A DNA stretch of 64,000 nucleotides, taken from assembly GCF_901538265.1 (NCBI RefSeq), contig NZ_LR593886.1:3022843-3086842 (forward strand). Reading direction: 5' to 3'. The translations under genes were made by a program, and so were the position numbers. Below, one piece after another: positions 1 through 64,000 of the stretch. This stretch comes from Gemmata massiliana (lineage in GTDB: Bacteria > Planctomycetota > Planctomycetia > Gemmatales > Gemmataceae). The notes beneath the pieces are model-generated. The model did no database searches, was not told where the DNA came from, and was given only the letters and a program-made list of their open reading frames with translations. Position 1 is the first letter of the stretch; the number at the start of each line of letters is the position of its first letter.

Positions 1-984
1 GCTCGGGTTCAGGCCGCGGTGGTCCGGGATACCGGCCGCGTCGGTGAACCCGTAGAAGATCGGCACGCCCGACACGAGCATCAGGTTCCCGCTCTTGTCC
101 CCGTTCTTGCCGGGGCGCCGGAAGTCCCAGCGCGGCCCGCGCCGGCCCGCGGGCTCCCACCGGTGGGCCCGGAGCAGCGCGGCCATCGCTTCCATTGTCT
201 GGGAGCGGTTGAACGACGCGAACACGTCCTCGGCGGGAATCTGGGTGGGGACGGGGGAGCGGGGCACAGGTGGATTCGGATTATAGGTTAGGGCCGCGTC
301 CGGGATCAGCGACGCGGATTCGCCGCTTAGCCCCAGGACGTGCTCGACCGCGCTCGCGCCTTCGAGCCAGTCGGCGCCGGACCAGACGCGCGGCCAGAAG
401 TCGCGTGCGTGGTGGCGCCCGATGAGCCGGAGCCAGTTCCCGAACTTGGTCGAGCCGCCGAGCGCGGGCTGTTTGGGGAACACTTCGGGCGGCCGGGTGA
501 ACCCGAACTCCCCGGCCCGGCGCACGAGCCAGCGCCCGAACGCGAACAGGACCGGCCCCTCCACCGGGTCCGCGAACAGCGCGCGCAGGTGGTACCCGCC
601 GGTGCCGTTGGACTCGTTGAGGAGCGGGGCGAACCCGAGCGCCCGGAGGTCGTCGTACAGGGTTCGCGCGAACCGCTCGTTGGCCGCCGGGTCGGTGGGG
701 GCGCCCGGGTGGGCGTCGATGTCGACCCCGACCCACTTCCCGGCCCCGTCCGTGCCCAGCGCGTGCAGCCCGATGACGTCCGCCGTGTCGCGTGTACGGA
801 AGTGCCGGGCGAGCAGTTTGTGGTTCACGAACCCGGGGCTGGGGCCTTTGACCGGGCGCGTGGTCGGGTGTACGCCCCGGGTATCGACCCAGCACCCGCC
901 GCAGCGGTCGGTGCGGTTCACGATGCGCAGCGCGGCCCAGCGCGCGAGGTCGTCCGCACGCGCGTGCCAGGCGTTGGTAGTCAC
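1..984 (-). CDS. Archaeo-eukaryotic (TOTE-like) primase, partial
   Basis: Open to the left edge, so the C-terminus is missing; about 328 codons are visible. Reading from a GTG at 984, the frame contains LLARHFR, then VGVDIDAH (the DxD metal-binding motif of AEP primases), LLNESNGTGGYHL, the EVFPKQ and GNWLRLIGRHH stretch with the second catalytic cluster, and DFWPRVW. This order matches the primase domain of TOTE conflict systems and related plasmid/phage AEPs (family knowledge). It is expected to make primers or act in replication of a mobile element. A downstream Cys-rich small protein (1044-1280) is encoded just upstream on the same strand. No helicase part can be seen here. The start is uncertain: a TTG 9 bases upstream is also possible. 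Confidence 0.8.
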   Translation of the reverse strand, partial: MTTNAWHARADDLARWAALRIVNRTDRCGGCWVDTRGVHPTTRPVKGPSPGFVNHKLLARHFRTRDTADVIGLHALGTDGAGKWVGVDIDAHPGAPTDPAANERFARTLYDDLRALGFAPLLNESNGTGGYHLRALFADPVEGPVLFAFGRWLVRRAGEFGFTRPPEVFPKQPALGGSTKFGNWLRLIGRHHARDFWPRVWSGADWLEGASAVEHVLGLSGESASLIPDAALTYNPNPPVPRSPVPTQIPAEDVFASFNRSQTMEAMAALLRAHRWEPAGRRGPRWDFRRPGKNGDKSGNLMLVSGVPIFYGFTDAAGIPDHRGLNPS

Positions 985-1043
985 GGGTGTCAAAACGCCG
1001 GTTCTCCATCAGCGGGCCGTTGGTTCGGGTGGGGCGCCCGCGA

Positions 1044-1280
1044 TCAGTCCCGGAGCGCGTCTTCGAGCGCGCGGACCGCGTTCTCGAACGCCGGGTCGTC
1101 CTCGTCGTCGTGGCACGGGCGCTCGCGGAACGTGGTCGGCGGGTCGAACCGGGGCGGCGCCCAGTGTACGACCCGGTCCGGGACGCAGACGGGGCAGCGC
1201 CAGATCTCCGTGCCGTTGGGGTCGACACACACGAGCACGCGGGGGTGGTTGCAGCGGTTACTGGTGGCGCGCTGGGACAC
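1044..1280 (-). CDS. Small zinc-ribbon-like protein
   Basis: 78 residues from a GTG preceded by an AAGGAGAAG ribosome-binding site. The sequence has RCNHP near the N-terminus and a CPVC pair about residue 29, so one knuckle of a zinc ribbon is plausible; the C-terminal third is acidic (HDDEDDPAFENA). It lies 60 bases upstream of the AEP primase on the same strand and probably shares its transcript. The family is not recognised; a role as an accessory of the replication module is inferred from position only. Confidence 0.6.
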   Translation of the reverse strand: MSQRATSNRCNHPRVLVCVDPNGTEIWRCPVCVPDRVVHWAPPRFDPPTTFRERPCHDDEDDPAFENAVRALEDALRD

Positions 1281-1476
1281 GGCACACTTCTCCTTCGGAA
1301 CGGGAACAGAAACAGACGGGATCAAAACAAGGACCGGGGCCGCGGGTGAGGCTGCTGCCCGCGCCCCGGCTGCGGTGGTTCGTGGTGCGTCGCCGGGCAC
1401 TCACCGCGCACCCACGCCTGCGGGCCAAACGACTACGGCCCTGTGCCCCGGCGCCGGGCTTCTTTGGGGACTGTGA

Positions 1477-1585
1477 AGAGAAGGGGTGAAAGGGTGAGCG
1501 GGTGAAGGGGTGAGAATGCCGGCTCGTTTCACTTGCGTTTCTGCCTTTTCACCCGTTCACCCTTTCAGACCCTCGCCCCTTCTCT
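1477..1585. repeat. Imperfect inverted repeat in a gene-free stretch
   Basis: The stretch 1281-1595 has no supported gene. It holds two purine-rich/pyrimidine-rich arms (GAGAAGGGGTGAAAGGGTGA at the left, its near complement ending CCCCTTCTC at the right) that could form a long stem. It may be a transcription terminator for the 1596-2059 genes or a small repeat element. Confidence 0.5.
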
Positions 1586-1595
1586 GGAAGGCGGG

Positions 1596-1811
1596 TCACT
1601 CGTCGTCGAAATCGTCGTCGCCGTCTTCACTCATGTCCTGGCGCTCGATGATTTCATCTGTAATCGTGTCGAGCAATTCGTCGAAGTCATCGGCGTCCAG
1701 GTCGTCGGCCGCCTGATCGAGCAATTTCGTGATCTTGCGCTGGTACTCGTCCACGGTTCGGGCTCCGGGGTTGGGGATGGGGACAGGGACGGGTGTTGGG
1801 GCGCCCGTCAC
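1596..1811 (-). CDS. Small acidic protein
   Basis: 71 residues if the GTG at 1811 is used; this GTG overlaps the TGA of the upstream gene (GTGA), which is why it is preferred over the longer arginine-rich extension. The N-terminus is proline-rich (APTPVPVPIPNPG), then a helix-forming stretch (VDEYQRKITKLLDQ) and a very acidic tail ending GDDDFDDE. No family recognised. Translational coupling to the DUF1580-like gene suggests a shared job. Confidence 0.6.
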   Translation of the reverse strand: MTGAPTPVPVPIPNPGARTVDEYQRKITKLLDQAADDLDADDFDELLDTITDEIIERQDMSEDGDDDFDDE

Positions 1812-2059
1812 GCGGGCGCGTCGGCGGGTGCGGCGGACGCCTTGAGGAAGCGGGCCACGGCCGCGGGGGTGGTCCACCACTCGCCCCGGCGCTTCACGCC
1901 GTCGAGGTGGACCCCGCGCCGGCCCTCGATCACCCACCGGAGCATCACCACCGGCGGGGCGCCGGCCGCGCCGCTCAGGTCCGCGAGCGGGCGCAGCTCC
2001 CCGTCGGCCGCCAGGCGCAGGATCGCCCGGCCGATCTCGATGCGGCTTCTCTTCGCCAC
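1808..2059 (-). CDS. DUF1580-like DNA-binding protein
   Basis: 83 residues. The pattern is that of planctomycete DUF1580 and excisionase-like proteins: an N-terminal helix pair, then VVMLRWVIEGRRGVHLDGV, KRRGEWWTT and AAVARFLKA, which fits a winged helix-turn-helix of the MerR/Xis type. It is transcribed away from the LexA-like gene, and the region between holds two palindromes. It may be the first gene of a leftward operon reaching to the primase. Function beyond DNA binding is inferred. Confidence 0.65.
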   Translation of the reverse strand: MAKRSRIEIGRAILRLAADGELRPLADLSGAAGAPPVVMLRWVIEGRRGVHLDGVKRRGEWWTTPAAVARFLKASAAPADAPA

Positions 2060-2177
2060 GATTGGGGGTTCCTGAAAGATCTGTGGGCGGGGCGGAACGC
2101 GCCCGTTGGCAATCGGGGGCAGAAGCGCCCCGGTGGAATGTACTCCCGCGCTTGTATTTTGATCGCGCGTTCAGTAT

Positions 2178-2236
2178 TACTAGATTTAGTACGCGATAAC
2201 TGCGAGGGTGTCAAGCGGAATTACTAAAACTAGTAA
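2178..2236. promoter_or_regulatory. Two palindromic operator candidates
   Basis: TACTAGATTTAGTA at 2178-2191 and TTACTAAAACTAGTAA at 2221-2236 share the dyad TACTA-N4-TAGTA. They lie in an AT-rich island between the divergent DUF1580-like and LexA-like genes, the second ending 14 bases before the LexA-like GTG start. Binding by the neighbouring LexA-like repressor is inferred from position and symmetry. Confidence 0.65.
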
Positions 2237-2250
2237 CGAGGTGCGCGACC

Positions 2251-2862
2251 GTGGCCGAGCGCGAACCCCTGAGTCCGTCGCAAGAAAAACTGCTGGAATT
2301 CCTACGCGCCGAGCTGCGCGCGCGCCGCGGCGTTCCGTCCTGGCCCAAGATCGCGCGCGCGTGCGGCTGGTCCTCCACGCGCTCCGTGGGCTACAACCTG
2401 GACCAGCTCGCGCGCAAGGGGCACCTGCGCCTCACGGGGGGGCAGAAGGGCATCGAACTGGTCGGTGCGCCGGCCGGGTTCGCGCTGCCGGTCCTGGGCG
2501 ACGTGGCCGCGGGCGCGCCGATCCCGCCCCCGGGGGAGGGCGAACCCGAGCACTTCGAGTTCGAGCGCGTGTTCGGCGGCGAAGACGTCTTTATGCTCCG
2601 GGTCCGGGGCGACAGTATGATCGAAGCGCTGATCGGCCCCGGCGACCTCGTGGCGGTCCGGCGCGCGCCCGAGGCCGCCGACGGCGAGAAGGTGGTCGCC
2701 ATGATCGACGGCGAACTCACGCTCAAGGTGTTCCGCCAGCGCGCGGGCGGCGCGATCTGGCTCCAGCCGTGCAACTCGAAGCTCGCCGGCATCAAGCTCG
2801 ACCCCAAAAAGGATAACCGCGTCATCGGCGTGCTCGTGGGCGTGGTCCGCGCCGGGAACTGA
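2251..2862 (+). CDS. LexA-like repressor / S24 peptidase
   Basis: 203 residues, the usual LexA length. An N-terminal winged helix domain (LSPSQEKLLEFLRAEL, then a recognition helix around TRSVGYNLDQL) is followed by an Ala-Gly self-cleavage site in DVAAGAPIP, the catalytic serine in RGDSM and the general-base lysine in LTLKVF. It should repress SOS-type or element genes until RecA filaments trigger autocleavage. The start is a GTG at 2251; a GTG at 2241 is out of frame. It may be a mobile-element repressor rather than the host LexA, because it is divergent from a DUF1580-like gene and close to a primase module. Confidence 0.88.
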   Translation: MAEREPLSPSQEKLLEFLRAELRARRGVPSWPKIARACGWSSTRSVGYNLDQLARKGHLRLTGGQKGIELVGAPAGFALPVLGDVAAGAPIPPPGEGEPEHFEFERVFGGEDVFMLRVRGDSMIEALIGPGDLVAVRRAPEAADGEKVVAMIDGELTLKVFRQRAGGAIWLQPCNSKLAGIKLDPKKDNRVIGVLVGVVRAGN

Positions 2863-2930
2863 TGGCAGGGGAAGAGAGAAGGAAAAAGGAGAAAGGAAAA
2901 ACCGAAGAGAAAACCGGGCGCCGGTGAACC

Positions 2931-3030
2931 CCGCCCGTAAGGGCGGTGGGTACGCCCACAATCAATACTGGTACCCCGAACGGGGTTAGATTCCCCAGCC
3001 CAGGGTCGCGGCGCAGACGCGGACCCTGGG
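2931..3030. repeat. Cluster of three short hairpins in a gene-free stretch
   Basis: The 400 bases from 2863 to 3264 carry no supported gene. They hold CCGCCC-GTAA-GGGCGG (2931-2946), ACCCC-GAAC-GGGGT (2973-2986) and CCCAGGGTC...GACCCTGGG (2999-3030). The last ones look like REP-type dispersed hairpins and may also end the lexA-like transcript. Confidence 0.55.
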
Positions 3031-3264
3031 AACAAGCAGCGGCTGCTCTTGTGGGCGGCGTTCCTCGAACAGCAATTTTTCTTGCGTGACGGTGGAAGAT
3101 ATTTTCTACTCCCACCGTACTACTCGCGGTCACACTCGTCTCGGACACGCGCAATAACGGCCCTGTCGCGCCGGTAATTCGAGGCGTTACGGCAACGAAC
3201 ACTGTAAATCCCGGGCGCCAGCCCGATCCCTTAACTCCCCCCCACCCCCAACGGGAGCACGCAA

Positions 3265-3873
3265 ATGAAGGTGGAATTCGAGAAGAACTGGAACGGTACC
3301 GACAGCAAACACAACACCCCCAACCACGACAGCAACTACACGCAGCAACAGGTCTGCCAACTCATCGCGCAGGTCCGGGAACTGGAGGGTATCAAGGACA
3401 AGGACTACACGGGCGTCCCCGCCCCCATCAAACTCTTCGCCGAAAAGTGCCTGTGGGCGGACGATCGCATCATTTACGTCGTGAAGGGCATCCACCAGCG
3501 CTGGGGCCAGCAGGACCCGCACCCGCACCTCCGCGTGCGGACCTATCACACAATGGGGCCGAGCTGCATGAAAGTGTGGGTCGATTTCCACATCGAACTG
3601 TCCGAAGAACTGACCACGATCCCGAGCCAGCACGTGGCCGCCAAAGAGGGGTACGTGGCGTGCGCCTGGACCGCGGTCGGGATCTCGTACGTCACCTACG
3701 GTACGGACGGGAAGATCAAGGCGAACAGCATCGTGGAGCGGTGGCCCGCCCAGTTCTCCCAGTGTACGGACTGGATTCAGGACTTCGGCGGCCCGCGCGG
3801 GAACCGGAAGCGGCGCCTGAGCGTCGGGTGCCGACCCGCGCCGATGCTGCTCCAGTGGCGGACCGAGAAATAA
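3265..3873 (+). CDS. Conserved-looking hypothetical protein
   Basis: 202 residues, no signal peptide or membrane segment. A polar N-terminus (asparagine- and threonine-rich, HNTPNHDSNYTQQQ) leads into a mixed alpha/beta region with an extended strand-like middle (HPHLRVRTYHTMG, KVWVDFHIEL) and a basic C-terminus. Five cysteines are scattered without a clear metal motif. The ATG follows a G-rich leader; a strong palindromic terminator begins 14 bases after the stop. No family recognised. Confidence 0.7.
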   Translation: MKVEFEKNWNGTDSKHNTPNHDSNYTQQQVCQLIAQVRELEGIKDKDYTGVPAPIKLFAEKCLWADDRIIYVVKGIHQRWGQQDPHPHLRVRTYHTMGPSCMKVWVDFHIELSEELTTIPSQHVAAKEGYVACAWTAVGISYVTYGTDGKIKANSIVERWPAQFSQCTDWIQDFGGPRGNRKRRLSVGCRPAPMLLQWRTEK

Positions 3874-3886
3874 CCCGGCCCACGCG

Positions 3887-3938
3887 CCACCAAAACGAAC
3901 GACACCCGGGGCGCCCCGGGTGTCGTTCGTTTTGGTGG
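3887..3938. terminator. Perfect 52-base palindrome, bidirectional terminator
   Basis: Two 26-base arms meet with no loop at GGGGC|GCCCC and begin with CCACCAAAAC / end GTTTTGGTGG. It lies between the stop of the rightward gene at 3873 and the stop of the leftward gene at 3950, as expected for a convergent terminator. Confidence 0.8.
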
Positions 3939-3949
3939 GGTAATTTGGG

Positions 3950-4324
3950 TCACGAGCGCGTGATGGTAAGGGGCCGCGAGCCGGGCGCGACCGACTCGTT
4001 GCCTTCCCACCATTCGTGGTGCTGGTGGGTTCCGTGCTGGTCCGCGTCCGAGAACGCGAAGAAGCCCGCTAACCGAGCGAGCATTTCAGGTGCTCCGGTC
4101 ACCAGAAGTGCATTCCCGACAACGCTGACGCGCACCGGCCCGCCCGAAGTCGCTACACGGAACGCGGCTAGAACTCGGGTGTAGGGCGCGGGATCGGCAA
4201 CAGTATCGGCCGCGAACTCGTGCCCGTGGCCCGCTTCCATTTGGGTTAGTACGTGGGCCACTTCTCGCAATTCCGCCGGGGCACCGGACACGTCGAGTTC
4301 GGCTCCCGCCTCGCGAATGACCAT
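3950..4324 (-). CDS. Hypothetical protein
   Basis: 124 residues from the ATG at 4324 (MVIREAG). Mostly small and hydrophobic residues with a helix-rich middle (AELREVAHVLTQME) and a His/Trp-rich stretch near the end (HQHHEWWEGNE). No export signal. It starts 28 bases after the stop of the poly-His protein gene on the same strand, so the two are probably co-transcribed. Family not recognised. Confidence 0.6.
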   Translation of the reverse strand: MVIREAGAELDVSGAPAELREVAHVLTQMEAGHGHEFAADTVADPAPYTRVLAAFRVATSGGPVRVSVVGNALLVTGAPEMLARLAGFFAFSDADQHGTHQHHEWWEGNESVAPGSRPLTITRS

Positions 4325-4351
4325 GAATGGCTTCCCTGCGGCGCAGAGCAC

Positions 4352-4867
4352 TCACGCGCCGAGCGCCTGGGTGACGGTCGCGGAGATGCTGTCGAACAGT
4401 TGTTGCAGGTCCGCGCCCGAGGTCGGTGAGGTCTCGACCGACGCGGGGACCGCCTGACCCGACTGGTTGTACGCGCCGGTGTGGTGGTGGTGGTGGTGCG
4501 CGGGCGCGAGGCCGGTCGCGCTGCCCGTGGACGAGGCCGACTGGAACCGGTCCGCCAGGTTGTTCAGGAAGTCCGCGGCGCCGCCCGTCGCTTGGCTCGC
4601 CGCGGTGCGGATCTGCGACGCGATGTCGGCCGTCACCTCTTTGAACTTGGTCGGGTCTTGCGACCGGAGCTGCTGCAACTCGCCGAGCAGCTTCCCCGGA
4701 CCCGAGATCCGGGCCGAGTCCCCGACATCGTTCACGGCGCTCGTCGTGCCGAGGCCGCTCGTGATCGAAGTCGTGCCCTGGCTCAGCAGGAGCTGGGAAA
4801 TGTCGTACAGTGCCCCGGTCGCGGAGCCGGTACCGATGCCGTTGACCGTCATGAGCTGCGTCCTCAT
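4352..4867 (-). CDS. Hypothetical protein with natural hexahistidine
   Basis: 171 residues from the ATG at 4867; a later ATG at 4852 (MTVNGIG) is also possible. Low-complexity Ser/Thr/Gly start, then amphipathic helices (KLLGELQQLRSQDPTKFKEV, GAADFLNNLADRF), then APAHHHHHHTG and a helical tail (ADLQQLFDSISATVTQALGA). The helix pattern with QDPTKFKEV resembles proteins seen in Gemmata-type genomes but no function is known. The six histidines could bind metal; this is inference. Confidence 0.65.
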   Translation of the reverse strand: MRTQLMTVNGIGTGSATGALYDISQLLLSQGTTSITSGLGTTSAVNDVGDSARISGPGKLLGELQQLRSQDPTKFKEVTADIASQIRTAASQATGGAADFLNNLADRFQSASSTGSATGLAPAHHHHHHTGAYNQSGQAVPASVETSPTSGADLQQLFDSISATVTQALGA

Positions 4868-4930
4868 CAGGTGCGCATGGCGGGCGCTCACGCGGCCATT
4901 TTACTGAAGCGCAATAGTTTGCGAAGCATG

Positions 4931-5030
4931 TTTCACCACAGAGGGCGCGGAGAGCGCAGAGAAGACGAAACGGAAAACGCTTCTGATTTTGCGTTTTCTC
5001 CGCGCCCTCTCGTGCCCTCGGCGGTGAAAC
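4931..5030. repeat. Dispersed inverted repeat, copy a
   Basis: Left arm TTTCACCACAGAGGGCGCGG, right arm ending CCCTCGGCGGTGAAAC, separated by an A/T-rich loop. Same element as at 16815, 24230, 27627 and 32470; single arms occur at 10617, 23290 and 29906. It stands just upstream of an MTEAEWLA gene. Confidence 0.8.
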
Positions 5031-5057
5031 GTTTTCTGCAATAACGGAGCACACCCG

Positions 5058-5681
5058 ATGACCGAGGCCGAGTGGCTCGCGTGTGACGACGTGAAGCGGC
5101 TGCTGGAGCCGCTGCGGGACCGCGCGAGCGCGCGCAAGTTACGCCTGTTGGCGTGCGCACGAGCCTGGGGGCTGAGCGGGATCGCTCACGACCCGGTCTG
5201 TCTCGACGCGATCGCGATGGCGGAACGGTGCGCCGACGGGCACGTCGCGGAGCCCGAACGGGACGCCGTCTTCCGAGCGACCTGTATTCACTCGGACGAT
5301 GTGGAAGACCTCGGGCCACTGCGCTGGACCTTCGCGTTCGCGTCGGCCTTCGCCGTCGGCCCCCTGGCGGGCGACATCCACACGCACATCACCTCGGTGG
5401 GTCGTACCCCGCCGAATATGGAACTGCAACCGGCTCACGTCCGGGACATCTTCGGGAACCCGTTCCGCCCCGCGCCCTTCTCTCCGTCGTGGCGCACCTC
5501 GACTGCCGTGGAACTGGCGGCGCAGATGTACGAGTCGCGTGACTTCGGCGCGCTGCCGATTCTGGCGGACGCGCTCCAGGACGCGGGCTGCGACAATGCC
5601 GACGTGTTGGAGCACTGCCGCGGTCCGGGGCCGCACGTGCGCGGGTGCTGGGTCGTGGACCTGGTGCTCGACAAGGGGTGA
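5058..5681 (+). CDS. MTEAEWLA family protein, copy 1
   Basis: 207 residues. The N-terminal module is MTEAEWLAC, a short variable piece, then ARKLRLLACARAW and AERCADG. The middle is unique. The C-terminal module has RDIFGNPFRP, WRTSTAVELAAQMYESRDFG, then a Cys/His arrangement (DAGC, x7, HC, x5, H, x3, CW). No export signal or membrane segment, so probably cytoplasmic. The family is abundant in Gemmata-type planctomycetes but I know of no function. The invariant Cys/His spacing suggests metal binding or a redox-sensitive fold (inference). The last residues here are LDKG instead of LGKE. Confidence 0.8.
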   Translation: MTEAEWLACDDVKRLLEPLRDRASARKLRLLACARAWGLSGIAHDPVCLDAIAMAERCADGHVAEPERDAVFRATCIHSDDVEDLGPLRWTFAFASAFAVGPLAGDIHTHITSVGRTPPNMELQPAHVRDIFGNPFRPAPFSPSWRTSTAVELAAQMYESRDFGALPILADALQDAGCDNADVLEHCRGPGPHVRGCWVVDLVLDKG

Positions 5682-6046
5682 TCGCAATTGATATGTGGAC
5701 ACATTTGGAAATTGTATTTATTTTCACTACTGATATCGATGTCGTATTTTCCGTGTGGGTATAATGCCGCGAGGTAGCGGTGCGCGCGGACTGCACGCAC
5801 GAGCGGAAACCGTGGCAGGTCGTGTCACGAATGTTGGCCGGCGCGAGCGGGGAACATTGTTTCCCCCCGGGCGAAATGAAGGTACGAACGACCGCGGTCC
5901 CGAAACGTTAGCAAATGTCACTCTCGCCGCCGGCGGTGAAGCGCGTGCACGTTCCCGACGGCCATTCCGGGTTGCACCCGGCGCGGGATCGGTCATGCTA
6001 TTGTGGTAATTGGACGGCGTGCCGAAGATCCCACGGGGCGCAGGAA
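5682..6046. other. Gene-free stretch, partly AT-rich
   Basis: No supported coding frame. Bases 5690-5760 are markedly AT-rich against the GC-rich surroundings and could hold promoter elements for the 6047 gene; no clear -10/-35 pair can be named. Confidence 0.45.
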
Positions 6047-6361
6047 ATGAACCGCGAACCGGTCCTACTCGCCGTGGTGCCCAGCCCGTTCGTTCTGGCC
6101 TTTTGGGGACTGGTCGTTGCGGACCCGTCGTTTGCGAACGAGTGGCCGTTCGCCGCGCAATATCTGCTCGCGGTCCTCTGCGGGTTCGTGATGTTTTCCC
6201 TCGGCCCGATTGCCGGGTTCGCGGCGGTGAGGTGCGGGCGCGAGCTCCGGACCCGCGGGTGGCGCTCGGCCCGGTACGCGCTGCCGGCCCTCGCCATCGG
6301 ACTGACCGCGTTCCTGGTCAACCTGTGGTGCTTCGTGTTCATCGCTGGCCCGGCGTGCTGA
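6047..6361 (+). CDS. Small inner-membrane protein
   Basis: 104 residues from the ATG at 6047, preceded by a GGGGCGCAGGAA leader. Three hydrophobic segments: VLLAVVPSPFVLAFWGLVV, YLLAVLCGFVMFSLGPIAGF and LPALAIGLTAFLVNLWCFVF. Family not recognised. It precedes the LRR genes but is probably a separate unit, since 53 bases separate them. Confidence 0.65.
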   Translation: MNREPVLLAVVPSPFVLAFWGLVVADPSFANEWPFAAQYLLAVLCGFVMFSLGPIAGFAAVRCGRELRTRGWRSARYALPALAIGLTAFLVNLWCFVFIAGPAC

Positions 6362-6414
6362 CCGACTACCGAGGGCCGCCGCGTTTCCCTTCCTGCTCGC
6401 AATCGGGAGCACCG

Positions 6415-7950
6415 ATGCTCAGAACTTCAGCACTCGCACTGACCGCATCGGCCCTGTGGCTGGGCGCCCCGGCCCGCGCCGACGACGACGAGGACAAGGC
6501 CGTTGCGCTCGTCAAGAAGCTCGGCGGGGAGGTGGCGCGCGACGCGAAGGCGCCGGGCAAGCCGGTCGTGGGCGTCTTCCTGAGCGAGACCGAGGCGTCC
6601 GACGCGGACCTGAAGGAACTCGCGGTGCTCGTGCGGGTGGCCTCGCTCACTCTGCGCGGCACGCGGGTCACGGACGCGGGGCTCAAGCACCTCGCGCCGC
6701 TCAAGGATCTCGACTTCCTCGAACTGGGTGACACGGCCGTCACAGACGCGGGGCTCAAGGAGCTGGCCGCGCTCAAGAACCTCAGAACACTTGTGCTGCG
6801 TCGCGCCGGTATTACGGACGCCGGGCTGAAGGAGCTGACACCGCTCGAGCGGCTTGAATCGCTCGACCTGGGTGACGCGGCCGTTACGGATGCCGGGCTC
6901 AAGGGGCTGGTGCCGCTCCAGAACCTCAGAACACTCAGACTGCGCCGCACCGATGTCACGGACGCGGGATTAAAGGAGCTGGCGCTGCTCCCGAACCTCG
7001 GTTCGCTCGACCTGTGCGCGACGGCGGTGACCGGCCGGGGGCTCAAGCACCTGGTCGCGCTCAAGGGCCTCGGCGCGCTTTATTTGGAGGGCACGCGGGT
7101 CACGGACGCGGACCTCAAGACCGTGGCCGCGCTCGGATCGCTCGGCCGCCTCGACCTCGCGCGCACGGGGGTGACGGACGCGGGGCTCCGGGAACTCGGC
7201 GCGCTCCGGCTCGTGCACCTGTCCCTGTCCGGTACGGGGGTGACGGACGCGGGGTTGAAGGAACTGGCCGGGTTCAAGGACATGTTCACCCTCGACCTGT
7301 CCGGTACACCGATCACGGGCGCGGGGCTGAACCACCTCGCCGGGTTCAAGATACTCGCGATCCTCACCCTGAACGGTACGCAGGTGACGGACGCGGGGCT
7401 CAAGAACCTCGACACACTGACGCGCCTGGACGCGCTCTACCTGAACGGCACGCGCGTGACGGACGCGGGCCTCGAGCACCTCGCGCCGCTCGAATCACTC
7501 GTGCGCCTGTCCCTGTCCGGTACGGTGGTGACGGACGCGGGACTCAAGCACCTGAACGCGCTCAAAGGGCTCGGTGAGCTGGACCTGGGCGATACGCTCG
7601 TGTCGGACGCGGGGATGAAGGATCTCACCGCGCTCGAGGGGCTCTACTCGCTCGACCTGAACGGCACCCGGGTGACGGACGCGGGACTCAAGGAACTGGG
7701 CGCCGCGCGGTCACTTCGGGATCTCAATCTGCGCGGCACGCGGGTGACGGACGCGGGGCTCAAGCACCTCGCGCTGCTCAAGGATCTCGACGGTCTGGAT
7801 CTGACGGGCACGCGGGTGACGGACGCGGCCGCCCGGGATCTGGCCGGGTGCGCGCGTCTCGTGGATCTCCGACTCGTCGAGACGCGCGTCACCGAGGTGG
7901 GGGTGCGGAACATTCAGAAGGCGCTCCCGAAGTGCCGGATCGTTAAATAA
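6415..7950 (+). CDS. Exported leucine-rich-repeat protein 1
   Basis: 511 residues. The ATG at 6415 gives a signal peptide (MLRTSALALTASALWLGAPA with an ARA cleavage site), which is why the longer upstream frame is rejected. After a conserved KAVALVKKLGGEVARD lead-in come about 17 LRRs of 23-24 residues with the signature TDAGLKELA. These cysteine-poor repeats form a curved solenoid that should bind a protein or polysaccharide in the periplasm. The repeats are also near-identical at DNA level, which favours unequal recombination. The 7987 gene is its tandem paralog, 36 bases downstream. The last repeat ends in a cap with CRIVK. Confidence 0.88.
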   Translation: MLRTSALALTASALWLGAPARADDDEDKAVALVKKLGGEVARDAKAPGKPVVGVFLSETEASDADLKELAVLVRVASLTLRGTRVTDAGLKHLAPLKDLDFLELGDTAVTDAGLKELAALKNLRTLVLRRAGITDAGLKELTPLERLESLDLGDAAVTDAGLKGLVPLQNLRTLRLRRTDVTDAGLKELALLPNLGSLDLCATAVTGRGLKHLVALKGLGALYLEGTRVTDADLKTVAALGSLGRLDLARTGVTDAGLRELGALRLVHLSLSGTGVTDAGLKELAGFKDMFTLDLSGTPITGAGLNHLAGFKILAILTLNGTQVTDAGLKNLDTLTRLDALYLNGTRVTDAGLEHLAPLESLVRLSLSGTVVTDAGLKHLNALKGLGELDLGDTLVSDAGMKDLTALEGLYSLDLNGTRVTDAGLKELGAARSLRDLNLRGTRVTDAGLKHLALLKDLDGLDLTGTRVTDAAARDLAGCARLVDLRLVETRVTEVGVRNIQKALPKCRIVK

Positions 7951-7986
7951 TGTGGGCACGTGGGAACCGAATCGTGGGGGTATGTA

Positions 7987-9027
7987 ATGTCGCGGGTACT
8001 TCTGTTCGCGGTGGCGTGCGTGGTTCTGGCTTCCCCATTGCCGGCCCGCGCCGACGACGCCGAGGACAAGGTCGTTGCGCTCGTTAAGAAGCTCGGCGGG
8101 GAAGTGACGCGCGACGCGAAGGCGCCGGGCAAGCCGGTCGTCGTACTCGATCTGGCCCACGCGAAGGTAACGCGCGCGGACCTCAAGGAACTCGCCGCGC
8201 TCAAGAGCCTCACCGGGCTCCGCCTGAACAGCACGAATGTAACCGACGCGGACCTCAAGGGGCTGGCCGCATTCGAGAGCCTCACGCAACTCAGTTTGGT
8301 GGCCACGAAAGTGACCGACGCGGGCGTGAAGGAACTGGCCGCGTTCAAGAACCTCTCCTCGCTGGGGCTGTCAGAAACAAGCGTGGGGGACACGGGTGTG
8401 AGGGAATTGATCGCACTCAAGGGCCTCAAGCAACTCGGCTTGGACCGCACGAAGATAACGGACGCGGGCGTGAAGGAGTTGGCCGCGCTCAAGGAACTCG
8501 CGTTCCTGGACCTGAGCCAGACCGCAGTAACGGACGCGGGCGTGAAGGAGTTGGCCGCGCTCAAGAGCCTCAAACACCTCCACCTGGATCTCACGAAGAC
8601 AACGGACGCGGGCCTCAAGGCAGTCGGCGCGCTTCAGAACCTCACGGACCTCACCTTGTGGGGGACGGGAGTAACGGACGCGGGACTCAAGGAACTTGGC
8701 GCGCTCAAGCACCTGACCACACTCATGTTGCCGGGAACGAAAGTGACGGGCGCGGGTCTCAAGGAACTCGCCGCGCTCAAGAAGCTCACGTACCTCGATC
8801 TGAGTGAGACCGGGGTCACGGACGAGGGCCTCAAGGAACTCGTCGCGCTCGAGGATCTTGCCTTACTCAATCTGAGCGCCACGAAGGTAACAGACGCGGG
8901 GCTCAAGGATCTCGCCGCGCTCAAGAGCCCGACCAAAATCCTCCTACACGGCACGAAGGTAACGGACGCGGGGCTGAAAACGCTCCGGGCCGCGTTGCCG
9001 AAGTGCACAATCGAGCCCGCGCCCTGA
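7987..9027 (+). CDS. Exported leucine-rich-repeat protein 2
   Basis: 346 residues from the ATG at 7987, chosen because it gives a clean signal peptide (MSRVLLFAVACVVLA...ARA). The mature start (DDAEDKVVALVKKLGGEV) is almost that of LRR protein 1, followed by about 11 repeats of the TDAGVKELAALK type and the same C-terminal cap (LPKCTIEPAP). It is a tandem duplicate of the upstream gene. No enzymatic domain is visible; ligand binding in the periplasm is inferred. Confidence 0.87.
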   Translation: MSRVLLFAVACVVLASPLPARADDAEDKVVALVKKLGGEVTRDAKAPGKPVVVLDLAHAKVTRADLKELAALKSLTGLRLNSTNVTDADLKGLAAFESLTQLSLVATKVTDAGVKELAAFKNLSSLGLSETSVGDTGVRELIALKGLKQLGLDRTKITDAGVKELAALKELAFLDLSQTAVTDAGVKELAALKSLKHLHLDLTKTTDAGLKAVGALQNLTDLTLWGTGVTDAGLKELGALKHLTTLMLPGTKVTGAGLKELAALKKLTYLDLSETGVTDEGLKELVALEDLALLNLSATKVTDAGLKDLAALKSPTKILLHGTKVTDAGLKTLRAALPKCTIEPAP

Positions 9028-9099
9028 CTCGAACGTGCGGTTGATGGGCGGTCACAGTTGTCCCCCTCGCGCGGGTATAATCGGGCGGGAGGGCGACCG

Positions 9100-9855
9100 A
9101 TGACCGAAGCGGAATGGCTCGCGTGCGTGGACCCGGAACCGATGCTCCGGGCGCTCGGGGCGGGGGAGCCGCCGGTCCCGGTGGCCGACGCGCGCCGGGC
9201 GCGGCTGTTCATGTGCGCGTGCTGCCGGCGCGTCGAGGTGGTGCTCCCCACGTTCTGGAACCGGGCCGACCTGGACACGGCCGAGCGGCTCGCGGACGGG
9301 CTCGTCTCGGACCGGGAGCACCAGGAGTCCGCGCGCAACGTCGGCGACAGTATGAGCGCGGTCCACCGGCGCCTCATCAACGAGGCCCGCGGGGGCGCTC
9401 GCGCGGGCGGCGCGCCCGGGCGCACCGGGGCGGAACTGGCCGCGCTGCGTGGGCTCCGCGCGGCGCTGGTGGAGACGCGGCTCTTCTACGCGAGCGGGGA
9501 AGACGCGCGCACGGGGGCCGTCCTCGCGCTGTCAGCGGCCACGAGCGCGGACGAATTCGAGGACGAGGAGAGCCCCTCGCACCGCGCCGAACGCGCCGCC
9601 CAGTCCGCGCTGCTCCGGGACATCTTCGGGAACCCGTTCCGCCCGGTGGCATTCTCCCCCGAATGGCGCACGTCGACTGCGGTCGCGGTGGCGGCGCAGA
9701 TGTACGAGTCGCGTGAGTTCGGTGCGATGCCGATTCTGGGGGACGCACTTCAAGATGCCGGATGCGACAGCGCCGACGTGCTGGACCACTGCCGCGGACC
9801 GGGGCCACACGTGTACGGGTGCTGGGTCGCGGACTTGGTGCTGGGCAAGGAGTAG
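9100..9855 (+). CDS. MTEAEWLA family protein, copy 2
   Basis: 251 residues from the ATG at 9100; the leader GGGCGACCG before the ATG is shared with copies 3, 4 and 9. N-module MTEAEWLACVDPEPML and RLFMCACCRRVEVV, then AERLADG. The middle is arginine/alanine-rich with EARGGARAGGAPGRTGAE. C-module RDIFGNPFRPVAFSPEWRTSTA through CWVADLVLGKE with all Cys/His residues. First gene of a run of five family members (9100-12941). Confidence 0.8.
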   Translation: MTEAEWLACVDPEPMLRALGAGEPPVPVADARRARLFMCACCRRVEVVLPTFWNRADLDTAERLADGLVSDREHQESARNVGDSMSAVHRRLINEARGGARAGGAPGRTGAELAALRGLRAALVETRLFYASGEDARTGAVLALSAATSADEFEDEESPSHRAERAAQSALLRDIFGNPFRPVAFSPEWRTSTAVAVAAQMYESREFGAMPILGDALQDAGCDSADVLDHCRGPGPHVYGCWVADLVLGKE

Positions 9856-9887
9856 CGATTAGCAGGCGCTTCCGAGGAGGGCGACCG

Positions 9888-10598
9888 ATGACCGAAGCGG
9901 AGTGGCTCGCGTGTAACGACCCGCTTCAAATGTTGGACCTCTTCGGGGCGAGTCGCGGTTCGCGGGTGCTCCACTGGCTCCGGTACCGCCGGCACGTTCC
10001 GTGTGCGAGCAAGCGCAAGCTGCGGCTCTTCGCGGCGGGGTGCTGTCGGCTGGTCCGGGACAAGTTCAACGAGCACCAGCAGCGGATCGACGCGGCCGAA
10101 GATTTCGCGGACGGGGTGCCGTGGCCCACTTCGGGGTTCGGCCAGCAGCAGCGGATGGAAGCGATCGAAGATTTCGTGGGCAGGGTGCCGTGGCCCGGTC
10201 CGGGGGTCGGCCCCTGGTGGATCGCGTTCGATCGGCCCGACGCCTTGTGGCTCGCCCGGTTCGTCGCGGAGTGGGCAATCACCGGAGAGGTGAACAAGCT
10301 CGACCTCACGAGAGCCCCGCAGCGGCGTACCGCGGACAGGGAGGTGCGCGTCCTGCGCGACCTCTTCGGGAACCCGTTTCGCCCGGTGGCGTTCGCCCCC
10401 GCGTGGCGCACCTCGACCGCCGTCGCAGTGGCGTCTCAGATGTACGAAGCGCGTGACTTTAGCGCGATGCCGATTCTGGGCGACGCGCTGCAAGACGCGG
10501 GCTGTGATAGCGCCGAGGTGCTCGATCACTGCCGCGATGCCGGCGCGCCCCACGTGCGCGGGTGCTGGGTCGTGGACCTCGTGCTCGGCAGGGAATGA
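9888..10598 (+). CDS. MTEAEWLA family protein, copy 3
   Basis: 236 residues from the ATG at 9888, 32 bases after copy 2. The N-module carries KRKLRLFAAGCCRLVRDKF. The middle contains an internal duplication: AAEDFADGVPWPTSGFG is followed by AIEDFVGRVPWPGPGVG. The C-module differs by RDLFGNPF and by one extra residue between the last Cys pair (HCRDAGAPHVRGCW). Probably co-transcribed with copy 2. Confidence 0.8.
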   Translation: MTEAEWLACNDPLQMLDLFGASRGSRVLHWLRYRRHVPCASKRKLRLFAAGCCRLVRDKFNEHQQRIDAAEDFADGVPWPTSGFGQQQRMEAIEDFVGRVPWPGPGVGPWWIAFDRPDALWLARFVAEWAITGEVNKLDLTRAPQRRTADREVRVLRDLFGNPFRPVAFAPAWRTSTAVAVASQMYEARDFSAMPILGDALQDAGCDSAEVLDHCRDAGAPHVRGCWVVDLVLGRE

Positions 10599-10616
10599 GT
10601 GCGCGCGAGGAGCGTA

Positions 10617-10650
10617 TTTTCACCGCAGAGGGCACGAGAGGGTACAGAGG
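10617..10650. repeat. Single arm of the dispersed inverted repeat
   Basis: TTTTCACCGCAGAGGGCACG followed by AGAGGGTACAGAGG matches the left arm of the repeat at 16815 and 27627. The complementary arm is missing. It lies in the 300-base gap between copies 3 and 4. Confidence 0.65.
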
Positions 10651-10674
10651 AACGGCGATAATGCCCTGCGCTCC

Positions 10675-10785
10675 CTACACGATGCCGAAGTGCCGGATGA
10701 CGGCGAACACGAACAGGCTCACGGAGAGCGCCGCGTACAGCACGACCCACCCGTCGGTGTGGTCATCGTTACTCGTGTGGAGCAT
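10675..10785 (-). CDS. Small single-pass membrane protein (tentative)
   Basis: 36 residues from the ATG at 10785: a polar start (MLHTSNDDHTDG) then one hydrophobic helix (WVVLYAALSVSLFVFAVI) and RHFGIV. It fits the stress-type small membrane proteins in layout, but no family is recognised and no strong ribosome site is seen. It lies antisense between two MTEAEWLA genes. Confidence 0.4.
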   Translation of the reverse strand: MLHTSNDDHTDGWVVLYAALSVSLFVFAVIRHFGIV

Positions 10786-10901
10786 TTGGCGAGCCTTGGT
10801 GCCCCATCCCGATGCGAGGGGGAGTGGGATGGGACGCGCACTTTGCTCGAAACGCGCGCACGGGTCAAGTCCAATCACGGGCCGCGGAACCGGGGCGACC
10901 G

Positions 10902-11486
10902 ATGACCGAAGCGGAATGGTTGGGGCAGGCGCAACCGCGGGTCATGTTGGCCTTCGTGTGCCCACGAACCTCCGACCGGAAATTACGACTTTTTGGGTGC
11001 GCTGAATTCCGGCTGCAATTGAGACCTCCAGAAGACATCTGTGACGAGTACGGTTACGGCATCCTCCGCGTCACCGAGCGGTACGCAGACGGACAGATTA
11101 CGGCGGACGAACTCGCCCAAGCCAACGAGCGGGTTCGGGGCGACGAGAGGGATTTTTACCCGTCGATAGCATGGTTCGTTTCATCCGACGATGTGTTTCT
11201 CAGGGGCGCGGCCCCCCGGTATCTCGGTCGTAATTCGGACATCATCCGCTGCGTCTTCGGGAATCCGTTCCGCTCGATCACCTTCCTTCCGGATTGGCGC
11301 ACCTCGACGGCGGTGACACTGGCGGCGCAGATGTACGAATCGCGGGACTTCGGCGCGATGCCGATTCTGGGCGACGCACTCCAAGATGCCGGCTGTGACA
11401 ACGAGGATGTGTTGAACCACTGCCGCGAACCGGGTGTCCATGTGCGCGGGTGCTGGGTCGCGGACCTAGTGCTCGGCAAGGAGTGA
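10902..11486 (+). CDS. MTEAEWLA family protein, copy 4
   Basis: 194 residues, the shortest intact copy, from the ATG at 10902. The N-module is less strict (MTEAEWLGQAQPRVML, then SDRKLRLFGCAEF, so the usual Cys pair becomes one Cys). The C-module is RCVFGNPFRSITFLPDWRTSTAV and ends CWVADLVLGKE. The next copy starts 3 bases after the stop, so the two are coupled. Confidence 0.78.
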   Translation: MTEAEWLGQAQPRVMLAFVCPRTSDRKLRLFGCAEFRLQLRPPEDICDEYGYGILRVTERYADGQITADELAQANERVRGDERDFYPSIAWFVSSDDVFLRGAAPRYLGRNSDIIRCVFGNPFRSITFLPDWRTSTAVTLAAQMYESRDFGAMPILGDALQDAGCDNEDVLNHCREPGVHVRGCWVADLVLGKE

Positions 11487-11489
11487 TCC

Positions 11490-12143
11490 GTGACCGAAGC
11501 GGAGTGGATCGGGCACGCGGTTCCGGGGCTCATGCTCCGGTTCCTGGGCGACGCGGCGGGCGAGCGCCGGCTGCGGCTCTTCACGTGCAGTTGCGCGGAA
11601 CTGGTGTGGCACGCGATGCTCGAGCGCGAGGTACCGCGCGTCCTGGAACTCGCGTGGGCCGCCGCGGACGGGCTGTTCCCCGCGTCCGAACTGGAGGTTC
11701 TCGCCCCACAGCCCACAACCGGGCCGCTGGTGGGCCTGTACGCGGACCAAGTCCTGCAAGGCGCCTGTCGCTCCCCGTTCCCGGACACCGCGGCGACGAG
11801 TCGCAGGAACGTCGAGGCCCTCGCGGTCGTGCTCGCCGCGGACACCGGACGGGACACGGCGCGGGCCTCGGTCGCGTCGCGCACCACGTTAGCGAACTTC
11901 CTGCGCGACATCTTCGGGAACCCGTTCCGCCCGATGGCGCTTGCCCCCGAATGGCGCACGTCCACGGCTCTGGCGCTGGCCGCGCAGATGTACGAGTCGC
12001 GCGAGTTCGGCGCGCTGCCCATTCTGGCGGATGCGCTGCAAGATGCGGGGTGCGACAGCGCCGATGTGCTGAACCACTGCCGTGAGCCCGGTGTCCATGT
12101 GCGCGGGTGCTGGGTCGTTGATGGGGTGCTGGGGAAGGCGTAA
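11490..12143 (+). CDS. MTEAEWLA family protein, copy 5
   Basis: 217 residues from a GTG at 11490, directly after copy 4. N-module MTEAEWIGHAVPGLML with RRLRLFTCSCAELVW; middle with alanine-rich helices; C-module RDIFGNPFRPMALAPEWRTSTALALAAQMY in pieces through CWVVDGVLGKA. The ending GVLGKA is unusual, since nearly all copies end LVLGKE. Confidence 0.78.
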   Translation: MTEAEWIGHAVPGLMLRFLGDAAGERRLRLFTCSCAELVWHAMLEREVPRVLELAWAAADGLFPASELEVLAPQPTTGPLVGLYADQVLQGACRSPFPDTAATSRRNVEALAVVLAADTGRDTARASVASRTTLANFLRDIFGNPFRPMALAPEWRTSTALALAAQMYESREFGALPILADALQDAGCDSADVLNHCREPGVHVRGCWVVDGVLGKA

Positions 12144-12194
12144 CTACCCAACAAGTTGCTGAACCGCGCCAGCGAGGAATCAAGAGGGCGGTCT

Positions 12195-12941
12195 GTGATC
12201 CCGACGCGCTACAAAGCGAAGATTTCCGAGTTTCTCTCCCACCTGCTCGGTACCGGGGACGCCCCTCGCGGGCTGACCGGCGTGCCGTACCTCGGCGAAC
12301 GGCCCTGGGCGTTTCTTGAGGCGGTTCCAAAGGGGCCGAGGACCGAAGCGCAACGGGAGGCGTGCCAGGATCCGCACGCGCTGATCGATATGCTGCTGAA
12401 GCGCCCGGTCACGGAGCGAAAGTTACGACTCCTCGCGATCGCACGCGGCCGCTTCGTATGGGACCGGGGCCTGTTTGGGGACGCGCGCCTGGAGCAGGCG
12501 GTGCTGTTGGGCGAGCGGTTCGTGGAGGGGCTGGCGTCCGCGGACGAAATGCGGGCCGCGCGCGACCTCTTCGACCGCGCGTGGCTCGAACTCGTTCGGG
12601 CGGGAACTCACCGGCCCGCTTCGGCCGCCCGGTGCTGCGTTAGCACGAATCGCGATGAGATCGCGAACTGCGGAACGCTCCACGCGCAGTTACCGTTCAT
12701 TCGCGACATCTTCGGAGACCTACTCGACTCCGTCGCCTTCGCCCCCGAGTGGCGCACTTCCACTGCGGTTGCGCTCGCTTCGCAGATGTACGAGTCGCGC
12801 GAGTTCGGCGCGATGCCGATTCTGGGGGACGCGCTTCAGGACGCGGGCTGTGACAGCGCCGACGTGCTGAACCACTGCCGGGGTGAGGGACCGCACGTGC
12901 GCGGGTGCTGGGTCGTGGATCGTGTGTTGGGGAAGGAGTGA
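12195..12941 (+). CDS. MTEAEWLA family protein, copy 6, divergent N-terminus
   Basis: 248 residues from a GTG at 12195 (a TTG at 12156 is an alternative). It lacks the MTEAEWLA opening; instead about 55 unrelated residues (IPTRYKAKISEFLSHLLG) precede TERKLRLLAIARGRFVW, where the CC pair of other copies is gone. The C-module is intact (RDIFGDLLDSVAFAPEWRTSTAV, DAGCDSADVLNHC, CWVVDRVLGKE). It suggests that the C-module can be joined to a different head. Confidence 0.72.
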   Translation: MIPTRYKAKISEFLSHLLGTGDAPRGLTGVPYLGERPWAFLEAVPKGPRTEAQREACQDPHALIDMLLKRPVTERKLRLLAIARGRFVWDRGLFGDARLEQAVLLGERFVEGLASADEMRAARDLFDRAWLELVRAGTHRPASAARCCVSTNRDEIANCGTLHAQLPFIRDIFGDLLDSVAFAPEWRTSTAVALASQMYESREFGAMPILGDALQDAGCDSADVLNHCRGEGPHVRGCWVVDRVLGKE

Positions 12942-13007
12942 GGTGCTTGCGAGCGAGTACGGGGCCGGGTACAGTGCGCCAGACCCCAGCAACTAGGAGG
13001 ATTCAAG

Positions 13008-13466
13008 GTGCGCGCACTGATCCCCGCAGCAATCGTATCGCTCCTCGTGCTCGCTCCCCGAGCGACACCGGACGCGCCTAAGAGTAATGATCTCGGCAGC
13101 ATGCTCTTTCACCTGCCCCCGGCCGAGATCGAAGCGGCGAAGTTCGAGACGTGGCGGGAGGAGGCGGTGAAGAAGCGGGGCGTCACGTGTACCCGCGTGG
13201 AATACGACAAGAACGTGTTCTGGGTGGTGGACGCTCACACCGGTATCGGGAACGCCTACAAGAAAGTCGCCGTCTACGTCCCCAGGAAGGACGGGTCGTT
13301 CCACCGGGGCCTGCTGGTGGATCTACAAGGGGCGGCGAGTCTCGCCGTGGCAGTGGACCCGAAGACCGGGATACTGGAGCTGCGGGAGAAAGCGAACAGC
13401 AGCGTCAAGGACGAGGTGATCCTGTCCCTCAACCTGAAGGTCGCCGGCACCGGCATCTCACCGTGA
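13008..13466 (+). CDS. Small exported protein
   Basis: 152 residues from a GTG at 13008, preceded by a good AGGAGGATTCAAG ribosome site. Signal peptide RALIPAAIVSLLVLAPRATPD. The mature part is a mixed alpha/beta domain (FETWREEAVKKRGV, KNVFWVVDAHTG, KVAVYVPRKDG, ILSLNLKVAGTG). Probably periplasmic. No family recognised. Confidence 0.72.
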   Translation: MRALIPAAIVSLLVLAPRATPDAPKSNDLGSMLFHLPPAEIEAAKFETWREEAVKKRGVTCTRVEYDKNVFWVVDAHTGIGNAYKKVAVYVPRKDGSFHRGLLVDLQGAASLAVAVDPKTGILELREKANSSVKDEVILSLNLKVAGTGISP

Positions 13467-13626
13467 GAGCGAGCGATCCTCCGCCCTCGCACAACGACAC
13501 GGGCGGGGCTCGCTCCCCGGTTCGTGTGCAGGTGAACTGACACCGTTTGATCTAATATGGTAAGTTGATCGGCAGCGCGAGTTGATTCGGCAAGAAGTCG
13601 ATCCACGGGTCCGGCGGGGGGCATCA

Positions 13627-14313
13627 ATGGCTCAGCGTGTGTTCGAGTTGGTGTCGCCGTTTCCGCCCGAGGAGTGCGAAACCCGGCTCCGGGAGGCCGT
13701 CGTCCGCCCCGGGGTGTTCGCCGGGCTCGACGCACGGCCGGTACTCGGAACCGTTGAGAACCGCCGGGTTTCGCTTTGCAAAAAGGAGTGGCGCAACAAC
13801 GGTTTCCGCCCGTTCCTTCGTGGGCGGTTGGAGCCGCACGCGGACGGGGCGGTGCTGCGGTGCCGAACCGGGCTGCACCCGTTCACGCGTCTGTGGCTCG
13901 TACTGTTTCTGGTTCTGGGCGCCTTCGTCGCACTCGTCGGCGTGGCCAACATCTCGAGGGCACTCGCCGCCGACCGTCCCGTAGACCTCCGTATGCTCGG
14001 CCCGTGCGGACTGCTCGCGTTCGGGCTCGCGATCTGGCTCGCCGGTCGGTACCGCGCGCGCGGCGAGGGCCAGTTCCTGGTCACTTTTGCCGCCGAGGTG
14101 CTCGGGGCCGAACCGCGGGAACTGGAACCGGAGTCGCTGCTCACCACTCTCCGGCAGTGGAGCCCGCCCCCGTACCCGCGGCCGCGCGGGGAACCGGACG
14201 ACGGTCACCCCGAGTGGGTGCCCTCGTTCCCGGTGCTGCTCGTGGTCGGCGCGGTCGGCGTGGTGTTCGTCGCGTGTGCCGGCCTACCGATACTGACGGT
14301 GCTACTCGGTTGA
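13627..14313 (+). CDS. Membrane protein, paralog of the 22077 gene
   Basis: 228 residues from the ATG at 13627. A soluble head starts FELVSPFPPEECETRLREAV and matches IELAFPLPPDECTARLAAGT in the 22077 protein. Membrane helices are LWLVLFLVLGAFVALVGVAN, LGPCGLLAFGLAIWLAG and a C-terminal VLLVVGAVGVVFVACAGLPI. The shared phrase YRARGEGQFLVTF / WRRARGEGAFLVEF follows the second helix. Both genes are immediately followed by an MTEAEWLA copy, so the pairing may be functional. Unknown function. Confidence 0.7.
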   Translation: MAQRVFELVSPFPPEECETRLREAVVRPGVFAGLDARPVLGTVENRRVSLCKKEWRNNGFRPFLRGRLEPHADGAVLRCRTGLHPFTRLWLVLFLVLGAFVALVGVANISRALAADRPVDLRMLGPCGLLAFGLAIWLAGRYRARGEGQFLVTFAAEVLGAEPRELEPESLLTTLRQWSPPPYPRPRGEPDDGHPEWVPSFPVLLVVGAVGVVFVACAGLPILTVLLG

Positions 14314-14392
14314 ACGGTCCGGGGTGCGTCGTTAGGTTCTGGGCTTCTTCAGGTTTCGAGCACTTCGTTCCACTGCTTGGTGTCGGTGATTG

Positions 14393-15130
14393 ATGACCGA
14401 AGCGAAATGGCTCGCGTGCGGGAACTCGGTGTTGATGTTGTCGCAGATCGATGACACGACCAACTACCGTAAGTTGCGGCTGTTCACCTTCGCGTGCTGC
14501 CGCCGGTGCTGGGATCAATTGGGCGAAGATAGTCAGACTGCCATTGATGTTGCGGAGCAGTTCGTGGAAGAAAAAGTGGGAGAAGCCGAGTTGCTGGATG
14601 CTTGGAGGAATACTGATTATTACCTCCCCCATCCATTTGATGACTCTGGCTTTGTCGGTTACCGTCGCGGCTTTATTGGGCGTGGCGCGTCGCTGTCCTA
14701 TGCCGCCTGGGTTGCCGGTCGCGCTTCGGACATTGCTTGGTCGAGCGCCCGAAAGGACGACGCTTCACTCATTGCGCGTTGCGCTGCGGCGAGCCGGGCA
14801 TACAGCGGTATCGAGCGAATTGGTGGAAAACGATCTGAGTGGCGACGGTTTGAAGCAGAAGAGCTCGCTGCCCAGGCCGACTTGCTCCGCGATATCTTGG
14901 GCACGCGCCTGTTTCGATTAACGAACTTTCCTACCACGTGGCGCACTTCCACTGTTGTGGCGCTCGCTTCGCAGATGTACGAATCACGCGACTTCGGCGC
15001 GATGCCGATTCTGGCCGACGCGCTCCAGGACGCGGGGTGCGACAGCGCCGATGTGCTCGATCACTGCCGGGGTGAGGGGCCGCACGTGCGCGGGTGCTGG
15101 GTCGTGGACTTGGTGCTCGGCAAGGAGTAG
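14393..15130 (+). CDS. MTEAEWLA family protein, copy 7
   Basis: 245 residues from the ATG at 14393. MTEAKWLACGNSVLML, YRKLRLFTFACCRRCW, AEQFVEE, then a middle rich in Tyr and Ala. The usual IFGNPFRP block is altered to RDILGTRLFRLTNFPTTW, but WRTSTVVALASQMYES and the Cys/His tail are kept. Codon use in the middle is less GC-rich than in the ends. Confidence 0.78.
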   Translation: MTEAKWLACGNSVLMLSQIDDTTNYRKLRLFTFACCRRCWDQLGEDSQTAIDVAEQFVEEKVGEAELLDAWRNTDYYLPHPFDDSGFVGYRRGFIGRGASLSYAAWVAGRASDIAWSSARKDDASLIARCAAASRAYSGIERIGGKRSEWRRFEAEELAAQADLLRDILGTRLFRLTNFPTTWRTSTVVALASQMYESRDFGAMPILADALQDAGCDSADVLDHCRGEGPHVRGCWVVDLVLGKE

Positions 15131-15159
15131 TCGATCGTTGGGTCGTGAAAGGAGCCGTT

Positions 15160-15696
15160 GTGTCAACCGAGGGAAGCGATCCTTCTGGCCCCCAAACTGC
15201 CGAGGCGTTCGATCACTTGGCCGGGGAGTGCTGGTTCCACAATCAGTTGACCGATGCGGCGGACAACTACCGCCGAGCACTCGGGATCCGAGAACAGTCA
15301 TTCGGGGCGGACCACTGGGAAGTGGCGGACAGTATCGTTCGTTTGGCGGGGGCCTGCTCTTTTGCGGGGGATCACGCGGAGGCCGAGTCCCTGTGGTACC
15401 GCGCGATCCGCATCTACGAGCCGTACTACCGCGAACTGATGGACGCGCGGGGCGAGTTATTCCAGCACGTGTTCATGGGGTTAGTCGGGACACTCAATAA
15501 CATCGCGGTGGCCGCACTTCAACGCGGGGACACGGTTGCGGCGGAGCGCGGGTACCGGCGCGTCGGTGTGTTGATCGCCGAGGCTTTCGGACCGGGTTGT
15601 CGGTGGGTGCCGGTAGATTCGCCGTTTGCCGCTGCTCTCATCGAGCAAGGGAAACAGGACGGGACGGACTGGGCGGCTGCGCTGGACGCACCCTAA
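15160..15696 (+). CDS. TPR-type protein
   Basis: 178 residues from a GTG at 15160 with AAAGGAG six bases upstream. Tetratricopeptide-like helix pairs: AEAFDHLAGECWFHNQLTDA, AADNYRRALGIREQSFGADH and HAEAESLWYRAIRIYEPYYR, typical of the TPR_12 (kinesin-light-chain) pattern with HWEVAD. It would act as a protein-binding scaffold in the cytoplasm. It follows copy 7 by 29 bases. Confidence 0.72.
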   Translation: MSTEGSDPSGPQTAEAFDHLAGECWFHNQLTDAADNYRRALGIREQSFGADHWEVADSIVRLAGACSFAGDHAEAESLWYRAIRIYEPYYRELMDARGELFQHVFMGLVGTLNNIAVAALQRGDTVAAERGYRRVGVLIAEAFGPGCRWVPVDSPFAAALIEQGKQDGTDWAAALDAP

Positions 15697-15773
15697 TCTC
15701 GCGCCCCGGATTGGTTCCGACCTCGGCCCGGTGGCCGGGCCACAAGGGGCCGCGCCGGCCCGACTTCGCTTCC

Positions 15774-16077
15774 GCGAAACGACGCGGGCCGGGAATCACT
15801 CTCCGGCCCGTGGTGCTCCCGTGTTGTCTACTTCCCGACCTGGAGCGCGGAACGCTCACGGCAACGCCGGACTCCCCACTTATGTGGAGATTTTGGAACC
15901 GCGATCCGCGAGGTTGCTCCAGACCAAAATCTCCACATAAGTGGGGAGTCCGAAAGCGGTGCTGGAACAGCGCTTCCCCGCGCGGATTGTGGTGCAGTGT
16001 GCTCGGACGACGCAACATCGTCCTGTCGCAGAGCGACGAGCTAAACACGACCACGGGAACTGCACACAGCTTACCCG
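15774..16077. repeat. Structured repeat with replaceable hairpin, copy 1
   Basis: No gene is supported between 15697 and 16159. The unit begins with a GC hairpin (15785-15792 with 15803-15810), then a conserved strip (TCTACTTCCCGACC...), a perfect 28-base inverted repeat (15869-15896 with 15924-15951), and a conserved tail with GTGCTGGAACAGCG, the stem GGACGA-CGCAACA-TCGTCC and the stem GTCGC-AGA-GCGAC. The same flanks, but a different large hairpin, occur at 21317-21714. It could be a structured RNA or a small non-autonomous element. Confidence 0.7.
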
Positions 16078-16159
16078 AAACGGCGCGCGGTGCAAGGGCC
16101 GGGGCGCGGTTCGCGCTTGCGGCCGGCGCGGGAACGGATATTCCAGAGGGCGGGGGCAC

Positions 16160-16813
16160 GTGAGCGAACCACGCAAGCAACGGCTCGCCTACAGTTGGCC
16201 CCACCGGTTGCACCGGCTGTTCGTGTGCGCGATGTGTCGGCACGTGCTCCCCCTCATCGACAGCCCGGAACTGGCCGGCGTTCTGGAAACGGCGGAGGCT
16301 TTTGCCGACGGCACGGCATCCGTCGAGGACATGGCCCGCGCCCGCGCGGTATTCTTATCAGCTACGGGCTCGTTTGAGGGGGACGCGCGAATCGCTGCTC
16401 TCGCGGCGCAGATATACTGGGCCACGGAAGTCGGAACTGCTCATACTTGGGGCGAACTGACCCTCGGGATCATCGATCCACAAGCCGCTCCGACTGTCGG
16501 AGAGGCTATCTTCGCCAACCTGGACCTGCTCCTGAGCGAGGGCGTGGCGTCACTTCCCGAACTCGATTACGCGAGCCTGTTTGATGACATCGAACGGCGC
16601 GCCGTGCCCTTCTCTCCTTCCTGGCGCACTTCCACTGCGGTTGCGCTCGCTTCCCAGATGTACGAAGCGCGTGAGTTCGGCGCGCTGCCGATTCTGGGGG
16701 ACGCGCTCCAGGACGCGGGGTGTGACAGCGCTGATGTGTTGAACCACTGCCGCGCACCGGGTGTCCATGTGCGCGGGTGCTGGGTCGTGGACCTGGTGCT
16801 CGGCAAGGAGTAG
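16160..16813 (+). CDS. MTEAEWLA family protein, copy 8, missing first module
   Basis: 217 residues from a GTG at 16160. It lacks MTEAEWLA and opens SEPRKQRLAYSWPHRLHRLFVCAMCRHVLP, so the RKLRLFACACCRR region is replaced by a similar CAMC block, followed by AEAFADG. The IFGNPFRP block is reduced to AVPFSPSWRTSTAV; the tail is complete (DAGCDSADVLNHCRAPGVHVRGCW in parts). It begins just after the structured repeat, which may have altered its 5' end. Confidence 0.7.
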   Translation: MSEPRKQRLAYSWPHRLHRLFVCAMCRHVLPLIDSPELAGVLETAEAFADGTASVEDMARARAVFLSATGSFEGDARIAALAAQIYWATEVGTAHTWGELTLGIIDPQAAPTVGEAIFANLDLLLSEGVASLPELDYASLFDDIERRAVPFSPSWRTSTAVALASQMYEAREFGALPILGDALQDAGCDSADVLNHCRAPGVHVRGCWVVDLVLGKE

Positions 16814-16814
16814 T

Positions 16815-16924
16815 CGCGGGGAAGGGCGTTTCACCGCAGAGGGCGCGGAGAGCGCAGAGAAGAAACACAATTGGTTTTCTCCGCGCCCTCTCGTGCTCTC
16901 TGCGGTGAAACGCCCTTCCCCGCG
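16815..16924. terminator. Dispersed inverted repeat as convergent terminator
   Basis: Arms CGCGGGGAAGGGCGTTTCAC and its complement GCCCTTCCCCGCG enclose the common CCGCAGAGGGCGCGGAG unit. It begins 2 bases after the stop of copy 8 and ends 3 bases before the stop of the leftward sigma gene. It is the most complete example of this repeat in the window. Confidence 0.78.
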
Positions 16925-16926
16925 CC

Positions 16927-18423
16927 TTACCTCCCGCCCGGTGCCGATGGCTGGAGCTGCTTGAGCAACTCCGCGACCCCGGCGTGCCCCTTCTCGGTCT
17001 GGCGCACCACGAGCACCAGGCGGCTCGCGAGGAACTCGACGGACCCCGCGTCCGCGCCCCAGGACTTGGGCTCCACGGTGGCCCGGACCACCTTGGCCAG
17101 GGTCTCGCCATCGGCGACCGTGTCCACCAACTTCCCAACGGGGTACACCCGCACGAGCACTTTGGCCGCTTCCGGCGGCGTGCGCCCGTCCCCGGGGATG
17201 GGCGCGGGGGCGTCCTTCGCCGGTGGCGCCAGAGTGCCGTCCTTCGCCGGCGGTGCCAGGGTTTGCCCCTGCCCTACCGGGGGCAGCATGTTCAACCAAG
17301 GTGAAGGCGCGCCGTCCTTCGCCGGCGGCGCCAGTGTTTGGCCCCACAACCCGAAGCGCTGTGCGTTCTCCCAGGGGGAAGGCGCGCCATCGAACCCATA
17401 GGGAACCCTCAGACTCAGACCGTGACCGGATTGGAGTGCGTGCAGCCACGTGGCTTGCGCCAAGCGCTCGCGGAGTTCGGTCACTTCCTTGCGGAGCCGG
17501 TCCCGCTCGCGCTCCAGTTCGGCAATGCGCTCCTTATCGGAGTTTGGAGCGGCGCGCTTCGCCCCTTCGTTCTTCGGGGTATCGGCAACGGCCGTATTGG
17601 ACTGCCCTCCGGCCACGCTCACAGCCACAATCGCGCACGCGACCACGCACGCGGAGGCCGTTGCCCGGAGCTTGGTCAAGAACATCGCCTTCATTGTTCC
17701 CTCCACGAGTACCGCGACCGGGGGCGCAATAACGGCCCCACCGGTCGCTACGAGTACACTCAATCTCACCGTCGAGTCGGCCAGTTCGCACGCCACGGTC
17801 GGTGCCACGGACACCGCGCCGAGCCCCGCCGCGGGCACCGCGAGCCCGTACCGCGAGAGGCGCCGGGCGAGCAGGGATCGGGCACGCGCGAGCCGGCTCG
17901 ACAGCGTGCCCTCGGTCCACCCGAGCCGGACCGCGGCCTCGCGCCGAGGGAGGCCCTCCAGGTCGCACGCCACCACCGCCGCGCGGTACACGCCCGGCAG
18001 CGCCACCAGCTCCCGGTCCAGGGCTTCGCGCAACTCGGGCGCGAACCCGTCGTCCGGGGTGCCCGCCTCGGTCCGCGTCTCTGCGGCCCGACTTTCGCGC
18101 TCGCGCCGGACTGCGGCCGCGCGCCGGGCACCGAGGGCCGTTCGGTACGCGACCCCGTACAGCCAGTTCCCGAGCCGCAGTCGAGGCCCCAGTGCCCCGG
18201 CCCGGCGCGCGAGCACCAGGAACGTGGCCTGGAACGCATCTTCGGCGTCCTGGCGGTGCCGGAGCACGCGCCGACACACGGCCAGCACCATCGGTCCGTG
18301 GCGCCGGACCAGGGCCGCGAACGCGGGGCCGTCCCGGTTCGTAATGAATCGGGCGAGCAGGTCCGCGTCGGGCGCGGGGTCGGTCGTGGCGACCAAGTGT
18401 CGCAGGCGTGCGAGGTCGGTCAT
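16927..18423 (-). CDS. ECF sigma factor with membrane-anchored extension
   Basis: 498 residues. Sigma-2 region: DADLLARFITNRDGPAFAAL and HRQDAEDAFQATFLVLARRA. Sigma-4: ELVALPGVYRAAVVACDLEG, then the helix-turn-helix REAAVRLGWTEGTLSSRLARA. An extension follows with a membrane helix (ATASACVVACAIVAVSVAGG, about residue 265), a coiled coil (KERIAELERERDRLRKEVTE) and proline-rich repeats with APPAKDG. Such extended ECFs are typical of planctomycetes; the outer part probably senses or tethers and controls the sigma part. No anti-sigma gene is adjacent. Confidence 0.9.
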   Translation of the reverse strand: MTDLARLRHLVATTDPAPDADLLARFITNRDGPAFAALVRRHGPMVLAVCRRVLRHRQDAEDAFQATFLVLARRAGALGPRLRLGNWLYGVAYRTALGARRAAAVRRERESRAAETRTEAGTPDDGFAPELREALDRELVALPGVYRAAVVACDLEGLPRREAAVRLGWTEGTLSSRLARARSLLARRLSRYGLAVPAAGLGAVSVAPTVACELADSTVRLSVLVATGGAVIAPPVAVLVEGTMKAMFLTKLRATASACVVACAIVAVSVAGGQSNTAVADTPKNEGAKRAAPNSDKERIAELERERDRLRKEVTELRERLAQATWLHALQSGHGLSLRVPYGFDGAPSPWENAQRFGLWGQTLAPPAKDGAPSPWLNMLPPVGQGQTLAPPAKDGTLAPPAKDAPAPIPGDGRTPPEAAKVLVRVYPVGKLVDTVADGETLAKVVRATVEPKSWGADAGSVEFLASRLVLVVRQTEKGHAGVAELLKQLQPSAPGGR

Positions 18424-18657
18424 TCGGTCTCGGCCCTCTCGAACAGCATGTAGTGGCGCGGGACCGGCTCGCGCGTCCGCGACTTTTTCGGCGCGCCACC
18501 ATTTTTCGCGAACCGCTGTCGAATACCGAAGGATACCGGCTCCTGACCCGAGCAGGAAGGTAATGGAACCAACGACCTTGTGATGCGCTGCGACCCAGGA
18601 ACCGGGACTTGTGGGCCGGCGCCGGAACGATCATGCTGGGAGTTAAGGGGGCGACCG

Positions 18658-19296
18658 ATGACTGAAGCGGAATGGCTGGCATGTGATTCACCGGTGGCAC
18701 TTTTGGCGCTCCTCAATGCCGATGGTTACAGTCGGAAATTGCTGCTGTATGCTTCGGCGTTGTGCGCGCTTCGCCCGGACTTGTTGACGGAAACGCTTCG
18801 TCGTTGGTCGTCTTTGGTGGATGCCGTACTAACCGGAGAGGAACGGCCGGGCGCAATGGACGAGTGGCAAGAATCGGCAGAAGATGAGTGCTCGGAACTT
18901 GCAGACTCAGGTCCGCCCGAAACACGCGCTTACTATTCAGTTCTAGCACAGGTCGTGTTTTGCAGTTGGATCAATGACCCCAAGGAACTTGACATTCCTC
19001 CACCCGTCGTCGTGGGGATTGGTCCGATGCGGCGAACCGCTTCTAATCTCATCCGCGACATCTTCGGCAACCCGTTCCGCCCCGTGGTCTTCTCTCCCTC
19101 CTAGTGCACCGCCACCTCTGTCGCACTGGCGGCGCAGATGTACGAATCGCGTGACTTCGGCGCGATGCCGATCCTGGGGGACGCGCTGCAAGATGCGGGT
19201 TGTGACAACACCGACGTGCTGGACCACTGCCGCGATTCTCGTGCGCCGCACGTGCGCGGGTGCTGGGTCGTCGATCTCGTGCTCGGCAAGGAGTAG
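18658..19296 (+). pseudogene. MTEAEWLA family, copy 9, broken by a nonsense codon
   Basis: The ATG at 18658 has the shared GGGCGACCG leader. The frame reads MTEAEWLACDSPVALLALL, then YSRKLLLYASALC, a variable middle and RDIFGNPFRPVVFSPS, where a TAG at 19102-19104 replaces the invariant Trp of WRTSTA (TGG to TAG, with the following CGC changed to TGC). The same frame then continues without further lesions to CWVVDLVLGKE at 19296. Translation would give a 148-residue product without the Cys/His tail unless the stop is read through. Confidence 0.8.
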
Positions 19297-19428
19297 GCAC
19301 TACACCTGTCGCGCGTGGCGATTTCGGGACACTCTTGCGTTCTGACTATTATATTGATACGCTCGGCAGTACACCCGGCGGCATCAAACGCGCCTCAACA
19401 CGCGCCGGCGAAACAGGTGGGTGCCGCG

Positions 19429-19839
19429 ATGGACCTTCTGACGGGATTCGAGGTCGTGGGGGACCGGGGCTTCTACCGTCCGAGTGGCCCCGTGTCGGCG
19501 GGGCAGCTCGCGGACCTGATCACCGCCGCGCTCCAACGCGCCCGTAGCGCGGGGCTCTGTGGCGTGCTGGTTGATGTCACCGCGGTAACCGGGTTCGAGC
19601 CGCCCGGACCGGCCTTCCGCCGGTGGGCCGTGCAGCGGTGGGCGACGGCGCTCGGTGGCGCGCTCCGGGTGGTCCTGGTCGCCCGGCCGGAACACATTTG
19701 CCCGGATCGGACGGGCCTACTGGTTGCGGCCGAAGAAGGGCTGCGCGCCCACATCTGCGCGACCGAGGCGGAGGCCGTGGCCTGGCTCGACGCCGTAGCG
19801 ACCCGCGCGGACGAACCGAGCGCGGCATCGACCGCGTAG
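19429..19839 (+). CDS. STAS-like / SpoIIAA-type small protein
   Basis: 136 residues from the ATG at 19429 (MDLLTGFEVVGDRGFYRP). Alternating strands and helices: PVSAGQLADLITAALQRARS, GVLVDVTAVTGFEPPGPAF, RVVLVARPEHICPD, then EAEAVAWLDAV near the end. The layout and the VDVTAVTG strand-loop resemble SpoIIAA-like or STAS proteins, but the phosphorylatable serine cannot be placed with certainty. It converges with a receiver-domain gene (stop 10 bases away). Confidence 0.6.
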   Translation: MDLLTGFEVVGDRGFYRPSGPVSAGQLADLITAALQRARSAGLCGVLVDVTAVTGFEPPGPAFRRWAVQRWATALGGALRVVLVARPEHICPDRTGLLVAAEEGLRAHICATEAEAVAWLDAVATRADEPSAASTA

Positions 19840-19849
19840 CGCGTTCCGG

Positions 19850-20320
19850 TTACTCGCCGGGCACAAGTATCGGGGTGACGGGTTCCTGGCCCGTGGGGGC
19901 AGAAGACGTGCTGGTTAAATTCGGAGCCGCGGCACCGGCGCGCTGAGCAAGGGCGGCCGCGAGCGCCGGCTTCAGGCCCTTGAGAACGTTCGGCTTGTTC
20001 AGCACCGCGACGGCCCCGAAGTCGAGCAGCGCGGCCGTACTGTAACGGCCCCCGTCGCCGTTCACGAAGATACACGGCAGGTCCGGGTCGGTCTCGCGCA
20101 GCGCGACGAGCGTCACGGGGCCGTCCATCTCCCTCATCTGAACGCTCACCATCGCGAGGCCGATTTTCCCGCCCATCGCCCGGTGCCGTTCCACCGCGCG
20201 GGCGCCGCTCTCCGCGGTGACCGGCGCGCACCCGTTGTGCGCCACCATTGCCGCCAGCACCGCGAGAACCTCGGGCTCGTCGTCCACAATCAGAACGGGC
20301 ACTCTCAGGCGATGCGGCAT
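19850..20320 (-). CDS. Degenerate response-regulator receiver
   Basis: 156 residues from the ATG at 20320. A CheY-like fold is clear: VPVLIVDDEPEVLAVL (acidic pocket DDE), CAPVTAESGARAVE, then AMVSVQMREMDGPVT where the usual phosphoacceptor Asp of xxDVQMPxMDG is Ser, VNGDGGR, and the conserved Lys in VAVLNKPNVL. No output domain; the tail is Ala/Pro/Thr-rich. With Asp replaced by Ser it is unlikely to be phosphorylated in the normal way and may act as a constitutive or atypical receiver. Confidence 0.78.
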   Translation of the reverse strand: MPHRLRVPVLIVDDEPEVLAVLAAMVAHNGCAPVTAESGARAVERHRAMGGKIGLAMVSVQMREMDGPVTLVALRETDPDLPCIFVNGDGGRYSTAALLDFGAVAVLNKPNVLKGLKPALAAALAQRAGAAAPNLTSTSSAPTGQEPVTPILVPGE

Positions 20321-20553
20321 GGCCGATCCCCGACAGGGCGAATGCACTGGGTGTATATTTTGCGTCTGATTATAAGATCATTTCTCGACGGTGCAAACGA
20401 ATTATTCCGAAAAAGTGACGGGCCGGGGACCGCTTCCCGACCCGGGGCGTCAACGGGCGGGATCGGTTGCACGCGGGGCGTTGTTCGGGGATGATTGGCC
20501 GGTCGAGTGCGTTTGTCAGTGCCGTAAAAGGTAGTGTAGCCGAGGGCAAAGCG

Positions 20554-21231
20554 ATGCGGGTTTCCTGTTTGGTTCTCCTGGCGGGGTTCACGAGCCTGTT
20601 CGCCCCCGTTCGATCGGGCGCCGACGACGCCGAAGACAAAGCGGTCAAGGCGGTGGAGGAGCTGAAGGGGAAGATCGAACGGTCCACGTCTCAGCCGGGG
20701 AAGCCCGTCTACTCCGTCAGCTTCTCCGGCACGAAGGTCACCGACGACGACCTCCGGCACGTGGCCGCGTTCAAGGAGCTCGGCTCGTTCGCGGCGGGCT
20801 CGACCGGGTTAACCGGGGCCGGGCTCAAGCACGTCGCGGAGCTGCCCAAAGTGGTCAACCTCTACATGAACTTTTCCAAGGTGACCGACGAGGGCCTCAA
20901 GCACATTTCGGGGATGAAGTCCCTGCGCACCGTCGAACTGTTCCAGACCAAGGTGACCGACAAGGGCGTCAAAGAACTGGCGGCCCTGAAGGACCTGAGC
21001 CGCCTGAACCTGGGCAAGACGGCCGTCACCGACGCCTCCCTGAAGCCCATCGGGGAGATCACCGGACTGAGGTCGCTCAACCTGACCACCACGGCGGTCA
21101 CGGACGCGGGCCTCAAGGATCTGGTCGGCCTGAAGAACCTCACGCACCTGTACCTGTCCGGCTCCAAGGTGACCGAGGCGGGCGTGAAGGAGCTGCGCAA
21201 GGCGCTGCCGGAGTGCGAGATTCAGAGGTGA
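20554..21231 (+). CDS. Exported leucine-rich-repeat protein 3
   Basis: 225 residues from the ATG at 20554; signal peptide MRVSCLVLLAGFTSLFAPV, mature start near GADDAEDKAVKAVEELKGKI. About six LRRs with variations on VTDAGLKDLVGLKNLTHLYL and the cap LPECEIQR shared with LRR proteins 1 and 2. It differs from them in codon details, so it is an older paralog. The 230-base gap before it (20321-20553) shows no other gene. Confidence 0.85.
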   Translation: MRVSCLVLLAGFTSLFAPVRSGADDAEDKAVKAVEELKGKIERSTSQPGKPVYSVSFSGTKVTDDDLRHVAAFKELGSFAAGSTGLTGAGLKHVAELPKVVNLYMNFSKVTDEGLKHISGMKSLRTVELFQTKVTDKGVKELAALKDLSRLNLGKTAVTDASLKPIGEITGLRSLNLTTTAVTDAGLKDLVGLKNLTHLYLSGSKVTEAGVKELRKALPECEIQR

Positions 21232-21316
21232 CGGGCGCTTCCTTTTAGGGACGCCCGAACCGAATCGAGGGCGGGGGCTATAGCGCTGCCAATTTCGTGT
21301 GGCCCACTGCGCCCGG

Positions 21317-21714
21317 CGATAACGACACGAGCCGGGAATCGCTCCCCGGCTCGTGCTTCCCGACCGGCCCTGGCGGTGCGTGCGCTCCGCTGGGCGGGCC
21401 GGGCCACTTCCCGACCGGCCCTGGCGGTGCGTGCGCTCCGCTGGGCGGGCCGGTCAATGCTCCCGTGATGTCTACTTCCCGACCCGGGGCGCAGAACGCT
21501 TGCGGCACCGCCAGGGGCGGACTTTATTCAGACGGCGGGATCGCGCTTCTCGCGGTCGAACCCGCCCGCCAAGTTTGAATATGGTCCGCCCCTGAGTCGC
21601 GGTGCTGGAACAGCGGTCCCCGCGATGCGTGTGGTGCAGTTTTCTCGGACGACGCAACATCGTCCTGTCGCAGAGCGACGAGCTAAACCGACCACGGGAA
21701 CAGAGCACAGTTTA
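21317..21714. repeat. Structured repeat with replaceable hairpin, copy 2
   Basis: Same order as at 15774: first hairpin CGAGCCGGG (21328-21336) with CCCGGCTCG (21345-21353), the strip TCTACTTCCCGACCCGG, a large imperfect stem (CAGGGGCGGAC at 21512 with GTCCGCCCCTG at 21584), then GTGCTGGAACAGCGG and the two small stems GGACGA...TCGTCC and GTCGC...GCGAC (21648-21681). Compared with copy 1 the first stem shows compensating changes and the big hairpin is unrelated in sequence. Confidence 0.7.
21357..21458. repeat. 51-base tandem duplication
   Basis: CTTCCCGACCGGCCCTGGCG starts at 21356-21357 and again 51 bases later; the two units are identical until the last bases (GGGCCA against GGTCAA). It is an insertion inside the structured repeat, absent from copy 1. 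Confidence 0.8.
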
Positions 21715-21897
21715 CTAACCGAGGACCGATTTGAGCGTCTCCAGCACCCGCGCGACCTGGTTCTGCCAGTTCAGCACCTGCTGCATGTACCCCGCGTTCT
21801 CGTCCGAGGACTGCAACTTCGACTGAACAACCATGAGGCTCAGCCCGCTCACCAGGGTCGCCTGGAGGTGGAGCGAAAGCCGTTCGTACTCAGTCAT
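21715..21897 (-). CDS. Small hypothetical protein
   Basis: 60 residues from the ATG at 21897 (MTEYERLSLHLQATLV). Fully helical in appearance, with heptad-like spacing in SGLSLMVVQSKLQSSDENAG and YMQQVLNWQNQVARVLETLK. Could form a helical hairpin or oligomer. Its stop abuts the structured repeat. Family unknown. Confidence 0.5.
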   Translation of the reverse strand: MTEYERLSLHLQATLVSGLSLMVVQSKLQSSDENAGYMQQVLNWQNQVARVLETLKSVLG

Positions 21898-22076
21898 GCC
21901 CGTCCCCTTGTGATGAGCGTCTCGAAACTGGCATGGCACGGCCATTCTCGCACAATTTATTAACAATAGCAAGATCGTTCGATTTAGTTCGGGGTGCGGC
22001 AAAGAGTGGCGATCGTGTGGTCGTGGCGGTATGCTGGGTCTGATACCGTCCGCGCACGTAACGAGGCCCGGTGGCG

Positions 22077-22616
22077 ATGGCCCGCATCGAACTCGCGTTC
22101 CCACTACCCCCGGACGAGTGTACCGCGCGCCTGGCCGCGGGCACGAACCGGACCCGCGCGCTGTTCTTCGAGGACGAGCCCAAAGCGGTGTACGGGCGCG
22201 TCGAGGCCGGGCTGGTGAATGTGCGGCGGCGCGCGCCCCGCAGCCAGCTCCAGATGTGCCTCTCGGGAGCGTTCGAGGCGCGCGGGCCGGGGACCGTGTT
22301 CCGGGGTCGGATCGGGTGGGACGTTTCGTCCTGGTGCGCCCTGGTTGTCTTCGTGATGAACGCGTTGGTCTGGGCGTTTTTGCTGACCGTGAATGCGAAC
22401 AGCACATCTTCCGGGATCGGTCCGTGGCTGCTGCTGGCGCTACCGCTTGTAACCGTTGTGGGTGCCTTCAGCTTGTGGCGCGATTGGCGCAGAGCCCGCG
22501 GCGAGGGCGCGTTCCTGGTCGAGTTCCTGCGCCGGACCCTCGGCGGGACCGCGGACGAGAACGCGCCCGCGAGCAGTGAAGTGCGAGCCCGGGCGGGCTT
22601 CGGAGGGCACCTGTGA
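22077..22616 (+). CDS. Membrane protein, paralog of the 13627 gene
   Basis: 179 residues from the ATG at 22077 (a GTG at 22071 is possible). Soluble head IELAFPLPPDECTARLAAGT, then two membrane segments (SSWCALVVFVMNALVWAFLL and GPWLLLALPLVTVVGAFSLW), then WRRARGEGAFLVEFLRRTLG. The stop overlaps the GTG start of MTEAEWLA copy 10 (GTGA), indicating translational coupling of the two. Confidence 0.72.
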   Translation: MARIELAFPLPPDECTARLAAGTNRTRALFFEDEPKAVYGRVEAGLVNVRRRAPRSQLQMCLSGAFEARGPGTVFRGRIGWDVSSWCALVVFVMNALVWAFLLTVNANSTSSGIGPWLLLALPLVTVVGAFSLWRDWRRARGEGAFLVEFLRRTLGGTADENAPASSEVRARAGFGGHL

Positions 22617-23275
22617 CCGAGGCGGAATGGCTCGCGTGCGAAGAGTCGGACGCGATGATTCAGTTGCCGGCCGGCAAAAAGAGCGACCGAAAACTCAGAC
22701 TGTTCGCGGTGGCTTGCTGCGATCGTATTTCGCACCTTATTCCGACGGAGCCGAGCCGCCACTGTGTGGAAGTGGCACGGCGGCTCGCAGACGGCTCGGA
22801 ACGGCCGGGCGAGCGCCGCGCGGCCGTGATTGCGGCGATGGCCGACGAGGGAACCACCTCCGCTGCCGCCTGCGTCAGTGCCGTCAGCGCTTACGAAGCG
22901 GCCATAAGAACGGCCGATCATGCGGCTGTCGCCGTTGCGAGGGAGCAATACCCGGAACTGTACGAATCGGGGGAGCGAATACCGGAGTGGTACGACGTTA
23001 TTGGCATTGAGTCGATTGCTCAATGTGTTCTCCTCCGCGAGATCTTCGGGAACCCGTTTCGCCCCGTCGTCTTTTCTCCCTCCTGGCGCACCTCAACAGC
23101 CGTTGCGCTCGCGGCGCAGATGTACGAGTCACGCGAGTTCGGCGCGCTGCCGATCCTGGCGGACGCGCTCCAGGACGCGGGATGTGACAACGCCGATGTG
23201 CTGAACCACGGCCGCGGTGAGGGGCCGCACGTGCGCGGGTGCTGGGTCGTCGATTCGGTGTTGGGCAAGGAATGA
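22613..23275 (+). CDS. MTEAEWLA family protein, copy 10
   Basis: 220 residues from a GTG at 22613 overlapping the previous stop. N-module MTEAEWLACEESDAMIQL and SDRKLRLFAVACCDRI, AAARLADG-like block, variable alanine-rich middle, C-module REIFGNPFRPVVFSPSWRTS. The invariant HC of the tail is HG here (VLNHGRGEGPHVRGCW), the only intact copy with that Cys lost. This may be an early decay step or tolerated change. Confidence 0.78.
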   Translation: MTEAEWLACEESDAMIQLPAGKKSDRKLRLFAVACCDRISHLIPTEPSRHCVEVARRLADGSERPGERRAAVIAAMADEGTTSAAACVSAVSAYEAAIRTADHAAVAVAREQYPELYESGERIPEWYDVIGIESIAQCVLLREIFGNPFRPVVFSPSWRTSTAVALAAQMYESREFGALPILADALQDAGCDNADVLNHGRGEGPHVRGCWVVDSVLGKE

Positions 23276-23289
23276 GGGCGCGCAAGGGC

Positions 23290-23322
23290 AGTTCACCGCA
23301 GAGGGCACGAGAGGGCGCGGGG
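23290..23322. repeat. Single arm of the dispersed inverted repeat
   Basis: GTTCACCGCAGAGGGCACGA and GAGGGCGCGG follow the stop of copy 10. The opposite arm is missing. The remaining part of the gap to 23534 shows no gene. Confidence 0.6.
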
Positions 23323-23534
23323 GACGGGCAAGAGCGGTCGCGCGGGGCCGCACCTTTGGCGGTGACGCGCTCCGTTGCTGTTTTTTGGCCGACGGCGCAC
23401 GGGAACGGGATTTCGGTGATAGACCGAGACCGAGCGGGGCACACATCACAACCAGCACGGCCCCGAACGGATCTCGCGCCCCGCACGCGGTGCGCGGCAC
23501 CTTTCCCGTCGACCCATTTCGGAGCGCCCGAGCG

Positions 23535-24212
23535 ATGCCCGTAACACTTCAGTCCGTGTTCAATGCGTGCGCGAGCGACACCACCAAGCCGGCCGACGCC
23601 GTACCGGTCGTCGTCTTCCTCGGTGGCGCAATGAAGAGAGATTCCAGTAACGATAAGCTCGTGATCGTCTATTTCCGACCGTACAAGCCGGCGGTCACCT
23701 CGTTCGAGGACGTCGAGCTACACATTCACGTCGATCCCTACGAGTGGCACACGGGAATCAACATCCGCGCGAAGAGTTCGGGCAGCGGGGTCGTCGGGTC
23801 CGGCATCGGCACGATGGCGCACGGCGGGAGCGTCGACAAAACCGACTCCAAGTACCCCTTCTACGACAAACTCAAGCGGGCTGCCACGGCGTACATGAAC
23901 GCCCAACTCCTGATTCACGCCACCAAGAAACACGTGCTCTTGCCCCAGGAGCAGAAGGTATTCACCAAGCGGGAGAACGACGTGAAGCGCGCGACCTACG
24001 TCTGGGGCCTGCCCCAGTTCTGGGACAAGGCGACCGCGTTCACGACCCAGAGCGTCGTGCTCTCGCCCGGCGCGGTGGCGGCCAAGCAGAAGAAGGAAAC
24101 GGAAGGCTCCGTCGCGTCGGCGCAGGTCACGGCGCAACTGGACCAGAAGATGGAAGTGGACCCGCCCGTCGCGCCGGCGCCGGTCGTCGGTGGGGTGTTG
24201 GTGAAAAAGTAA
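23535..24212 (+). CDS. Hypothetical protein
   Basis: 225 residues from the ATG at 23535 (MPVTLQSVFNAC). A beta-rich N-terminal half (VVVFLGGAMKRD, KLVIVYFRPYKPAVTSF, DVELHIHVDPYEWH) with glycine-rich NIRAKSSGSGVVGSGIGTM, then helices (FYDKLKRAATAYMNAQLL) and a disordered proline-rich tail (PPVAPAPVVGG). No signal peptide. It converges with the ROCO gene through a dispersed repeat. Family not recognised. Confidence 0.65.
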   Translation: MPVTLQSVFNACASDTTKPADAVPVVVFLGGAMKRDSSNDKLVIVYFRPYKPAVTSFEDVELHIHVDPYEWHTGINIRAKSSGSGVVGSGIGTMAHGGSVDKTDSKYPFYDKLKRAATAYMNAQLLIHATKKHVLLPQEQKVFTKRENDVKRATYVWGLPQFWDKATAFTTQSVVLSPGAVAAKQKKETEGSVASAQVTAQLDQKMEVDPPVAPAPVVGGVLVKK

Positions 24213-24229
24213 GAGGCGCGGAGCGGAGG

Positions 24230-24330
24230 TTTCGCCGCAGAGGGCACGAGAGCGCGCGGAGGAAAGGCAAGAACGGTTCGGTTCTTGTTTGTCTCTTTTC
24301 TCCGCGCGCTCTCGTGCCCTCTGCGGCGAA
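24230..24330. terminator. Dispersed inverted repeat as convergent terminator
   Basis: GTTTCGCCGCAGAGGGCACG and GAGCGCGCGGAG are mirrored by CTCCGCGCGCTC and GTGCCCTCTGCGGCGAAA. It fills the gap between the converging 23535 gene and the ROCO gene. Compared with the 16815 copy, CACC/GGTG is changed to CGCC/GGCG in both arms, which keeps pairing. Confidence 0.75.
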
Positions 24331-24343
24331 ATCCGCGCACGAC

Positions 24344-27280
24344 TCAGCGGAGCAGGGCGGCGATCGACCCGGCCGCGCGGAGCACCCCGCCGGCCACAGC
24401 CGAGATCCGCTCGATCGTGCTCACCAAGCGGTCCACGCGGTCCTTGCTCGGGGCCGGCTTTGCCAGCTCCTCTTCGATCTTCTCCACGGTCTCCTTCGCG
24501 TCCGCGTGGTCGTCCGGGCTCAATTTTTCCGCGGCGAGTTGCGCCAGCACCTTTTCCAGCAGCTCCTTCAGTTCGCCGTTCGGAGTCCCCTCTTGGTGGG
24601 TATTGGTCTGGTGCGGCTGGTTGATGACTTTGGCCTTGTTGAACTGGATGGAACCGCTGCCCGTGGTTTTGATTTCGTCGCCCATGTGGTTCTCCTGGTG
24701 AGGGGGGTGGGTACTCGGGCCTGTGTTGAACTGGGCGTTCTGAATGTTGAAGACGTTGCCCCTCCCGTCCCCCGGTTCCGGTTCCGGCCTCACGCCGGTG
24801 AGCAGGTCCCGCACGGTGAACAGGACGTTCGTGCCCGGGCACGGCACCCGGGGCACTTTTGTGCGCTCGCAGGTCTCCAGGAACTCGAAGTCGAACGCGG
24901 CGTCGGGTTGCCCGGGGATCTCGACCGGTACCTGGGCGAACACGTCCTTGCCGGGCGCGAGGTTGTTCAGGTCGTGGACCGCGGCGAAGTGGTGGCGGGC
25001 AATGGCCAGGGCGCTGCGGCGCGGCGCCTCGGGGCCGCGCACGGTGACCCAGAGCCGGCGCTTGTGGGGCTCCATCCGCACGAGCACCTCGCACCCTTCG
25101 ATCCCGAGCACGACCCCGTTGAGCCACGCGATCCGGGGGGTCGTCAGGTGCCGGTGCGCGAACACCACGAACCGGGGCAGGAGCCCGCGGGCCGGGGCGT
25201 CCTGGTACTCGTAGCGGAACCGGAGCAGCCCGGGCGCGTCCCACCCCGGGAGGTTCGGTTCGGTGACCGGCACCTGGTTCGGGACGAGGTACCGGTCCCG
25301 GGCCGCCGGGAGCCGGAAGCTGAGCCCGAAGCGCTCCATCATCTCGGCGATGAACGGCCAGCGCTCAGGCGGGTAGTCCTTCGGCGGGAGCCCGGCGAGC
25401 AGCGCGCCGAGTTCGCCGACGGAGAACTCGCCCCCGGCCGCCACGACGGCGGCGTGGGTGAGGATGCGGTACACGGCGGTGGTGAGCCAGTTCGGGTCGA
25501 GCAGCGTGGTGTCGTCGTACTTCACCACCACCCCGATCCGGTCGAGCAGTTCGAGCAGGTTCTCCTGCTCGAGCCGGTCCGTGATGCCCTGGGCGCGGCA
25601 CTTGTCGCGGTACTTGTTGGTGTTCAGGATCGAGGCCCGGCGCGCGGTCTTGGCCAGTTCCTCTTTGACGTTGAAGTAGCTCCGCGGGAACGGGTCCCGG
25701 ACGTGTGGCAGCTCGGCCTGGATCACCTCGACGACGGCCCGGCGCAACTCGTCGATGCCCTGGCCCTTGAACTCGGCCCGGCACGAGGTGCGGACGAAGC
25801 GCTTGATGACGGGGAACTCGCGCCGGAGGCGCTTTTCGTCGGTCTGGAGGTTCTGGTTCCCTTCGTACTTGTTGATGACGACGATGACGGGCACGTCCTC
25901 GAGGGTGCGGGTGCGGATCGAGCGGAGCCAGGCGATCAGGTGGGCCTCCTGCTCGGTCTCGTTCTCCTTGCGGGCGCTGAGGACGACGAGGTACAGGGAC
26001 CGCGCGGTGAGGAAGAACCGGTGGGTCTCGTAGAGCACTTGTTGGCCCCCGAAGTCCCACACGTTGAGGCTCAGGGGGGCATTCCCGGTCGCGTCCCGGT
26101 CCATCTTCCAGTTCGTGACGTCCACGCCCTCGAGGATCGCCACACCGGACGTTTTGGGGGTGTCCCGGCACGGCTCCCCGCGGACCAGGAAGTTGACGAG
26201 GGACGTTTTGCCGACGGCCTCGTTCCCGACGAGGATGAGCTTGGCCTCGTTGAGCATGCGCTTGCCTTCGGTCGCAGTGCGGGAACAGTAGTCGAGGATC
26301 GCCTGGGGGGTCTCCGGGTGCCGGGTCAGTTCGTCCGGGAGATCGAGCCACGAAATGTCCGCCACGTCCAGGTGGCGCAGGTGCGGGAGCTCGCGTAAAG
26401 AGGCGGGCAGGGTTCTCAGCGAAGTGCCGCTGAGCTCCAGGCGCTCCAACTTGTGGGACCGGTTGATGCTCTCGGGCAGGGCGGTTATCTGCTTGCAGTT
26501 CCGGAGGTCGAGGGTGCGGAGATTGGTGAGGTTGCGGGCGAGCTCCGCGACCCCGGCGTCCGTGATCTGGTTACAGTTCCGGAGGTAGAGGGTGTGCAGG
26601 TTCGTGAGGTTGCGGGCGAGCTCCGCGACCCCGGCGTCCGTGATCTTGCCGCACCCGGAGAGGTAGAGGGTGTGCAGGTTGGTGAGGCCGTGCGCGAGTG
26701 CGGTGGCCCCGGCGTCCGTGATCTGGCCGCAGCCGTAGAGGTCGAGCGCGTGCAGGTTGGTGAGGCCGCGCGCGAGTGCAGTGGCCCCGGCGTCCGTGAT
26801 CTGGCCGCAGCCATAGAGGTTGAGCGCGTGCAGGTTGGTGAGGCCGTGCGCGAGTGCCTTGACCCCGGTGTCCGTGATCTGGTTGCAGTTGGAGAGGTCG
26901 AGGGTGCGGAGGTTGGTGAGGCACTGGGCGAGTGCCTTGACCCCGGTGTCCGTGATCTGGGTACAGCTGGAGAGGTAGAGGGCTTGGAGGTTGGTGAGGT
27001 TGCGGGCGAGTGCCGCGACCCCGGCGTCCGAGAGGTCGTGGGAGGCGCTGAGGTCCAGCCGGGAGAGCTTCTTGAGGCGGCGCGCGAACGCGGTGAGCCC
27101 GGCGGAGATCCAGTCCGCGTCGTAGCTCCGGATGCGAAGTTCTTCTACGCCCGAGAACGCGTCCGCGGCGCGGGTCAGGTCCCCGAAATCCCGCTCGGTC
27201 AGTTCCAGCGGGAGCTCGAGGAGCGGGCCGGGGGTTTTGCGATATTTCGCGCGGACGCGTTCGACTTCGGGCGAGGGCAT
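24344..27280 (-). CDS. ROCO-type protein: LRR, Roc GTPase, COR
   Basis: 978 residues. Residues about 50-330 are LRRs of the cysteine-containing class (LYLSSCTQITDTGVKALAQC) ending with RTLPASLRELPHL. Roc GTPase: P-loop LVGNEAVGKTS, switch DFGGQ, NKYEGN as the G4 motif. A COR-like region follows (LLELLDRIGVVVKYDD, DPNWLTTAVYRILT, RFGLSF). The tail has a glycine/asparagine linker (NVFNIQNAQFNTGP, GSGSIQFNKAKVINQ), a helical segment (ELKELLEKVLAQLAAEK) and the hydrophobic end SAVAGGVLRAAGSIAALLR. Probably a nucleotide-switched sensor; the tail resembles C-termini of bacterial conflict/NTPase sensors, which is an inference. Confidence 0.88.
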   Translation of the reverse strand: MPSPEVERVRAKYRKTPGPLLELPLELTERDFGDLTRAADAFSGVEELRIRSYDADWISAGLTAFARRLKKLSRLDLSASHDLSDAGVAALARNLTNLQALYLSSCTQITDTGVKALAQCLTNLRTLDLSNCNQITDTGVKALAHGLTNLHALNLYGCGQITDAGATALARGLTNLHALDLYGCGQITDAGATALAHGLTNLHTLYLSGCGKITDAGVAELARNLTNLHTLYLRNCNQITDAGVAELARNLTNLRTLDLRNCKQITALPESINRSHKLERLELSGTSLRTLPASLRELPHLRHLDVADISWLDLPDELTRHPETPQAILDYCSRTATEGKRMLNEAKLILVGNEAVGKTSLVNFLVRGEPCRDTPKTSGVAILEGVDVTNWKMDRDATGNAPLSLNVWDFGGQQVLYETHRFFLTARSLYLVVLSARKENETEQEAHLIAWLRSIRTRTLEDVPVIVVINKYEGNQNLQTDEKRLRREFPVIKRFVRTSCRAEFKGQGIDELRRAVVEVIQAELPHVRDPFPRSYFNVKEELAKTARRASILNTNKYRDKCRAQGITDRLEQENLLELLDRIGVVVKYDDTTLLDPNWLTTAVYRILTHAAVVAAGGEFSVGELGALLAGLPPKDYPPERWPFIAEMMERFGLSFRLPAARDRYLVPNQVPVTEPNLPGWDAPGLLRFRYEYQDAPARGLLPRFVVFAHRHLTTPRIAWLNGVVLGIEGCEVLVRMEPHKRRLWVTVRGPEAPRRSALAIARHHFAAVHDLNNLAPGKDVFAQVPVEIPGQPDAAFDFEFLETCERTKVPRVPCPGTNVLFTVRDLLTGVRPEPEPGDGRGNVFNIQNAQFNTGPSTHPPHQENHMGDEIKTTGSGSIQFNKAKVINQPHQTNTHQEGTPNGELKELLEKVLAQLAAEKLSPDDHADAKETVEKIEEELAKPAPSKDRVDRLVSTIERISAVAGGVLRAAGSIAALLR

Positions 27281-27910
27281 GTGCGACTCCGCGGGTGACG
27301 CACCGACAACTGTACCGCACCGCGAGTGCGTCTGTCACGATAAATCGTATTGGTGAGTGTTGTGATGGGTCGTTCGGGTTCGAATGGGAACTCGCTTGTT
27401 GGTGGGGCGGCACATTTCGTTTTTTGGACTTGCGCTCGTGTGCTGATCGTGTGTATAATTGCTTTAACGTGGCGGGCCGCTTATTGAGGGGAGCGCGGGT
27501 GTGGCGTGCAAATGTTAGCTGTTGGGGGCGGCGGGCATCGTTTTTCCCGGGAGAAATCGAGGTGCGCGGCGCCCGGTCCGGACGTGTTAGCAAATGTTAG
27601 CTGGGCGGCGGGGCAGGGTGGATGGGTTCACCGCAGAGGGCACGAGAGGGCGCGGAGAAGAAAACGAGCGCGTGGTCGTTCTTGCCTTTCCTCTGCGCTC
27701 TCCGCGCCCTCTGCGGTGAAACACTTGGCGGGTGCGAGCGATCACCAAGCGGGCGATTTCGTCCCAACACCCCATAATCCGGAACGGCACCGGAGGTCGC
27801 AACCGAGGGCACGGTGGGCACGGTCGCGGACGCGGTTCAAAGGGTGCGGGCCGGTTGCAACGCCTACGCGGGCGGTATGTGCCACTCGCCTACCAACTCG
27901 GCACGCGATA
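27281..27910. other. Gene-free stretch upstream of the ROCO gene
   Basis: No coding frame is convincing. It holds the ROCO promoter region (27281-27480 is relatively AT-rich), and a full dispersed inverted repeat at 27627-27722 listed separately. Confidence 0.5.
27627..27722. repeat. Dispersed inverted repeat, full copy
   Basis: GTTCACCGCAGAGGGCACGA on the left is mirrored by CGCCCTCTGCGGTGAAAC on the right, with GCGCGGAG / CTCTGCGCTCTC inside. Loop sequence differs from the other copies. Confidence 0.78.
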
Positions 27911-28537
27911 CTACGGCGCGTCGGGGGAAACGGGCCACGAGTACGGGTCCGGATCGTCGCTCGGTTCGGTCCGGCGGCGCGCGCCGACGCCCCGCCGGTT
28001 CAACTCGGCAATGAACTCCCGCACTTCGGACGGGTGAAAGGCCAAATTCATGAACTGGAACGTCACGCACTTCCCGTAAATGCTGGTGACGAACAATCGA
28101 CCCTCTCTGGCCGTCTGTAGAACTCCGGAGGTGAGCTGGCTGAAACCGCGCTCGACCGCGTTGAGCGGCTGGCCGAAAACGACCGACGCGAGTTCGTGGA
28201 TCTGGTACCGCCGCTCGATCACCACGCCCCGCGCGCCCCGGCCCCGGAAGGTGACCACGGTGCCCTCAATGCCCAGGTACGAGCGCGACAACTGGTGCGC
28301 GTTCCACCAGACCCAGCTCCCGCACATCAAAAGGGAGATGGGCACACCGACCGCGTTGGCGATCGGGCGGACCAGCCCGGGGCGCACGTTCCCTTCCAGC
28401 GCGAAGAGCACGGCGCACGTCACGAGTAGCCAGTAGACGAGCGCGCTCGCAACAACGGCGCGCCAACAGAACGACAACCAGGCGAGTGCCAACGTTCCTC
28501 GGCTGTGTGCGACCACGCGAACTGTTCTCTCGGTCAT
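27911..28537 (-). CDS. Two-helix membrane protein with PH-like domain
   Basis: 208 residues. N-terminal LALAWLSFCWRAVVASALVY and LLVTCAVLFALEG segments, a third around ANAVGVPISLLMCGSWVWW, then a soluble part that alternates short strands (SYLGIEGTVVTFRG, VVIERRYQIHELASVVF, GRLFVTSIYGKCVTFQFM) and one helix (SEVREFIAELNRRG). This resembles bacterial PH-domain (bPH) membrane proteins, but the match is by pattern only. It is 38 bases from the 28576 gene, which is downstream. Confidence 0.62.
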   Translation of the reverse strand: MTERTVRVVAHSRGTLALAWLSFCWRAVVASALVYWLLVTCAVLFALEGNVRPGLVRPIANAVGVPISLLMCGSWVWWNAHQLSRSYLGIEGTVVTFRGRGARGVVIERRYQIHELASVVFGQPLNAVERGFSQLTSGVLQTAREGRLFVTSIYGKCVTFQFMNLAFHPSEVREFIAELNRRGVGARRRTEPSDDPDPYSWPVSPDAP

Positions 28538-28575
28538 TTGCGTACCAACAGGAACCCGGGTATGGGCAGATTGAT

Positions 28576-28881
28576 TTACTTCTTCGGGCGCTTGAAGACC
28601 ATTTGGACCGTGAGCGCCCTGGCGCCCCCGGGCAGGCGCGTGGCGTGGTCGCCCGGTGCCCCGATCAGCTCCCAGCCCTCGTCGCCGAGCTTGTTCAGCG
28701 CTTTCTCGGCCTTTTCGTTATCGATGTCGATCTGTGCGACCTTGTACTCCCACTTCGGCGCCGCGGCACCGGCTGCCTTCTCGTTCCGCTCCTGCGCCGC
28801 CGACGAGCCCAGCCCCGACCAGCACACGGCACCAACGGCGAACAGCGCGACGGCCGCGAACAGACGGTAGGACAGTTTCAC
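28576..28881 (-). CDS. Exported DUF4177-like protein
   Basis: 101 residues from a GTG at 28881. Signal peptide KLSYRLFAAVALFAVGAVCW...SSAAQ. The mature domain has PKWEYKVAQIDID, KALNKLGDEGWELIGAPG and LTVQMVFKRPKK, the pattern of DUF4177 (WEYKVv...LNelGaeGWELv...FKR). Small periplasmic protein of unknown role. Confidence 0.8.
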   Translation of the reverse strand: MKLSYRLFAAVALFAVGAVCWSGLGSSAAQERNEKAAGAAAPKWEYKVAQIDIDNEKAEKALNKLGDEGWELIGAPGDHATRLPGGARALTVQMVFKRPKK

Positions 28882-29034
28882 GGGTATACTCCAGAGGTTA
28901 AGAAACCGACCACAGGATACCCGATCGTTCCGGCGCCGGAACAACCGAGTTCAGCAACACAAAATGAATCGATGGATGGTGTCGGTTTATCGGGCGCGAT
29001 AGAGTGATCGCCCCCGTGCCCCGGAGATTCGGTC

Positions 29035-29283
29035 ATGCGAACCGTCTGGCGCGTACTCGCCGTGCTGGTGGCCCTCGGCTCCGTCGGTGCCCTGGCGCTG
29101 TCCTGGCTCGGGATGATGTTCTCGTTCAGCGATTACGCCGACCCCGATCACGCGCCCGCGGACCGGTTCGTCTTCCGGCTCGTCGCGTGCGCGGGGCTAC
29201 TCGGTTTGGTCGGATCGATCCTGGTGCTGTGGTGCACGCGCCGGAGCGCTTCGCGCGGATGGCACCCGGGCACGCACAAATGA
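29035..29283 (+). CDS. Small membrane protein
   Basis: 82 residues. Two hydrophobic helices: VWRVLAVLVALGSVGALALS and FRLVACAGLLGLVGSILVLW, joined by an acidic loop (SDYADPDHAPADR). C-terminus basic (CTRRSASRGW). No family recognised. Confidence 0.6.
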   Translation: MRTVWRVLAVLVALGSVGALALSWLGMMFSFSDYADPDHAPADRFVFRLVACAGLLGLVGSILVLWCTRRSASRGWHPGTHK

Positions 29284-29365
29284 GAAATGACCGCGCGCGC
29301 TTGCACGGGAGGCGGGATCGGGGATGATGTGGTACCCCGCCGGCCAGCCGCACACCAGGTAAGCG

Positions 29366-29893
29366 ATGCGAATGCCCGTCCTGCTCGCGCTCGGCACCGT
29401 CCCCGTTTTGGTCGCGATGTGCCTCGGCTGTTCGTCCCCGGACCGGTCGCGCCCGCGGTTCGATTACGCGCTCGACATCGGCGACGGGTGGACCGCGCAC
29501 GTCTGGAGCTCCCAAACCGAGGACGCGCGGTCCGTGCCCGAACACGATCCCGACGCGCCGATGGTCTACTGCTCCCTCGAGCACCACGGGCTGAAGGTGG
29601 TGCCCATCCAGTGGATCGACCACGACAGCGGCGGCGCGTACCAGTTCGAGGCCCTGCGCGCGGACAACGGCCGGCTGGTCTGCGTGTACGAAGTGAACCG
29701 GTACGCGGATTACTGTTCGCTGGCCGTGCTGTACGACGCCGACAGCGGCGAGTGCTGGCGCGGCGCCGCGGCCAACTGGCGCACCGACCCTGCGGTGGCG
29801 GCGAAGTGGCGCGAGCGGTTCGCGCGCGTGGCCCGCGAGCACCCGCACTTCCGGGTTCCCACCGCCCTTTTACCGGACGCCCCCGCGCGGTAG
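29366..29893 (+). CDS. Putative lipoprotein
   Basis: 175 residues. N-terminal hydrophobic core LLALGTVPVLVAMCLGCSSP with lipobox-like LGC, giving a lipidated Cys at about residue 22. The mature domain is beta-rich (FDYALDIGDGWTAHVW, KVVPIQWIDHDSGGAYQFEA, LVCVYEVNRYADYCSLAVLY) and ends in a helix (AVAAKWRERFARVAREH). Surface or periplasmic location expected; function unknown. Confidence 0.7.
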   Translation: MRMPVLLALGTVPVLVAMCLGCSSPDRSRPRFDYALDIGDGWTAHVWSSQTEDARSVPEHDPDAPMVYCSLEHHGLKVVPIQWIDHDSGGAYQFEALRADNGRLVCVYEVNRYADYCSLAVLYDADSGECWRGAAANWRTDPAVAAKWRERFARVAREHPHFRVPTALLPDAPAR

Positions 29894-29905
29894 AGCGGGA
29901 GCGGA

Positions 29906-29950
29906 TTTCACCGCAGAGGGCACGAGAGGGCGCAGAGGAAAGGCAAGAAC
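29906..29950. repeat. Single arm of the dispersed inverted repeat
   Basis: TTTCACCGCAGAGGGCACGA, GAGGGCGCAGAGGAAAGGC. It directly precedes MTEAEWLA copy 11; the right arm is missing. Confidence 0.65.
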
Positions 29951-29989
29951 GGGTTCCCCTCCGCCTGGGAGCGGCTCACGAGGTGACCG

Positions 29990-30676
29990 ATGACCGAAGC
30001 GGAATGGCTGGCGTGTCTGGAACTGAGTCAATTGGCCGAGTGGCATCCGGATGCTGCGTCCGACCGTAAGGCACGGAAAGCGAGACTCTTTACCGTTGCG
30101 TGCTGCCGAAGAATCTGGGGTTTGATTGATCAGCCTGAACTCAGGGCGGCGGTCGAGGAAGCTGAGCGATTCGCCGACGGGTTGGTTTCGCAAGAGGAGC
30201 TTTGGGCAACACACTTAACCACGCCTTACGAAGTGGCCAAGCACGACGTTTGTAACGCAGTTGGATACACTCTCGTCGGCGGTGACCGAGCGTTGTACTT
30301 TTGGGAAGCTACGCATGGGGCTCGCTTTGCTCGAACTGCTACTGTCGGAAGTCGTGATCCATTGCCTATACAGGAACAAGAACAGCAGCGCCTCGCACTT
30401 TTAAAGACAGAAGAGCAGGAGCAAGGGAAATATTTTCATTGCGTGTTTGGGAACCCGTTCCGCCCCGTGGCCTTCTCCCCTTCGTGGAGCACCTCCACCG
30501 TTCACTCACTCGCTTCGCAGATGTACGAGTCGCGTGACTTTAGCGCGATGCCGATTCTGGGGGATGCGCTCCAGGACGCCGGCTGCGCGAGCGCCGATGT
30601 ACTGAACCACTGCCGGGGCGAGGGGCCGCATGTGCGCGGGTGCTGGGTCGTGGATTTGTTGCTGGGGAAGGAGTAG
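29990..30676 (+). CDS. MTEAEWLA family protein, copy 11
   Basis: 228 residues from the ATG at 29990. MTEAEWLACLELSQLAEW, an insertion (SDRKARKARLF), VACCRRIWGLID, AERFADG. The middle is unusually AT-richer and aromatic (YEVAKHDVCNAVGYTLVGG). C-module HCVFGNPFRPVAFSPSW is followed by STSTVHSLASQMYESRDFS, so the usual R of WRTST is S. The Cys/His tail is intact. Confidence 0.8.
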   Translation: MTEAEWLACLELSQLAEWHPDAASDRKARKARLFTVACCRRIWGLIDQPELRAAVEEAERFADGLVSQEELWATHLTTPYEVAKHDVCNAVGYTLVGGDRALYFWEATHGARFARTATVGSRDPLPIQEQEQQRLALLKTEEQEQGKYFHCVFGNPFRPVAFSPSWSTSTVHSLASQMYESRDFSAMPILGDALQDAGCASADVLNHCRGEGPHVRGCWVVDLLLGKE

Positions 30677-30704
30677 CGGCGAACGGGGTGTGCCCGGTTA
30701 ATGC

Positions 30705-30729
30705 CCCGGGTCGCGTGCCGCGACCCGGG
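30705..30729. terminator. Convergent terminator hairpin
   Basis: CCCGGGTCG-CGTGC-CGACCCGGG. Lies between the stop of copy 11 and the stop of the amylase gene. Confidence 0.7.
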
Positions 30730-30780
30730 CTGTGTTATGCAACTTCTTCGACGTAGAAAACCGAAACACAAGCGGCGGGC

Positions 30781-32322
30781 TCAGTCGAGCCACTCGTCCG
30801 GCACGTTGATGTCCTCCGGCTTCTTGTACTCGGGCACCGGGAAGGCGTCCTTCTTCGGGGCCTGGCGCGGCTCGGGGTTGTCGGGTAGGGCGACCCACAC
30901 CTTCCACCCCTCGCCCGCCGCGTACTCCCGGTAGCCGTTGTACCCCGACGCGGACGGTTGCCAGTCGTTGTCGGTCCCGCCCACGCGGACGTACAGATCG
31001 CCCGTGCGCCCCTGCACCCGGGCCGCGTACACCTTTTTCTCTTTGGCGTTCTGCTGCACGAAGAGCGCGCTCCCGGCGTGGACCCCGGCCACCTTGCGCG
31101 CGTTGACGAGGGCCGCAATGCGCTGCCGCAACTTCAGCCCCCAGTCGAAGTAGTGCTTCCAGTACACCGTGGGGACGCCGGGGTGCGTCAGGATGTAGGC
31201 GTACCCCTGTTCGACCTCCCAGCCGTTGGCGAAGCTGTCCCGCTCGTGGTTCTGCTCGGGGTTACCGTCCTCGTCCGTGCGGGAGCCGGTGTCGTGGTTC
31301 TCCAGGAACGTCACCGACCGCTGCTTCCACGGCTTGCCGTCGGTGTTGTCGCCCGCCATCCCCAGGCCGTTGTCCAGGCCGTACCAGTTGCGGTACTTCC
31401 CTTTATTGTCCTTCAGGGCGAACTGGGCGGAGAAGTCGAACACGGCACTCGCCGTTTTGAGCTCGTTCGGGGTGGTAGCGGTGTTCCAGATCCACCCGCG
31501 CTGCTCGCCGTGCTTGTCCCAGTCGTACTCGCCGACGGAGAAGGTGGGGGTGGTGCGCTTGTTGTAAAGCGCCACCCACTTGGCGTGGTACCCGTGTACC
31601 ATGTCGTACCGCCACCCGCGGTAGCCGGCCGACTGGAGCTGTTTGAGGTACTTGATGATGTCCGTGCGGACCTGCTTGTTGGTGTGGTCGATGTCCCGGA
31701 AGGAGCCGTACTGGAACGTGGTCCCCCCGTGCTGCGTGTACTGAGCGGGGCGCTCTTCCGGCGCGCCGCGCTTGGCGACGGGCGTGTTCACGACCTCGGA
31801 ATTCGGGTTACTGAACGCCTCGTCGTCGCGGCATATTGCCGAGGTGTCCCAGTTGGGGTTGACGAAGTCCGCCCACTTCGTGTTGCCGTCGCGGTGGTTG
31901 ATGACGATGTCGGCGACCGGCTCGACCCCGTTCTTCAGCAACTCCTCCAGCATCGCCCGGTGCGCATTGAAGTCGCCGTAGCTGTTGTCGAGCTTCCAGT
32001 ACTGTTTCGGGTTGTAGCCGGCGCTGCGCTCCCCGGCGTAACTGGGCGGCGGGAGCCAGATGAGGTCGAAGCGCCCGTCGCGGACGGCGCCGGCTTGCTC
32101 CTTGACGATCTGGTACCACCGCTTGGTGCCGAACCGGGCGAAGCGCGGGTCGGAGTCCCCGTGGCGGTAGGACTCCCAGTAGAACCCTTGGAGCATCACC
32201 CGGTCGTCATCGAACCCGCTCTGGGCGCGTGCCCAGCCCGGTGCGGCAACCGCGACGAGGGCGACGATCACGGAACGCGCAAACAACTTCACGGAAGTAC
32301 TCCGTATGGGGAAACGGAACAC
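30781..32322 (-). CDS. Exported alpha-amylase (GH13)
   Basis: 513 residues (503 if the GTG at 32292 is the start, which gives a more typical signal peptide KLFARSVIVALVAVAAPGWARA). The four GH13 regions are visible: VADIVINH, GWRYDMVHGY (nucleophile Asp), GEYDWDKHG (acid/base Glu) and FLENHDTGS (stabilising Asp). MLQGFYWES and IWLPPPS fit the plant-like GH13_6 group. It should cleave alpha-1,4-glucans outside the cytoplasm. The C-terminal part has a beta domain (VYAARVQGRTGDLYVRVGG). No sugar transporter is adjacent. Confidence 0.92.
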   Translation of the reverse strand: MFRFPIRSTSVKLFARSVIVALVAVAAPGWARAQSGFDDDRVMLQGFYWESYRHGDSDPRFARFGTKRWYQIVKEQAGAVRDGRFDLIWLPPPSYAGERSAGYNPKQYWKLDNSYGDFNAHRAMLEELLKNGVEPVADIVINHRDGNTKWADFVNPNWDTSAICRDDEAFSNPNSEVVNTPVAKRGAPEERPAQYTQHGGTTFQYGSFRDIDHTNKQVRTDIIKYLKQLQSAGYRGWRYDMVHGYHAKWVALYNKRTTPTFSVGEYDWDKHGEQRGWIWNTATTPNELKTASAVFDFSAQFALKDNKGKYRNWYGLDNGLGMAGDNTDGKPWKQRSVTFLENHDTGSRTDEDGNPEQNHERDSFANGWEVEQGYAYILTHPGVPTVYWKHYFDWGLKLRQRIAALVNARKVAGVHAGSALFVQQNAKEKKVYAARVQGRTGDLYVRVGGTDNDWQPSASGYNGYREYAAGEGWKVWVALPDNPEPRQAPKKDAFPVPEYKKPEDINVPDEWLD

Positions 32323-32469
32323 GTGGGGCTCGGTATTTGTACCCGATCAACGAAATCGTCCATAAGAGAAAATACATGATCGTGTTTCGTGCAGCGGAAT
32401 TCACCAGAATTTTGATCTTTGCAAATCAAGCACGAGGGCGGTCGCTACTAACGGGGACACGTGAAGCGT

Positions 32470-32563
32470 GTTTCGCCGCAGAGGGCGCGGAGCACGCAGA
32501 GAAGCACGAGCGGCCTTGAGCGGTTCGGCTTTGGTTCTTCTCCGTGCCCCCCTGCGGTGAAAT
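32470..32563. repeat. Dispersed inverted repeat in a gene-free gap
   Basis: The gap 32323-32695 has no gene. TTTCGCCGCAGAGGGCGCGG and CCCCCCTGCGGTGAAATCG mark a copy with unequal arms, followed by two further partial right arms (TTCGCGGTGAAATC, TTCAGCGGTAAGATC), so the right end is triplicated. Confidence 0.68.
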
Positions 32564-32695
32564 CGTCTTTATCACCTCTCTTCGCGGTGAAATCCTCTCT
32601 TCAGCGGTAAGATCATCTTTTTCCGAATTCCGGGACGCTGGGGCGCCCGGGCGGGCTCTATTCAGGTAGACGCTACAGCGGAACGGAGGTCGCGC

Positions 32696-33946
32696 GTGGG
32701 TCACTCGCTCCCGGGTCTCGTACACCGCCTCGGCCGGGTCGTCGCACGCGACGGGCTGGCCCAACTCACCGACGGCGAACTGCTCCGGCGCTTCACCGCG
32801 GACCGGGACGCGCTCGCGTTCGAGGCGCTCGTCTGGCGCCACGGCCCGATGGTGCTCGGCACCTGCGCCCGGGTTCTGGGCCGAACCGGGGACGTCGAAG
32901 ACGCGTTCCAGGCCACGTTCCTCACGCTGGTCCGGCGCGCACGCACCGTTCGCTCCGGGGAAGCTCTCGCCGGGTGGCTCCACCGCGTCGCCCGGCGCGT
33001 GAGCGTGCGCCTCGACCGGGACCGGGACCGTCGCACCACACGCGAGCAGCACGCGGCCCGTCCGGAAGCCGTTTCCGGGGGCGCGAACGAATGGGCCGAC
33101 TGGCGCGCGGCGCTCGATCGCGAGGTGGAGCGCCTGCCGGAACCCTACCGCGCGGCGTTCGTGCTGTGTCACCTGGAGGGCCGGGCACAAGAGGACGCGG
33201 CGCGCGAACTCGGGTGCCCGGTCGGAACCCTGCAATCGCGGCTCGCGCGGGCGAAGGAGCGGCTCCGCGCGCGGCTCCCGGCCTGTGGTGTGGCGCTCCC
33301 GGTTCTGGGCGCGGGGACGGTCTCTGCGCGGCTCACTACGGCCACGGTCACGGCGGCCGTCGAGTTCGCGGCCGGTTCCCGGGTCGCTGTCGCGCCGGAC
33401 GTCCTCGCTCTTTCACAAGGAATGTGGAAACCAATGATTGCTCTCAAATCCAAAGTCGTTTTTCTGGCGCTGGTGGTCACCGCGGTCGTGGGAGCGGGAG
33501 GCGGAAGCGGCGGGGGACCGGCGACGGTCCGGGCCGATCCGCCTCCCGCCCGTCCGGACCCAACGATCGAGGAACTGAAGAAGGAGAACACGCGGCTCCG
33601 GCTCGAGAACTTCGCGCTGTTACAGAGGTTGCTCCGAGCCGAGAAAGCACTCGATCCTCCGACGGACGACGAAGTCATCAAGGCGCTCCCGAAAGCGCCG
33701 CCCGGTGCGGCGCGCGACGACATTGTGATCGTGAAGGATAAGCTCCTGGAGCGCCTCGACCCGGCGAAACAGCACCCGAATGTGGGCCAGGCTCGGCTCC
33801 GGCACCAGCACTGGGAGTGCTCGGTTTACTTCACCGAAACCGTGACCGTGCCGTGGCCGATCCCGGTGCAAATGGCGAAGAAGCGCGTCAGCGTGGTGTA
33901 CATCGATAAGGACGTGCTTATCCCCGTGGGCGGCGCGAAACAGTAG
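32696..33946 (+). CDS. ECF sigma factor with membrane-anchored extension
   Basis: 416 residues from a GTG at 32696. Sigma-2: DGELLRRFTADRDALAFEAL, HGPMVLGTCARVLGR, DVEDAFQATFLTLVRRA. Sigma-4: RLPEPYRAAFVLCHLEGRAQ and ARELGCPVGTLQSRLARAKE. Then ALKSKVVFLALVVTAVVGAG as a membrane helix, a short coiled coil (TIEELKKENTRLRLENFALL) and a C-terminal domain with DDIVIVKDKLLERLDPA. Same design as the 16927 and 60520 proteins. No anti-sigma neighbour. Confidence 0.9.
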   Translation: MGHSLPGLVHRLGRVVARDGLAQLTDGELLRRFTADRDALAFEALVWRHGPMVLGTCARVLGRTGDVEDAFQATFLTLVRRARTVRSGEALAGWLHRVARRVSVRLDRDRDRRTTREQHAARPEAVSGGANEWADWRAALDREVERLPEPYRAAFVLCHLEGRAQEDAARELGCPVGTLQSRLARAKERLRARLPACGVALPVLGAGTVSARLTTATVTAAVEFAAGSRVAVAPDVLALSQGMWKPMIALKSKVVFLALVVTAVVGAGGGSGGGPATVRADPPPARPDPTIEELKKENTRLRLENFALLQRLLRAEKALDPPTDDEVIKALPKAPPGAARDDIVIVKDKLLERLDPAKQHPNVGQARLRHQHWECSVYFTETVTVPWPIPVQMAKKRVSVVYIDKDVLIPVGGAKQ

Positions 33947-34122
33947 CGGGCGCGCCCGAAATTGTCCCGCGAGGGGGGGGCAGTGGTAGTGCCACTGGCC
34001 CCGCGCGTGCGCGCTGACTCCACCTCGGCTTGCCCGATGAGCGGGTGCGGCTTCGCGCTTGCCCCGTGCGCCGGATCTGTCATGCTGTATCGAGTTCGTT
34101 GGTCGCTGTCGTTTCGCGGAGA

Positions 34123-34546
34123 ATGCGCATGTCGCGGTCAGTGCTGTGCGGGATCGTGTCGCTCGCGGTTCTAGTTGCGCCCGGCCCGGCGCGGGCCGAC
34201 GAACCGGAAAGTCCGGCCGTCAAGTTGGTGAAGGGGTGGGGCGGGATGGTCATACCGGTTGCCGACCGGGACGGCAAAGAAGCTCTTGTGGTGAACTTGT
34301 TCCAGGTCAAGGCGGAGGACATCGATTTGAAGAAACTGGCTCAGTTTGCGGATGTTAAAGGGCTAGAACTCTCTGGCGTGAAATTAAATGACGAGATGAT
34401 GAAGGATCTGATTGGCATCAAACGTCTCACCCGCCTTTGCATGATGCATACTGAGGTGACGGGCGCGAGGCTCAAGGAACTGACCGCGCTCGAGAACCTG
34501 GACACGCTGTACCTCGTCCACTGTCCGGTGACGGACGACGGATTAA
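34123..34546 (+). pseudogene. Exported LRR protein 4, 5' part, split by an IS
   Basis: The ATG at 34123 (or 34129) gives signal peptide MSRSVLCGIVSLAVLVAPG, mature DEPESPAVKLVKGWGG and LRRs down to VTDDGL. The frame is cut at 34546 by the IS701-type element. Joining 34123-34546 to 37234-37781 across one TTAA restores 972 bases in frame, i.e. a 323-residue LRR protein. Confidence 0.85.
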
Positions 34547-34606
34547 CACTACTCCGTTAGAAGCCCGCACCGGCGGTCGGGTTCGGGTCTCTAACTGGTC
34601 ATGAAG

Positions 34607-35812
34607 CAGGGTTGGCGCACTATGAACCCGTGACGGCAGCCGCATTTACGTCTATATCGGGGTTGTTATGGAGGAACCCCGATGAGTATTCCGCTGCTGG
34701 CGGTGTTTGCGGATGTGCCAGACCCGCGCCGCGAAACGAAGAACAAGTTGCATGAGCTGGTGGATATCCTCACGTTGGCCACGTGTGCGGTGATCGCCGG
34801 GGCCGACGGGTGGGACCAGGTGGCCGCGTTCGGTCGGGCCAAGCAAACGTTGTTCGCCCCGTACCTGCGGTTGCCCCACGGGGTTCCGAGCCCGGACACG
34901 TTCGAGCGCGTGTTCGCCAAGCTGGACCCGGACGCGTTCGCGGACCGGTTCGGGCGCTGGATGGCAGCCGCATGCGAGAGTACCGGCCTGGTGCACGTGG
35001 CGATCGATGGTAAGAGCGCCCGGCGGTCCACCAAGAACACGTTCACCGGGTGCTTGCATCTGGTCGAGGCGTGGGCCGTGGAGAACCGGTTGATCCTGGG
35101 CCAGCGGTCCGTGCCCGAGGGCGGACACGAGATCACCACGGCCCCAGATCTGTTGGGCGCCCTGGATCTGACGGGCGCGGTGGTGACCGTCGACGCGGCC
35201 TTTTGCCAGAAGGAGTTGGTGTCCCAGATCCGCACCCAGGGCGGGCATTACGTGGTGTGCGTGAAGGGGAACCAGAAGGAGGTGCGCGGCGCGGTGGCGG
35301 AGGTGTTCGCGCGGGCCGGGGAGGACGCGTTCGCCGGGTGTGACATGGGGTCCGCGGTCGAGGACGGGCACGGGCGCGAGGAAGAGCGGTACGTGACGGT
35401 GGTTGAAGATCCGGAAGGGCTACCGAGCGGGTGGGCCGATGTTGGGGCCGTGGCCCTGGTGTGCCGGGAGCGGGTGGTGAACGGGAAGCCGAATGAGAGC
35501 ACCGCCCATTACTACCTCACCAGCTTGCGGATCGGGGCGGTCGAGCTGGCGGGGTACATCCGCAACCATTGGGGCATTGAGAACGGGCTCCATTGGTGTC
35601 TGGACATCGCGTTCCGGGAAGACGACAGCCGGGCTCGGGCCGGACACGCCGGGGCCAACCTGGGCATGATTCGCCGGGTTGCCCTGTCCCTGCTCCAGCG
35701 GGCGGACACCAAGGGCAGCATTCGTACTCGACGCATGAAGGCCGCCTGGGACGATCAATACCTGCTCAAAGTGCTTAAGATTCTGACGACTAAATGAAGT
35801 GCGCCGGCCCTG
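34607..35812 (+). mobile_element. ISAs1-type element nested in the IS701-type element
   Basis: 1206 bases. Left end CAGGGTTGGCGCACT, right end complementary to CAGGGCCGGCGCACT. A 10-base target duplication GGTCATGAAG stands at 34597-34606 and 35813-35822, typical of ISAs1. It landed exactly at the start codon of the IS701 transposase, but the duplication rebuilds the ATG. Confidence 0.92.
34682..35797 (+). CDS. ISAs1 family transposase
   Basis: 371 residues, the usual length. N-terminal FADVPDPRRETKNKLHELVD and ILTLATCAVIAGADGWDQVA are hallmarks of DDE_Tnp_1-associated ISAs1 proteins; catalytic region AIDGKSARRS (first Asp), TVDAAFCQKEL (second Asp) and HWGIENGLHWCLDIAFREDD (Glu). A GGAGGAACCCCG leader with a good ribosome site precedes the ATG. 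Appears intact, so the element may be mobile. Confidence 0.93.
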   Translation: MSIPLLAVFADVPDPRRETKNKLHELVDILTLATCAVIAGADGWDQVAAFGRAKQTLFAPYLRLPHGVPSPDTFERVFAKLDPDAFADRFGRWMAAACESTGLVHVAIDGKSARRSTKNTFTGCLHLVEAWAVENRLILGQRSVPEGGHEITTAPDLLGALDLTGAVVTVDAAFCQKELVSQIRTQGGHYVVCVKGNQKEVRGAVAEVFARAGEDAFAGCDMGSAVEDGHGREEERYVTVVEDPEGLPSGWADVGAVALVCRERVVNGKPNESTAHYYLTSLRIGAVELAGYIRNHWGIENGLHWCLDIAFREDDSRARAGHAGANLGMIRRVALSLLQRADTKGSIRTRRMKAAWDDQYLLKVLKILTTK

Positions 35813-35816
35813 GGTC

Positions 35817-37115
35817 ATGAAGACATACACCCCGAACCTCGACGCGGCCGTTCTCGAGCGCCTGCGCGAGTACGCGGCCCTATTTGCCCCCGACTTTCCC
35901 CAGGCCAAGCCCGCACGGTGGGCCGGGGTATACCTGCACGGGCTGCTCACCGACGGCGATCGGAAAAGCATCGAACCCCTGTCCCACCGGGTACCGCTGC
36001 CCGCCGGGCTGACCAGCACGGACCCCGAACAGGCGCTCCAGCAGTTCGTGAGCCAGAGCCCGTGGGACCACGAGGCCGTCCTGCGCCGCTACCGCGCCCA
36101 AGTGGGCGCCACGTTCGCCCACCCCGACGCGGTGTTCGTGATCGACGACACCACGTTCCCGAAGCAAGGGCGGCACTCGGTCGGGGTGCAAAGGCAATAC
36201 TGCGGGGCGCTCGGGAAGAAGGCCAATTGCCAGGCCGCGGTCTCGATCCACTACGCCGCCCCGATGGGGCACTACCCACTCGCCTTGCGGCTGTTCCTTC
36301 CCGAGTCGTGGGTGGCCGACGCCGGCCGCCTGAAGCGGGCCGGGGTGCCGCAAGAGCACCGCCGGGAGCGCACGAAGGGGCAAATCGCGCTGGACCTGTT
36401 GGACCGGGTTCGGGGCGAGGGGTTGCCGGGCCGTGTGGTCCTGGCCGACGCCGGGTACGGTGTGTCCGGGGACTTCCGTCAAGCCCTGGCCGATCGCGGG
36501 CTACACTACATCGTCGGGGTGACGGACGAGGCCGTTGTGTTCACCACCCCGCCGGTCTGGGATCGACCGGCGGGACGCGGCAGGGTCGGACCAGCCGGCG
36601 GGCGGCCGCAGTCCAACCCCCAGTTGCGGCCAGACTCGCCCCGCCCGGTCCGGTTGCGAGACGTGGCCGCCCGCACCCCGCTCCGGCGGGTGACTTGGCG
36701 CGTGGGGACGAAGGGGCGGATGTCGGGCCGGTTCGCCTGGGTGCGGGTATGGCCCGGGGTCGGGTGGAAGCGGGGTGCGTGCGCCGGTTCCGACCCGGTG
36801 TGGTTGCTAATCGAGGAGCAGGCCGACGGCGTCAAGTACGCCTTCTCGAACCTGCCGACGGGGACGAGCCGCCTGCGGGCCGTCCGCCTGTGGAAGAGCC
36901 GGTGGCATGTGGAACAGGGGTACCAGCAGATGAAGGAGGAGTTGGGTCTGGACCACTTCGAGGGGCGCTCGTGGCGCGGGTTCCACCACCACGCCGCGAT
37001 GGTTATGCTGGCTTACGGGTTCCTGCTCTTGGAGCGGGAGCGTGCTCGCGTCGAACGGGAGCGGGCGGCCGACGGGCCGAGCCCGCGAAAAAAGGGGAGC
37101 CCGAGCCGCCGCTGA
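35817..37115 (+). CDS. IS701 family transposase, zero frame
   Basis: 432 residues from the ATG at 35817, which lies inside the ISAs1 target duplication. DDE_5-type landmarks: FVIDDTTFPKQGRHSVGVQRQ (first catalytic Asp region), VVLADAGYG (second Asp), RWHVEQGYQQMKEELGLDHF (Glu). The zero frame ends at SPRKKGSPSRR. The -1 frame from the A6G4 run at 37088-37097 continues as EPPLTLPGIRRALQQLL to a TAA at 37217-37219, which is the first triplet of the terminal repeat. The -1 extended product would be about 466 residues and matches typical IS701 C-termini. Confidence 0.9.
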   Translation: MKTYTPNLDAAVLERLREYAALFAPDFPQAKPARWAGVYLHGLLTDGDRKSIEPLSHRVPLPAGLTSTDPEQALQQFVSQSPWDHEAVLRRYRAQVGATFAHPDAVFVIDDTTFPKQGRHSVGVQRQYCGALGKKANCQAAVSIHYAAPMGHYPLALRLFLPESWVADAGRLKRAGVPQEHRRERTKGQIALDLLDRVRGEGLPGRVVLADAGYGVSGDFRQALADRGLHYIVGVTDEAVVFTTPPVWDRPAGRGRVGPAGGRPQSNPQLRPDSPRPVRLRDVAARTPLRRVTWRVGTKGRMSGRFAWVRVWPGVGWKRGACAGSDPVWLLIEEQADGVKYAFSNLPTGTSRLRAVRLWKSRWHVEQGYQQMKEELGLDHFEGRSWRGFHHHAAMVMLAYGFLLLERERARVERERAADGPSPRKKGSPSRR

Positions 37116-37229
37116 CACTGCCGGGCATTCGCCGAGCGTTACAGCAGTTGCTCCGACCGGTGGCCAAACCAGATTGCGCCTACTGTCGCTCACGGCGGTC
37201 GCACCCGCTCCAGATGTAACGGAGTAGTG

Positions 37230-37781
37230 TTAAAAGAGCTTACGAAATTCCGCGATCTCACCAGCCTGAACCTGGACAGTACGAAGATCACGGACGCGGG
37301 CCTCAAGACCGTCAGTAAACTCACCAACTTAACCTACCTCAGCGTGTGCTACACGGGGGTGACGGACGAGGGACTCAAGGTTATTGGTGATCTCAAGCAC
37401 TTGACCTCGCTCTCACTGAACTCCACGAAGGTGACCGACACGGGTTTAAAGGAACTGGCCGCACTGTCGGAACTCAAGTGGCTCACGTTGAACGTCACGG
37501 GGATCACGGACACGGGCTTGAAGGAACTGGCCCCACTCAAGAAACTCGTGTTCCTCGAATTGGAGCACACGGAAATAACTGATGCGGGGCTGAAGGAACT
37601 ATCGGCCCTCAAGTCTCTTGGCAACCTCCGACTGAGCAACACGAAGATAACAGACGCGGGAGTGAAGGATCTGGCCGCGCTCGGGGCCATCAAGTACCTC
37701 GAACTCCGGAAAACCAAGCTAACGGACGACGGGTTAAAGCTGCTCCAGAAGGCACTGCCCGATTGCAAAATCCAGAACTGA
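37230..37781 (+). pseudogene. Exported LRR protein 4, 3' part, split by an IS
   Basis: Begins with the second TTAA and continues the LRR frame as KELTKFRDLTSLNLDSTKIT through about seven repeats of the TDAGLKEL type to LPDCKIQN. No start or export signal of its own. See the 5' part at 34123. Confidence 0.85.
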
Positions 37782-37899
37782 TTGAGTCGGCGGCTGCACG
37801 ACCTTCGGTACCCGACCCGCAAGGGCAACGGGTGTGCCCCGGAGCCTTGTCCCGGGCGCCGCGATCGGTCATGCTGGGAGCGATTCCCGGGAGCGACCG

Positions 37900-38569
37900 A
37901 TGACCGAAGTGGAGTGGCTGGCTGGCAGTGATCCGAAGCCGATGTTGCAATTTCTGAGCGACAAGGCGAGCGACCGGAAGCTGCGCTTGTTCGCCGTCGC
38001 GGTCGCCCGCCGGTGTCCGGGCGACGTAACCGACCCCGCGCTGGCCGAGGCCGTCGATGTGGCCGAACTTGCGAGCGACGGGATCGTGGGGCAAGACGCA
38101 CTACTCGCCGCGGTGAGACGAGCGGACAGTCTGGTCGGGACGCTATTCATCCGGGACGGTGAACGGCCGCCTTGGAATGCCACCCCGGTAGAAATTCGTG
38201 CTCCCATGCATTGGGCGTTTATTGCGACTTCTCCCGGGCACATGCACATGGCCGCGCTGCGGGACTGCGATTTGTTTCATTGTGGGTGGGCGAGCAAACT
38301 CAACCGCGCCCACCAACCGCCCGTACTCCGTGAGATCTTCGGGAACCCCTTTCGCCCCGTCACCTTCCCTCCGGAATGGCGCACCTCCACCGTTCTCGCA
38401 CTGGCCGGGCAGATGTACGAGTCGCGCGAGTTCGGCGCGATGCCGATGCTGGCGGACGCGCTGCAAGATGCAGCGCTGTGATAGCGCCGATGTGCTCGAT
38501 CACTGCCGGGGTGAGGGGCCGCACGTGTACGGGTGCTGGGTCGTGGACTTGGTGTTGGGGAAGGAGTAA
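37900..38569 (+). pseudogene. MTEAEWLA family, copy 12, frameshifted
   Basis: The ATG at 37900 opens MTEVEWLAGSDPKPML, SDRKLRLFAVAVARRC, then a variable middle and REIFGNPFRPVTFPPEWRTS. At about 38470 one base is gained (GATGCAGCGCTGTGATAG where other copies read GATGCGGGCTGTGATAG), so the frame stops at 38481 just before the Cys/His tail. The tail (CDSADVLDHCRGEG, CWVVDLVLGKE) continues in the +1 frame to 38569. In the N-module the Cys pair is also lost (VAVARRC). Confidence 0.8.
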
Positions 38570-38608
38570 GGGCGGTATCGAATGCCCCACTCGCGGTTCG
38601 GTATGGGG

Positions 38609-39121
38609 CTACCAGGCGCAGAAACCGCCGAGTTGCCCCAGGAAGGAGCAGAACGCGGCAAACGGCCCCTTGTCCGGGCACCACCGGTGGGCCACATGGT
38701 ATCGGCCGGTCCCGGCCCCTTCTAGCACCCACGTCGTGCCGTCGCACCCGGTGTCGTTGATCGCGGTCGGTAACTCCCAGAACGACAGTGCGCGGAACAA
38801 CCGGTCCAGTCGTTGCACCTCGGTCGCGGACAACCACCCTTCGGCGGTGCGGATCACCGGCCCCGGGTCGTACCCCCCGTCGCCGTCGGTCATTCGCCCG
38901 ACCAGCCACCACCGCTCGCCCCGTTGTTCGACCCGGACGGTGGACGGTTTGCCCCACGTCGGTAGTGCGAGGAACCGGAAGGTGAGCGGTTGATTGTCGG
39001 GAGCGGGGAACAGGGGCTGTTCGCCCGCGCTGTGCAGGTGCTGGGAGAACCACCCGTCGAACAGTTCCTCGCTATTGGGGCTCGGGTCAAGGACGCCCGC
39101 CGGGAAGTAACCGGAAACCAT
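38609..39121 (-). CDS. Hypothetical protein
   Basis: 170 residues from the ATG at 39121 (MVSGYFPAGVLD). Contains PLTFRFLALPTWGKPSTVRV, ERWWLVGRMTDGDGGYDPG, VQRLDRLFRALSFWELPTAI and a C-terminal DGTTWVLEGAGTGRYHVAHR, with tryptophans repeated in strand-like segments. The block LFRALSFWELP next to DGTTWVLEG recurs in bacterial uncharacterised proteins; no function known. IS4 inserted about 110 bases upstream may have separated it from its promoter. Confidence 0.68.
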   Translation of the reverse strand: MVSGYFPAGVLDPSPNSEELFDGWFSQHLHSAGEQPLFPAPDNQPLTFRFLALPTWGKPSTVRVEQRGERWWLVGRMTDGDGGYDPGPVIRTAEGWLSATEVQRLDRLFRALSFWELPTAINDTGCDGTTWVLEGAGTGRYHVAHRWCPDKGPFAAFCSFLGQLGGFCAW

Positions 39122-39228
39122 AACGCACACCTTTGGTCTTCTGCGACCGAGCACCGTTTCAAGCCGTACTCCGAACTGCCAAAAGCGCACTTACCTCTGC
39201 GAAACAACCCGGGCCGGGGAGACGATCT

Positions 39229-40643
39229 CATACGTCCCAACTTTAGCTGGGTGTCTGGGGCTCGAAGAGTAGTTCGAGGGCCGAGGGCCGTTTCCTCCGT
39301 CGATGCCGAGGGCGGAGGAGCGCCAACGTGTCGCGAAGTGATCGGAGCACCCGGCGGAGGCGCCGGGCGCACGGTAGCGCATCGGCAACGGCGAGCGCGA
39401 ACCGGCGTGCCTCGCGGGCCGCGCGCACCGGATTCATCCGAGCCAATGGGCCACCGCCCGTCAGCAGCAACCAGTGCCGAACCACCATCGCCAGCAGCTT
39501 GGCGTACACTTCGCACAGTCCCCGGTGCCCGAGCCCCCCGTGGGACTGGCCGAACCCGCCGTGGGATCGCCACAGCTTCAACAGCAACTCCACCTGCCAC
39601 CGCAGGCGGTACAGCACCCACACCTGTTCCGGCGTGAACCGGTCGGCCGGCAGGTTGGTGGCGAATACGGTCCACTCGCACAGCACCCGCAACCGCTCGC
39701 TCACCACCCGCCCCTTCTTCCTCTGCCTTTCGGCCAACTGCTCCCGGCGCCGGGCCGCGACCCCGGGCGGGCACCGGAAGGCCAGCAACCGGCACCCGAT
39801 CCGGGTCTCGTTCCCGGCCGTGACACGCAGGTCGAGCAGATCCCCCGACCATTGCCGGAGCAGGCGCCACACCTCGGACGGGCGCTCGTCGCCCACGGCC
39901 GCCACGGCATTGGGCGGGAGGCGGCTGATCCAGAACACCCCGGCCGCGCTCAGGCGCGTCAGTACACCGAAGTCGAAGTACCCGAGGTCGGCCAACCGCA
40001 GCGCGCCGGCGGGCAACGGGTCGTCGGTGGCATTGAACCGGCCGTCGGGTTGCCGGCCCGGTTGGAACGCCATTCCGGTGATCCGTCCGGTCGTCAACTC
40101 CCAGCGGACGTGGGCCTTGATCGCAGCCAACCCGGCGCTCGGGGTATTTCCGCCGCACCCGGGGAATGTGTCCCGAAGGGTGTCCGGGAGTGCGACGACG
40201 GTGCTGTCCTCGACGTACACCCCCGCAAACCGTTGCAGGAGCGGGACGGCGATAGGCTGAGCCGCCACCAGTTGGCCAACGGCGCGGAGGAGCACCTCCC
40301 GGACGAACTCGGTTGCGGCCGGCGTGAACCGCTTGTGGAAGGCCTGCGGGGTCACGCCCGGCACCGGGCATCGAGCGGCAAGGGCATCAACGGGGGCGCG
40401 TGGGTCCTCGATCCAACCGAACACGAGGGTCTGAATGAACGCCGCGCCCGAGATCTTGCGGCGCCGGCGAACGAACCCGACGCGCGCGGCCGCGCGATCG
40501 GCGTCCGCGGTCAGGACGGTTCGGATGGCGCGGGCGAGGTTGGGAATCGGGGCCGACATCGGAATCCTTCCGAACCAGAGGTTGACGCAACCTCATGGTA
40601 CGGCTTCGTATTCCGACGTGGACCCGCTAAGTTGGGACGTATG
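39229..40643 (-). mobile_element. IS4-type element
   Basis: Ends CATACGTCCCAACTTTAGC (39229) and, on the complementary strand at 40643, CATACGTCCCAACTTAGC: one T is extra in the left end. The transposase gene fills it. No convincing target duplication is visible, so the ends or the flanks may have changed since insertion. Confidence 0.82.
39243..40559 (-). CDS. IS4 family transposase
   Basis: 438 residues. N-terminal dimerisation/DNA-binding part includes RRRRKISGAAFIQTLVFGW and TPQAFHKRFT; catalytic landmarks VYVEDSTVVALPD (first Asp), ADLGYFDFGVLTRLSAAGVF (second Asp) and YRLRWQVELLLKLWRSHGG, the YREK-like motif with Glu. It ends FEPQTPS close to the left terminus. Intact frame. Confidence 0.9.
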   Translation of the reverse strand: MSAPIPNLARAIRTVLTADADRAAARVGFVRRRRKISGAAFIQTLVFGWIEDPRAPVDALAARCPVPGVTPQAFHKRFTPAATEFVREVLLRAVGQLVAAQPIAVPLLQRFAGVYVEDSTVVALPDTLRDTFPGCGGNTPSAGLAAIKAHVRWELTTGRITGMAFQPGRQPDGRFNATDDPLPAGALRLADLGYFDFGVLTRLSAAGVFWISRLPPNAVAAVGDERPSEVWRLLRQWSGDLLDLRVTAGNETRIGCRLLAFRCPPGVAARRREQLAERQRKKGRVVSERLRVLCEWTVFATNLPADRFTPEQVWVLYRLRWQVELLLKLWRSHGGFGQSHGGLGHRGLCEVYAKLLAMVVRHWLLLTGGGPLARMNPVRAAREARRFALAVADALPCARRLRRVLRSLRDTLALLRPRHRRRKRPSALELLFEPQTPS

Positions 40644-40645
40644 GG

Positions 40646-40760
40646 AACGGTGTTGGGCGTCGGTTGGGCTGCTTCGCAGCCCATACCGCCGCCGACACAC
40701 CGTTCCCCTAACGGTGTTTGGTCAGCGGCGAACGGTGTTTGGAGTGTTTCCAACACCGTT
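40646..40760. repeat. Cluster of five AACGGTGTT motifs
   Basis: AACGGTGTT at 40646 (+), AACGGTGTG at 40696-40704 (-), AACGGTGTT at 40710 (+), 40731 (+) and 40752-40760 (-). A sixth copy in a dyad GGTGTTGGCCAACACC stands at 43371-43385. They flank the ATPase/HTH cassette, directly outside the IS4 right end, like iterons or recombination arm sites. Confidence 0.6.
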
Positions 40761-40778
40761 CCTTTTTGCGGTCGTGAG

Positions 40779-41993
40779 CTACCCCTCCGAGGGGCGCCCG
40801 AACCCGTCCGTAATCGTCGTCTTCGCGCCGTTCCCGCTCGTGCGGATGAACTCCGGAACCTTGACCAGCACACCGCACTCCCGGAGGCGCTCAATGGCCG
40901 CCTTGATACGGTCCCGGCTGATGGGCGCCTTGCTGTCGATCAGGCTCACGGACGCGCCCGGGTGACCGTTGGAGGCCTCGGCGTCGATCACTAACAGCAC
41001 CTGTTGTTCGTCGTGCTGGTTTTGTGCGAGCTTCTTGTCCCCCGCCACGCGCGCCCGTGCGGCCGTCTCCGGGGCCGTGACCTGGTCCGGGCTCTCGACC
41101 CGGACGTCCCATCGGCGCGTCGGGTTGTCCGGCCCAAGTACACCCTCGTCGATCGTGAGCACGTTCAGCCCGCCGTGCCCGGCCGAGCCCCCGAACCGGT
41201 ACCACAGCTCGTGGCGCCCGTCGTTGCGGTACGCCTCGCGCCGGTTCAACAGCACGTACTGGCGCGCGAACTGCTCGAGCCCACTGTACGCCAGGTGCTG
41301 CAATTCCATCGGCTCGCCCACCGGGAGCAGCCGGTTCGCGTGGTGCGCGATCACCGGCGTGACCCCGTGCTTGGTGAGGAGCAGTTCGGACACGGTCCGA
41401 AGCGCGGCCCCCATCTCGAACAGGTTCTTCGCGTCGATCTGCCCGAGGGTCAGGTAGAACGGGTCGATGATGACCAGCTCGCACCCGAGCGCCCCGAGCC
41501 GGTCCGCGAAGTCCGTGGTGTCGATCAGGTTCGCGAACGTGGGGAGCGAGAACTCCCACTTGAGCCACCCGTCGCACGAGTCATCGAGCAGCCCCTTGGA
41601 CCTCATGACCCGGTAGAACGTCTCCTGGAGTGTGTACCCGCCGCTCTCGCCCGATACGAGGGCCACGCGCGCCCGGTTCTTCACGGGCCACTTACCGAGG
41701 TGCGGGGTCGCGGTTGCGATCGAGACCGCCAGGTCCACGAGCGTGCTCGTCTTCATCCCCTTGGACGGCCCCGCGATGACCCCGGGTTGGCCGCGCGCGA
41801 GAAACCACTCCACGAACCAATCGACCCGGAAGTCGGCCTTGCGGAACTCGGCCGTGTCGATGAACTTGAACCGGGACGGACGGGGCACCGGATCGCCGAC
41901 GCCCGGCGGATCGGGTGGCGGTACAATGCGGAGCACGCGCGCCGGATCGGCACGCTGGAACTCTTCGATCGCCTGGTGGGTTTGGGGAAACAT
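40779..41993 (-). CDS. RepA/DnaB-like AAA ATPase
   Basis: 404 residues from the ATG at 41993, which overlaps the upstream stop (ATGA). Walker A variant AGPSKGMKTS, Walker B LVIIDPFYL, sensor VIAHHANR. N-terminus is a linker (AIEEFQRADPARVLRIVPPP). The C-terminus after TIDEGVLGPDNP is a winged-helix-like segment (ISRDRIKAAIERLRECGVLV). This architecture is that of AAA_25/RepA-like ATPases of mobile elements; it may load or act as a replicative helicase for the element. Kept with the HTH genes as one leftward operon. Confidence 0.82.
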   Translation of the reverse strand: MFPQTHQAIEEFQRADPARVLRIVPPPDPPGVGDPVPRPSRFKFIDTAEFRKADFRVDWFVEWFLARGQPGVIAGPSKGMKTSTLVDLAVSIATATPHLGKWPVKNRARVALVSGESGGYTLQETFYRVMRSKGLLDDSCDGWLKWEFSLPTFANLIDTTDFADRLGALGCELVIIDPFYLTLGQIDAKNLFEMGAALRTVSELLLTKHGVTPVIAHHANRLLPVGEPMELQHLAYSGLEQFARQYVLLNRREAYRNDGRHELWYRFGGSAGHGGLNVLTIDEGVLGPDNPTRRWDVRVESPDQVTAPETAARARVAGDKKLAQNQHDEQQVLLVIDAEASNGHPGASVSLIDSKAPISRDRIKAAIERLRECGVLVKVPEFIRTSGNGAKTTITDGFGRPSEG

Positions 41994-42280
41994 CACCCGG
42001 CCTTCTTCTGGCGGAGCTGCCGCTCGAGGTGCGCGATCCGGGCCGCGAGCGCCTTGAACGCCGCGACCGTGCCCGCATCGAGATGGGCGGCCAAGCGCTC
42101 GACGTCCTCGCGGGTCACGGGGCGCGCGTCGGGCGCCCGGTACCCGGGGGTGATGCCCGCGTTGTGCCCCTGCGGGCCGGGTACGGTCGGGTACCACGCT
42201 TCCGGTTCGTCCGGCTCGCACGCGATCACCGACGGGCCGCCGAGGCTACTCGGCTTGACGGGCTGGCGATTGTGGTTCAT
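41993..42280 (-). CDS. Small hypothetical protein, cassette gene
   Basis: 95 residues. Proline-rich, unstructured N-terminus (VPGPQGHNAGITPGYRAPDA) and a coiled-coil end (TVAAFKALAARIAHLERQLR). The stop overlaps the ATPase start, so the two are translated together; the coiled coil may pair with a partner. Not recognised. Confidence 0.62.
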   Translation of the reverse strand: MNHNRQPVKPSSLGGPSVIACEPDEPEAWYPTVPGPQGHNAGITPGYRAPDARPVTREDVERLAAHLDAGTVAAFKALAARIAHLERQLRQKKAG

Positions 42281-42356
42281 GTTGATTCGTGTGTGGTGGT
42301 CGTTGGTGCCGGCTCATCGGCCCCGCGGTTTGCAGATCGCGGGGCCGGTTCATTTC

Positions 42357-42713
42357 TCACGCCGCGTCGGAATCTGGGAAAAAGTCGATCTGGTTGCTCG
42401 GCCGGCGCCGGCGCGGGGCCGGTGAGCGCGTGCGCTCGAACTCGGCGAGCGCCTCGGGCAGCACGACGAATCGCGGCTTCCCGCATGCCACGTCCGCCGT
42501 GTTCACGGCCTTCAACAGCCCGGACTTGATCCACGCGCGAACGCGGTCCTCACCGACGCGGTACCGGCGCGCGACCTCGGCCGTGGTGAGCCCTCGGCCC
42601 GTGGCGCAGCCCGCGGCGCGAACGGCTTCCACGATGTCCGCGACGAACGCCGTGAAATCGTCGCGCCCCTGCGCCAAGGGGCGGCCGCTCGAGTTCTGGG
42701 AAGGCTTGACCAC
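42357..42713 (-). CDS. Helix-turn-helix protein (excisionase-like)
   Basis: 118 residues. Central winged HTH: GLTTAEVARRYRVGEDRVRA, WIKSGLLKAVN and PRFVVLPEALAEFER fit the HTH_17/Xis fold. The C-terminus is basic (RSPAPRRRRPSNQ). Upstream is the 42846 HTH gene, downstream the coiled-coil gene. Probably a regulator or recombination directionality factor. Confidence 0.75.
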   Translation of the reverse strand: MVKPSQNSSGRPLAQGRDDFTAFVADIVEAVRAAGCATGRGLTTAEVARRYRVGEDRVRAWIKSGLLKAVNTADVACGKPRFVVLPEALAEFERTRSPAPRRRRPSNQIDFFPDSDAA

Positions 42714-42845
42714 AGCCTGTGCTCCATTTCATGTGGCGATCGATTATTGAAATTCGATCGTCAAAACCTATCAATCGTTCCGAACCGAAGCGCAGTTCGG
42801 TGCCGCGCTCATGGTTCACGTGGGGGTACTGGTCGAGAAATGCGA

Positions 42846-43055
42846 TCAGGCGGCCGCGGTCTCGGGCTTGAGGTAGCCGTGAACGATGCAGCGCTCGCGG
42901 ATCTTCTCCATGTCGTCGGTGCAGAGCACGCGCAGGCCGTTGAAGAACTGGAACGAGATCTCGCCGCGGTTGCACATGCGTCGGAGCTGCCCCTCAAGGA
43001 TGCCGAGCCGCTGAGCCATGCGCCCGAGCGTAAGCCACTTCTCCAATTCGTTCAC
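42846..43055 (-). CDS. Small helix-turn-helix protein
   Basis: 69 residues from a GTG at 43055 (preceded by AGAGGGCAAC). NELEKWLTLGRMAQRLGILE, GQLRRMCNRGEISFQFFNGL, RVLCTDDMEKIRERCIVHGY: MerR/excisionase-type fold. The longer frame up to 43241 has no supporting start. First gene of the cassette. The stretch 43056-43399 shows no gene but contains the AACGGTGTT dyad. Confidence 0.62.
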   Translation of the reverse strand: MNELEKWLTLGRMAQRLGILEGQLRRMCNRGEISFQFFNGLRVLCTDDMEKIRERCIVHGYLKPETAAA

Positions 43056-43399
43056 GTTGCCCTCTCGGCTCTTGCCGGGTGTCGGGTTTGTGGTCGCGTG
43101 ACAACCGTCTGTCACCTCCAGTATCGGCCAGTTTTCGAGGTTCGCAACCCGCGCAGTTCGTAAGCGTGAGTCGAATGCGCCGAATGCGCTGAATGCATTT
43201 TCTCCCGGTTCCCCCGACTCTCTCGTGAGCCAAAAATACACACATGAAATTTGCGCTGAACGCTTGTTTTCTCAGGCATTCGCGCGTCTATCTCTTGGCG
43301 TGCGCGCGTATCGATTATGCGGGCGTGTTGTCAGAAATCTTGAAACGAGTAACCCGAGGTGCTCCCTCGGGTGTTGGCCAACACCGTTCGGGAACTGTC

Positions 43400-43840
43400 T
43401 TAACTCCGCGTGAATCGTGGCCGAACCTTCGGCGTCGTCAAAGCGCGCTCAACCGGCCACTTCGCGACGTCCAACCGCCACTTGAGACAACTCGCGGTGA
43501 TGCCGATCTCCCGCGCCCACCTCGCGAGGCTCTGTGTGCGTCCGTCGTAAGTGAGCATCCGTCGCGCGGGCCACGTGCCGGCCGGTCGATCAGCGACGAG
43601 TTGTGATGGCCACACGCGAGCGAACGCGCGGTACTTCGCTGAGGCGGCCTCGGAACCGAACGGGCCGAAGTATCGCCACACGCGCCGGCCCTGTACTTTG
43701 AACGCGACATACGCCATGCCAAGCGGGTGACGTTTCAGCTTCGGTGGGAGTCGCACTCGAGGGCGGGCAATGACGCCCGCTAGTTCATCGGCGACCTTGG
43801 CGCCGTAGGTCTTCAGCGCGGGGTTGACTTGACACCTCAT
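43400..43840 (-). CDS. Phage-type protein with HNH-associated HTH domain
   Basis: 146 residues from the ATG at 43840. N-terminal DELAGVIARPRVRLPPKLKR and GMAYVAFKVQGRRVWRYFGP, then a repeat-like domain LTYDGRTQSLARWAREIGIT with RLDVAKWPVERALTTP, the pattern (I.y.Gkt.tla.WAre.Gi...l..Rl..Gw..e.AL..P) found in phage and homing-endonuclease-associated DNA-binding modules. Its start overlaps the stop of the 43837 gene. Confidence 0.72.
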   Translation of the reverse strand: MRCQVNPALKTYGAKVADELAGVIARPRVRLPPKLKRHPLGMAYVAFKVQGRRVWRYFGPFGSEAASAKYRAFARVWPSQLVADRPAGTWPARRMLTYDGRTQSLARWAREIGITASCLKWRLDVAKWPVERALTTPKVRPRFTRS

Positions 43841-44283
43841 GCGGCCCTCCGCTGAAACTCTTCCCATTCTTCTTTGTTCGTTGCGGTATCGGTCTCGTCG
43901 CAGGTTTCCAATCGCTCTCGCATGATGTTCAGCATTGGTTGCCAGGCCTTGATCTCCTGCGAGGTGCAGTAAAAGTGATCCGGGCCGTACCAGTCGAAAC
44001 AGGGTCTCAATCCCGCCGCAACAAGAGCCACGAGTGTAGCAGCCTCAGCCGCTTCATCGTTGGGCCACCGGTCGAGAAAACAGCGCATCTCGTCGATTAG
44101 CCGCCGCAACGCGGTGCCGATCCGAGCAGTGGACTTCCCGATTTCGCTTGACGCGATTGCGAGCCCGCGGGCCTGCTGCTGAATTTCCGCATCCTGCTCT
44201 TTGGCAGGCAATTCTTGAAAGAACTCGCGCCACGACAACTGCGCGCGGGCCAATACGAGCAACGGCGTTGGGTTGGCCTGATA
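43837..44283 (-). pseudogene. Phage-like gene, 3' part, split by IS630
   Basis: The 44286 start lies in the IS end, so the real start is beyond the element: 45529-45479 encodes MKTELTEAQRQQIFAAL, and one TA joins it to YQANPTPLLVLARAQLSW here. The joined gene is 498 bases, 165 residues, in frame. The body is helical (EFFQELPAKEQDAEIQQQ, GTALRRLIDEMRCFLDRW). Function unknown; the helical, Trp-rich style fits phage or plasmid genes. Confidence 0.75.
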
Positions 44284-44914
44284 CATGAACCCGGAACGGG
44301 TGCGTCATTTGGTGGTTTTGCGCTTGGGTTCGTCCTTCGATGATGCTTTTGACCTTGTGCCGAACGGTCTGGAAGTAACGCAGACTGGCTCGGAGTGAGG
44401 TCTTCAGGTCGCCCAGGGTGTCGAACAGGCGGTTGTGGGTGGCCCGGCGCCGGAGCTTCTTCCAGAACCGCTCGATCGGGTTGAGTTGCGGGCTGTAGCT
44501 CGGGAGTCGCTTGAACTCCAGGTGCGGGTTCTCACGTAGGGCCTCGTCGATCGGTTTCCCCCGGTGCCACGGGGCGTTGTCGATCAGCAGCACGACCCGC
44601 GGGCACTTCTCCCGTGGGTACACCCGGCCCACGTGACGCAGGTGATCCGCGAACCCCTCCTGCATCCGCCGGGTCTTGCCCAGCCCGGTCTTCTTCGTGG
44701 CGCCCTTCGGGCTCTCCAACGTGTTGGCGTGGACCGCCGCGGTGGTCCGGTTGACGACCCCGAACACGTGCAGCAGATCCTTGCAGTCCCGGGTTCCGAC
44801 CGTGGGCCGGTGGCCCTTGACCCCGAGCGTCGCACACAGGGTCGGGACCATCGGGAACCGGGCCTCGTCCTGACTCAAGAGGACGAGCTCCCCGGTCCCT
44901 GCCCGTTTCCCAGT
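44284..44914 (-). CDS. IS630 transposase, catalytic frame (orfB)
   Basis: Begins after a -1 shift from the upstream frame at GGGAAAC (44905-44911). Contains LVLLSQDEARF (first Asp), VVLLIDNAPWHRG (second Asp), and LPSYSPQLNPIERFWKKLRR (Glu), the DDE superfamily endonuclease pattern. No stop codon lies inside the element; the frame would read out into the flanking gene, so the end depends on the insertion site. Confidence 0.85.
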
Positions 44915-45411
44915 TCGGCGATCTCGGGTCGGGCCTTGGCCTGCTGAACCGGGTCGCCGCGCTCGTGGTGGTAGGTCGGCCGGTACAGGCGGATGTCGAT
45001 CTTGGAGCAGAACCGTTGGACCGCGCTGCGGGAGGTACGGACGCCCTTGGTTTTCAGGAGATGGTCGGCCAACTCCGCGTGCGTCCAGTTCGCTCGGTCC
45101 AGGCCCTGTTCGGCCGGCCCGGTGAGCACCCACGTCTTGACCTCGTCGGCCAGCGCCGCGGGGATGTGGCCGGATTTGCCCTTGGACTTCTTGGGCCGAA
45201 GCCCGCTGAGCCCGTTGGCGCAGTAGGTGTTAAGCCACCGGGTGACCGTGCGCCGATCGACGCCCGGGGCGGTGGCAATGTCCTGGCGCGCCCGTCCGCG
45301 GTGGGCCATGAGCACGATCTGAACCCGGTCACGGAGCTTACGGTCCGTGGTCGAGCGAAACAAGGCCTCGAGATGTTCGGCCTCCGCCGGCGGTAACTGG
45401 ATGCGGATCAA
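44875..45411 (-). CDS. IS630 transposase, DNA-binding frame (orfA)
   Basis: 178 residues. MIRIQLPPAEAEHLEALFRS and LRDRVQIVLMAHRGRARQDI, then HTH with VDRRTVTRWLNTY, GLSGLRPKKSKGKSG and WTHAELADHLLKTKGVRTSR: the HTH_29/winged helix pair of IS630. Ends in GNGQGPGSSSS just after the proposed shift site. Confidence 0.87.
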   Translation of the reverse strand: MIRIQLPPAEAEHLEALFRSTTDRKLRDRVQIVLMAHRGRARQDIATAPGVDRRTVTRWLNTYCANGLSGLRPKKSKGKSGHIPAALADEVKTWVLTGPAEQGLDRANWTHAELADHLLKTKGVRTSRSAVQRFCSKIDIRLYRPTYHHERGDPVQQAKARPEIAELGNGQGPGSSSS

Positions 45412-45478
45412 CGTGGCGCCTCCAACAGAAGGGATTACCAGCAGTTGGAGGATGCGACACCCGTTCCGGGTTCATGTA

Positions 45479-45529
45479 TAAGGCCGCAAAGATTTGCTGG
45501 CGTTGCGCTTCGGTCAGTTCGGTCTTCAT
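45479..45529 (-). pseudogene. Phage-like gene, 5' part, split by IS630
   Basis: Seventeen codons MKTELTEAQRQQIFAAL from the ATG at 45529, preceded by CAGGAGACGAC as ribosome site. Continues in 44283-43837 across the TA target. The next 200 bases upstream (45530-45746) show no gene. Confidence 0.75.
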
Positions 45530-45746
45530 GTCGTCTCCTGTTTTTCGTGCCCCGAGTCCGTGTTCGGGGCGCTCGTGAATACCCCAGAAACAAGAGAAGA
45601 GAGGAATGACGGATGTCGGCGTTTCTGCGCGAAAGGGGCCGCGCACGAGAGACGAGCAGGTGATTGACGTCGGGCAATTCAATGAGAGACTTAGTCGACT
45701 GTCTGCAGAGGCTCGATTCGCGGAACTGGGAAGAGGATGAATCAGC

Positions 45747-45945
45747 TGTCGCGCGGAAGGGTTTGTTTTTCACGAACTGGCCCCAGAGGCCGCACTGGAC
45801 GACGCGAGCGCAATCACGGAGTTCCAGTAGGTTCGCGCCGCGGAAGCTGAAATTCGTCTCGTTCGGGAGCTCAAATGGGCCGGTCGTTATCAGGCTGAGG
45901 TGGGCGAGCGGGGAAACTGTTGTCGCAGTGGCGATTAGATTCATT
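45747..45945 (+). pseudogene. Degraded duplicate of the 46584 gene 5' region
   Basis: Nucleotides here match 46604-46790 with many changes: GTTTTTCACGAACTGGCCCC against TTTGTTTGACGAACTGGACC, then CTCGTTCGGGAGCTCAAATGGG against CTCGTTCAGGAACGCGAATGGG. The frame is broken (stop after FTNELAPEAALDDASAITEFQ-like start). It is a remnant of duplication of the region around the TIGR02996-like gene. Confidence 0.65.
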
Positions 45946-45962
45946 GATTCAAGGGGAAGTAG

Positions 45963-46559
45963 ATGAGCGAAGCGGCGGCATTCATCAATAAAATTCATGA
46001 AGACAAGGCCGAGCCAACTCACTGGTTAGTTTTTGCTGACTGGTTCGCCGAACGCAGCGATTCACTGGCTGAACGGTACTGTCGGCGGCGCGCGGATTTC
46101 CTCACGCATGCCGCATCTAAACCCAACAGACAACTTTCGACCTGGGGAACGCGAAAAGCGTATCGAGACGCGGTCAAGGCGTGGCGTCAGGATGCCAATG
46201 CCTTGAACGCAAAACATGGTGCATTACTTCCGCTGGCCGAATGCTCGATGTCTCTTCTCTGGCTCCGTTGGGAAGATGGTGGCCACGACGAGAGGATTGA
46301 GCTTTTCACTCACAACTGTTTCCAGAATGGAGATGCTCAACTACTGCGTAGTTGGATAGAAGGTTTCCACGAAAACGAAGACTACGAAAATGACGAACAA
46401 GAAGAATATTGGCTAATGTTCAGAGATGTTGCATTCGAGAGCTTGTCAAACAAGAACGGCGGATACGATTTAAGCTCGTTCGTCGGACCAGGGAATCTCA
46501 AACAGGCTTACGACCACTCGCTTTTCCCAAAGGCCAATCCGTTTCCTGAGCCGTTCTAA
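45963..46559 (+). CDS. TIGR02996-like domain protein
   Basis: 198 residues. Opens MSEAAAFINKIHEDKAEPTH, WLVFADWFAERSDSLAERYC, which is the pattern of the Gemmata TIGR02996 domain (..EAAFLrAI..dP.ddtpRLVYADWLeErGd..raE..R). The remainder is acidic and helical (HENEDYENDEQEEYWLMF). Low GC compared with neighbours, so likely acquired. Function of the domain is unknown. Confidence 0.78.
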   Translation: MSEAAAFINKIHEDKAEPTHWLVFADWFAERSDSLAERYCRRRADFLTHAASKPNRQLSTWGTRKAYRDAVKAWRQDANALNAKHGALLPLAECSMSLLWLRWEDGGHDERIELFTHNCFQNGDAQLLRSWIEGFHENEDYENDEQEEYWLMFRDVAFESLSNKNGGYDLSSFVGPGNLKQAYDHSLFPKANPFPEPF

Positions 46560-46583
46560 TCGAATCTACTTAGAGGAACGAAC

Positions 46584-47132
46584 TTGGGTCGTGTGAAAGA
46601 GCTTTTGTTTGACGAACTGGACCAAGAGGCCATTCTGGACCGCGCAAACGCGCTCGCGGAGTTCCGCAGAGCGAAGGCAGAAGAAGCCGAAGCTCGTCTC
46701 GTTCAGGAACGCGAATGGGTTGGTCGTCATCCGGCCGAGTGGGGCGAGTGGCTACGGTTACAGCCCTTGCTGTTTCTCCCCATCACATTCGGCGACACGG
46801 AGCGTTTCGATTTCCCTCAGTTCCTGCTGGAGGTTGGACCTCGCCCGTTCTCGAACGGCACGGTTCAGCAGAAGGATGTGACGCTTCCATACCGGCCCGG
46901 CAATCTCGTGTGGGTCAAAGAACGCCGTTCCAAGGTCGAGGCTCGCCCAGTCGAGTCCCCGTACCTGACGGTCGCCGAGGCCGCCGCGTACTGTCGCCGG
47001 AGCCCAAAGACCGTCCTGAATCATCACTCGTTGTGTGACATTCGCTCGATGCCCGGAACCCGTCCACCGCTCTTCCGTCGCGAAGACCTGGACCAGTGGC
47101 TCTCGGCTCGGCGCAAGTCTCGTCGAGCGTAA
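46584..47132 (+). CDS. Excisionase-like HTH protein
   Basis: 182 residues. Long helical N-terminus (DELDQEAILDRANALAEFRR, AKAEEAEARLVQEREWV), an intermediate FPQFLLEVGPRPFSNG part, and a C-terminal excisionase domain: PYLTVAEAAAYCRRSPKTVL, PLFRREDLDQWLSARRKSRR (HTH_17). Located 81 bases upstream of the recombinase, as expected for a directionality factor. The N-terminal half is unusual for an excisionase. Confidence 0.78.
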   Translation: MGRVKELLFDELDQEAILDRANALAEFRRAKAEEAEARLVQEREWVGRHPAEWGEWLRLQPLLFLPITFGDTERFDFPQFLLEVGPRPFSNGTVQQKDVTLPYRPGNLVWVKERRSKVEARPVESPYLTVAEAAAYCRRSPKTVLNHHSLCDIRSMPGTRPPLFRREDLDQWLSARRKSRRA

Positions 47133-47213
47133 CCCAGTTTTCCCAATACCGACCCGTGAATCCAAGAGGACAGTTCCTCTGGGTCGGCGCGCGCGCACTG
47201 GCAAGGAGTTCTG

Positions 47214-48419
47214 ATGGGTCAACAAGCACAACACACGCACAAATTAGCCGACGGTACGCTGGTCTGGTATTCGCTCACGGACCGGCCGGGCGGGTATCGG
47301 GTCCGGTTCGTCGGCCCGAACGGGAAACGGGTCGAACGTGCGACCGGATGCCGGACCAAGGGCGAAGCCCGTGAGGCGGCGCCTCAAATCATTGAAGAAG
47401 AATACCGACCCGCGCTTCCGCCCGAGCCCTCGAAGGCCAACTGGGACACGGTGCTGAACGAACTGGAGAGCACCCTGGACCTGCGGCCGGATTCGGTTCG
47501 CGCCTACCGGACCGCAATCGGCGCCCTGCGTGCCGCGCTCCCGGAACTGACCGGACCGGCCGACGTGACGAACGCGCTGGCGCATCAGTTCAAACGCAAG
47601 TTCCTGTCGGGAACCTACGCGCGGGGCAAGGCGAGTGACGCCAAACGGTACACGCGCTCGCCGACCTCCTGCACGACCTACCTGCGCGCCTTGCGCTCGT
47701 TGTGGCATAAGCATTTCCGCCCGCTGGGGTACGTGACCGAGAACCCGTGGCACGAGGTGCCGTACCCAAACGTACCGCGGGGGAAGCGGGTTCGGGTACC
47801 ACCTGAGCAAGCGGTCACCGATTGCTTCAAGTGGTTGGAGCAGAAGCACCCGGGCTGGGGCCTGCCGCGGTTGTTCGTGCAGGTGAAGATGTTGGCGGGG
47901 GGCCGGACCCTCGATTTGTGCAAGGTCCGGACGGCCGACTTGGGCGCCGACTCTCTGACCCTCACGGCCGAGGCGACAAAAACGCGGGAAGCTCGGACCG
48001 TACCCCTTCCTGCTGACGTTCTGACCGAACTCCGAAAGGTTGCGGGACCGATATGGTTGTGGGAGAACTCAGCAGAGGAATCGAGGCGATATCGACCGAA
48101 CCCGCAGACCAAAAACAAGAAGGTGGGATTGTACCGCCCCTCGACGTGGCGCTGGACAATTCAAAATCTGTTCCGGGAGTTCAACGCGGGGCGCCCGGAG
48201 AAATCGCGACTGCGTCCGCACGATTTGCGTGCTCGTGCAATTACAGTCGTGGCCGCAGCAACCCAAAATGTGGATGCGACGGCCCGAGCGATGGGTGTCG
48301 ACCCGCAAACCGCGCGGCACTACCTCGACGCTGCACAGGCGTTTGACCGCTCTGACATCCTTAAGAGGGCCGCGGATTTATTGCTTCCGCCGACCCAAAC
48401 GCCACCGTCCGAAAAGTAG
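47214..48419 (+). CDS. Tyrosine recombinase / integrase
   Basis: 401 residues. N-terminal AP2-like arm-binding part (GYRVRFVGPNGKRVERATGC), core-binding domain (SVRAYRTAIGALRAALPELT), and catalytic domain: MLAGGRTLDLCKV (Arg I), KTREARTVPL (Lys), RPHDLRARAI (His-x-x-Arg), PQTARHYLDAAQ (Tyr nucleophile). Ends 90 bases before a tRNA-Lys 3' half, the typical position of an att site. Probably the integrase of the element holding 40.6-48.5 kb. Confidence 0.9.
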   Translation: MGQQAQHTHKLADGTLVWYSLTDRPGGYRVRFVGPNGKRVERATGCRTKGEAREAAPQIIEEEYRPALPPEPSKANWDTVLNELESTLDLRPDSVRAYRTAIGALRAALPELTGPADVTNALAHQFKRKFLSGTYARGKASDAKRYTRSPTSCTTYLRALRSLWHKHFRPLGYVTENPWHEVPYPNVPRGKRVRVPPEQAVTDCFKWLEQKHPGWGLPRLFVQVKMLAGGRTLDLCKVRTADLGADSLTLTAEATKTREARTVPLPADVLTELRKVAGPIWLWENSAEESRRYRPNPQTKNKKVGLYRPSTWRWTIQNLFREFNAGRPEKSRLRPHDLRARAITVVAAATQNVDATARAMGVDPQTARHYLDAAQAFDRSDILKRAADLLLPPTQTPPSEK

Positions 48420-48508
48420 TGTGGCGATAGTGTGGCGATTTTGGAGTGCCAAAAAAGGAGGGGTTCCGGTTGTTACCGGAACCCCTTGGCTTTTCAGGAC
48501 TTACAGAG

Positions 48509-48553
48509 TGCCCCCTCTCGGGCTCGAACCGAGGACCCGCTGATTAAGAGTCT
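48509..48553 (-). other. tRNA-Lys(CUU) 3'-half, candidate att site
   Basis: On the minus strand: GACTCTTAATCAGC (anticodon CTT loop and 3' stem), then GGGTCCTCGGTTCGAGCCCG (T arm with TTCGAGC loop) and AGGGGGCA acceptor 3' strand. The 5' half is absent and no CCA-tRNA can be folded. Such fragments are left by integrases that use the tRNA 3' end. Confidence 0.8.
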
Positions 48554-49043
48554 TCAGTTGGCGAGTGGAGACTCAATGACCAAAAACCTTAATTTGGTAG
48601 TAGAAGCCTTATTTCCAAGACGTTCCGACTTATTTTTCTGAGCTGTCAGGTTACCGCGGTTTACTGGTACTTCCCGGCTTTGACCGAGGTTCTGGGGGGA
48701 TTCTGGGGGAGAAAATTGAACTTGACGTGTCAGGAAAGCGGGAGAGGGGCTTGGCTAGATAGGCCGCGGACGATCCCCGGTTGGCGGTGGGCCAACTAAT
48801 AGGCGCCGGTTCCGATCAAAAGGGCCGCGACCACGGAGAGCAGCAGGGCCAGTGATGTGTCGGGACGCCGCTATGATCGGATACCGTTTATGGTCATGGT
48901 CTCGGGTGAACTGGACGACGAATCGGGCCGCATCACGGCGGGTTGAGAAATTCCTAGACATATCCAGATGTCAACTTCGTATCATCTGGTAACGAGAAAG
49001 CCAACAACGTGTCAGCACAGATCGATCCTAATGAGGTGCGCCC
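48554..49043. other. Gene-free stretch before the first STK gene
   Basis: About 490 bases with no supported frame. GGTTCTGGGGGGATTCTGGGGG near 48690 is a short direct repeat. The last 90 bases are AT-richer and may contain the STK promoter. Confidence 0.5.
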
Positions 49044-51788
49044 ATGCCCGATCCCGGTCCTGCACCTGGAGAGGCCGCTCCGCTCACGAACCATGCGCCC
49101 GGTACCGCCGGCACCGAAAGTCTAACGGTCGAGCCTGAGCCGCTGGCCGATACGTGCGTCCGGCCGCGGAGCCAGGGGGCTTCCCCGGCGCCGTGTTCGG
49201 ACCTCAGCACCGGCGGCGCTTTTGGGTACGAGATACTCGGAGAACTCGGCCGCGGCGGCATGGCCGTCGTGTACCGCGCCCGCGACGTGCGTTTGAATCG
49301 CGAGGTCGCACTCAAGCGGGTTCTCCGCCCCGACACGGACCGCCTGACCATAGCCCGGTTCTGGGCCGAGGCCGAGGCGATGGCTGCGGTTACGCACCCG
49401 CACGTCGTTCAGGTATACGAGCTAGGCGAGGACGGGGGGCGCCCCTTCATGGCGATGGAACTCGTCCCCGGCGGGTCGCTGCACGAGCGCTTGGCCGGCC
49501 GGCCGATGGTGCCCCGCGCGGCCGCGGCGCTCTTGATGCAGGCCGCGCGCGGCGTCGGCGCGGCGCACGAACTGGGCATTGTCCACCGCGACCTCAAGCC
49601 GGGGAACATCCTCCTGACTGCCGAAGGTGCCCCCAAGGTCGCGGACTTCGGTATCGCAAAGCACGGTGCCCACGACCTGACGCAAACGGACCTTGTGATG
49701 GGTACGCCCGCATACATGGCCCCCGAGCAAGCAGCCGGGCGTGCGAAGTTCGTCGGCCCACAAGCGGACGTCTGGGCGCTCGGCGTGATTCTTTATGAGG
49801 CCCTCGTGGGTGCACGGCCGTTTAGCGCCGAGTCCACTTTGGACCTGATGAAGAAGATCTGTTCGGAAGGGCCGGTACCGCCGCACAAGATCGTCCGGTC
49901 GATCCCGCGAGACCTCGAGCTGATTTGTCTGAAGTGCCTCTCGAAGCTACCGTACGAGCGGTATCCCACCGGAAATGAGTTGGCCGAAGACTTGGGGCGC
50001 TACATGCGGGGTGAGCCGATCGCCGCGCGCCCGACGGGGAAGCTCGCGTGGGGCTACAAATGGGTGCGCCGCAACCCGCTGCCCACGGCTCTCATCCTCA
50101 CGCTTTTCGGGCTCGCGACCGCGATCGGGGTGTCGAACCATCAGCTCCGTCGCGCGAACGCCGAAGAGCGGAGCCGGCACCAGGCCGAACAACGGGCTTC
50201 TGTTGAGGCGGTCGCGTCGGCGATTCGTCTCGCGCTCCAGCGCGGCGCGGTACGGGAAGCGGTGAAAGCGTTCGACGACGCGGTGGATGCCGGGCTACCG
50301 CCGACGCCGGGAATGCGATTGGACAAGGCGCGCGCACACGACGCCACAGGGAACCGGGACGCGGCACTTGCGGAACTGGCCCGCGCCCGGGACGGTTTGC
50401 CCGCGGGCCTATGGGCGAAAGCCGACTTACTGGAGGGCGCACTGTTGATCGGTGACAACGACGCTCGGGCCCTCCAGTTGCTCCGGCAAGCGCGAGCATG
50501 CGGGCTCGAACCGGCCGACGACCACTACGCCCTCGGGCTGCTCGCGGAAACGGCCCCGGTCGCCGAAAAGCACTTCACGGATGCCGTAAAGGCGGACCCG
50601 GGTCACGTCCCGGCCCGCGCAGGGCTGCTCCTGACCCGCTTTTCGCTCGGACAATTGGACGAAGTCATCCGACTCGGTGAACAGTCCCGGCTGATTGCCC
50701 CGGAGCACCCGACCTTCACCATCTGGCTTGCGGTCGCTTACGCCCTGAAAGGCGATCAGGGCGCGACCGAGGCGTTCCTGGCCACGGCGGCCTGGGCGTT
50801 CGGCCCAGATCAGCGGTTCTCGGCGGTCAAGGAACTGCTGTCTGGGGTTGTGGAAATTGCCGTTATGATCAGAAATGGGCAACTGGACCTGCCCCGCATT
50901 AGTGCAGTGCTACGAAACCAGGGGCCGTTGCTGAGCCTCTTGGGGTTCGCGGATCCGCATCCCGAAACCGGGATCTTCAATTTCGCCACGCGCTTGCCCG
51001 GGGCTGCTCGAAACGCGATCGTCATTTTCGTCCGCGAAGCGTTCACATTGACCGCCGCCGCCGACGGCCTGGGGCTGCGTGAGCGATTCCCCGCGCAGCT
51101 GGCCGCGATCGTTGCACGGGGAGGCACGTTTAGCTTTACCGACCAGGCTGGCGCGCGTGCCGCGCGGCAGTCGCTCGGGGCCTGTCCGGAAGGGACGCTT
51201 AAGGAGCTTTACGCCTTTCGTCTGTTTAGCATTGGCGCGGAAGCGTATTTTTCTCCTACCGGAGAAGCCACGGGGCGCCAGTTCCTCATCGAAGCTGGCG
51301 AAGCCGCCCTCGACGCGGTTGCTACCCCCGGGTTCTTTGTCGACCGCGGCAAGTGCCTCGACATCGCTTTAATCAGTTACGCCCTCGTCGGCACCCCCAT
51401 GAAATCCCCTGCCCGTGCCGGGCAGCCGGAGCTGGCGCGAAAGGCTCTCGACGTTCTGCGCGAGCGGCGCCGACAGCCCGGGGCCTTCAATGGGTCCCTG
51501 TACGTCCCTGCGGTCAAGACCGCGATAGTGACGAACGAATTCGCGCTCGCTCGTCTACTGCTCGACGAATGGGCCGTTACGATCCCGCGAGACGGGGCCT
51601 ATTACAACTTTCGTAGGAGGGTCGAGTATCACGACCGGGCTTACGGTCCGGCCCTTGCAGCGATCGAACAAATTCCCGAGTCGTTCCTCGATCAGGGGCA
51701 GATGCGGGGCGAGATGCACGCCGCGCGCGACGACTGCCGCCACCACTTGGGGCTGATCGCGATCGCTCCCCAGCCAAGACCAAAGTAG
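49044..51788 (+). CDS. Ser/Thr protein kinase with TPR-like C-terminus
   Basis: 914 residues. Kinase domain about 62-330: GELGRGGMAVVYRAR (P-loop, 66-80), VALKRV (Lys 91), HRDLKPGNIL, VADFGIAKHG, GTPAYMAPEQAAG and DVWALGVILYEALVG. A single membrane helix follows (LPTALILTLFGLATAIGVS, about 345). The remainder is an alpha-solenoid of TPR-like units (ALAELARARDGLPAGLWAKA, ALQLLRQARACGLEPADDHY, AVKADPGHVPARAGLL). Typical planctomycete PknB-like membrane kinase; the solenoid probably sees a periplasmic or partner signal. No sigma gene adjoins this one. Confidence 0.92.
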   Translation: MPDPGPAPGEAAPLTNHAPGTAGTESLTVEPEPLADTCVRPRSQGASPAPCSDLSTGGAFGYEILGELGRGGMAVVYRARDVRLNREVALKRVLRPDTDRLTIARFWAEAEAMAAVTHPHVVQVYELGEDGGRPFMAMELVPGGSLHERLAGRPMVPRAAAALLMQAARGVGAAHELGIVHRDLKPGNILLTAEGAPKVADFGIAKHGAHDLTQTDLVMGTPAYMAPEQAAGRAKFVGPQADVWALGVILYEALVGARPFSAESTLDLMKKICSEGPVPPHKIVRSIPRDLELICLKCLSKLPYERYPTGNELAEDLGRYMRGEPIAARPTGKLAWGYKWVRRNPLPTALILTLFGLATAIGVSNHQLRRANAEERSRHQAEQRASVEAVASAIRLALQRGAVREAVKAFDDAVDAGLPPTPGMRLDKARAHDATGNRDAALAELARARDGLPAGLWAKADLLEGALLIGDNDARALQLLRQARACGLEPADDHYALGLLAETAPVAEKHFTDAVKADPGHVPARAGLLLTRFSLGQLDEVIRLGEQSRLIAPEHPTFTIWLAVAYALKGDQGATEAFLATAAWAFGPDQRFSAVKELLSGVVEIAVMIRNGQLDLPRISAVLRNQGPLLSLLGFADPHPETGIFNFATRLPGAARNAIVIFVREAFTLTAAADGLGLRERFPAQLAAIVARGGTFSFTDQAGARAARQSLGACPEGTLKELYAFRLFSIGAEAYFSPTGEATGRQFLIEAGEAALDAVATPGFFVDRGKCLDIALISYALVGTPMKSPARAGQPELARKALDVLRERRRQPGAFNGSLYVPAVKTAIVTNEFALARLLLDEWAVTIPRDGAYYNFRRRVEYHDRAYGPALAAIEQIPESFLDQGQMRGEMHAARDDCRHHLGLIAIAPQPRPK

Positions 51789-52249
51789 AGCACCGAAGTA
51801 ACTAGGGCTGTCCGATCCCTGGCCACTACTGGTTGACTTCAGCCTCACTCCGTTGCGGTTGCACGGATCGAACGCATCATCCACCGCTTCTGACTGTCGT
51901 GTGGCGTAGGGTAGGAGCGATGCGGGAGTGAGAAGTGTCGAGCCGGGGCAGACGAGCCCGGTCGCGAGCAGGCGCGCGAGCTCGGGGTTGCGGGTGGACG
52001 GCATCGGGGTACCTCGGGTGGACCCCACCGCCCTTCGCGTCGCGACCGGCGGGCTGGCGGGAGAACGGACGGAAAAAGCCTATACCGGTTAATTACACCG
52101 AACGCTTTTGAAGTGTCGAATTAAATCTGAGTTGTTCACCCTTCCAAGCGTCGAGTGATATACTTACATGATTGATTGGGTGTGATCCTTCAAATTTTAT
52201 CTCCGTTTCTTCCAGATGTCCCACCCACGCGAATGGAAGGTCGTGTGAA
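51789..52249. other. Gene-free stretch before the ECF-STK unit
   Basis: No gene is supported. Bases 52085-52200 are AT-rich with TATACTTACATGATTGATTG, a plausible promoter zone for the sigma gene. Confidence 0.5.
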
Positions 52250-52861
52250 ATGTCACTCGTGCCTGAAGGGTCGATTACGATCTGGCTAGAACAGCTAAAG
52301 GGTGGTGACCCTTCAGCGGTGGAGCCTCTGTGGAATCGATACTTTACTAAGCTCGTTACACTGGCTCGTAATCAGTTGCGATCCGCACCTCGGGCCGCAG
52401 CAGACGAGGAGGATGTGGCGCTCAGCGCATTCGATAGCTTCTGCCACCGTGTGGCAGAAAACCGTTTCCCCCGTCTGGAAGACCGTGACGACCTGTGGCA
52501 AGTCTTGTTCGTCATTACCACCCGCAAGGCGACCGGCTTGGTGCGCCGCGAGATGAGGCAGAAACGGGGCTGCGGGCGTGTCGTCCATGCTTCTGCTGCT
52601 GGATCACCCACACAAGCATATGACGCGCTGAACTCAGCGGTCGCCCCCGAACCATCTCCAGAGTTCACAGCCGCAATAGCCGAGGAGTGCGAACTCTTAC
52701 TCAGCCTGCTGGGTGAGGGGGAGCTTCGGAAGGTGGCAATTTGTAAGATGGAGAGTTACACGAACGTGGAGATCGCGAAGAAATTGGGCCGCTCGGTTGC
52801 AACTGTAGAGCGGAAGCTGGCAACGATACGGGAAATATGGGAACGGAGTATAAACCGGTGA
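52250..52861 (+). CDS. ECF sigma factor (STK-linked type)
   Basis: 203 residues from the ATG at 52250, with GGAAGG nine bases upstream. Sigma-2: SITIWLEQLKGGDPSAVEPL, LWNRYFTKLVTLARNQL, DEEDVALSAFDSFCHRV. Sigma-4: LLSLLGEGELRKVAICKMES, YTNVEIAKKLGRSVATVERK. This is the small ECF class that in planctomycetes precedes kinase genes. Its stop overlaps the kinase GTG (GTGA), so the kinase is likely its regulator by phosphorylation. Confidence 0.92.
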   Translation: MSLVPEGSITIWLEQLKGGDPSAVEPLWNRYFTKLVTLARNQLRSAPRAAADEEDVALSAFDSFCHRVAENRFPRLEDRDDLWQVLFVITTRKATGLVRREMRQKRGCGRVVHASAAGSPTQAYDALNSAVAPEPSPEFTAAIAEECELLLSLLGEGELRKVAICKMESYTNVEIAKKLGRSVATVERKLATIREIWERSINR

Positions 52862-55800
52862 GCACGAATCCCGATATGCCCGAACAAAATACGGTTGATA
52901 AACTCATTATAATTGATCGATTGTGCGATCGATTCGAGGACGAGTGGCGCTCGGGAGTATGCCCAAGCATCGAGCAATTTCTCCAATCGGCGGGATTCGA
53001 TGTTGCAACAGCACCTGCGAACCTCTTCCGAGAGTTGGCGCGGGTGAAATCCGCGTACGATGCTCCGCAACCGCTGACGTGCGAGCCGATACCCCATTCC
53101 GATCTCGCGAGCGGGCTGGTGACCCAGCCGGAGCCTCCCGGTGCGCCGGCTGCTGATAGAAGCGGATATTTCAGCCGACCACTGATCCCTGTCGTCCCCG
53201 GTTACGAACTTCTCGACGAGGTCGGTCGCGGTGGGATGGGAATCGTGTATCGCGCGCGGGACGTTCACCTGCACCGAGATGTGGCTGTCAAGTTACTTCA
53301 AGAGAAGTATCACGCGACATCGTTGGCTGCTCACCGGTTCTTGGACGAGGCGCGCATCACTGGTCAACTCCAACACCCCGGCATCCCGCCCGTGCACGAG
53401 ATCGGCAGCTTACTAGATGGGCGTCATTTTTTGGTGATGAAGCTAATCAAAGGACGGACACTAGCCGCGGCACTCACCGACGTCTCGGTAAGCCGAGGAT
53501 CATTAATCGCTGCATTCGAGCTGGTGTGTCATGCGGTAGCCTACGCCCACGACCGTGGCGTTATCCACCGTGATTTGAAACCGGCAAACGTAATGATTGG
53601 CGATTTCGGTGAGGTCCAAGTGATGGACTGGGGGCTCGCGAAGTTCCTCAGGAAGATTGGAGTAGAATCAGAGGAGGGTAAGGCCCCCGAGACGTTCCAC
53701 GATCCTCGGGCGGGATTCGAGGAAGATTTGCGGACGCAGACCGGTTCGTTTCTTGGTACGCCGGCATACATGCCGCCTGAGCAAGCGAGCGGAGCTCTCG
53801 ATCAGGTGGATGAGCGGAGTGATGTGTTCGGTCTAGGGGCGATTCTGTGCGCCGTCCTAACAGGTCGGCCACCATACAGGGGTGCGAACGCGGAAGCCAC
53901 ACGACAACTCGCGGCTCTTGCGGATTTGGTCGATACGTTCGCTACGCTCGATGCGTGCGGAGCGGAACCAGAATTGATGGTGCTATGCAAGCGGTGTTTA
54001 TCGCCGGAACGGGACGACCGACCTCGCGACGCCGGGGTAGTAGCAAAGGTGGTCGCGGAACTGAGATCGGAGGCGGAGCAACGTGCTCGACAAGCCGAAC
54101 TGGATCGCATGAAAGTCGATGGCGAGCGTGCTACCGCGAAGGCCCGAGCCGAAGAAGAAGCCAAGACCCGACGTGCGACTGAGGAAAAACTCGTTGAGCA
54201 GCGGAAACGGTGGAGATCGCAACGGGCGCTGGCCGGGGTCGTAATGGCGCTTGTGCTGAGCCTCGGGGCCGGGGCGTGGTGGCGGGATCGGCAGGAGACC
54301 GCGCGTCGCGGCGCCCAAACCCGAAACGAAGACTTGATGACAGCGCTGCTAGAGCGGGGCGAAGCGGCCTTACGAGCGGGCGATGCACCGACCGCGGGGG
54401 TCCTTCTAGAACAAGCCGAAAAACGGACCGAAGAAGATTTCCCGGAGGCCCTAAAGGAACGTCTTACACAGTGTCGTGAGGACCTTGATCTTCTCCATGA
54501 GATCGACAGACTCGAAGATGTTTTTTGGACTACGACTCCGGGACCATTTCGATTCACTAATAGCGATATTAGACCGTCAGTTTTTACGCGTCACGGAATG
54601 GTGATCGGCAGAACCCCGACCGCGGATGTGGCACGGCGTGTGAATGCTTCGCTAATACGCGAACACTTGTTGGCGCTCTTTGATCGGCAGTTAGTCATGA
54701 GCTCGCAGTTCGCGTTCCCGTCCGAATTCACTTCGGAATTGAAGGCACTGCTGCACGCGGCCGATCCAGACGAATTCCGAGACACGATTCGTACTGCGAT
54801 TGCGGAAAAGGCGGAGACTCGAGTTCTTGAAATGCTCAAGCTTCCCGCAGCAGTTGCGCAGCCGAGTCGTTTCACCGTCGCACTGGGGGAGTTCGTCAGC
54901 ATTCCGCCCGACCAACGAGCCCGCTTGCTGACCGCTTCACTGATTCAGCAAGCCGGAAACTACCGGGTCCTGATGGGGCTGGCTCACCTCCACTCTTTCT
55001 TTCCGACTGAAGCGTCTGGGAAGCAAAATCGAGTATCCCCGCCGGTTCTCGAGTGGATCGTGGCACCACCGATTACTGACGGCGACCAGACCGCAACCTT
55101 CAATAAAGCGTTAAATGAGCGTGAAAAGTGGGTCCGTGCGGCGCTGGCCGTCCGATCTTGGAGCGCAGCTCCCTTCAACGACTTGGGGGTTATCCTCTCT
55201 CTGAAAGGGGAGTGGTGCGCCGCGATTGCGTACCTCCGCGAAGGTCTCCGCCTCCAACCGGAGTCAGCCTTAATCCATATCAATCTCGCCAGTGCCCTCG
55301 CACAAACCGACGATCTTGCTGGAGCAGTCAGTCACAACAAGGAGGCCATCCGACTTAACCCGAAGTCCGCTGGGGCTCACTTTAACCTTGGGCAGGTTTT
55401 GCTCAAAAAAAACGAATTGCCTAAGGCCGCCGCAGCATTTCGGCAGGCAACTCAAATCGAACCGAAATTCTACATCGCTTGGCACAATCTTGGAGTCGTT
55501 TTGGACCGCATGGGCGAGAAGACTGCAGCGACGATCGCATTCCAAGAGGCCCTCCGGATCGAGCCTCGGTCTGGAGATACCTCTTCGGCTCTTGCGGTCA
55601 GCCATACCAATCGCGGCATCGACCTATTGAACAAAGGCGATGTGAACGGAGCTATTGATGCCGCGAGGGAAGCAATCAAGGCGGACCCAAAATACACCCA
55701 AGCCCACCGAATCCTGAGTAACGCGCTGCACGCCAAGGGGGAACTCGACTCCGCCATTGCCGTGCTTCATAAGGCCATCGAAATTGACCCTCAGGACGCT

Positions 55801-56574
55801 GCTTCCCTCACGGATCTGAGCAACGCACTACTTGAGAAGGGCCAAGTGGATCGAGCGCTCGTTGTTGCTAAGGATGCGATCAAGTTCGACCCGAAGATCG
55901 CCCAAGCTCATGGTGCTCTCGGCAATGCTCTATTCGCCAAGGACGATCTAAACGGGGCCATTGCGGCTTTCCGAGAAGCCATCAAGCAAGATCCCAAATA
56001 CGCCGTCGCCCACACCAACCTCGGCGCGGCGCTGTTGGCCAAGGATGACGTTGATGGTGCCATTGCGGCGCTTAAGGAGGCCATTAAACACGACCCGAAG
56101 TATGCCGTGAGTCACTACAACTTGGGACTCGCGCTGGCTGCCAAGGACTCGGACGGAGCGGTAGCGGCGTTCAAAGAGGCCATCAAACACGACCCAAAAT
56201 GCGCCCCAGCCCACTACAGCCTCGGCATCATGCTGCAAGATAAGGGTGACCCGAATGGGGCCATCGCGGCGTTCAAGGAGGCCGTTAAGATCAATCCGAA
56301 GGACGCCAACGCCCACTACAACCTCGGCCTTGTTTACCGCGCGCAAAAGAACTACCCGGCGGCTATCGTTTGTGCCGCAGCGGCACGAGAAGCGGAGCCG
56401 AGGGACGCCGACGCACACGCGCTGCTCGGTGATCTGCTGCGAATCACTGGGGACATCGCGGGCGCGCGGACGACTCTGACCGAAGCCGTTAAGCTCGATC
56501 CGCAGCGGTTCGGCCCACTGCTGGCGGAACTTCCGCTGCACGATGTGGCACCACCACCCCACGAGAAGAAGTGA
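52858..56574 (+). CDS. Ser/Thr protein kinase with long TPR tail
   Basis: 1238 residues from a GTG overlapping the sigma stop, with GGAG nine bases upstream; the upstream ATG at 52837 would be within the sigma gene. Kinase: DEVGRGGMGIVYRARDV, VAVKLLQ, HRDLKPANVM, VMDWGLAK (DFG changed to DWG, common in this class), GTPAYMPPEQASG, DVFGLGAILCAVLTG. Coiled coil (EEEAKTRRATEEKLVEQRKR), membrane helix (ALAGVVMALVLSLGAGAWW), linker, then about ten TPRs from residue 760 (AIAAFREAIKQDPKYAVAHT, NLGAALLAKDDVDGAIAALK). Expected to control the adjacent sigma factor. Confidence 0.93.
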   Translation: MSTNPDMPEQNTVDKLIIIDRLCDRFEDEWRSGVCPSIEQFLQSAGFDVATAPANLFRELARVKSAYDAPQPLTCEPIPHSDLASGLVTQPEPPGAPAADRSGYFSRPLIPVVPGYELLDEVGRGGMGIVYRARDVHLHRDVAVKLLQEKYHATSLAAHRFLDEARITGQLQHPGIPPVHEIGSLLDGRHFLVMKLIKGRTLAAALTDVSVSRGSLIAAFELVCHAVAYAHDRGVIHRDLKPANVMIGDFGEVQVMDWGLAKFLRKIGVESEEGKAPETFHDPRAGFEEDLRTQTGSFLGTPAYMPPEQASGALDQVDERSDVFGLGAILCAVLTGRPPYRGANAEATRQLAALADLVDTFATLDACGAEPELMVLCKRCLSPERDDRPRDAGVVAKVVAELRSEAEQRARQAELDRMKVDGERATAKARAEEEAKTRRATEEKLVEQRKRWRSQRALAGVVMALVLSLGAGAWWRDRQETARRGAQTRNEDLMTALLERGEAALRAGDAPTAGVLLEQAEKRTEEDFPEALKERLTQCREDLDLLHEIDRLEDVFWTTTPGPFRFTNSDIRPSVFTRHGMVIGRTPTADVARRVNASLIREHLLALFDRQLVMSSQFAFPSEFTSELKALLHAADPDEFRDTIRTAIAEKAETRVLEMLKLPAAVAQPSRFTVALGEFVSIPPDQRARLLTASLIQQAGNYRVLMGLAHLHSFFPTEASGKQNRVSPPVLEWIVAPPITDGDQTATFNKALNEREKWVRAALAVRSWSAAPFNDLGVILSLKGEWCAAIAYLREGLRLQPESALIHINLASALAQTDDLAGAVSHNKEAIRLNPKSAGAHFNLGQVLLKKNELPKAAAAFRQATQIEPKFYIAWHNLGVVLDRMGEKTAATIAFQEALRIEPRSGDTSSALAVSHTNRGIDLLNKGDVNGAIDAAREAIKADPKYTQAHRILSNALHAKGELDSAIAVLHKAIEIDPQDAASLTDLSNALLEKGQVDRALVVAKDAIKFDPKIAQAHGALGNALFAKDDLNGAIAAFREAIKQDPKYAVAHTNLGAALLAKDDVDGAIAALKEAIKHDPKYAVSHYNLGLALAAKDSDGAVAAFKEAIKHDPKCAPAHYSLGIMLQDKGDPNGAIAAFKEAVKINPKDANAHYNLGLVYRAQKNYPAAIVCAAAAREAEPRDADAHALLGDLLRITGDIAGARTTLTEAVKLDPQRFGPLLAELPLHDVAPPPHEKK

Positions 56575-57395
56575 TCGCGAGCTGCCCTTGTCTTCGTAGG
56601 AAAACGAGGGCCGGTCGTGATGTCCACGAACCCCGCGCTGAAGCGGCGCACGGAGGAGTTCGTTGGTAATGGCGCGTCACACAAAACCTATAAATTCTAG
56701 TTAATATTAAAATATACCTGCTCTAAAATTTTATAATATAATAATTTCCTGTTAGGAATAACGATCATTCCGTGCTCTTCTCGACAGGGCTTCACTTCCT
56801 GAATCGATGTCGTAGCAATCGATCCCGTTTTAATGGGTTCGGAAGATGCTTGATAATTACTACTAATTCTTTGATAGTTTCCGCGATTTTCAGAGATTCA
56901 CGCGACCGAGTCGAGCAGGTGTTCAGTGAGCTAGTCCGCGTGTCTCGGGCTCTGCGCCTTGTAGTTCCACAGTGACATACTCCAGTGGGCCACCAGTTCC
57001 TCCGTCGATCGGTTATAGGCCCACGCCTCAGTCACGCCGGGTTCAAGCAACAGAACACACTCAGGTCGTCCATGATCGGCCTCCGCTCGGGGAAAGTCAT
57101 ACCCGACCGAACACCCAAGGCTCCTGCAACAATCACCGGGCACTGCCCCGTTTCCCGGCCGCGGGAAAATTTTGCATCGGGTGATGGGCTCAAATCGCAT
57201 CTGGCAAGTGAGTGAGTGTGCGAGGCTCAGGTTCTCGAGATCCGAGCTGTTTCGGGATTCGAGGATGCACTGAGGAGCTGCGTATCTCGGTACGAATCAC
57301 GTCCGTGTAAGGGGCAACCTCGCATGGGACCTGTGACGAGTAGCGCGTCGGCCATTAGCCCGCGCCTCGCTTCACTCACTGCAGGGGGATCTTGT
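56575..57395. other. AT-rich junk-like stretch with a transposase remnant
   Basis: Bases 56690-56760 are strongly AT-rich (TTATAATATAATAATTTCC). A C-terminal transposase remnant lies at 56889-57075 (separate entry). The frame just before the 57396 gene is open but carries no good start. No intact gene. Confidence 0.6.
56889..57075 (-). pseudogene. DDE transposase C-terminus remnant
   Basis: In the minus frame: VTEAWAYNRSTEELVAHWSM, SLWNYKAQSPRHAD then a stop, then LTEHLLDSVA. It aligns with MTEAWAWKRDEKELAGHRSA, SPWDDESRRPSHAD and the RLLNLA end of the 62320 remnant. Heavily decayed. Confidence 0.6.
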
Positions 57396-57899
57396 ATGCG
57401 TACGGTCTGTTGGGCGTTTGCAATCGCGCTCCTGTTTGGTACGCCGGTGGCAGCAAAGGCGGATCCGTTCGAAGAGGCAATTAAGCAGAAGGTGCAGGAC
57501 AAACTGAGTAACAAGCAGTTTGACCGGCACGAGAACGACGTACACGGCGGCTTCAATAAGAAAGGGCGCGAGACCTGGATTAATGGGAAGTCTGGCCAGG
57601 CAAAGGTGACCGGAATCACGAAGCAGGGCACGGGGTTGGACCTCAAGTACGTCGCTAAGATCGAGGTCCCAGTCACATCAACTTACCGGCGCAAGACGTT
57701 CATCGGTATCGGTGCCGAATATAAGACGGAAAGTTGGTCTACGACTTGGACGTACAGCGTGACATACACGATCGGCTTCGGAAGTAACGTCCTGACGGAC
57801 GGGAAGATCTCGAACGCGAGCACGGCTGCCGATCACGACGCTGTCCGGTGGGCGTTCGAAGAATTCCAGCACGACATCGTCAATAAACTTAAAGACTGA
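57396..57899 (+). CDS. Small exported protein
   Basis: 167 residues from the ATG at 57396 (signal peptide MRTVCWAFAIALLFGTPVAA, AKA cleavage). Mature domain: helix (EEAIKQKVQDKLSNKQFDRH), then a beta-rich part (GQAKVTGITKQGTGLDLKYV, STTWTYSVTYTIGFGSNVLT) and a C-terminal helix (AVRWAFEEFQHDIVNKLKD). Probably periplasmic; family unknown. Surrounded by transposase debris, so likely acquired. Confidence 0.72.
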   Translation: MRTVCWAFAIALLFGTPVAAKADPFEEAIKQKVQDKLSNKQFDRHENDVHGGFNKKGRETWINGKSGQAKVTGITKQGTGLDLKYVAKIEVPVTSTYRRKTFIGIGAEYKTESWSTTWTYSVTYTIGFGSNVLTDGKISNASTAADHDAVRWAFEEFQHDIVNKLKD

Positions 57900-58094
57900 A
57901 TTCCGGTTCTGCGGTCGTGTCGCGCGACCGGCGCTCGATCTGCGACGCGCCGGTCCGACCTTTTCCAAATCCTACCCAGCGTGCCCGTGTGGCCCTCGCA
58001 AGCGTGTGGCATGGTAGTCCGGCACTTGCGCAGTGCCTGAGTCACCGCCGACTATTACGTTGCTTGAACACCCGAAAAAGAGGAAACAAATCCC

Positions 58095-59090
58095 ATGCAA
58101 CGAGTATTGCTAGTAGCATTCGCCTCAGCCGCAGTCGCTCTCGGCCTGATGCCACGGACGGGTTCCGCCCAACCACCGATCCCTCCCCGAATTACCGTCG
58201 CCGCGTGGAACATCGAATGGCTCGGAAAGCCACACAATCGCTCCGGCGCGGGCAAGGATGTGGCACAATCCGCCCAGGACATCGCTGACTACATTAAAGC
58301 AAGTGCGGTAGACATCTTATCGGTCGAAGAAGTCACGTTCGATACGGGTACCGATGATAACCGACAGAACAAGACTCTGGTTGACGCCTGCAAATTCCTC
58401 AACCGACTGCCAGGCCAGCAGTGGGAGCACCGGCTGTTCCCAAAGCGTGACGAGGATGCTAAAGATCAGTGTGTCGGGTTGATCTGGAATGAGAGCCGGG
58501 TCCAGCCCCAAAAGACCCAGGGCAATAAACCGTTTTACCGATTAGAAATGACTGCACCCCAAAACCTGACCGACGATCCGGATTTCGGCGCTGGATCCCA
58601 CTATTTCGACCGGTGGGCGACTGCGATGAAATTCTCGGCCGGCAAGGATAAGACGGACGTAGTACTGATTCCGGTCCACCTTAAGGCTAATATTGGCGGC
58701 GTTGCTAAGACTCGAAGGCAGAGGAACGTGGAAGCCAAGATGCTGACCAAGGCGCTCGCCAAGGTTCGAGACGCATTTCGCGACGACGACATTATCATCC
58801 TCGGGGATACGAACATCCTCAAGAACGACGAGCCGGCGACGACAACGATCACCCACGCCGGGTTCAATGATCTGAACTTTCTTGATGCCGCGACTCATCA
58901 GGGTGGCGCACCATTTGACCGCGCGTTCGTGGCAGATGACACGAATCCTAAAGGAAGGAACAAAGAGTTCGCACACTCAGCTCAAGAGGTGTTCGCACAT
59001 CCAGACTTTAATTCTCAACAGTTCAAAAAGCGACTGTCTGACCATTACCTGATTCGGTTCAGCATCGACGTCATGGACGATGACGACTGA
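58095..59090 (+). CDS. Exported endonuclease/exonuclease/phosphatase family protein
   Basis: 331 residues. Signal peptide MQRVLLVAFASAAVALGLMP...SAQ. EEP fold motifs in order: VAAWNIEWLG (Asn), LSVEEV (metal-binding Glu, where many have QE), DVVLIPVHLKANIGG (His-Lys), IIILGDTNIL (Asp-x-Asn), and LSDHYLIRF (Asp-His). Extracytoplasmic nuclease or phosphodiesterase activity is expected; substrate unknown. The acidic tail DVMDDDD is odd. Confidence 0.88.
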   Translation: MQRVLLVAFASAAVALGLMPRTGSAQPPIPPRITVAAWNIEWLGKPHNRSGAGKDVAQSAQDIADYIKASAVDILSVEEVTFDTGTDDNRQNKTLVDACKFLNRLPGQQWEHRLFPKRDEDAKDQCVGLIWNESRVQPQKTQGNKPFYRLEMTAPQNLTDDPDFGAGSHYFDRWATAMKFSAGKDKTDVVLIPVHLKANIGGVAKTRRQRNVEAKMLTKALAKVRDAFRDDDIIILGDTNILKNDEPATTTITHAGFNDLNFLDAATHQGGAPFDRAFVADDTNPKGRNKEFAHSAQEVFAHPDFNSQQFKKRLSDHYLIRFSIDVMDDDD

Positions 59091-59164
59091 CCGGGAAGAT
59101 ATTGGCACCGAATTAATATGACTAGGTGTTACGTAGCCCTGTAGTTTCTGCGATTGCCTGAGTC

Positions 59165-59282
59165 TCACGCGGCCAAGTCGAGCAGGCGCTCGGCGAAGCC
59201 GCGAATTTGCGCGGTGTCGGCCCCGGCCCGCAAAACCGCATCAATATCGTTCGCCAGCAGCTCGCGCCGCCACGCGCGGCGC
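59165..59282 (-). pseudogene. DDE transposase C-terminus remnant
   Basis: Reads RRAWRRELLANDIDAVLRAG, ADTAQIRGFAERLLDLAA then TGA. Almost the same as RRAWRRELLANEIRAVLRAG...RLLNLAT at 62320-62657. It is fused at its start to an ISL3 fragment. The gap 59091-59164 shows nothing else. Confidence 0.7.
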
Positions 59283-59283
59283 T

Positions 59284-59519
59284 TGGGAGCAAAAGAAGCG
59301 GCGCACGGTCAGGCGGAGAGCAACGGGGCGGTTGTGCCCCGGCAGATCGGCAAGGGTTCGGACGTATCGGCTGTGAACACGCGCGGAGGGGTTGTGGCAG
59401 GACGGGCAGGACGATTCCGCCGCCGTGGAAACCAGAACCACGACGGCGAGCGTCGGGGTCAGGTACACATCCGTCAGAATGACGCCGGGGAAGTCGAGGT
59501 TCAGGTCACAAGCGCTCAT
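59284..59519 (-). pseudogene. ISL3 family transposase N-terminus remnant
   Basis: About 79 codons from the ATG at 59519: MSACDLNLDFPGVILTDVYL, then CPSCHNPSARVHSRYVRTLA and DLPGHNRPVALRLTVRRFFC, the zinc-finger and leader of ISL3 transposases. It breaks off at RRFFCSQ and joins the C-terminal remnant above. Confidence 0.78.
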
Positions 59520-59628
59520 GGGGAGACCATCCGCGCAAGTCAGCAAGTGGGGCCGTCTATTGGTATATCCCGGGTTCACCAAGAGTGCGGATGAACCAGT
59601 TCCAAGTGAGCGTTGACAGCTGTACCAG

Positions 59629-60480
59629 TTGATGCTCGAACGGGTGCGCGCGTGCCCGGTGATCTGGTCGGACGACACGCGGTCCCGATTCGCCAAGCCC
59701 GGTGAACGAACGATGCCGTACGGCCACTTCTGGGCGGCCATCGGGGACCCGACGGCCCCGTACACGCTGTTCCACTTCACGACGGGTTACGATGCCGCGA
59801 CCGGACCGGATCAGTTCCTGGGCGGCTTCCGGGGCTACGTGCACGCGGATTGCTTGGCCCAGTACAACGGCCTGTTCGCGGGCGGAGCGAAGCACGTCGC
59901 CTGTTGGGCTCATGCGCGCCGCAAGTTCCTCGACGCGGGGGACGCCGGAGCGAAGGCCGTCGAACGCATCCACCGGTTGTACCACCTCGAGCACCAACTC
60001 CCGCCGCCCGACACCCCGGAACACATCGCCGACCGTCACGCGACACGGCACGCGCAGGCACTGCCGATCGTGAACGACCTGAAGACATGGCTCGACGCGA
60101 CCCTCGGGACGGCGTTGCCCAAGTCGGCGGTGGCCGTCGCGATTCGGTATGTGACGAATCACTGGGCGGCGTTCGTCCGGTACACCGCGGACGGGCGGCT
60201 GTCGCTGGACAATAACCTCAGTGAGCGAACGCTCCGGCTGATCGCCGTGGGTCGGGGCAATTGGAAGTTCGTGGGCAGTGCGCAGGCGGGTGAGCGCGCC
60301 GCCGTCCACTTCTCATTCGTGGGCACCTGTCGTCATCTGGGCCTTGATGCCTCGGCCTACCTTCGTGAGGTTCTTCCGGCCCTTCATTCGCTCGGTGAGA
60401 AGCCGACCACAGACCAACTCGAGCCACTCTTGCCGGACGCGTGGGCGAAACGGCAACAATCCGGACTCATCGCCGCGTAA
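59629..60480 (+). pseudogene. IS66 family transposase (TnpC), C-terminal part
   Basis: About 280 residues of a protein that is normally near 500. VIWSDDTRSRF, GHFWAAIGD, YVHADCLAQYNGLF, VACWAHARRKFLDA and DGRLSLDNNLSERTLRLIAV contain the DDE residues and the ACWAHARRKF hallmark. The zinc-finger and leader part is missing, and tnpA/tnpB are absent; so it is a truncated relic. The start at TTG/ATG 59629-59632 is within debris. Confidence 0.85.
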
Positions 60481-60519
60481 GCTAATTTCGCACCGAACCC
60501 CACTGATCCCGCCCGCCTC

Positions 60520-61893
60520 TCACCGTCCGTCTTTGGCCGGAGGGGGTACACTGTTCTCCCGATTGGACAGCCTCCGCTCAAGCGCCCTCACCCTCTCCCG
60601 AAGTTCGTCCACTTCCTTCTGCAACCTCCTGACGTGGTCATCTTCCGGCTCGACGGACTCCCGTGCACGGGATGGGATCGACTGGCCGGGCCGATCCTCG
60701 GTTTGTGCGTCCAATCGCCGGAGGATCACCCGCTCGAGCTCAACGTCCCGACCCGCGGGCTTGCCTCCCGTCGCCTCGTGGAGCACCCAGACGCTGACCG
60801 AGTAGCTGCCCTTTTCTGTCGTACGGATATCGACGACGACCGTTCGATTGCCAACCGACTGCCGTGCTTCGATCCTGCCGCCGTAAATGTTGGGGGTAGC
60901 TATCTGGTCGAAGTAATCATCCACGACATCCAAGATCTGCTCGAACAACGCCTTGTAACGGGCTGCGGACGGCTCGGGACGGCGATCGGAACGGACATAA
61001 CCTACGGTCGGACTACTCGCTGGGCGTTCGACGCCTTTCTCGGGGCCGGTGGTTTCGGTATGGGCCGGTTGGGCGGCTGCCGTGGTACGCGTCAGCAGTG
61101 CTGCCCCAGAGGCCATCACGCCGAACCCCACGAGCACCACTATTGCCGCGCCCTTGATTTTGTTGAGTAACATAGCTCGGATCACTCCTTCCGTGAGAGT
61201 TGCGACTCCAACCGGGGCCTGTCTCGCTTGATTCGCGGCCTCAATCGTAGCCCGGACAACCGAGGCCGGGACGACCGCCGACACGACCCGTTCGGAGATC
61301 AATGCGGCCAGAGCCGGCGTGCCGACCCCGCGCCGGGCCAGACGCTTGCCCAGCAGCGCGCGGGCCCGGGCCAGCCAGCCCGCGACCGTTCCCTCGGGAA
61401 CCCCGAGCTGGCGCGCCGCGGCCGCCCGGGTCATCTGTTCAAGATCGCACAGGACGATTACGGAGCGGTATTTGTCGGGCAGGAGACGCAGTTCCTCGTC
61501 GAGTATCGGGAGCACGTCGCGCCAAGAGCCGCTTTCGACCACGGCTGGATCAGCAACATCCTCGACCGAGCGCTCGCGCCGACGGGCCGCCGCCGCCGCT
61601 TTCTGTGCCGCCCGGACCGCCACCCCGTGCAGCCAGTTCCCGACTCGCTCCGCCGGCCGGACCGACGCGGACTTGCGAACCAGCACCAGAAACGTGGCCT
61701 GGAAGGCGTCTTCGGCGTCTTGGCGGTTCGGGAGCATCCGGCGACACACGCCCCAGACCATCGGACCGTGGCGGCGAACCAACTCGGCGAACGCGGCACC
61801 ATCCCGGCGGTCGGAGTACGCCTCTAGGAGTTGCCCGTCCGTTTGCATCGCCTCAGCGGTTGCCCACCGGATCGGGTGTAAATTTTGGTTCAT
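60520..61893 (-). CDS. ECF sigma factor with membrane-anchored extension
   Basis: 457 residues. Sigma-2: DGQLLEAYSDRRDGAAFAEL, HGPMVWGVCRRMLPNRQDAE, DAFQATFLVLVRKSASV. Sigma-4: RLLPDKYRSVIVLCDLEQMT, RAAAARQLGVPEGTVAGWLA. Extension: RAMLLNKIKGAAIVVLVGFGVMASG (membrane), a beta-like region (RTVVVDIRTTEKGSYSVSVW), then coiled coil (DHVRRLQKEVDELRERVRAL) and a C-terminal VPPPAKDGR that recalls the APPAKDG repeats of the 16927 protein. Confidence 0.9.
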   Translation of the reverse strand: MNQNLHPIRWATAEAMQTDGQLLEAYSDRRDGAAFAELVRRHGPMVWGVCRRMLPNRQDAEDAFQATFLVLVRKSASVRPAERVGNWLHGVAVRAAQKAAAAARRRERSVEDVADPAVVESGSWRDVLPILDEELRLLPDKYRSVIVLCDLEQMTRAAAARQLGVPEGTVAGWLARARALLGKRLARRGVGTPALAALISERVVSAVVPASVVRATIEAANQARQAPVGVATLTEGVIRAMLLNKIKGAAIVVLVGFGVMASGAALLTRTTAAAQPAHTETTGPEKGVERPASSPTVGYVRSDRRPEPSAARYKALFEQILDVVDDYFDQIATPNIYGGRIEARQSVGNRTVVVDIRTTEKGSYSVSVWVLHEATGGKPAGRDVELERVILRRLDAQTEDRPGQSIPSRARESVEPEDDHVRRLQKEVDELRERVRALERRLSNRENSVPPPAKDGR

Positions 61894-62319
61894 TGGCCTC
61901 CCTGCCTTGGTGCCTCACCCAACTATCCCCTCGTCATGGCCGAATTGATACGCTATTTCTTGGGACCTCTTCCACGATGGGTCCGATTCGACACCATTGC
62001 CTCCTTCTCCACATCAAGGGGACTGGCGGCCGGACGCCTGGCTGTTGTGCGTCCTCGGGACGCCGCATCCCTGACGTCACCGCTTGACCAATCGGGAATC
62101 CTCACCGCCAAAATCGCCCTGTCGGCAAATCCAAACCAATTCGCGAGCCGACTCCCTTTTACCCCGAACCAGCAACAACGTGCTTCGCCGGGCGCATACG
62201 ACAGATCCCGGTTGGCCGAACCCCAGAAGCCTAAACCGCGGCCGACGTGATAGACTTGGGGCGGGTCGGTTCATCGTGTGCCGGCCCGCCCCAAGTCCAC
62301 CTTCGAGGGCATTATGGCT
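61894..62319. other. Gene-free stretch upstream of the sigma gene
   Basis: No supported coding frame. It carries the sigma gene's upstream region and GC-rich debris before the transposase remnant. Confidence 0.45.
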
Positions 62320-62657
62320 GAGCCATCGAGATCGCGTTCCATGACGTGAAAGACGTGGTTGGAGCCGGCCAGCAGCAGGCACGTTTCGTGCGGGCCAATG
62401 TTGGGGCGTTCCATATGTGCCTGTGGACCTTCACCATGACGGAAGCGTGGGCTTGGAAGCGAGACGAAAAGGAGCTGGCGGGCCATCGGTCCGCATCCCC
62501 GTGGGACGATGAATCACGACGACCGAGTCATGCGGACAAGCGCCGGGCGTGGCGCCGGGAATTGCTGGCGAATGAAATCCGGGCGGTTCTACGCGCGGGG
62601 GCAACTGAGCAAGAGTTACAAGCGGCCACGGAACGCTTGCTCAACCTGGCCACTTGA
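62320..62657 (+). pseudogene. DDE transposase C-terminus remnant
   Basis: Reads IEIAFHDVKDVVGAGQQQ..., FHMCLWTFTMTEAWAWKRDE, SPWDDESRRPSHADKRRAWR, RELLANEIRAVLRAGATEQE, RLLNLAT. The Glu-containing FHDVK motif and the following layout match IS701/DDE_5-like transposases; the first two thirds are missing and stops precede the fragment. Two other fragments of the same type stand at 56889 and 59165. Confidence 0.75.
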
Positions 62658-62763
62658 CATGTAGGAAGTCCCGTAAAGAACAGATTCTAATGGAGACGCT
62701 AGATCAGCCCTGCGGGAGAACCTGAATTACGCGCCGACCACCATTCGCCAATTCATCATCATA

Positions 62764-63252
62764 TTATTGGGCGTAATCACAAAACAAACACTTACCCAAT
62801 GTGACACTGTCTGTATCGGACAATTCAAGAATTACATCATTAATTTCTTTATCATGCCAGTCGCTCGGCAGTTCAAAATAACCCAGGCCGTCAATTGTTG
62901 AACGTATTTTATTCTCAATATGTACGGCTGCAACGGGAATGTCCCGCGTCACGACGCCACTGTGTTCGCTATCATACCTTGTCCAGTGCAGCGAGTAGGC
63001 TGGAACAATGAAGCTAATTCTTATCGCCAGTGCAAATTTTGGATAATCATTGCCAATCATCAACTCGTAATAGTTGCAGAAGCAATAGTCAAACGTAGTC
63101 ATGTTTGCTGCTTTATGGGGGGCAATCGATTCATTGATGGTTGCGTATCCCCTATCAAGTTTCCATCCAAGCAGCCAGCCATTAGGCACACCATTTCGGA
63201 ACTGCCCCTGCACCTGATCCACTATTTCGCTCAAAGACATTTTCAGCGTCAT
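62764..63252 (-). CDS. Probable immunity protein
   Basis: 162 residues (MTLKMSLSEIVDQVQGQFRN). Soluble, beta/alpha with PNGWLLGWKLDRGYATINES, FDYCFCNYYELMIGNDYPKF and an acidic C-terminal part (LPSDWHDKEINDVILELSDT). Markedly low GC, unlike the chromosome. It starts 2 bases after the stop of the polymorphic toxin, the usual place of the cognate immunity gene. Immunity role is inferred from position; family not recognised. Confidence 0.68.
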   Translation of the reverse strand: MTLKMSLSEIVDQVQGQFRNGVPNGWLLGWKLDRGYATINESIAPHKAANMTTFDYCFCNYYELMIGNDYPKFALAIRISFIVPAYSLHWTRYDSEHSGVVTRDIPVAAVHIENKIRSTIDGLGYFELPSDWHDKEINDVILELSDTDSVTLGKCLFCDYAQ

Positions 63253-63254
63253 AA

Positions 63255-64000
63255 TTACACGCCGCCAACCGATGTTGGCACTCCATGAATGCCGTCCCTT
63301 GGGCTCCAGTGTACTTTGATCGTGTTCTGCGGGAACCCTGTCGGAGATGTGCCGATTGGGTTCTTGAAGGTAAATATATTCCCTATAAACTTGCCATTTT
63401 TGTCGAAAATTGGCCGGCCAGCCTCCCAGGCCATTCGCACAACACCTTCCACATCAACACCAGGATTAAACTGTGACTTACCAGGCGTGCCATCAGTGTG
63501 GCCTGCCTGGCGTTGTGATATAGGCGGGTTGCGCCCGCCTACTGATACATATGCATTATGCGCCCAAACGCCGCCCTCCCAATTCTCAGTACCAACGAAG
63601 TAGGTGTGAAAGTCGGCGACACGGAAGTTGTATACTGTTGTGATTTGACCAGAGCCTTTCACCCCTTCTACCCTCAACCACTCACCCGCCAGCCCTAGAA
63701 TCTGCTCGCCACGTTCAAGCGTATTAGCCGCAACCCACCCCCGGTCTTTGGCGAAGAACGGGTGCTCACCCGTCGTTGCGATCGTCTGCCCGACCACCCG
63801 TAGGTCCAGCACCGGCGCCGTGCGGACGAACACTTCCTCGATCACCTTGGCCTCGACCGGACCGGATGGGTCGAACTCGTCGCGGCTTAGCACCACGTCC
63901 CCGGGCCGAAAGTCCTCGATTGGCCGCGAACCTTCAGGTGTACGGATGGGCGTCCCGGCCGCGAAACATGCCCGCAGCAGAGAGGACAACGAACCGAATG
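63255..64000 (-). CDS. Polymorphic toxin C-terminus: PT-HINT plus toxin, partial
   Basis: Open to the right edge, so the N-terminal part is missing. The visible 248 residues start with LLRACFAAGTPIRTPEGSRP (Hint N-terminal Cys), then VVLSRDE, TTGEHPFF, WVAANTLERGEQIL and YNFRVADFHTYFVG, WAHNAY: a pretoxin HINT domain. The end has QAGHTDGTPGKSQFNPG, RMAWEAGRPIF and IKVHWSPRDGIHGVP, resembling the Ntox50-type toxin (..KHi.GT...s......H.s..G.HiVP). HINT may release the toxin. GC content falls sharply in the toxin part. Confidence 0.85.
   Translation of the reverse strand, partial: FGSLSSLLRACFAAGTPIRTPEGSRPIEDFRPGDVVLSRDEFDPSGPVEAKVIEEVFVRTAPVLDLRVVGQTIATTGEHPFFAKDRGWVAANTLERGEQILGLAGEWLRVEGVKGSGQITTVYNFRVADFHTYFVGTENWEGGVWAHNAYVSVGGRNPPISQRQAGHTDGTPGKSQFNPGVDVEGVVRMAWEAGRPIFDKNGKFIGNIFTFKNPIGTSPTGFPQNTIKVHWSPRDGIHGVPTSVGGV

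What the first reader, a model, noticed from the sequence alone, without database searches (positions are those of the whole stretch)
5058..38569. Twelve-member MTEAEWLA family with conserved ends and variable middle
Copies at 5058, 9100, 9888, 10902, 11490, 12195, 14393, 16160, 18658, 22613, 29990 and 37900 share an N-module (MTEAEWLAC...RKLRLF.CACCRR...ADG) and a C-module (RDIFGNPFRP, WRTSTAVALAAQMYES, DALQDAGC...CWVVDLVLGKE), but their middles are unrelated in length and sequence. The C-module is also close at DNA level. I know the family only as uncharacterised and Gemmata-type. A conserved frame around a diversified centre is what one expects of recognition proteins or of units exchanged by recombination.
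Basis: partly seen in the sequence, partly recalled or inferred. Interest (0 to 1): 0.85.

Follow-up and report, generated by a model that had tools for sequence, protein, structure and literature searches.

The report
Shuffled family of likely immunity genes
A Gemmata-type bacterium carries about 150 copies of a gene with fixed ends and an ever-changing middle; sequence comparison shows that the middles are swapped between copies, and the proteins are most likely a large stock of antidotes against toxins of rival bacteria, which still has to be tested.

Summary
All 12 copies are in the window (two broken, two with an altered N-terminus) and belong to a family with at least 157 matches in the 10.1-Mb genome (about 150 loci). 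It is in 19 of 19 sampled genomes of the genus and 2 of 6 others of its family. The N-module plus middle is a distant relative of the putative immunity domain Imm5_like (PF21805), below Pfam's cut-off. The C-module is also fused to SMI1/KNR4 (SUKH) immunity domains, ankyrin repeats and a WD40 protein.

Exchange between copies is well supported. N- and C-module genealogies are uncoupled (Mantel r 0.02). Of 11 loci conserved on both sides with Gemmata sp. IIL30, 5 hold a family gene with unrelated N-module and middle. Three more IIL30 genes join flanks from two places of this genome. C-modules of otherwise matching genes are usually more diverged at silent sites than the rest. One relative has a biotinyl domain as its middle. 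One member rides an IS66 element in 12 identical copies in a related genome.

My reading: a dispersed 'polyimmunity' repertoire renewed by cassette exchange through conserved ends. The immunity function is inferred.

The parts
5058..5681 (+). family gene, 207 aa; N-module 5061-5267, C-module 5436-5675
9100..9855 (+). family gene, 251 aa; N 9103-9327, C 9607-9852; second AlphaFold2 model
9888..10598 (+). family gene, 236 aa, insertion in the N-module; N 9891-10133, C 10347-10595; begins 32 bases after the stop of the preceding copy
10902..11486 (+). family gene, 194 aa, short middle; N 10905-11123, C 11238-11483; stop 3 bases before the next copy
11490..12143 (+). family gene, 217 aa, GTG start; N 11493-11696, C 11895-12137
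12195..12941 (+). family gene, 248 aa, with a non-family N-terminal extension; N 12342-12560, C 12696-12938
14393..15130 (+). family gene, 245 aa; N 14396-14602, C 14879-15127
16160..16813 (+). family gene, 217 aa, without the MTEAEWLAC start; N 16184-16342, C 16574-16810
18658..19293 (+). broken family gene: in-frame TAG at 19102-19104 in the C-module; N 18661-18855, C pieces 19045-19101 (E 0.03) and 19108-19293
22613..23275 (+). family gene, 220 aa, GTG start; N 22616-22825, C 23030-23272; first AlphaFold2 model
29990..30676 (+). family gene, 228 aa; N 29993-30208, C 30428-30673
37900..38566 (+). broken family gene: frame shift in the C-module at about 38472; N 37903-38112, C pieces 38323-38472 and 38474-38566
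18609..18637 (+). promoter-like TTGTGG-N17-CATGCT of the kind conserved upstream of many copies (consensus match, not evidence of function)
37847..37875 (+). promoter-like TTGTCC-N17-CATGCT of the same kind (consensus match, not evidence of function)

Best explanation
The family is a very large, mostly dispersed repertoire of proteins without a visible export signal, predicted to be all helical and made of two parts. An N-terminal part (N-module plus middle) is a distant relative of the putative immunity domain Imm5_like. A constant C-terminal module of about 82 aa is also joined to other immunity-type domains.

SHOWN by sequence comparison: copies exchange their N-module plus middle as cassettes. 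Identity breaks in the conserved start of the gene and in the roughly 240-bp C-module. As a result, a locus can keep its flanks and C-terminus while the variable part is replaced, C-modules are re-sorted, copies are gained or lost in tandem, and flanks from different chromosome regions are joined at family genes. One member also spreads as passenger of an IS66 element.

INFERRED: homologous recombination as the agent; and that the proteins are orphan immunity proteins ('polyimmunity'). Each middle would bind and neutralise a different toxin variant of competitors or kin, the N- and C-modules supply the frame, and recombination keeps renewing the set.
For: Copy number and range: at least 157 matches in the genome, dispersed with tandem runs; 19 of 19 sampled genomes of the genus incl. 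this one (2 to at least 79 matches each), 2 of 6 of other genera of the family, 0 of 16 outside the family.

Imm5_like link: PF21805 over the whole genome gives 9 hits at E<=1, none over the cut-off; 5 of the 9 lie on family copies or an N-module fragment, the best at 6.5e-4 (places compared). In reverse, an HMM of N+middle from 196 family rows finds two of the three planctomycete proteins that pass the PF21805 cut-off at 4.8e-6 and 6.8e-6 (Z=1000), against 0.13 for the best of 1,206 shuffled or reversed decoys (0.025 by best domain); hhalign probability 94%. A viral-contig relative matches PF14423 Imm5 at 1.7e-4, below cut-off.

Immunity company: one open frame holds SMI1_KNR4 (SUKH-1) plus C-module in L226 (587 aa) and in L150 (414 aa). 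5 of 19 SMI1_KNR4 genes lie within 2 kb of a family copy, 0.87 expected, P 0.003 (within 1 kb 2 of 19, P 0.09). The genome has 8 Rhs cores, and a pretoxin-HINT domain ends the window.

Exchange: Mantel r N-C 0.02 (P 0.41) against 0.49 between the two halves of C. Of 21 IIL30 loci in A3, 11 match this genome on both sides: 5 with the same gene, 5 with unrelated N and middle (middle 17-26% aa identity) but C-module 70-85%, 1 with an extra copy; 3 more have flanks from two places. In the cleanest case (L116/L213) flanks are about 95% identical up to the start codon and from the stop, the middle 40%. pS of C exceeds that of N+M in 15 of 16 matching pairs; ratio median 1.84 against 1.21 in 28 neighbour ORFs, P 0.004.

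IS66.
Against: No member scanned passes a Pfam cut-off for Imm5 or Imm5_like; 3 of 85 members match Imm5_like at E<=10 and 2 of 112 in another set at E<=0.05. A third true Imm5_like protein (L313) is not found by the family model, nor are the alanine-repeat viral relatives. One relative (L128) has a biotinyl/lipoyl domain in place of the middle (PF00364, 27.9 bits, cut-off 22.1), so the middle slot need not be an Imm5-like domain. Foldseek finds no solved structure at E<=0.001. Family copies are not near Rhs toxins: 0 of 8 cores within 5 kb. No toxin-like recurrent partner was seen among 282 called neighbours (largest similarity cluster 32, linked by common domains and not examined further; then 7 LRR and 7 prepilin-type). 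Selection on the middle is purifying in general (pN/pS 0.51; one of 16 pairs above 1), not diversifying. The SUKH proximity rests on 19 genes. One pair of 16 has no C-module excess, and single control ORFs reach ratios up to 2.73. IIL30 is a scaffold-level draft, so some joined flanks could be assembly errors.
Confidence: 0.55

Rival explanations
1. Selfish or passenger genes: the cassettes spread because IS66 elements and recombination between their conserved ends carry them, with little or no benefit to the host.
For: IS66 element with a member as passenger, 12 of 12 fetched copies with the exact 2322-bp sequence in G016; a decayed one with an intact member in this genome; no toxin-like recurrent partner; broken copies exist; a relative whose middle is a captured biotinyl domain.
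Against: All three parts are under purifying selection in 16 pairs (pN/pS 0.27, 0.51, 0.25); 123 ORFs keep both modules against 7 visibly split copies and about 6 fragments; the C-module is reused in multidomain proteins.
Confidence: 0.2
2. Intracellular recognition or adaptor proteins of another kind, for example phage sensing or scaffolds of the large LRR/Roc signalling repertoire of these bacteria; the constant C-module recruits a common partner.
For: Relatives in viral contigs, a weak phage fold match (E 0.03, probability 1.00) and a PHROG hit; C-module joined to WD40 and ankyrin proteins; an LRR-Roc-COR protein and LRR genes between the copies of the window.
Against: No PADLOC model matches any of 12 members; genes with the TIGR02996 domain are not clustered with the family (3 of 89 within 2 kb, P 0.76); the nearest named domain is a putative immunity domain.
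Confidence: 0.17
3. The middle is a neutral alanine-rich spacer between two functional ends.
For: Middle is Ala-rich (17.8% against 11.7% in N and 10.4% in C), of very variable length and of high entropy; viral relatives have long AAYAANAADAA repeats there; one relative has a biotinyl domain there.
Against: pN/pS 0.51 with bootstrap 0.37-0.63; two models with unrelated middles (22613, 9100) give a similar order of helices; the match to Imm5_like runs into the start of the middle.
Confidence: 0.05
4. Ordinary old duplicates that diverged without exchange.
For: Some loci keep the same gene between species (5 of 11).
Against: Uncoupled genealogies; unrelated cassettes between flanks that are about 91-97% identical; a duplicated block that begins inside the C-module and runs 2.9 kb downstream of two different upstream genes.
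Confidence: 0.03

Closest known systems
Imm5_like / Imm5 putative immunity domains (Pfam PF21805, PF14423)
   Same: The block RxLRLxACxCxxR...D.R.R.AIexArxxAxG...el..A is shared with Imm5_like and detectable both ways at modest E-values; Imm5 is listed as mostly alpha and among domains combined in polyimmunity proteins (PMC3482391, passages read).
   Different: Members stay below the Pfam cut-offs, have a constant C-terminal module, are mostly dispersed, number about 150 per genome, and no toxin gene was found beside them.
esaG and tipC immunity gene arrays of firmicute type VII secretion (PMC9484751; abstract, one results section and discussion read)
   Same: Blocks of high DNA similarity (at 5' and 3' ends in tipC) around variable regions, recombination through these blocks, copy number change; the authors speculate that variable regions alter toxin specificity.
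   Different: Those are arrays of up to 12-15 genes; here the copies are spread over the chromosome and exchange seems to reach across megabases. No Pfam match to any such family was found.
Homogeneous polyimmunity loci (PMC3482391, passages read)
   Same: Many paralogous immunity-type genes, some in tandem, without toxin genes nearby.
   Different: Not one locus but a genome-wide set; immunity activity unproven.
PHROG 18326 (unknown function)
   Same: Matches the N-part (residues 13-109 of the 22613 protein) in 46 of 85 members, best 8.7e-9.
   Different: No function given; described from phages.
IS66-family transposon with passenger gene
   Same: PF03050 transposase, matching terminal repeats, 8-bp target duplications.
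   Different: Only one lineage of the family was seen to be carried.

Membership tests
Imm5_like (PF21805) | score over the Pfam gathering cut-off (25 bits) | tested here: not met
   best family copy 22.5 bits; 3 of 85 members at E<=10, best 4.2e-4; 2 of 112 at E<=0.05, best 1.6e-4
Imm5_like (PF21805) | homology detectable by profile in both directions | tested here: met
   5 of 9 genome hits fall on the family; two of three true members found at 5e-6 to 7e-6 against 0.13 for the best decoy, the third (L313) not
Imm5_like (PF21805) | neutralises a cognate toxin | not testable with these tools
   needs an experiment
Imm5 (PF14423) | Pfam match | tested here: not met
   one genome hit, E 0.25, not on a family copy; a viral-contig relative at 1.7e-4, 22.2 bits against 25
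polyimmunity locus | several paralogous immunity-type genes together without toxin genes | tested here: inconclusive
   tandem runs present; no Rhs core within 5 kb of a copy; that they are immunity genes is inferred
recombining immunity paralogues (esaG/tipC type) | conserved DNA blocks at the ends act as crossover points between paralogues | tested here: met
   (no dedicated recombination program such as RDP was available)
IS66 passenger gene | gene inside the terminal repeats with an IS66 transposase and 8-bp target duplications | tested here: met
   G016: 12 of 12 exact elements, 8-bp repeats exact in 8, offset by one base in 2, not seen in 2; transposase PF03050 8.7e-36. Holds for this lineage only
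TIGR02996 (rpt_mate_G_obs) | C-module homologous to the 45-aa domain | tested here: not met
   hhalign probability 0.8%, 10 columns
PADLOC anti-phage defence families | model match | tested here: not met
   0 families at E<=0.1 for 12 members
diversity-generating retroelement target | nearby reverse transcriptase and template repeat | not tested
   not searched; the observed change is replacement of whole cassettes

The most novel reading that the evidence does not exclude
A bacterial, chromosome-wide 'constant and variable' repertoire: about 150 recognition proteins per genome whose variable cassettes are continually swapped among dispersed loci through a protein-coding homology arm (the C-module). 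The same arm is grafted onto other immunity domains, can accept a foreign domain in the middle slot, and is carried by transposons, giving each strain its own set of toxin specificities.
Probability: 0.35. Interest if true: 0.82.

Novelty: new variant of a known kind. Interest (0 to 1): 0.64.

Why it matters
It gives a very large unnamed gene family of Gemmata-type genomes a domain ancestry, a mode of evolution and a testable function. Recombining immunity repertoires are known from arrays of about a dozen genes. Here the same logic seems to run across a whole chromosome, over about 150 loci, and may explain some rearrangements between Gemmata genomes. The C-module is a handle for finding unknown immunity domains: whatever is fused to it is a candidate. 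Searches of the open library for Gemmata families, polyimmunity and Rhs immunity (listings, plus passages of PMC8567305) showed no description of it. Mahajan et al. 2020 on paralogization in planctomycetes was seen only as a citation and not read; it may list the family.

Tried and rejected
C-module as a form of TIGR02996: the motif PILADALQDAG looks like RLVYADWLDEHG, but hhalign gives 0.8%. Rejected.

Solved-structure relatives: the profile search of PDB sequences gives only E>=0.38; Foldseek gives no E<=0.001; VIA-align gives no Z>=5, and the C-module rows (Z 3-5) are short helical stretches incl. TPR proteins, below the level at which the tool advises trust. So no fold is claimed.

RXYLT1_C, VbhA and Hepcidin Pfam hits: weak, taken as chance.

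Plasmids and phages: no tblastn match to the 22613 protein; none for a viral-contig relative in phages; one weak partial plasmid match to an Imm5_like protein.

Phylum scan: 4 of 392 genomes incl. this one, but only 7 candidates per genome were scored, so this is a floor.

Positive selection in the middle: not found in general. Rhs proximity: not found. SuFu immunity domains: none in this genome at E<=0.01.

The window array (8 copies) against IIL30: most listed matches are C-module length; one copy (9100) matches over its whole length at 68%. Only 40 of 439 candidates were scored, so the absence of others is not proof.

Rows dropped: 12 of 123 ORFs before the 111-copy alignment (N or C incomplete, or 300 aa or longer); 2 of 78 loci before A3 (L139 C-module only, L146 broken); 10 repeats among 26 printed pairs. 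Of the 16 pairs three are paralogues within one genome and one is with another species than IIL30. Four of the 123 ORFs had no start codon near the N-module and were kept. The 28 control ORFs were called by codon usage and may include spurious ones.
Full report
OBSERVATION. The twelve copies are real, and no others were found in the window. Two are broken in the C-module (18658 by an in-frame TAG, 37900 by a frame shift), and 12195 and 16160 have altered N-termini. In the whole 10.1-Mb genome the family has at least 157 matches, incl. a few genes counted in two pieces and fragments (150 of 313 candidates scored). They are dispersed, with tandem runs and a dense stretch: 33 of 111 complete copies lie between 2.84 and 3.26 Mb. 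All 19 sampled genomes of the genus have it; of other genera in the family 2 of 6; outside the family 0 of 16. Genome G009 has contigs of the same lengths as Gemmata sp. IIL30 (compare), so I treat them as the same.

ANATOMY. Over 111 complete copies the C-module (about 82 aa) is nearly fixed, the N-module (about 60 aa) moderately so, and the middle, 35-146 aa long, has high entropy. AlphaFold2 models of two window proteins with unrelated middles are confident (pLDDT 89.5 and 85.1, pTM 0.86 and 0.83) and all helical, with a similar order of helices; parts of the middle have pLDDT 60-77. No solved structure matches clearly. The best viral model, of an uncultured phage protein, has E 0.03, probability 1.00 and TM 0.43-0.50. 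Some copies share a promoter-like stretch ending about 24 bp before the start (26 of 116 by a loose pattern), and the first 24 bp of the gene are strongly conserved.

WHAT THE N-PART IS. Curated libraries miss it. Two searches in opposite directions point to Imm5_like. PF21805 run over the genome gives nine sub-threshold hits, five of them on family copies or an N-module fragment. The family model finds two of the three planctomycete proteins that pass the PF21805 cut-off above 1,206 decoys; the third is not found. Viral-contig relatives have a similar layout with alanine-repeat middles; one of them scores 1.7e-4 for Imm5, but the family model does not find them. I therefore call the N-part a distant relative of Imm5_like, not a member.

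AN EXCEPTION THAT TELLS. One relative, L128 (a Planctomycetaceae MAG), has normal N- and C-modules but a biotinyl/lipoyl domain between them (residues 73-145; PF00364 27.9 bits, cut-off 22.1; TIGR00531 5.3e-19, below its cut-off). So the slot between the ends can take up a foreign domain. It is 1 of 85 in A3; none of the 111 other members scanned showed such a match.

WHAT THE C-MODULE JOINS. 153 C-module and 130 N-module hits were found in this genome's fetched regions, 123 ORFs with both. The C-module without a clear N-module also ends ankyrin and WD40 proteins and a sub-threshold DUF4259 protein (22.3 against 22.8 bits). In two open frames SMI1_KNR4 (SUKH-1) precedes it. SMI1_KNR4 genes are near family copies more often than chance (5 of 19 within 2 kb, P 0.003; 2 of 19 within 1 kb, P 0.09), unlike TIGR02996 genes (3 of 89 within 2 kb, P 0.76) and Rhs cores (0 of 8 within 5 kb). 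Operons of polyimmunity proteins usually lack toxin genes, according to passages read in PMC3482391, so the last point does not speak strongly either way.

EXCHANGE. (1) Over all pairs of 111 copies, nucleotide identity of N and of C is uncorrelated (Mantel r 0.02, P 0.41), while the two halves of C correlate (0.49) and N and middle weakly (0.14). (2) A 3.0-kb duplicated block (92%) begins about 127 bp before the stop of two C-modules whose upstream parts differ, an Imm5-like gene and a WD40 protein. (3) In 16 unique matching pairs the pS of the C-module exceeds that of N+middle in 15; the median ratio is 1.84, against 1.21 for the last 82 codons of 28 neighbour ORFs (P 0.004). Some controls reach 2.7, so single pairs prove little; the extreme pair is L072/L203 with a ratio of 8.8. 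(4) In several of the pairs the gene alone matches while both flanks are unrelated, with the match starting at or shortly before the ATG and ending at the stop. (5) The strongest test: of 21 IIL30 loci in A3, 11 match this genome on both sides of a family gene. Five hold the same gene (L072, L073, L093, L096, L141), five hold one whose N and middle are unrelated (L080, L086, L091, L116, L131), and one has an extra tandem copy (L071). Several of these matches resume only after a gap next to the gene (L080 and L096 upstream; L086, L091, L093, L096 and L131 downstream), and L131 lies in an array; L116/L213 is clean up to the gene on both sides. Three more (L074, L081, L090) have one flank from one place of this genome and the other flank from another; IIL30 is a draft, so assembly error is not excluded for these. 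In-place divergence can hardly give unrelated middles between 91-97% flanks when true pairs keep 74-95% of their middle residues.

MOBILITY. In genome G016 a 2,322-bp IS66 element carries a full family gene behind its transposase. All 12 fetched copies contain the exact sequence; 8 have exact 8-bp direct repeats, 2 more with an offset of one base, 2 none (transposase PF03050). This genome has a decayed element of the same kind with an intact member (8350400-8351086). Related elements in G009 carry other small ORFs in that slot.

SELECTION. Pooled pN/pS is 0.27 (N), 0.51 (middle, bootstrap 0.37-0.63) and 0.25 (C). The middle is constrained but tolerant; one pair has a dN/dS of 1.19 there.

MECHANISM, WITH STEPS MARKED. 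Shown: conserved gene ends, cassette replacement between conserved flanks, C-module re-sorting, one transposon-borne lineage; joined flanks at family genes with the caveat above. Inferred: homologous recombination as the agent (no enzyme tested); binding of toxins by the middle; benefit as a stock of immunities. The precedent is esaG and tipC (PMC9484751: abstract, one results section and discussion read), where recombination through conserved blocks around variable regions is reported and the toxin-binding face of TipC is the most diverged. That the genome makes polymorphic toxins is supported by 8 Rhs cores, one just outside the window, and by a pretoxin-HINT domain at the window's right end.

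VERDICT. It is a new variant of a known kind, not a categorically new system: no name for the family was found, the scale and dispersal are unusual, and the exchange is well supported. The function remains to be tested.

Noticed in passing
63258-63989 (-), with an Rhs core just outside at genome position 3087267: Pretoxin-HINT domain (PF07591, 1.3e-22) at the right window edge beside an Rhs core: a polymorphic toxin gene; the 162-aa ORF at 62767-63252 (-) behind it has no Pfam match and is a candidate immunity gene.
   Followed up: partly
L128:3001-3735: Family relative whose middle is a biotinyl/lipoyl (BCCP-like) domain between normal N- and C-modules.
   Followed up: partly
24347-27280 (-): 978-aa LRR-Roc-COR protein (Pfam Roc, COR-A, COR-B), a ROCO-type GTPase, among the family copies.
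   Followed up: partly
34606-35815, 35813-37233, 39203-40647: Three insertion sequences (DDE transposases) with 99% or more identical copies elsewhere among the fetched regions of the genome, two of them abutting.
   Followed up: partly
L327 ca 801-1291 and L317 ca 2960-3453 (genome G009): IS66 elements related to the one carrying the family gene hold other small ORFs (a 175-aa and a 103-aa, probably membrane proteins) in the passenger slot: a slot with changeable cargo.
   Followed up: no
just after the stops of the copies at 9888, 16160, 22613; also L168, L187, L203, L205, L213: A dispersed repeat (TTCACCGCAGAGGGCGCGGAGAGCGCAGA and variants) begins shortly (roughly 10-20 bp) after the stop codon of several family genes.
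   Followed up: no
L258, L260, L261 (viral contigs): Full-length family relatives in IMG/VR contigs carry an inserted cysteine-rich stretch (CxxCxGxG-like in L258 and L260) inside the C-module, before its long helical part.
   Followed up: no
L263, L264, L265, L267 (viral contigs): Relatives whose middle is a long AAYAANAADAA or RAARAADAADA repeat, followed by a C-module equivalent (L267 is cut off before an N-part).
   Followed up: partly
genome-wide: 92 matches to TIGR02996 (repeat-companion domain) in this genome, none in 14 control genomes: a second large Gemmata family, not clustered with this one.
   Followed up: partly
L165, L198, L209, L237 upstream of family genes: An upstream stretch (GACCCCACGGGGAACAG...) shared by four dispersed copies, so some duplications include more than the gene and its promoter.
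   Followed up: no
13582-14310 and 22071-22613 (+): Two paralogous proteins without Pfam match (243 and 181 aa, hydrophobic stretch), each close upstream of a family gene in the window.
   Followed up: no

Follow-up and report, generated by a model that had tools for sequence, protein, structure and literature searches.

Dispersed, probable type XIII retron RNAs with exchangeable msd hairpins in Gemmata massiliana and related Gemmataceae

Background

In known retrons an effector is held in check by the reverse TRANSCRIPTASE (RT) together with its msDNA, and is freed when phage proteins modify, bind or degrade that msDNA (PMC12548924, PMC13158370). Methylation triggers Retron-Squ1 and probably Asa1 (PMC12548924), while the trigger of Ec86 is a Dcm-like methylase and that of Eco8 is SSB (PMC13158370). 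The msDNA hairpin of Retron-Eco1 (Ec86) serves as a methyltransferase-sensed latch, and how the sequence of an msDNA sets what its retron senses is called unclear in a commentary (PMC13158370). Retron priming uses a guanosine within a conserved AGC (PMC6868368).

Two described systems come closest to the element analyzed here, namely the type XIII retrons modelled in PADLOC and the solo msr-msd repeats of Nannocystis exedens (Retron-Nex1, Ne160), several of which occur in one genome with no RT nearby, according to PMC6868368. Like type XIII retrons, the present system has an RT, two HEAT-ARM proteins and a SWIM protein in one locus headed by an ncRNA copy; unlike them, it has up to 35 further ncRNA genes elsewhere in the genome, each with its own msd stem, and one RT. 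The N. exedens elements differ by description, since the same paper presents them as duplicated repeats and makes no mention of stem exchange, perfect unrelated stems, palindromes or prophage copies. Retron-Eco1 shares the a1/a2 closing stem, the branch G directly after it, msr hairpins that precede a long msd hairpin, and a homologous RT, but it has a single ncRNA per retron, which lies beside the RT and whose msd is fixed. CRISPR arrays, integron cassettes and bridge RNAs are alike only in their working, a constant frame with exchangeable payloads; unlike these, our element has no array and no Cas, integrase or IS110 partner, and its payloads, self-complementary hairpins, sit in an RNA linked to a retron RT. 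On anatomical grounds bridge RNA, integron attC and CRISPR were rejected. In the literature searched (retrons combined with Gemmata, planctomycetes or type XIII, the original classification paper lying outside it), we found no description of a dispersed retron ncRNA family with exchanged stems.

Anatomy of the RNA

The window is a 64,000-nucleotide stretch of the G. massiliana genome (contig NZ_LR593886.1, 3,022,843 to 3,086,842), and it contains two copies of the element. An earlier note on this DNA had described them as a structured repeat with a large exchanged hairpin, and its observation that the flanks are common to both copies was borne out, with 85-92% identity over the aligned blocks. 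All copies can be read as one RNA, on the strand opposite to that of the earlier note, which for the two window copies is the minus strand, and minus-strand folding of the element is stable relative to shuffles (z = -7.7). On this strand a promoter-like pair and an a1 arm precede the motif TTTAGC, after which come two small hairpins, a basal stem and a long hairpin; a conserved tail that ends in AGTAGAC leads to an a2 arm, and a GC-rich terminator-like hairpin follows. The order a1-msr-msd-a2 and the G of UUUAGC are those of retron RNA, and on this anatomical ground we identify the element as a retron ncRNA (msr-msd). A search of the window against Rfam at the gathering score gave no match, and weak microRNA-hairpin chance matches were all that was seen below it.

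In copy 1 (all features on the minus strand) the promoter-like pair comprises a -35-like TTGCAC at 16090-16095, recognized by sequence, and a -10-like TAAGCT at 16068-16073, 16 nt away, in a GTA-rich box that is conserved among copies. The a1 arm of the closing stem is GTTCCCGTGGTCGTG at 16046-16060, and its a2 arm lies at 15814-15825. TTTAGC lies at 16040-16045, with position 16041 as the putative branch guanosine, and the motif begins the msr region (15956-16045) with its two small covarying hairpins. These hairpins are the two small stems that had been noted as identical in both copies. The msd stem follows as a 5' arm at 15924-15952, exchangeable and unrelated in sequence to that of other copies, a 27-nt semi-conserved loop at 15897-15923 (CTGGAGCAACC..CGCGGTT), and a 3' arm at 15868-15896. 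The inverted repeat formed by these arms is perfect, as had been claimed, but its length is 29 bp rather than 28. The conserved 3' tail (basal stem partner plus GGTCGGGAAGTAGAC) occupies 15826-15864, and a terminator-like hairpin lies at 15783-15812. The last of these had been called a small first stem, and the compensating change noted in it (CGGGCC/GGCCCG against CGAGCC/GGCTCG) is real, but the stem is terminator-like and falls outside the RNA core; it is probably the transcription terminator of the minus-strand RNA. A strict sigma-70 scan of copy 1 called no promoter and a strict terminator scan found no T-run and called no terminator, and for this reason promoter and terminator of copy 1 are only suggested.

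Copy 2 has the same layout on the minus strand, with an a1 arm at 21688-21702, an msr region at 21599-21687 (TTTAGC at 21682-21687) and an a2 arm at 21458-21469. Its msd hairpin (21512-21594, arms 21512-21533 and 21573-21594) is a variant: it is unrelated in sequence to that of copy 1 and is still a hairpin, as the earlier note had it, but is longer and imperfect, the arms being 86% complementary. The same msd is found, identical, in Gemmata sp. IIL30 (L228). A tandemly duplicated GC-rich unit of 47 nt (21356-21402 and 21407-21453, together 21356-21453, given without strand) separates a2 from the terminator-like hairpin, which is thereby displaced to 21326-21352. A similar unit also follows copy L012 elsewhere in the genome.

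The suggestion that the repeat is a structured RNA was upheld by covariation, across 28 copies and then across 103. TTTAGC is invariant in the 28 copies; their two msr hairpins are 99% paired and show many two-sided changes, well beyond what shuffled and slid controls give. The consensus of 103 sequences adds a five-pair GUUUA/UAGAC helix directly before the G of UUUAGC, together with a basal stem, and comprises short msr hairpins and then a long msd hairpin, with covariation. A branch-type G within (U)AGC is accordingly present immediately after the closing stem, and priming from it is predicted from sequence. The msd stem of about 28 bp is free in sequence and nearly always perfect in pairing: in the 103 copies it has about 27 pairs, nearly every position shows at least 4 pair types, and positions are 92-100% paired. 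The core from TTTAGC to AGTAGAC measures 218-220 nt in 111 of 114 copies. The a1 and a2 sequences vary among these 114 copies but match each other copy by copy, with a mean pairing of 10.7 for own arms and 6.6 for swapped arms (p = 3e-37). A promoter-like CTTGC-N14-19-TANNN was found upstream of 58% of the 114 copies as against 7% of random windows, and a strong terminator-like hairpin at the expected place in 77% of copies as against 8% of random windows.

Copy number and distribution

When copy 1 was searched against its own 10.1-Mb genome, 37 further matches were found, one of them its own other strand. A covariance model, R1, was built from the most conserved 90 nt of the element; in the window it recovers exactly two copies, at 15956-16045 (107.6 bits, E = 6e-27) and 21599-21687 (106.1 bits), both on the minus strand. 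The condition that the earlier note had set for its own refutation, two copies only and no covariation in further examples, fails: R1 finds 36 in this genome, covariation among the copies is strong, and the ncRNA model is positive in 30 of 95 Gemmataceae genomes with some 320 copies in all. Seventeen of the 19 members of the genus carry 7-36 copies per genome, and other genera carry 1-6. Some copies are degenerate (45-77 bits). Weak matches were also found in two other families of the phylum (L200 at G159:C1266:2437-2527 and L201 at G201:C1:4024355-4024442), so the RNA is not restricted to Gemmataceae.

No partner gene is common to all copies. Among neighbours that are related to one another, a multi-copy paralogue family of the MTEAEWLAC type makes up the largest group, for which three members tested gave no NCBIfam match. 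This family (MTEAEWLAC... GCWVVDLVLGKE) has many copies per genome and flanks several ncRNA copies, with members in the window at 14390-15130, 11490-12143 and 22613-23275, among others. Empty sites, which the earlier note had proposed to look for, did not appear in a joined-flank search: orthologous sites were occupied, and the search was swamped by the same paralogue family.

Association with a type XIII retron RT

A census of the genome found nine RT domains, five of them retron-type. Only one RT type tracks the ncRNA, that encoded at G000:C1:7595792-7597096 (L037). This RT is present, at 61-100% identity, in 31 of the 95 genomes, and its distribution coincides with that of the ncRNA: both are present in 29 genomes, the RT only in 2, the ncRNA only in 1 and neither in 63 (p = 6e-21). 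The two RT-only genomes (G029 and G030) have fragmented assemblies in which the RT is close to a contig end, and in the ncRNA-only genome (G032) a 5-kb contig carries the ncRNA at its edge. Upstream of the RT, on the same strand and with three genes between, 18 genomes have one ncRNA copy at a distance of 11.6-13.4 kb. As seen at locus L070, the order is ncRNA, two HEAT-ARM proteins of 1097 and 2299 aa, a SWIM protein of 664 aa and the RT. The PADLOC type XIII models match all of these proteins (RT_XIII, 1.5e-158; HEAT-ARM_XIII, two proteins with E = 0; SWIM_XIII, 9e-187). The closest PDB match of the RT is the Ec86 retron RT (2e-37), and its motifs NALVH, VTGLVV and YADD include the NAXXH and VTG motifs of clade XIII. 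We know of no experimental work on type XIII retron function.

Because of the co-occurrence with the RT, the fixed place at its locus and the type XIII protein matches, the family is probably the ncRNA of a type XIII retron, most copies being solo genes that would be served in trans by one RT. The window copies, like the other dispersed copies, have no RT nearby; a single RT is presumed to act on all of them in trans, and this point weighs against the reading.

The four other retron-type RTs of this genome are at G000:C1:1490285, 4330839, 6322061 and 8958122 (L034, L036, L035 and L039), and two of the four are type XIII-like with extra N-terminal parts. RTs of the L034 and L035 types were considered as partners and rejected, as they also occur in genomes without the ncRNA and do not track it. 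Two other genera (G006 and G051) have a pair of tandem ncRNA copies, each with its own stem, at the head of the retron locus (L063 / L075, 15490-15859; L058 / L071, 2338-2785).

Exchange of the msd hairpin

Different copies as a rule carry unrelated stems: the 118 intact ones sort into 95 groups with no 12-mer in common. Exchange was examined in four related genomes at sites matched by both flanks, which gave 14 informative pairs. In seven of these the stems are conserved, being 94-100% identical. In the other seven, which are partly non-independent (three are from the RT locus and two from one other site), the stems are replaced and are 30-45% identical, the level of chance, with flanks 78-96% and msr 77-97% identical. 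Completely different stems at orthologous sites agree with the earlier suggestion that a hairpin payload is swapped. Among the replaced pairs is the copy at the RT locus, and its stem differs in every genome compared. The change is all-or-nothing, stems being either near identical or replaced whole.

Stems also move between sites. A site in Gemmata sp. IIL30 that matches window copy 1 (by one flank only, at 87%) carries CCGCGGGGCCTGCAATTCTTACTGCAGG, which is the stem of copy L019 in G. massiliana, and L002 and L016 have the same stem at two sites in one genome. The simplest account of this movement would be that copies recombine or undergo gene conversion by way of the conserved frame.

Prophage-borne copies

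Four copies in this genome adjoin terminase genes: L005 (G000:C1:2492433-2494967), L006 (6359969-6362486) and L011 (7288859-7289543) lie beside TerL, and L007 (10005644) beside TerS. Portal and head genes are found downstream of L005 and L006, and the stem is different in each of the prophage copies. Two IMG/VR contigs have the same layout, with an ncRNA copy directly beside terminase genes. The copies in prophages could be cargo that protects the lysogen, or could serve counter-defence. At L209 and L210, too, an ncRNA copy adjoins terminase genes.

Palindromes within the stems

Single arms of the msd stem contain dyads of their own, for example GAAGTCGAATTCGACTTC, AGTTGCCCAGGGCAACT and GGGCGACAATTGTCGCCC. 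The mean dyad score of 95 unrelated arms is raised, with z = 12 relative to dinucleotide shuffles and z = 17 relative to random genomic windows, and a score attained by 5% of windows is attained by 44% of arms. In sequence these dyads look like sites of dimeric DNA-binding proteins.

Possible targets were sought in several collections. Searched against their own genome for origins or operators, 27 stems found only themselves, except for L015, which resembles the coding sequence of the N-terminal DUF1559 motif LLVVIAIIAI, found in many genes. The same 27 stems compared with 50,697 phage records gave one chance match (E = 4). As they match no own-genome site or phage beyond chance, the DUF1559 motifs aside, no bait target was identified. 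The L015 likeness extends over 22-23 of 24 positions (G000:C1:10066094, 9489876 and others), and it may be either chance or captured host sequence. A scan of IMG/VR with three dyads from stems of relatives gave 1, 9 and 6 matches, as against 1 for a scrambled 18-nt palindrome, and most matches of the 18-nt dyad come from a few homologous genes, in coding frames; since these matches are at chance level or in coding sequence, we draw no inference from them.

Proposed function and alternative explanations

The mechanism proposed here starts from what the genomes themselves display, namely the RNA structure and copy number, the promoter- and terminator-like signals, the RT link, stem exchange, the palindromes and the prophage copies. 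Each solo ncRNA gene would be transcribed from the minus strand into an RNA of about 250 nt closed by a1/a2. The type XIII RT, encoded once together with its HEAT-ARM and SWIM partners, would copy the msd in trans from the branch G, yielding msDNAs that share one frame and each bear a different long DNA hairpin. The hairpin stem would behave as a cassette that is either retained or exchanged as a whole, probably when copies recombine or undergo gene conversion through their conserved flanks, and prophages carry some of the copies. The palindrome-rich stems may then serve as an assorted set of double-stranded DNA baits, contacted by phage proteins that bind or modify DNA, and varied baits might make one effector complex triggerable by many phages. 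That the stems act as baits is a tentative proposal. We are similarly cautious about a diversified sensor repertoire, one RT/effector complex loaded with dozens of msDNAs whose palindromic stems were individually evolved or acquired as baits and are reshuffled between genomic sites and prophages, a modular bait library of bacterial innate immunity; this is conceivable, though less likely than not.

Other explanations bear on the RNA itself. Were it a structured RNA unrelated to retrons, for instance of a bridge or regulatory type, most copies would be expected far from the RT, as they are, and Rfam would be silent, but coincidence with the RT would have to produce both the p value of 6e-21 and the constant position ahead of the RT operon in 18 genomes, and the retron order a1-msr-msd-a2 with UUUAGC would be left over; we regard this as most improbable. 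The dispersed copies might instead be functionless relics, retrotransposed or duplicated msr-msd of the kind proposed for the msDNA-like repeats of N. exedens, a precedent cited in PMC6868368. Their lack of an adjacent RT and of a common partner gene, and the degenerate members of the family, fit such an origin. Unconstrained copies would, however, lose their promoter- and terminator-like signals, copy-by-copy a1/a2 pairing, covariation and perfect stems; the core length is constant, and the copies extend beyond the ncRNA and so are not simple reverse transcripts. We think relics unlikely as a general explanation.

Two further alternatives leave the retron assignment intact. The palindromes may owe their presence to mutation, with the RT or a polymerase switching templates in hairpin DNA, rather than to protein binding. 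Long hairpins are prone to such switching, and no binding partner and no match to an endogenous operator was found; orthologous stems, however, are near identical or replaced whole with no gradual change, and mutation alone leaves the unrelated stems unexplained. We treat this as a possibility of some weight, short of an even chance. The prophage copies, for their part, could be counter-defence, with phage ncRNA occupying the RT or re-inhibiting the effector and host copies being partly phage-derived. The copies beside TerL and TerS and the two similar IMG/VR contigs are consistent with this, but most copies have no known prophage location, exchange affects even the copy at the RT locus, and prophage copies may equally give immunity against rival phages; we consider it rather unlikely. 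Should the repertoire of msDNAs exist as proposed, it would be the first natural multi-payload retron known to us. Hundreds of natural msd stems stand in one frame, some kept and some replaced at the same site and some borne by prophages, and the question of how msDNA sequence governs sensing is therefore directly testable. An obvious use would be as a frame accepting any hairpin of about 28 bp.

Another palindromic repeat in the window

A long inverted repeat of a different kind, TTTCACCGCAGAGGGCGCG..., lies in the window at 16812-16847 and 16892-16927. It is apparently a dispersed palindromic repeat, and a relative of it sits just upstream of the type XIII RT (L037).
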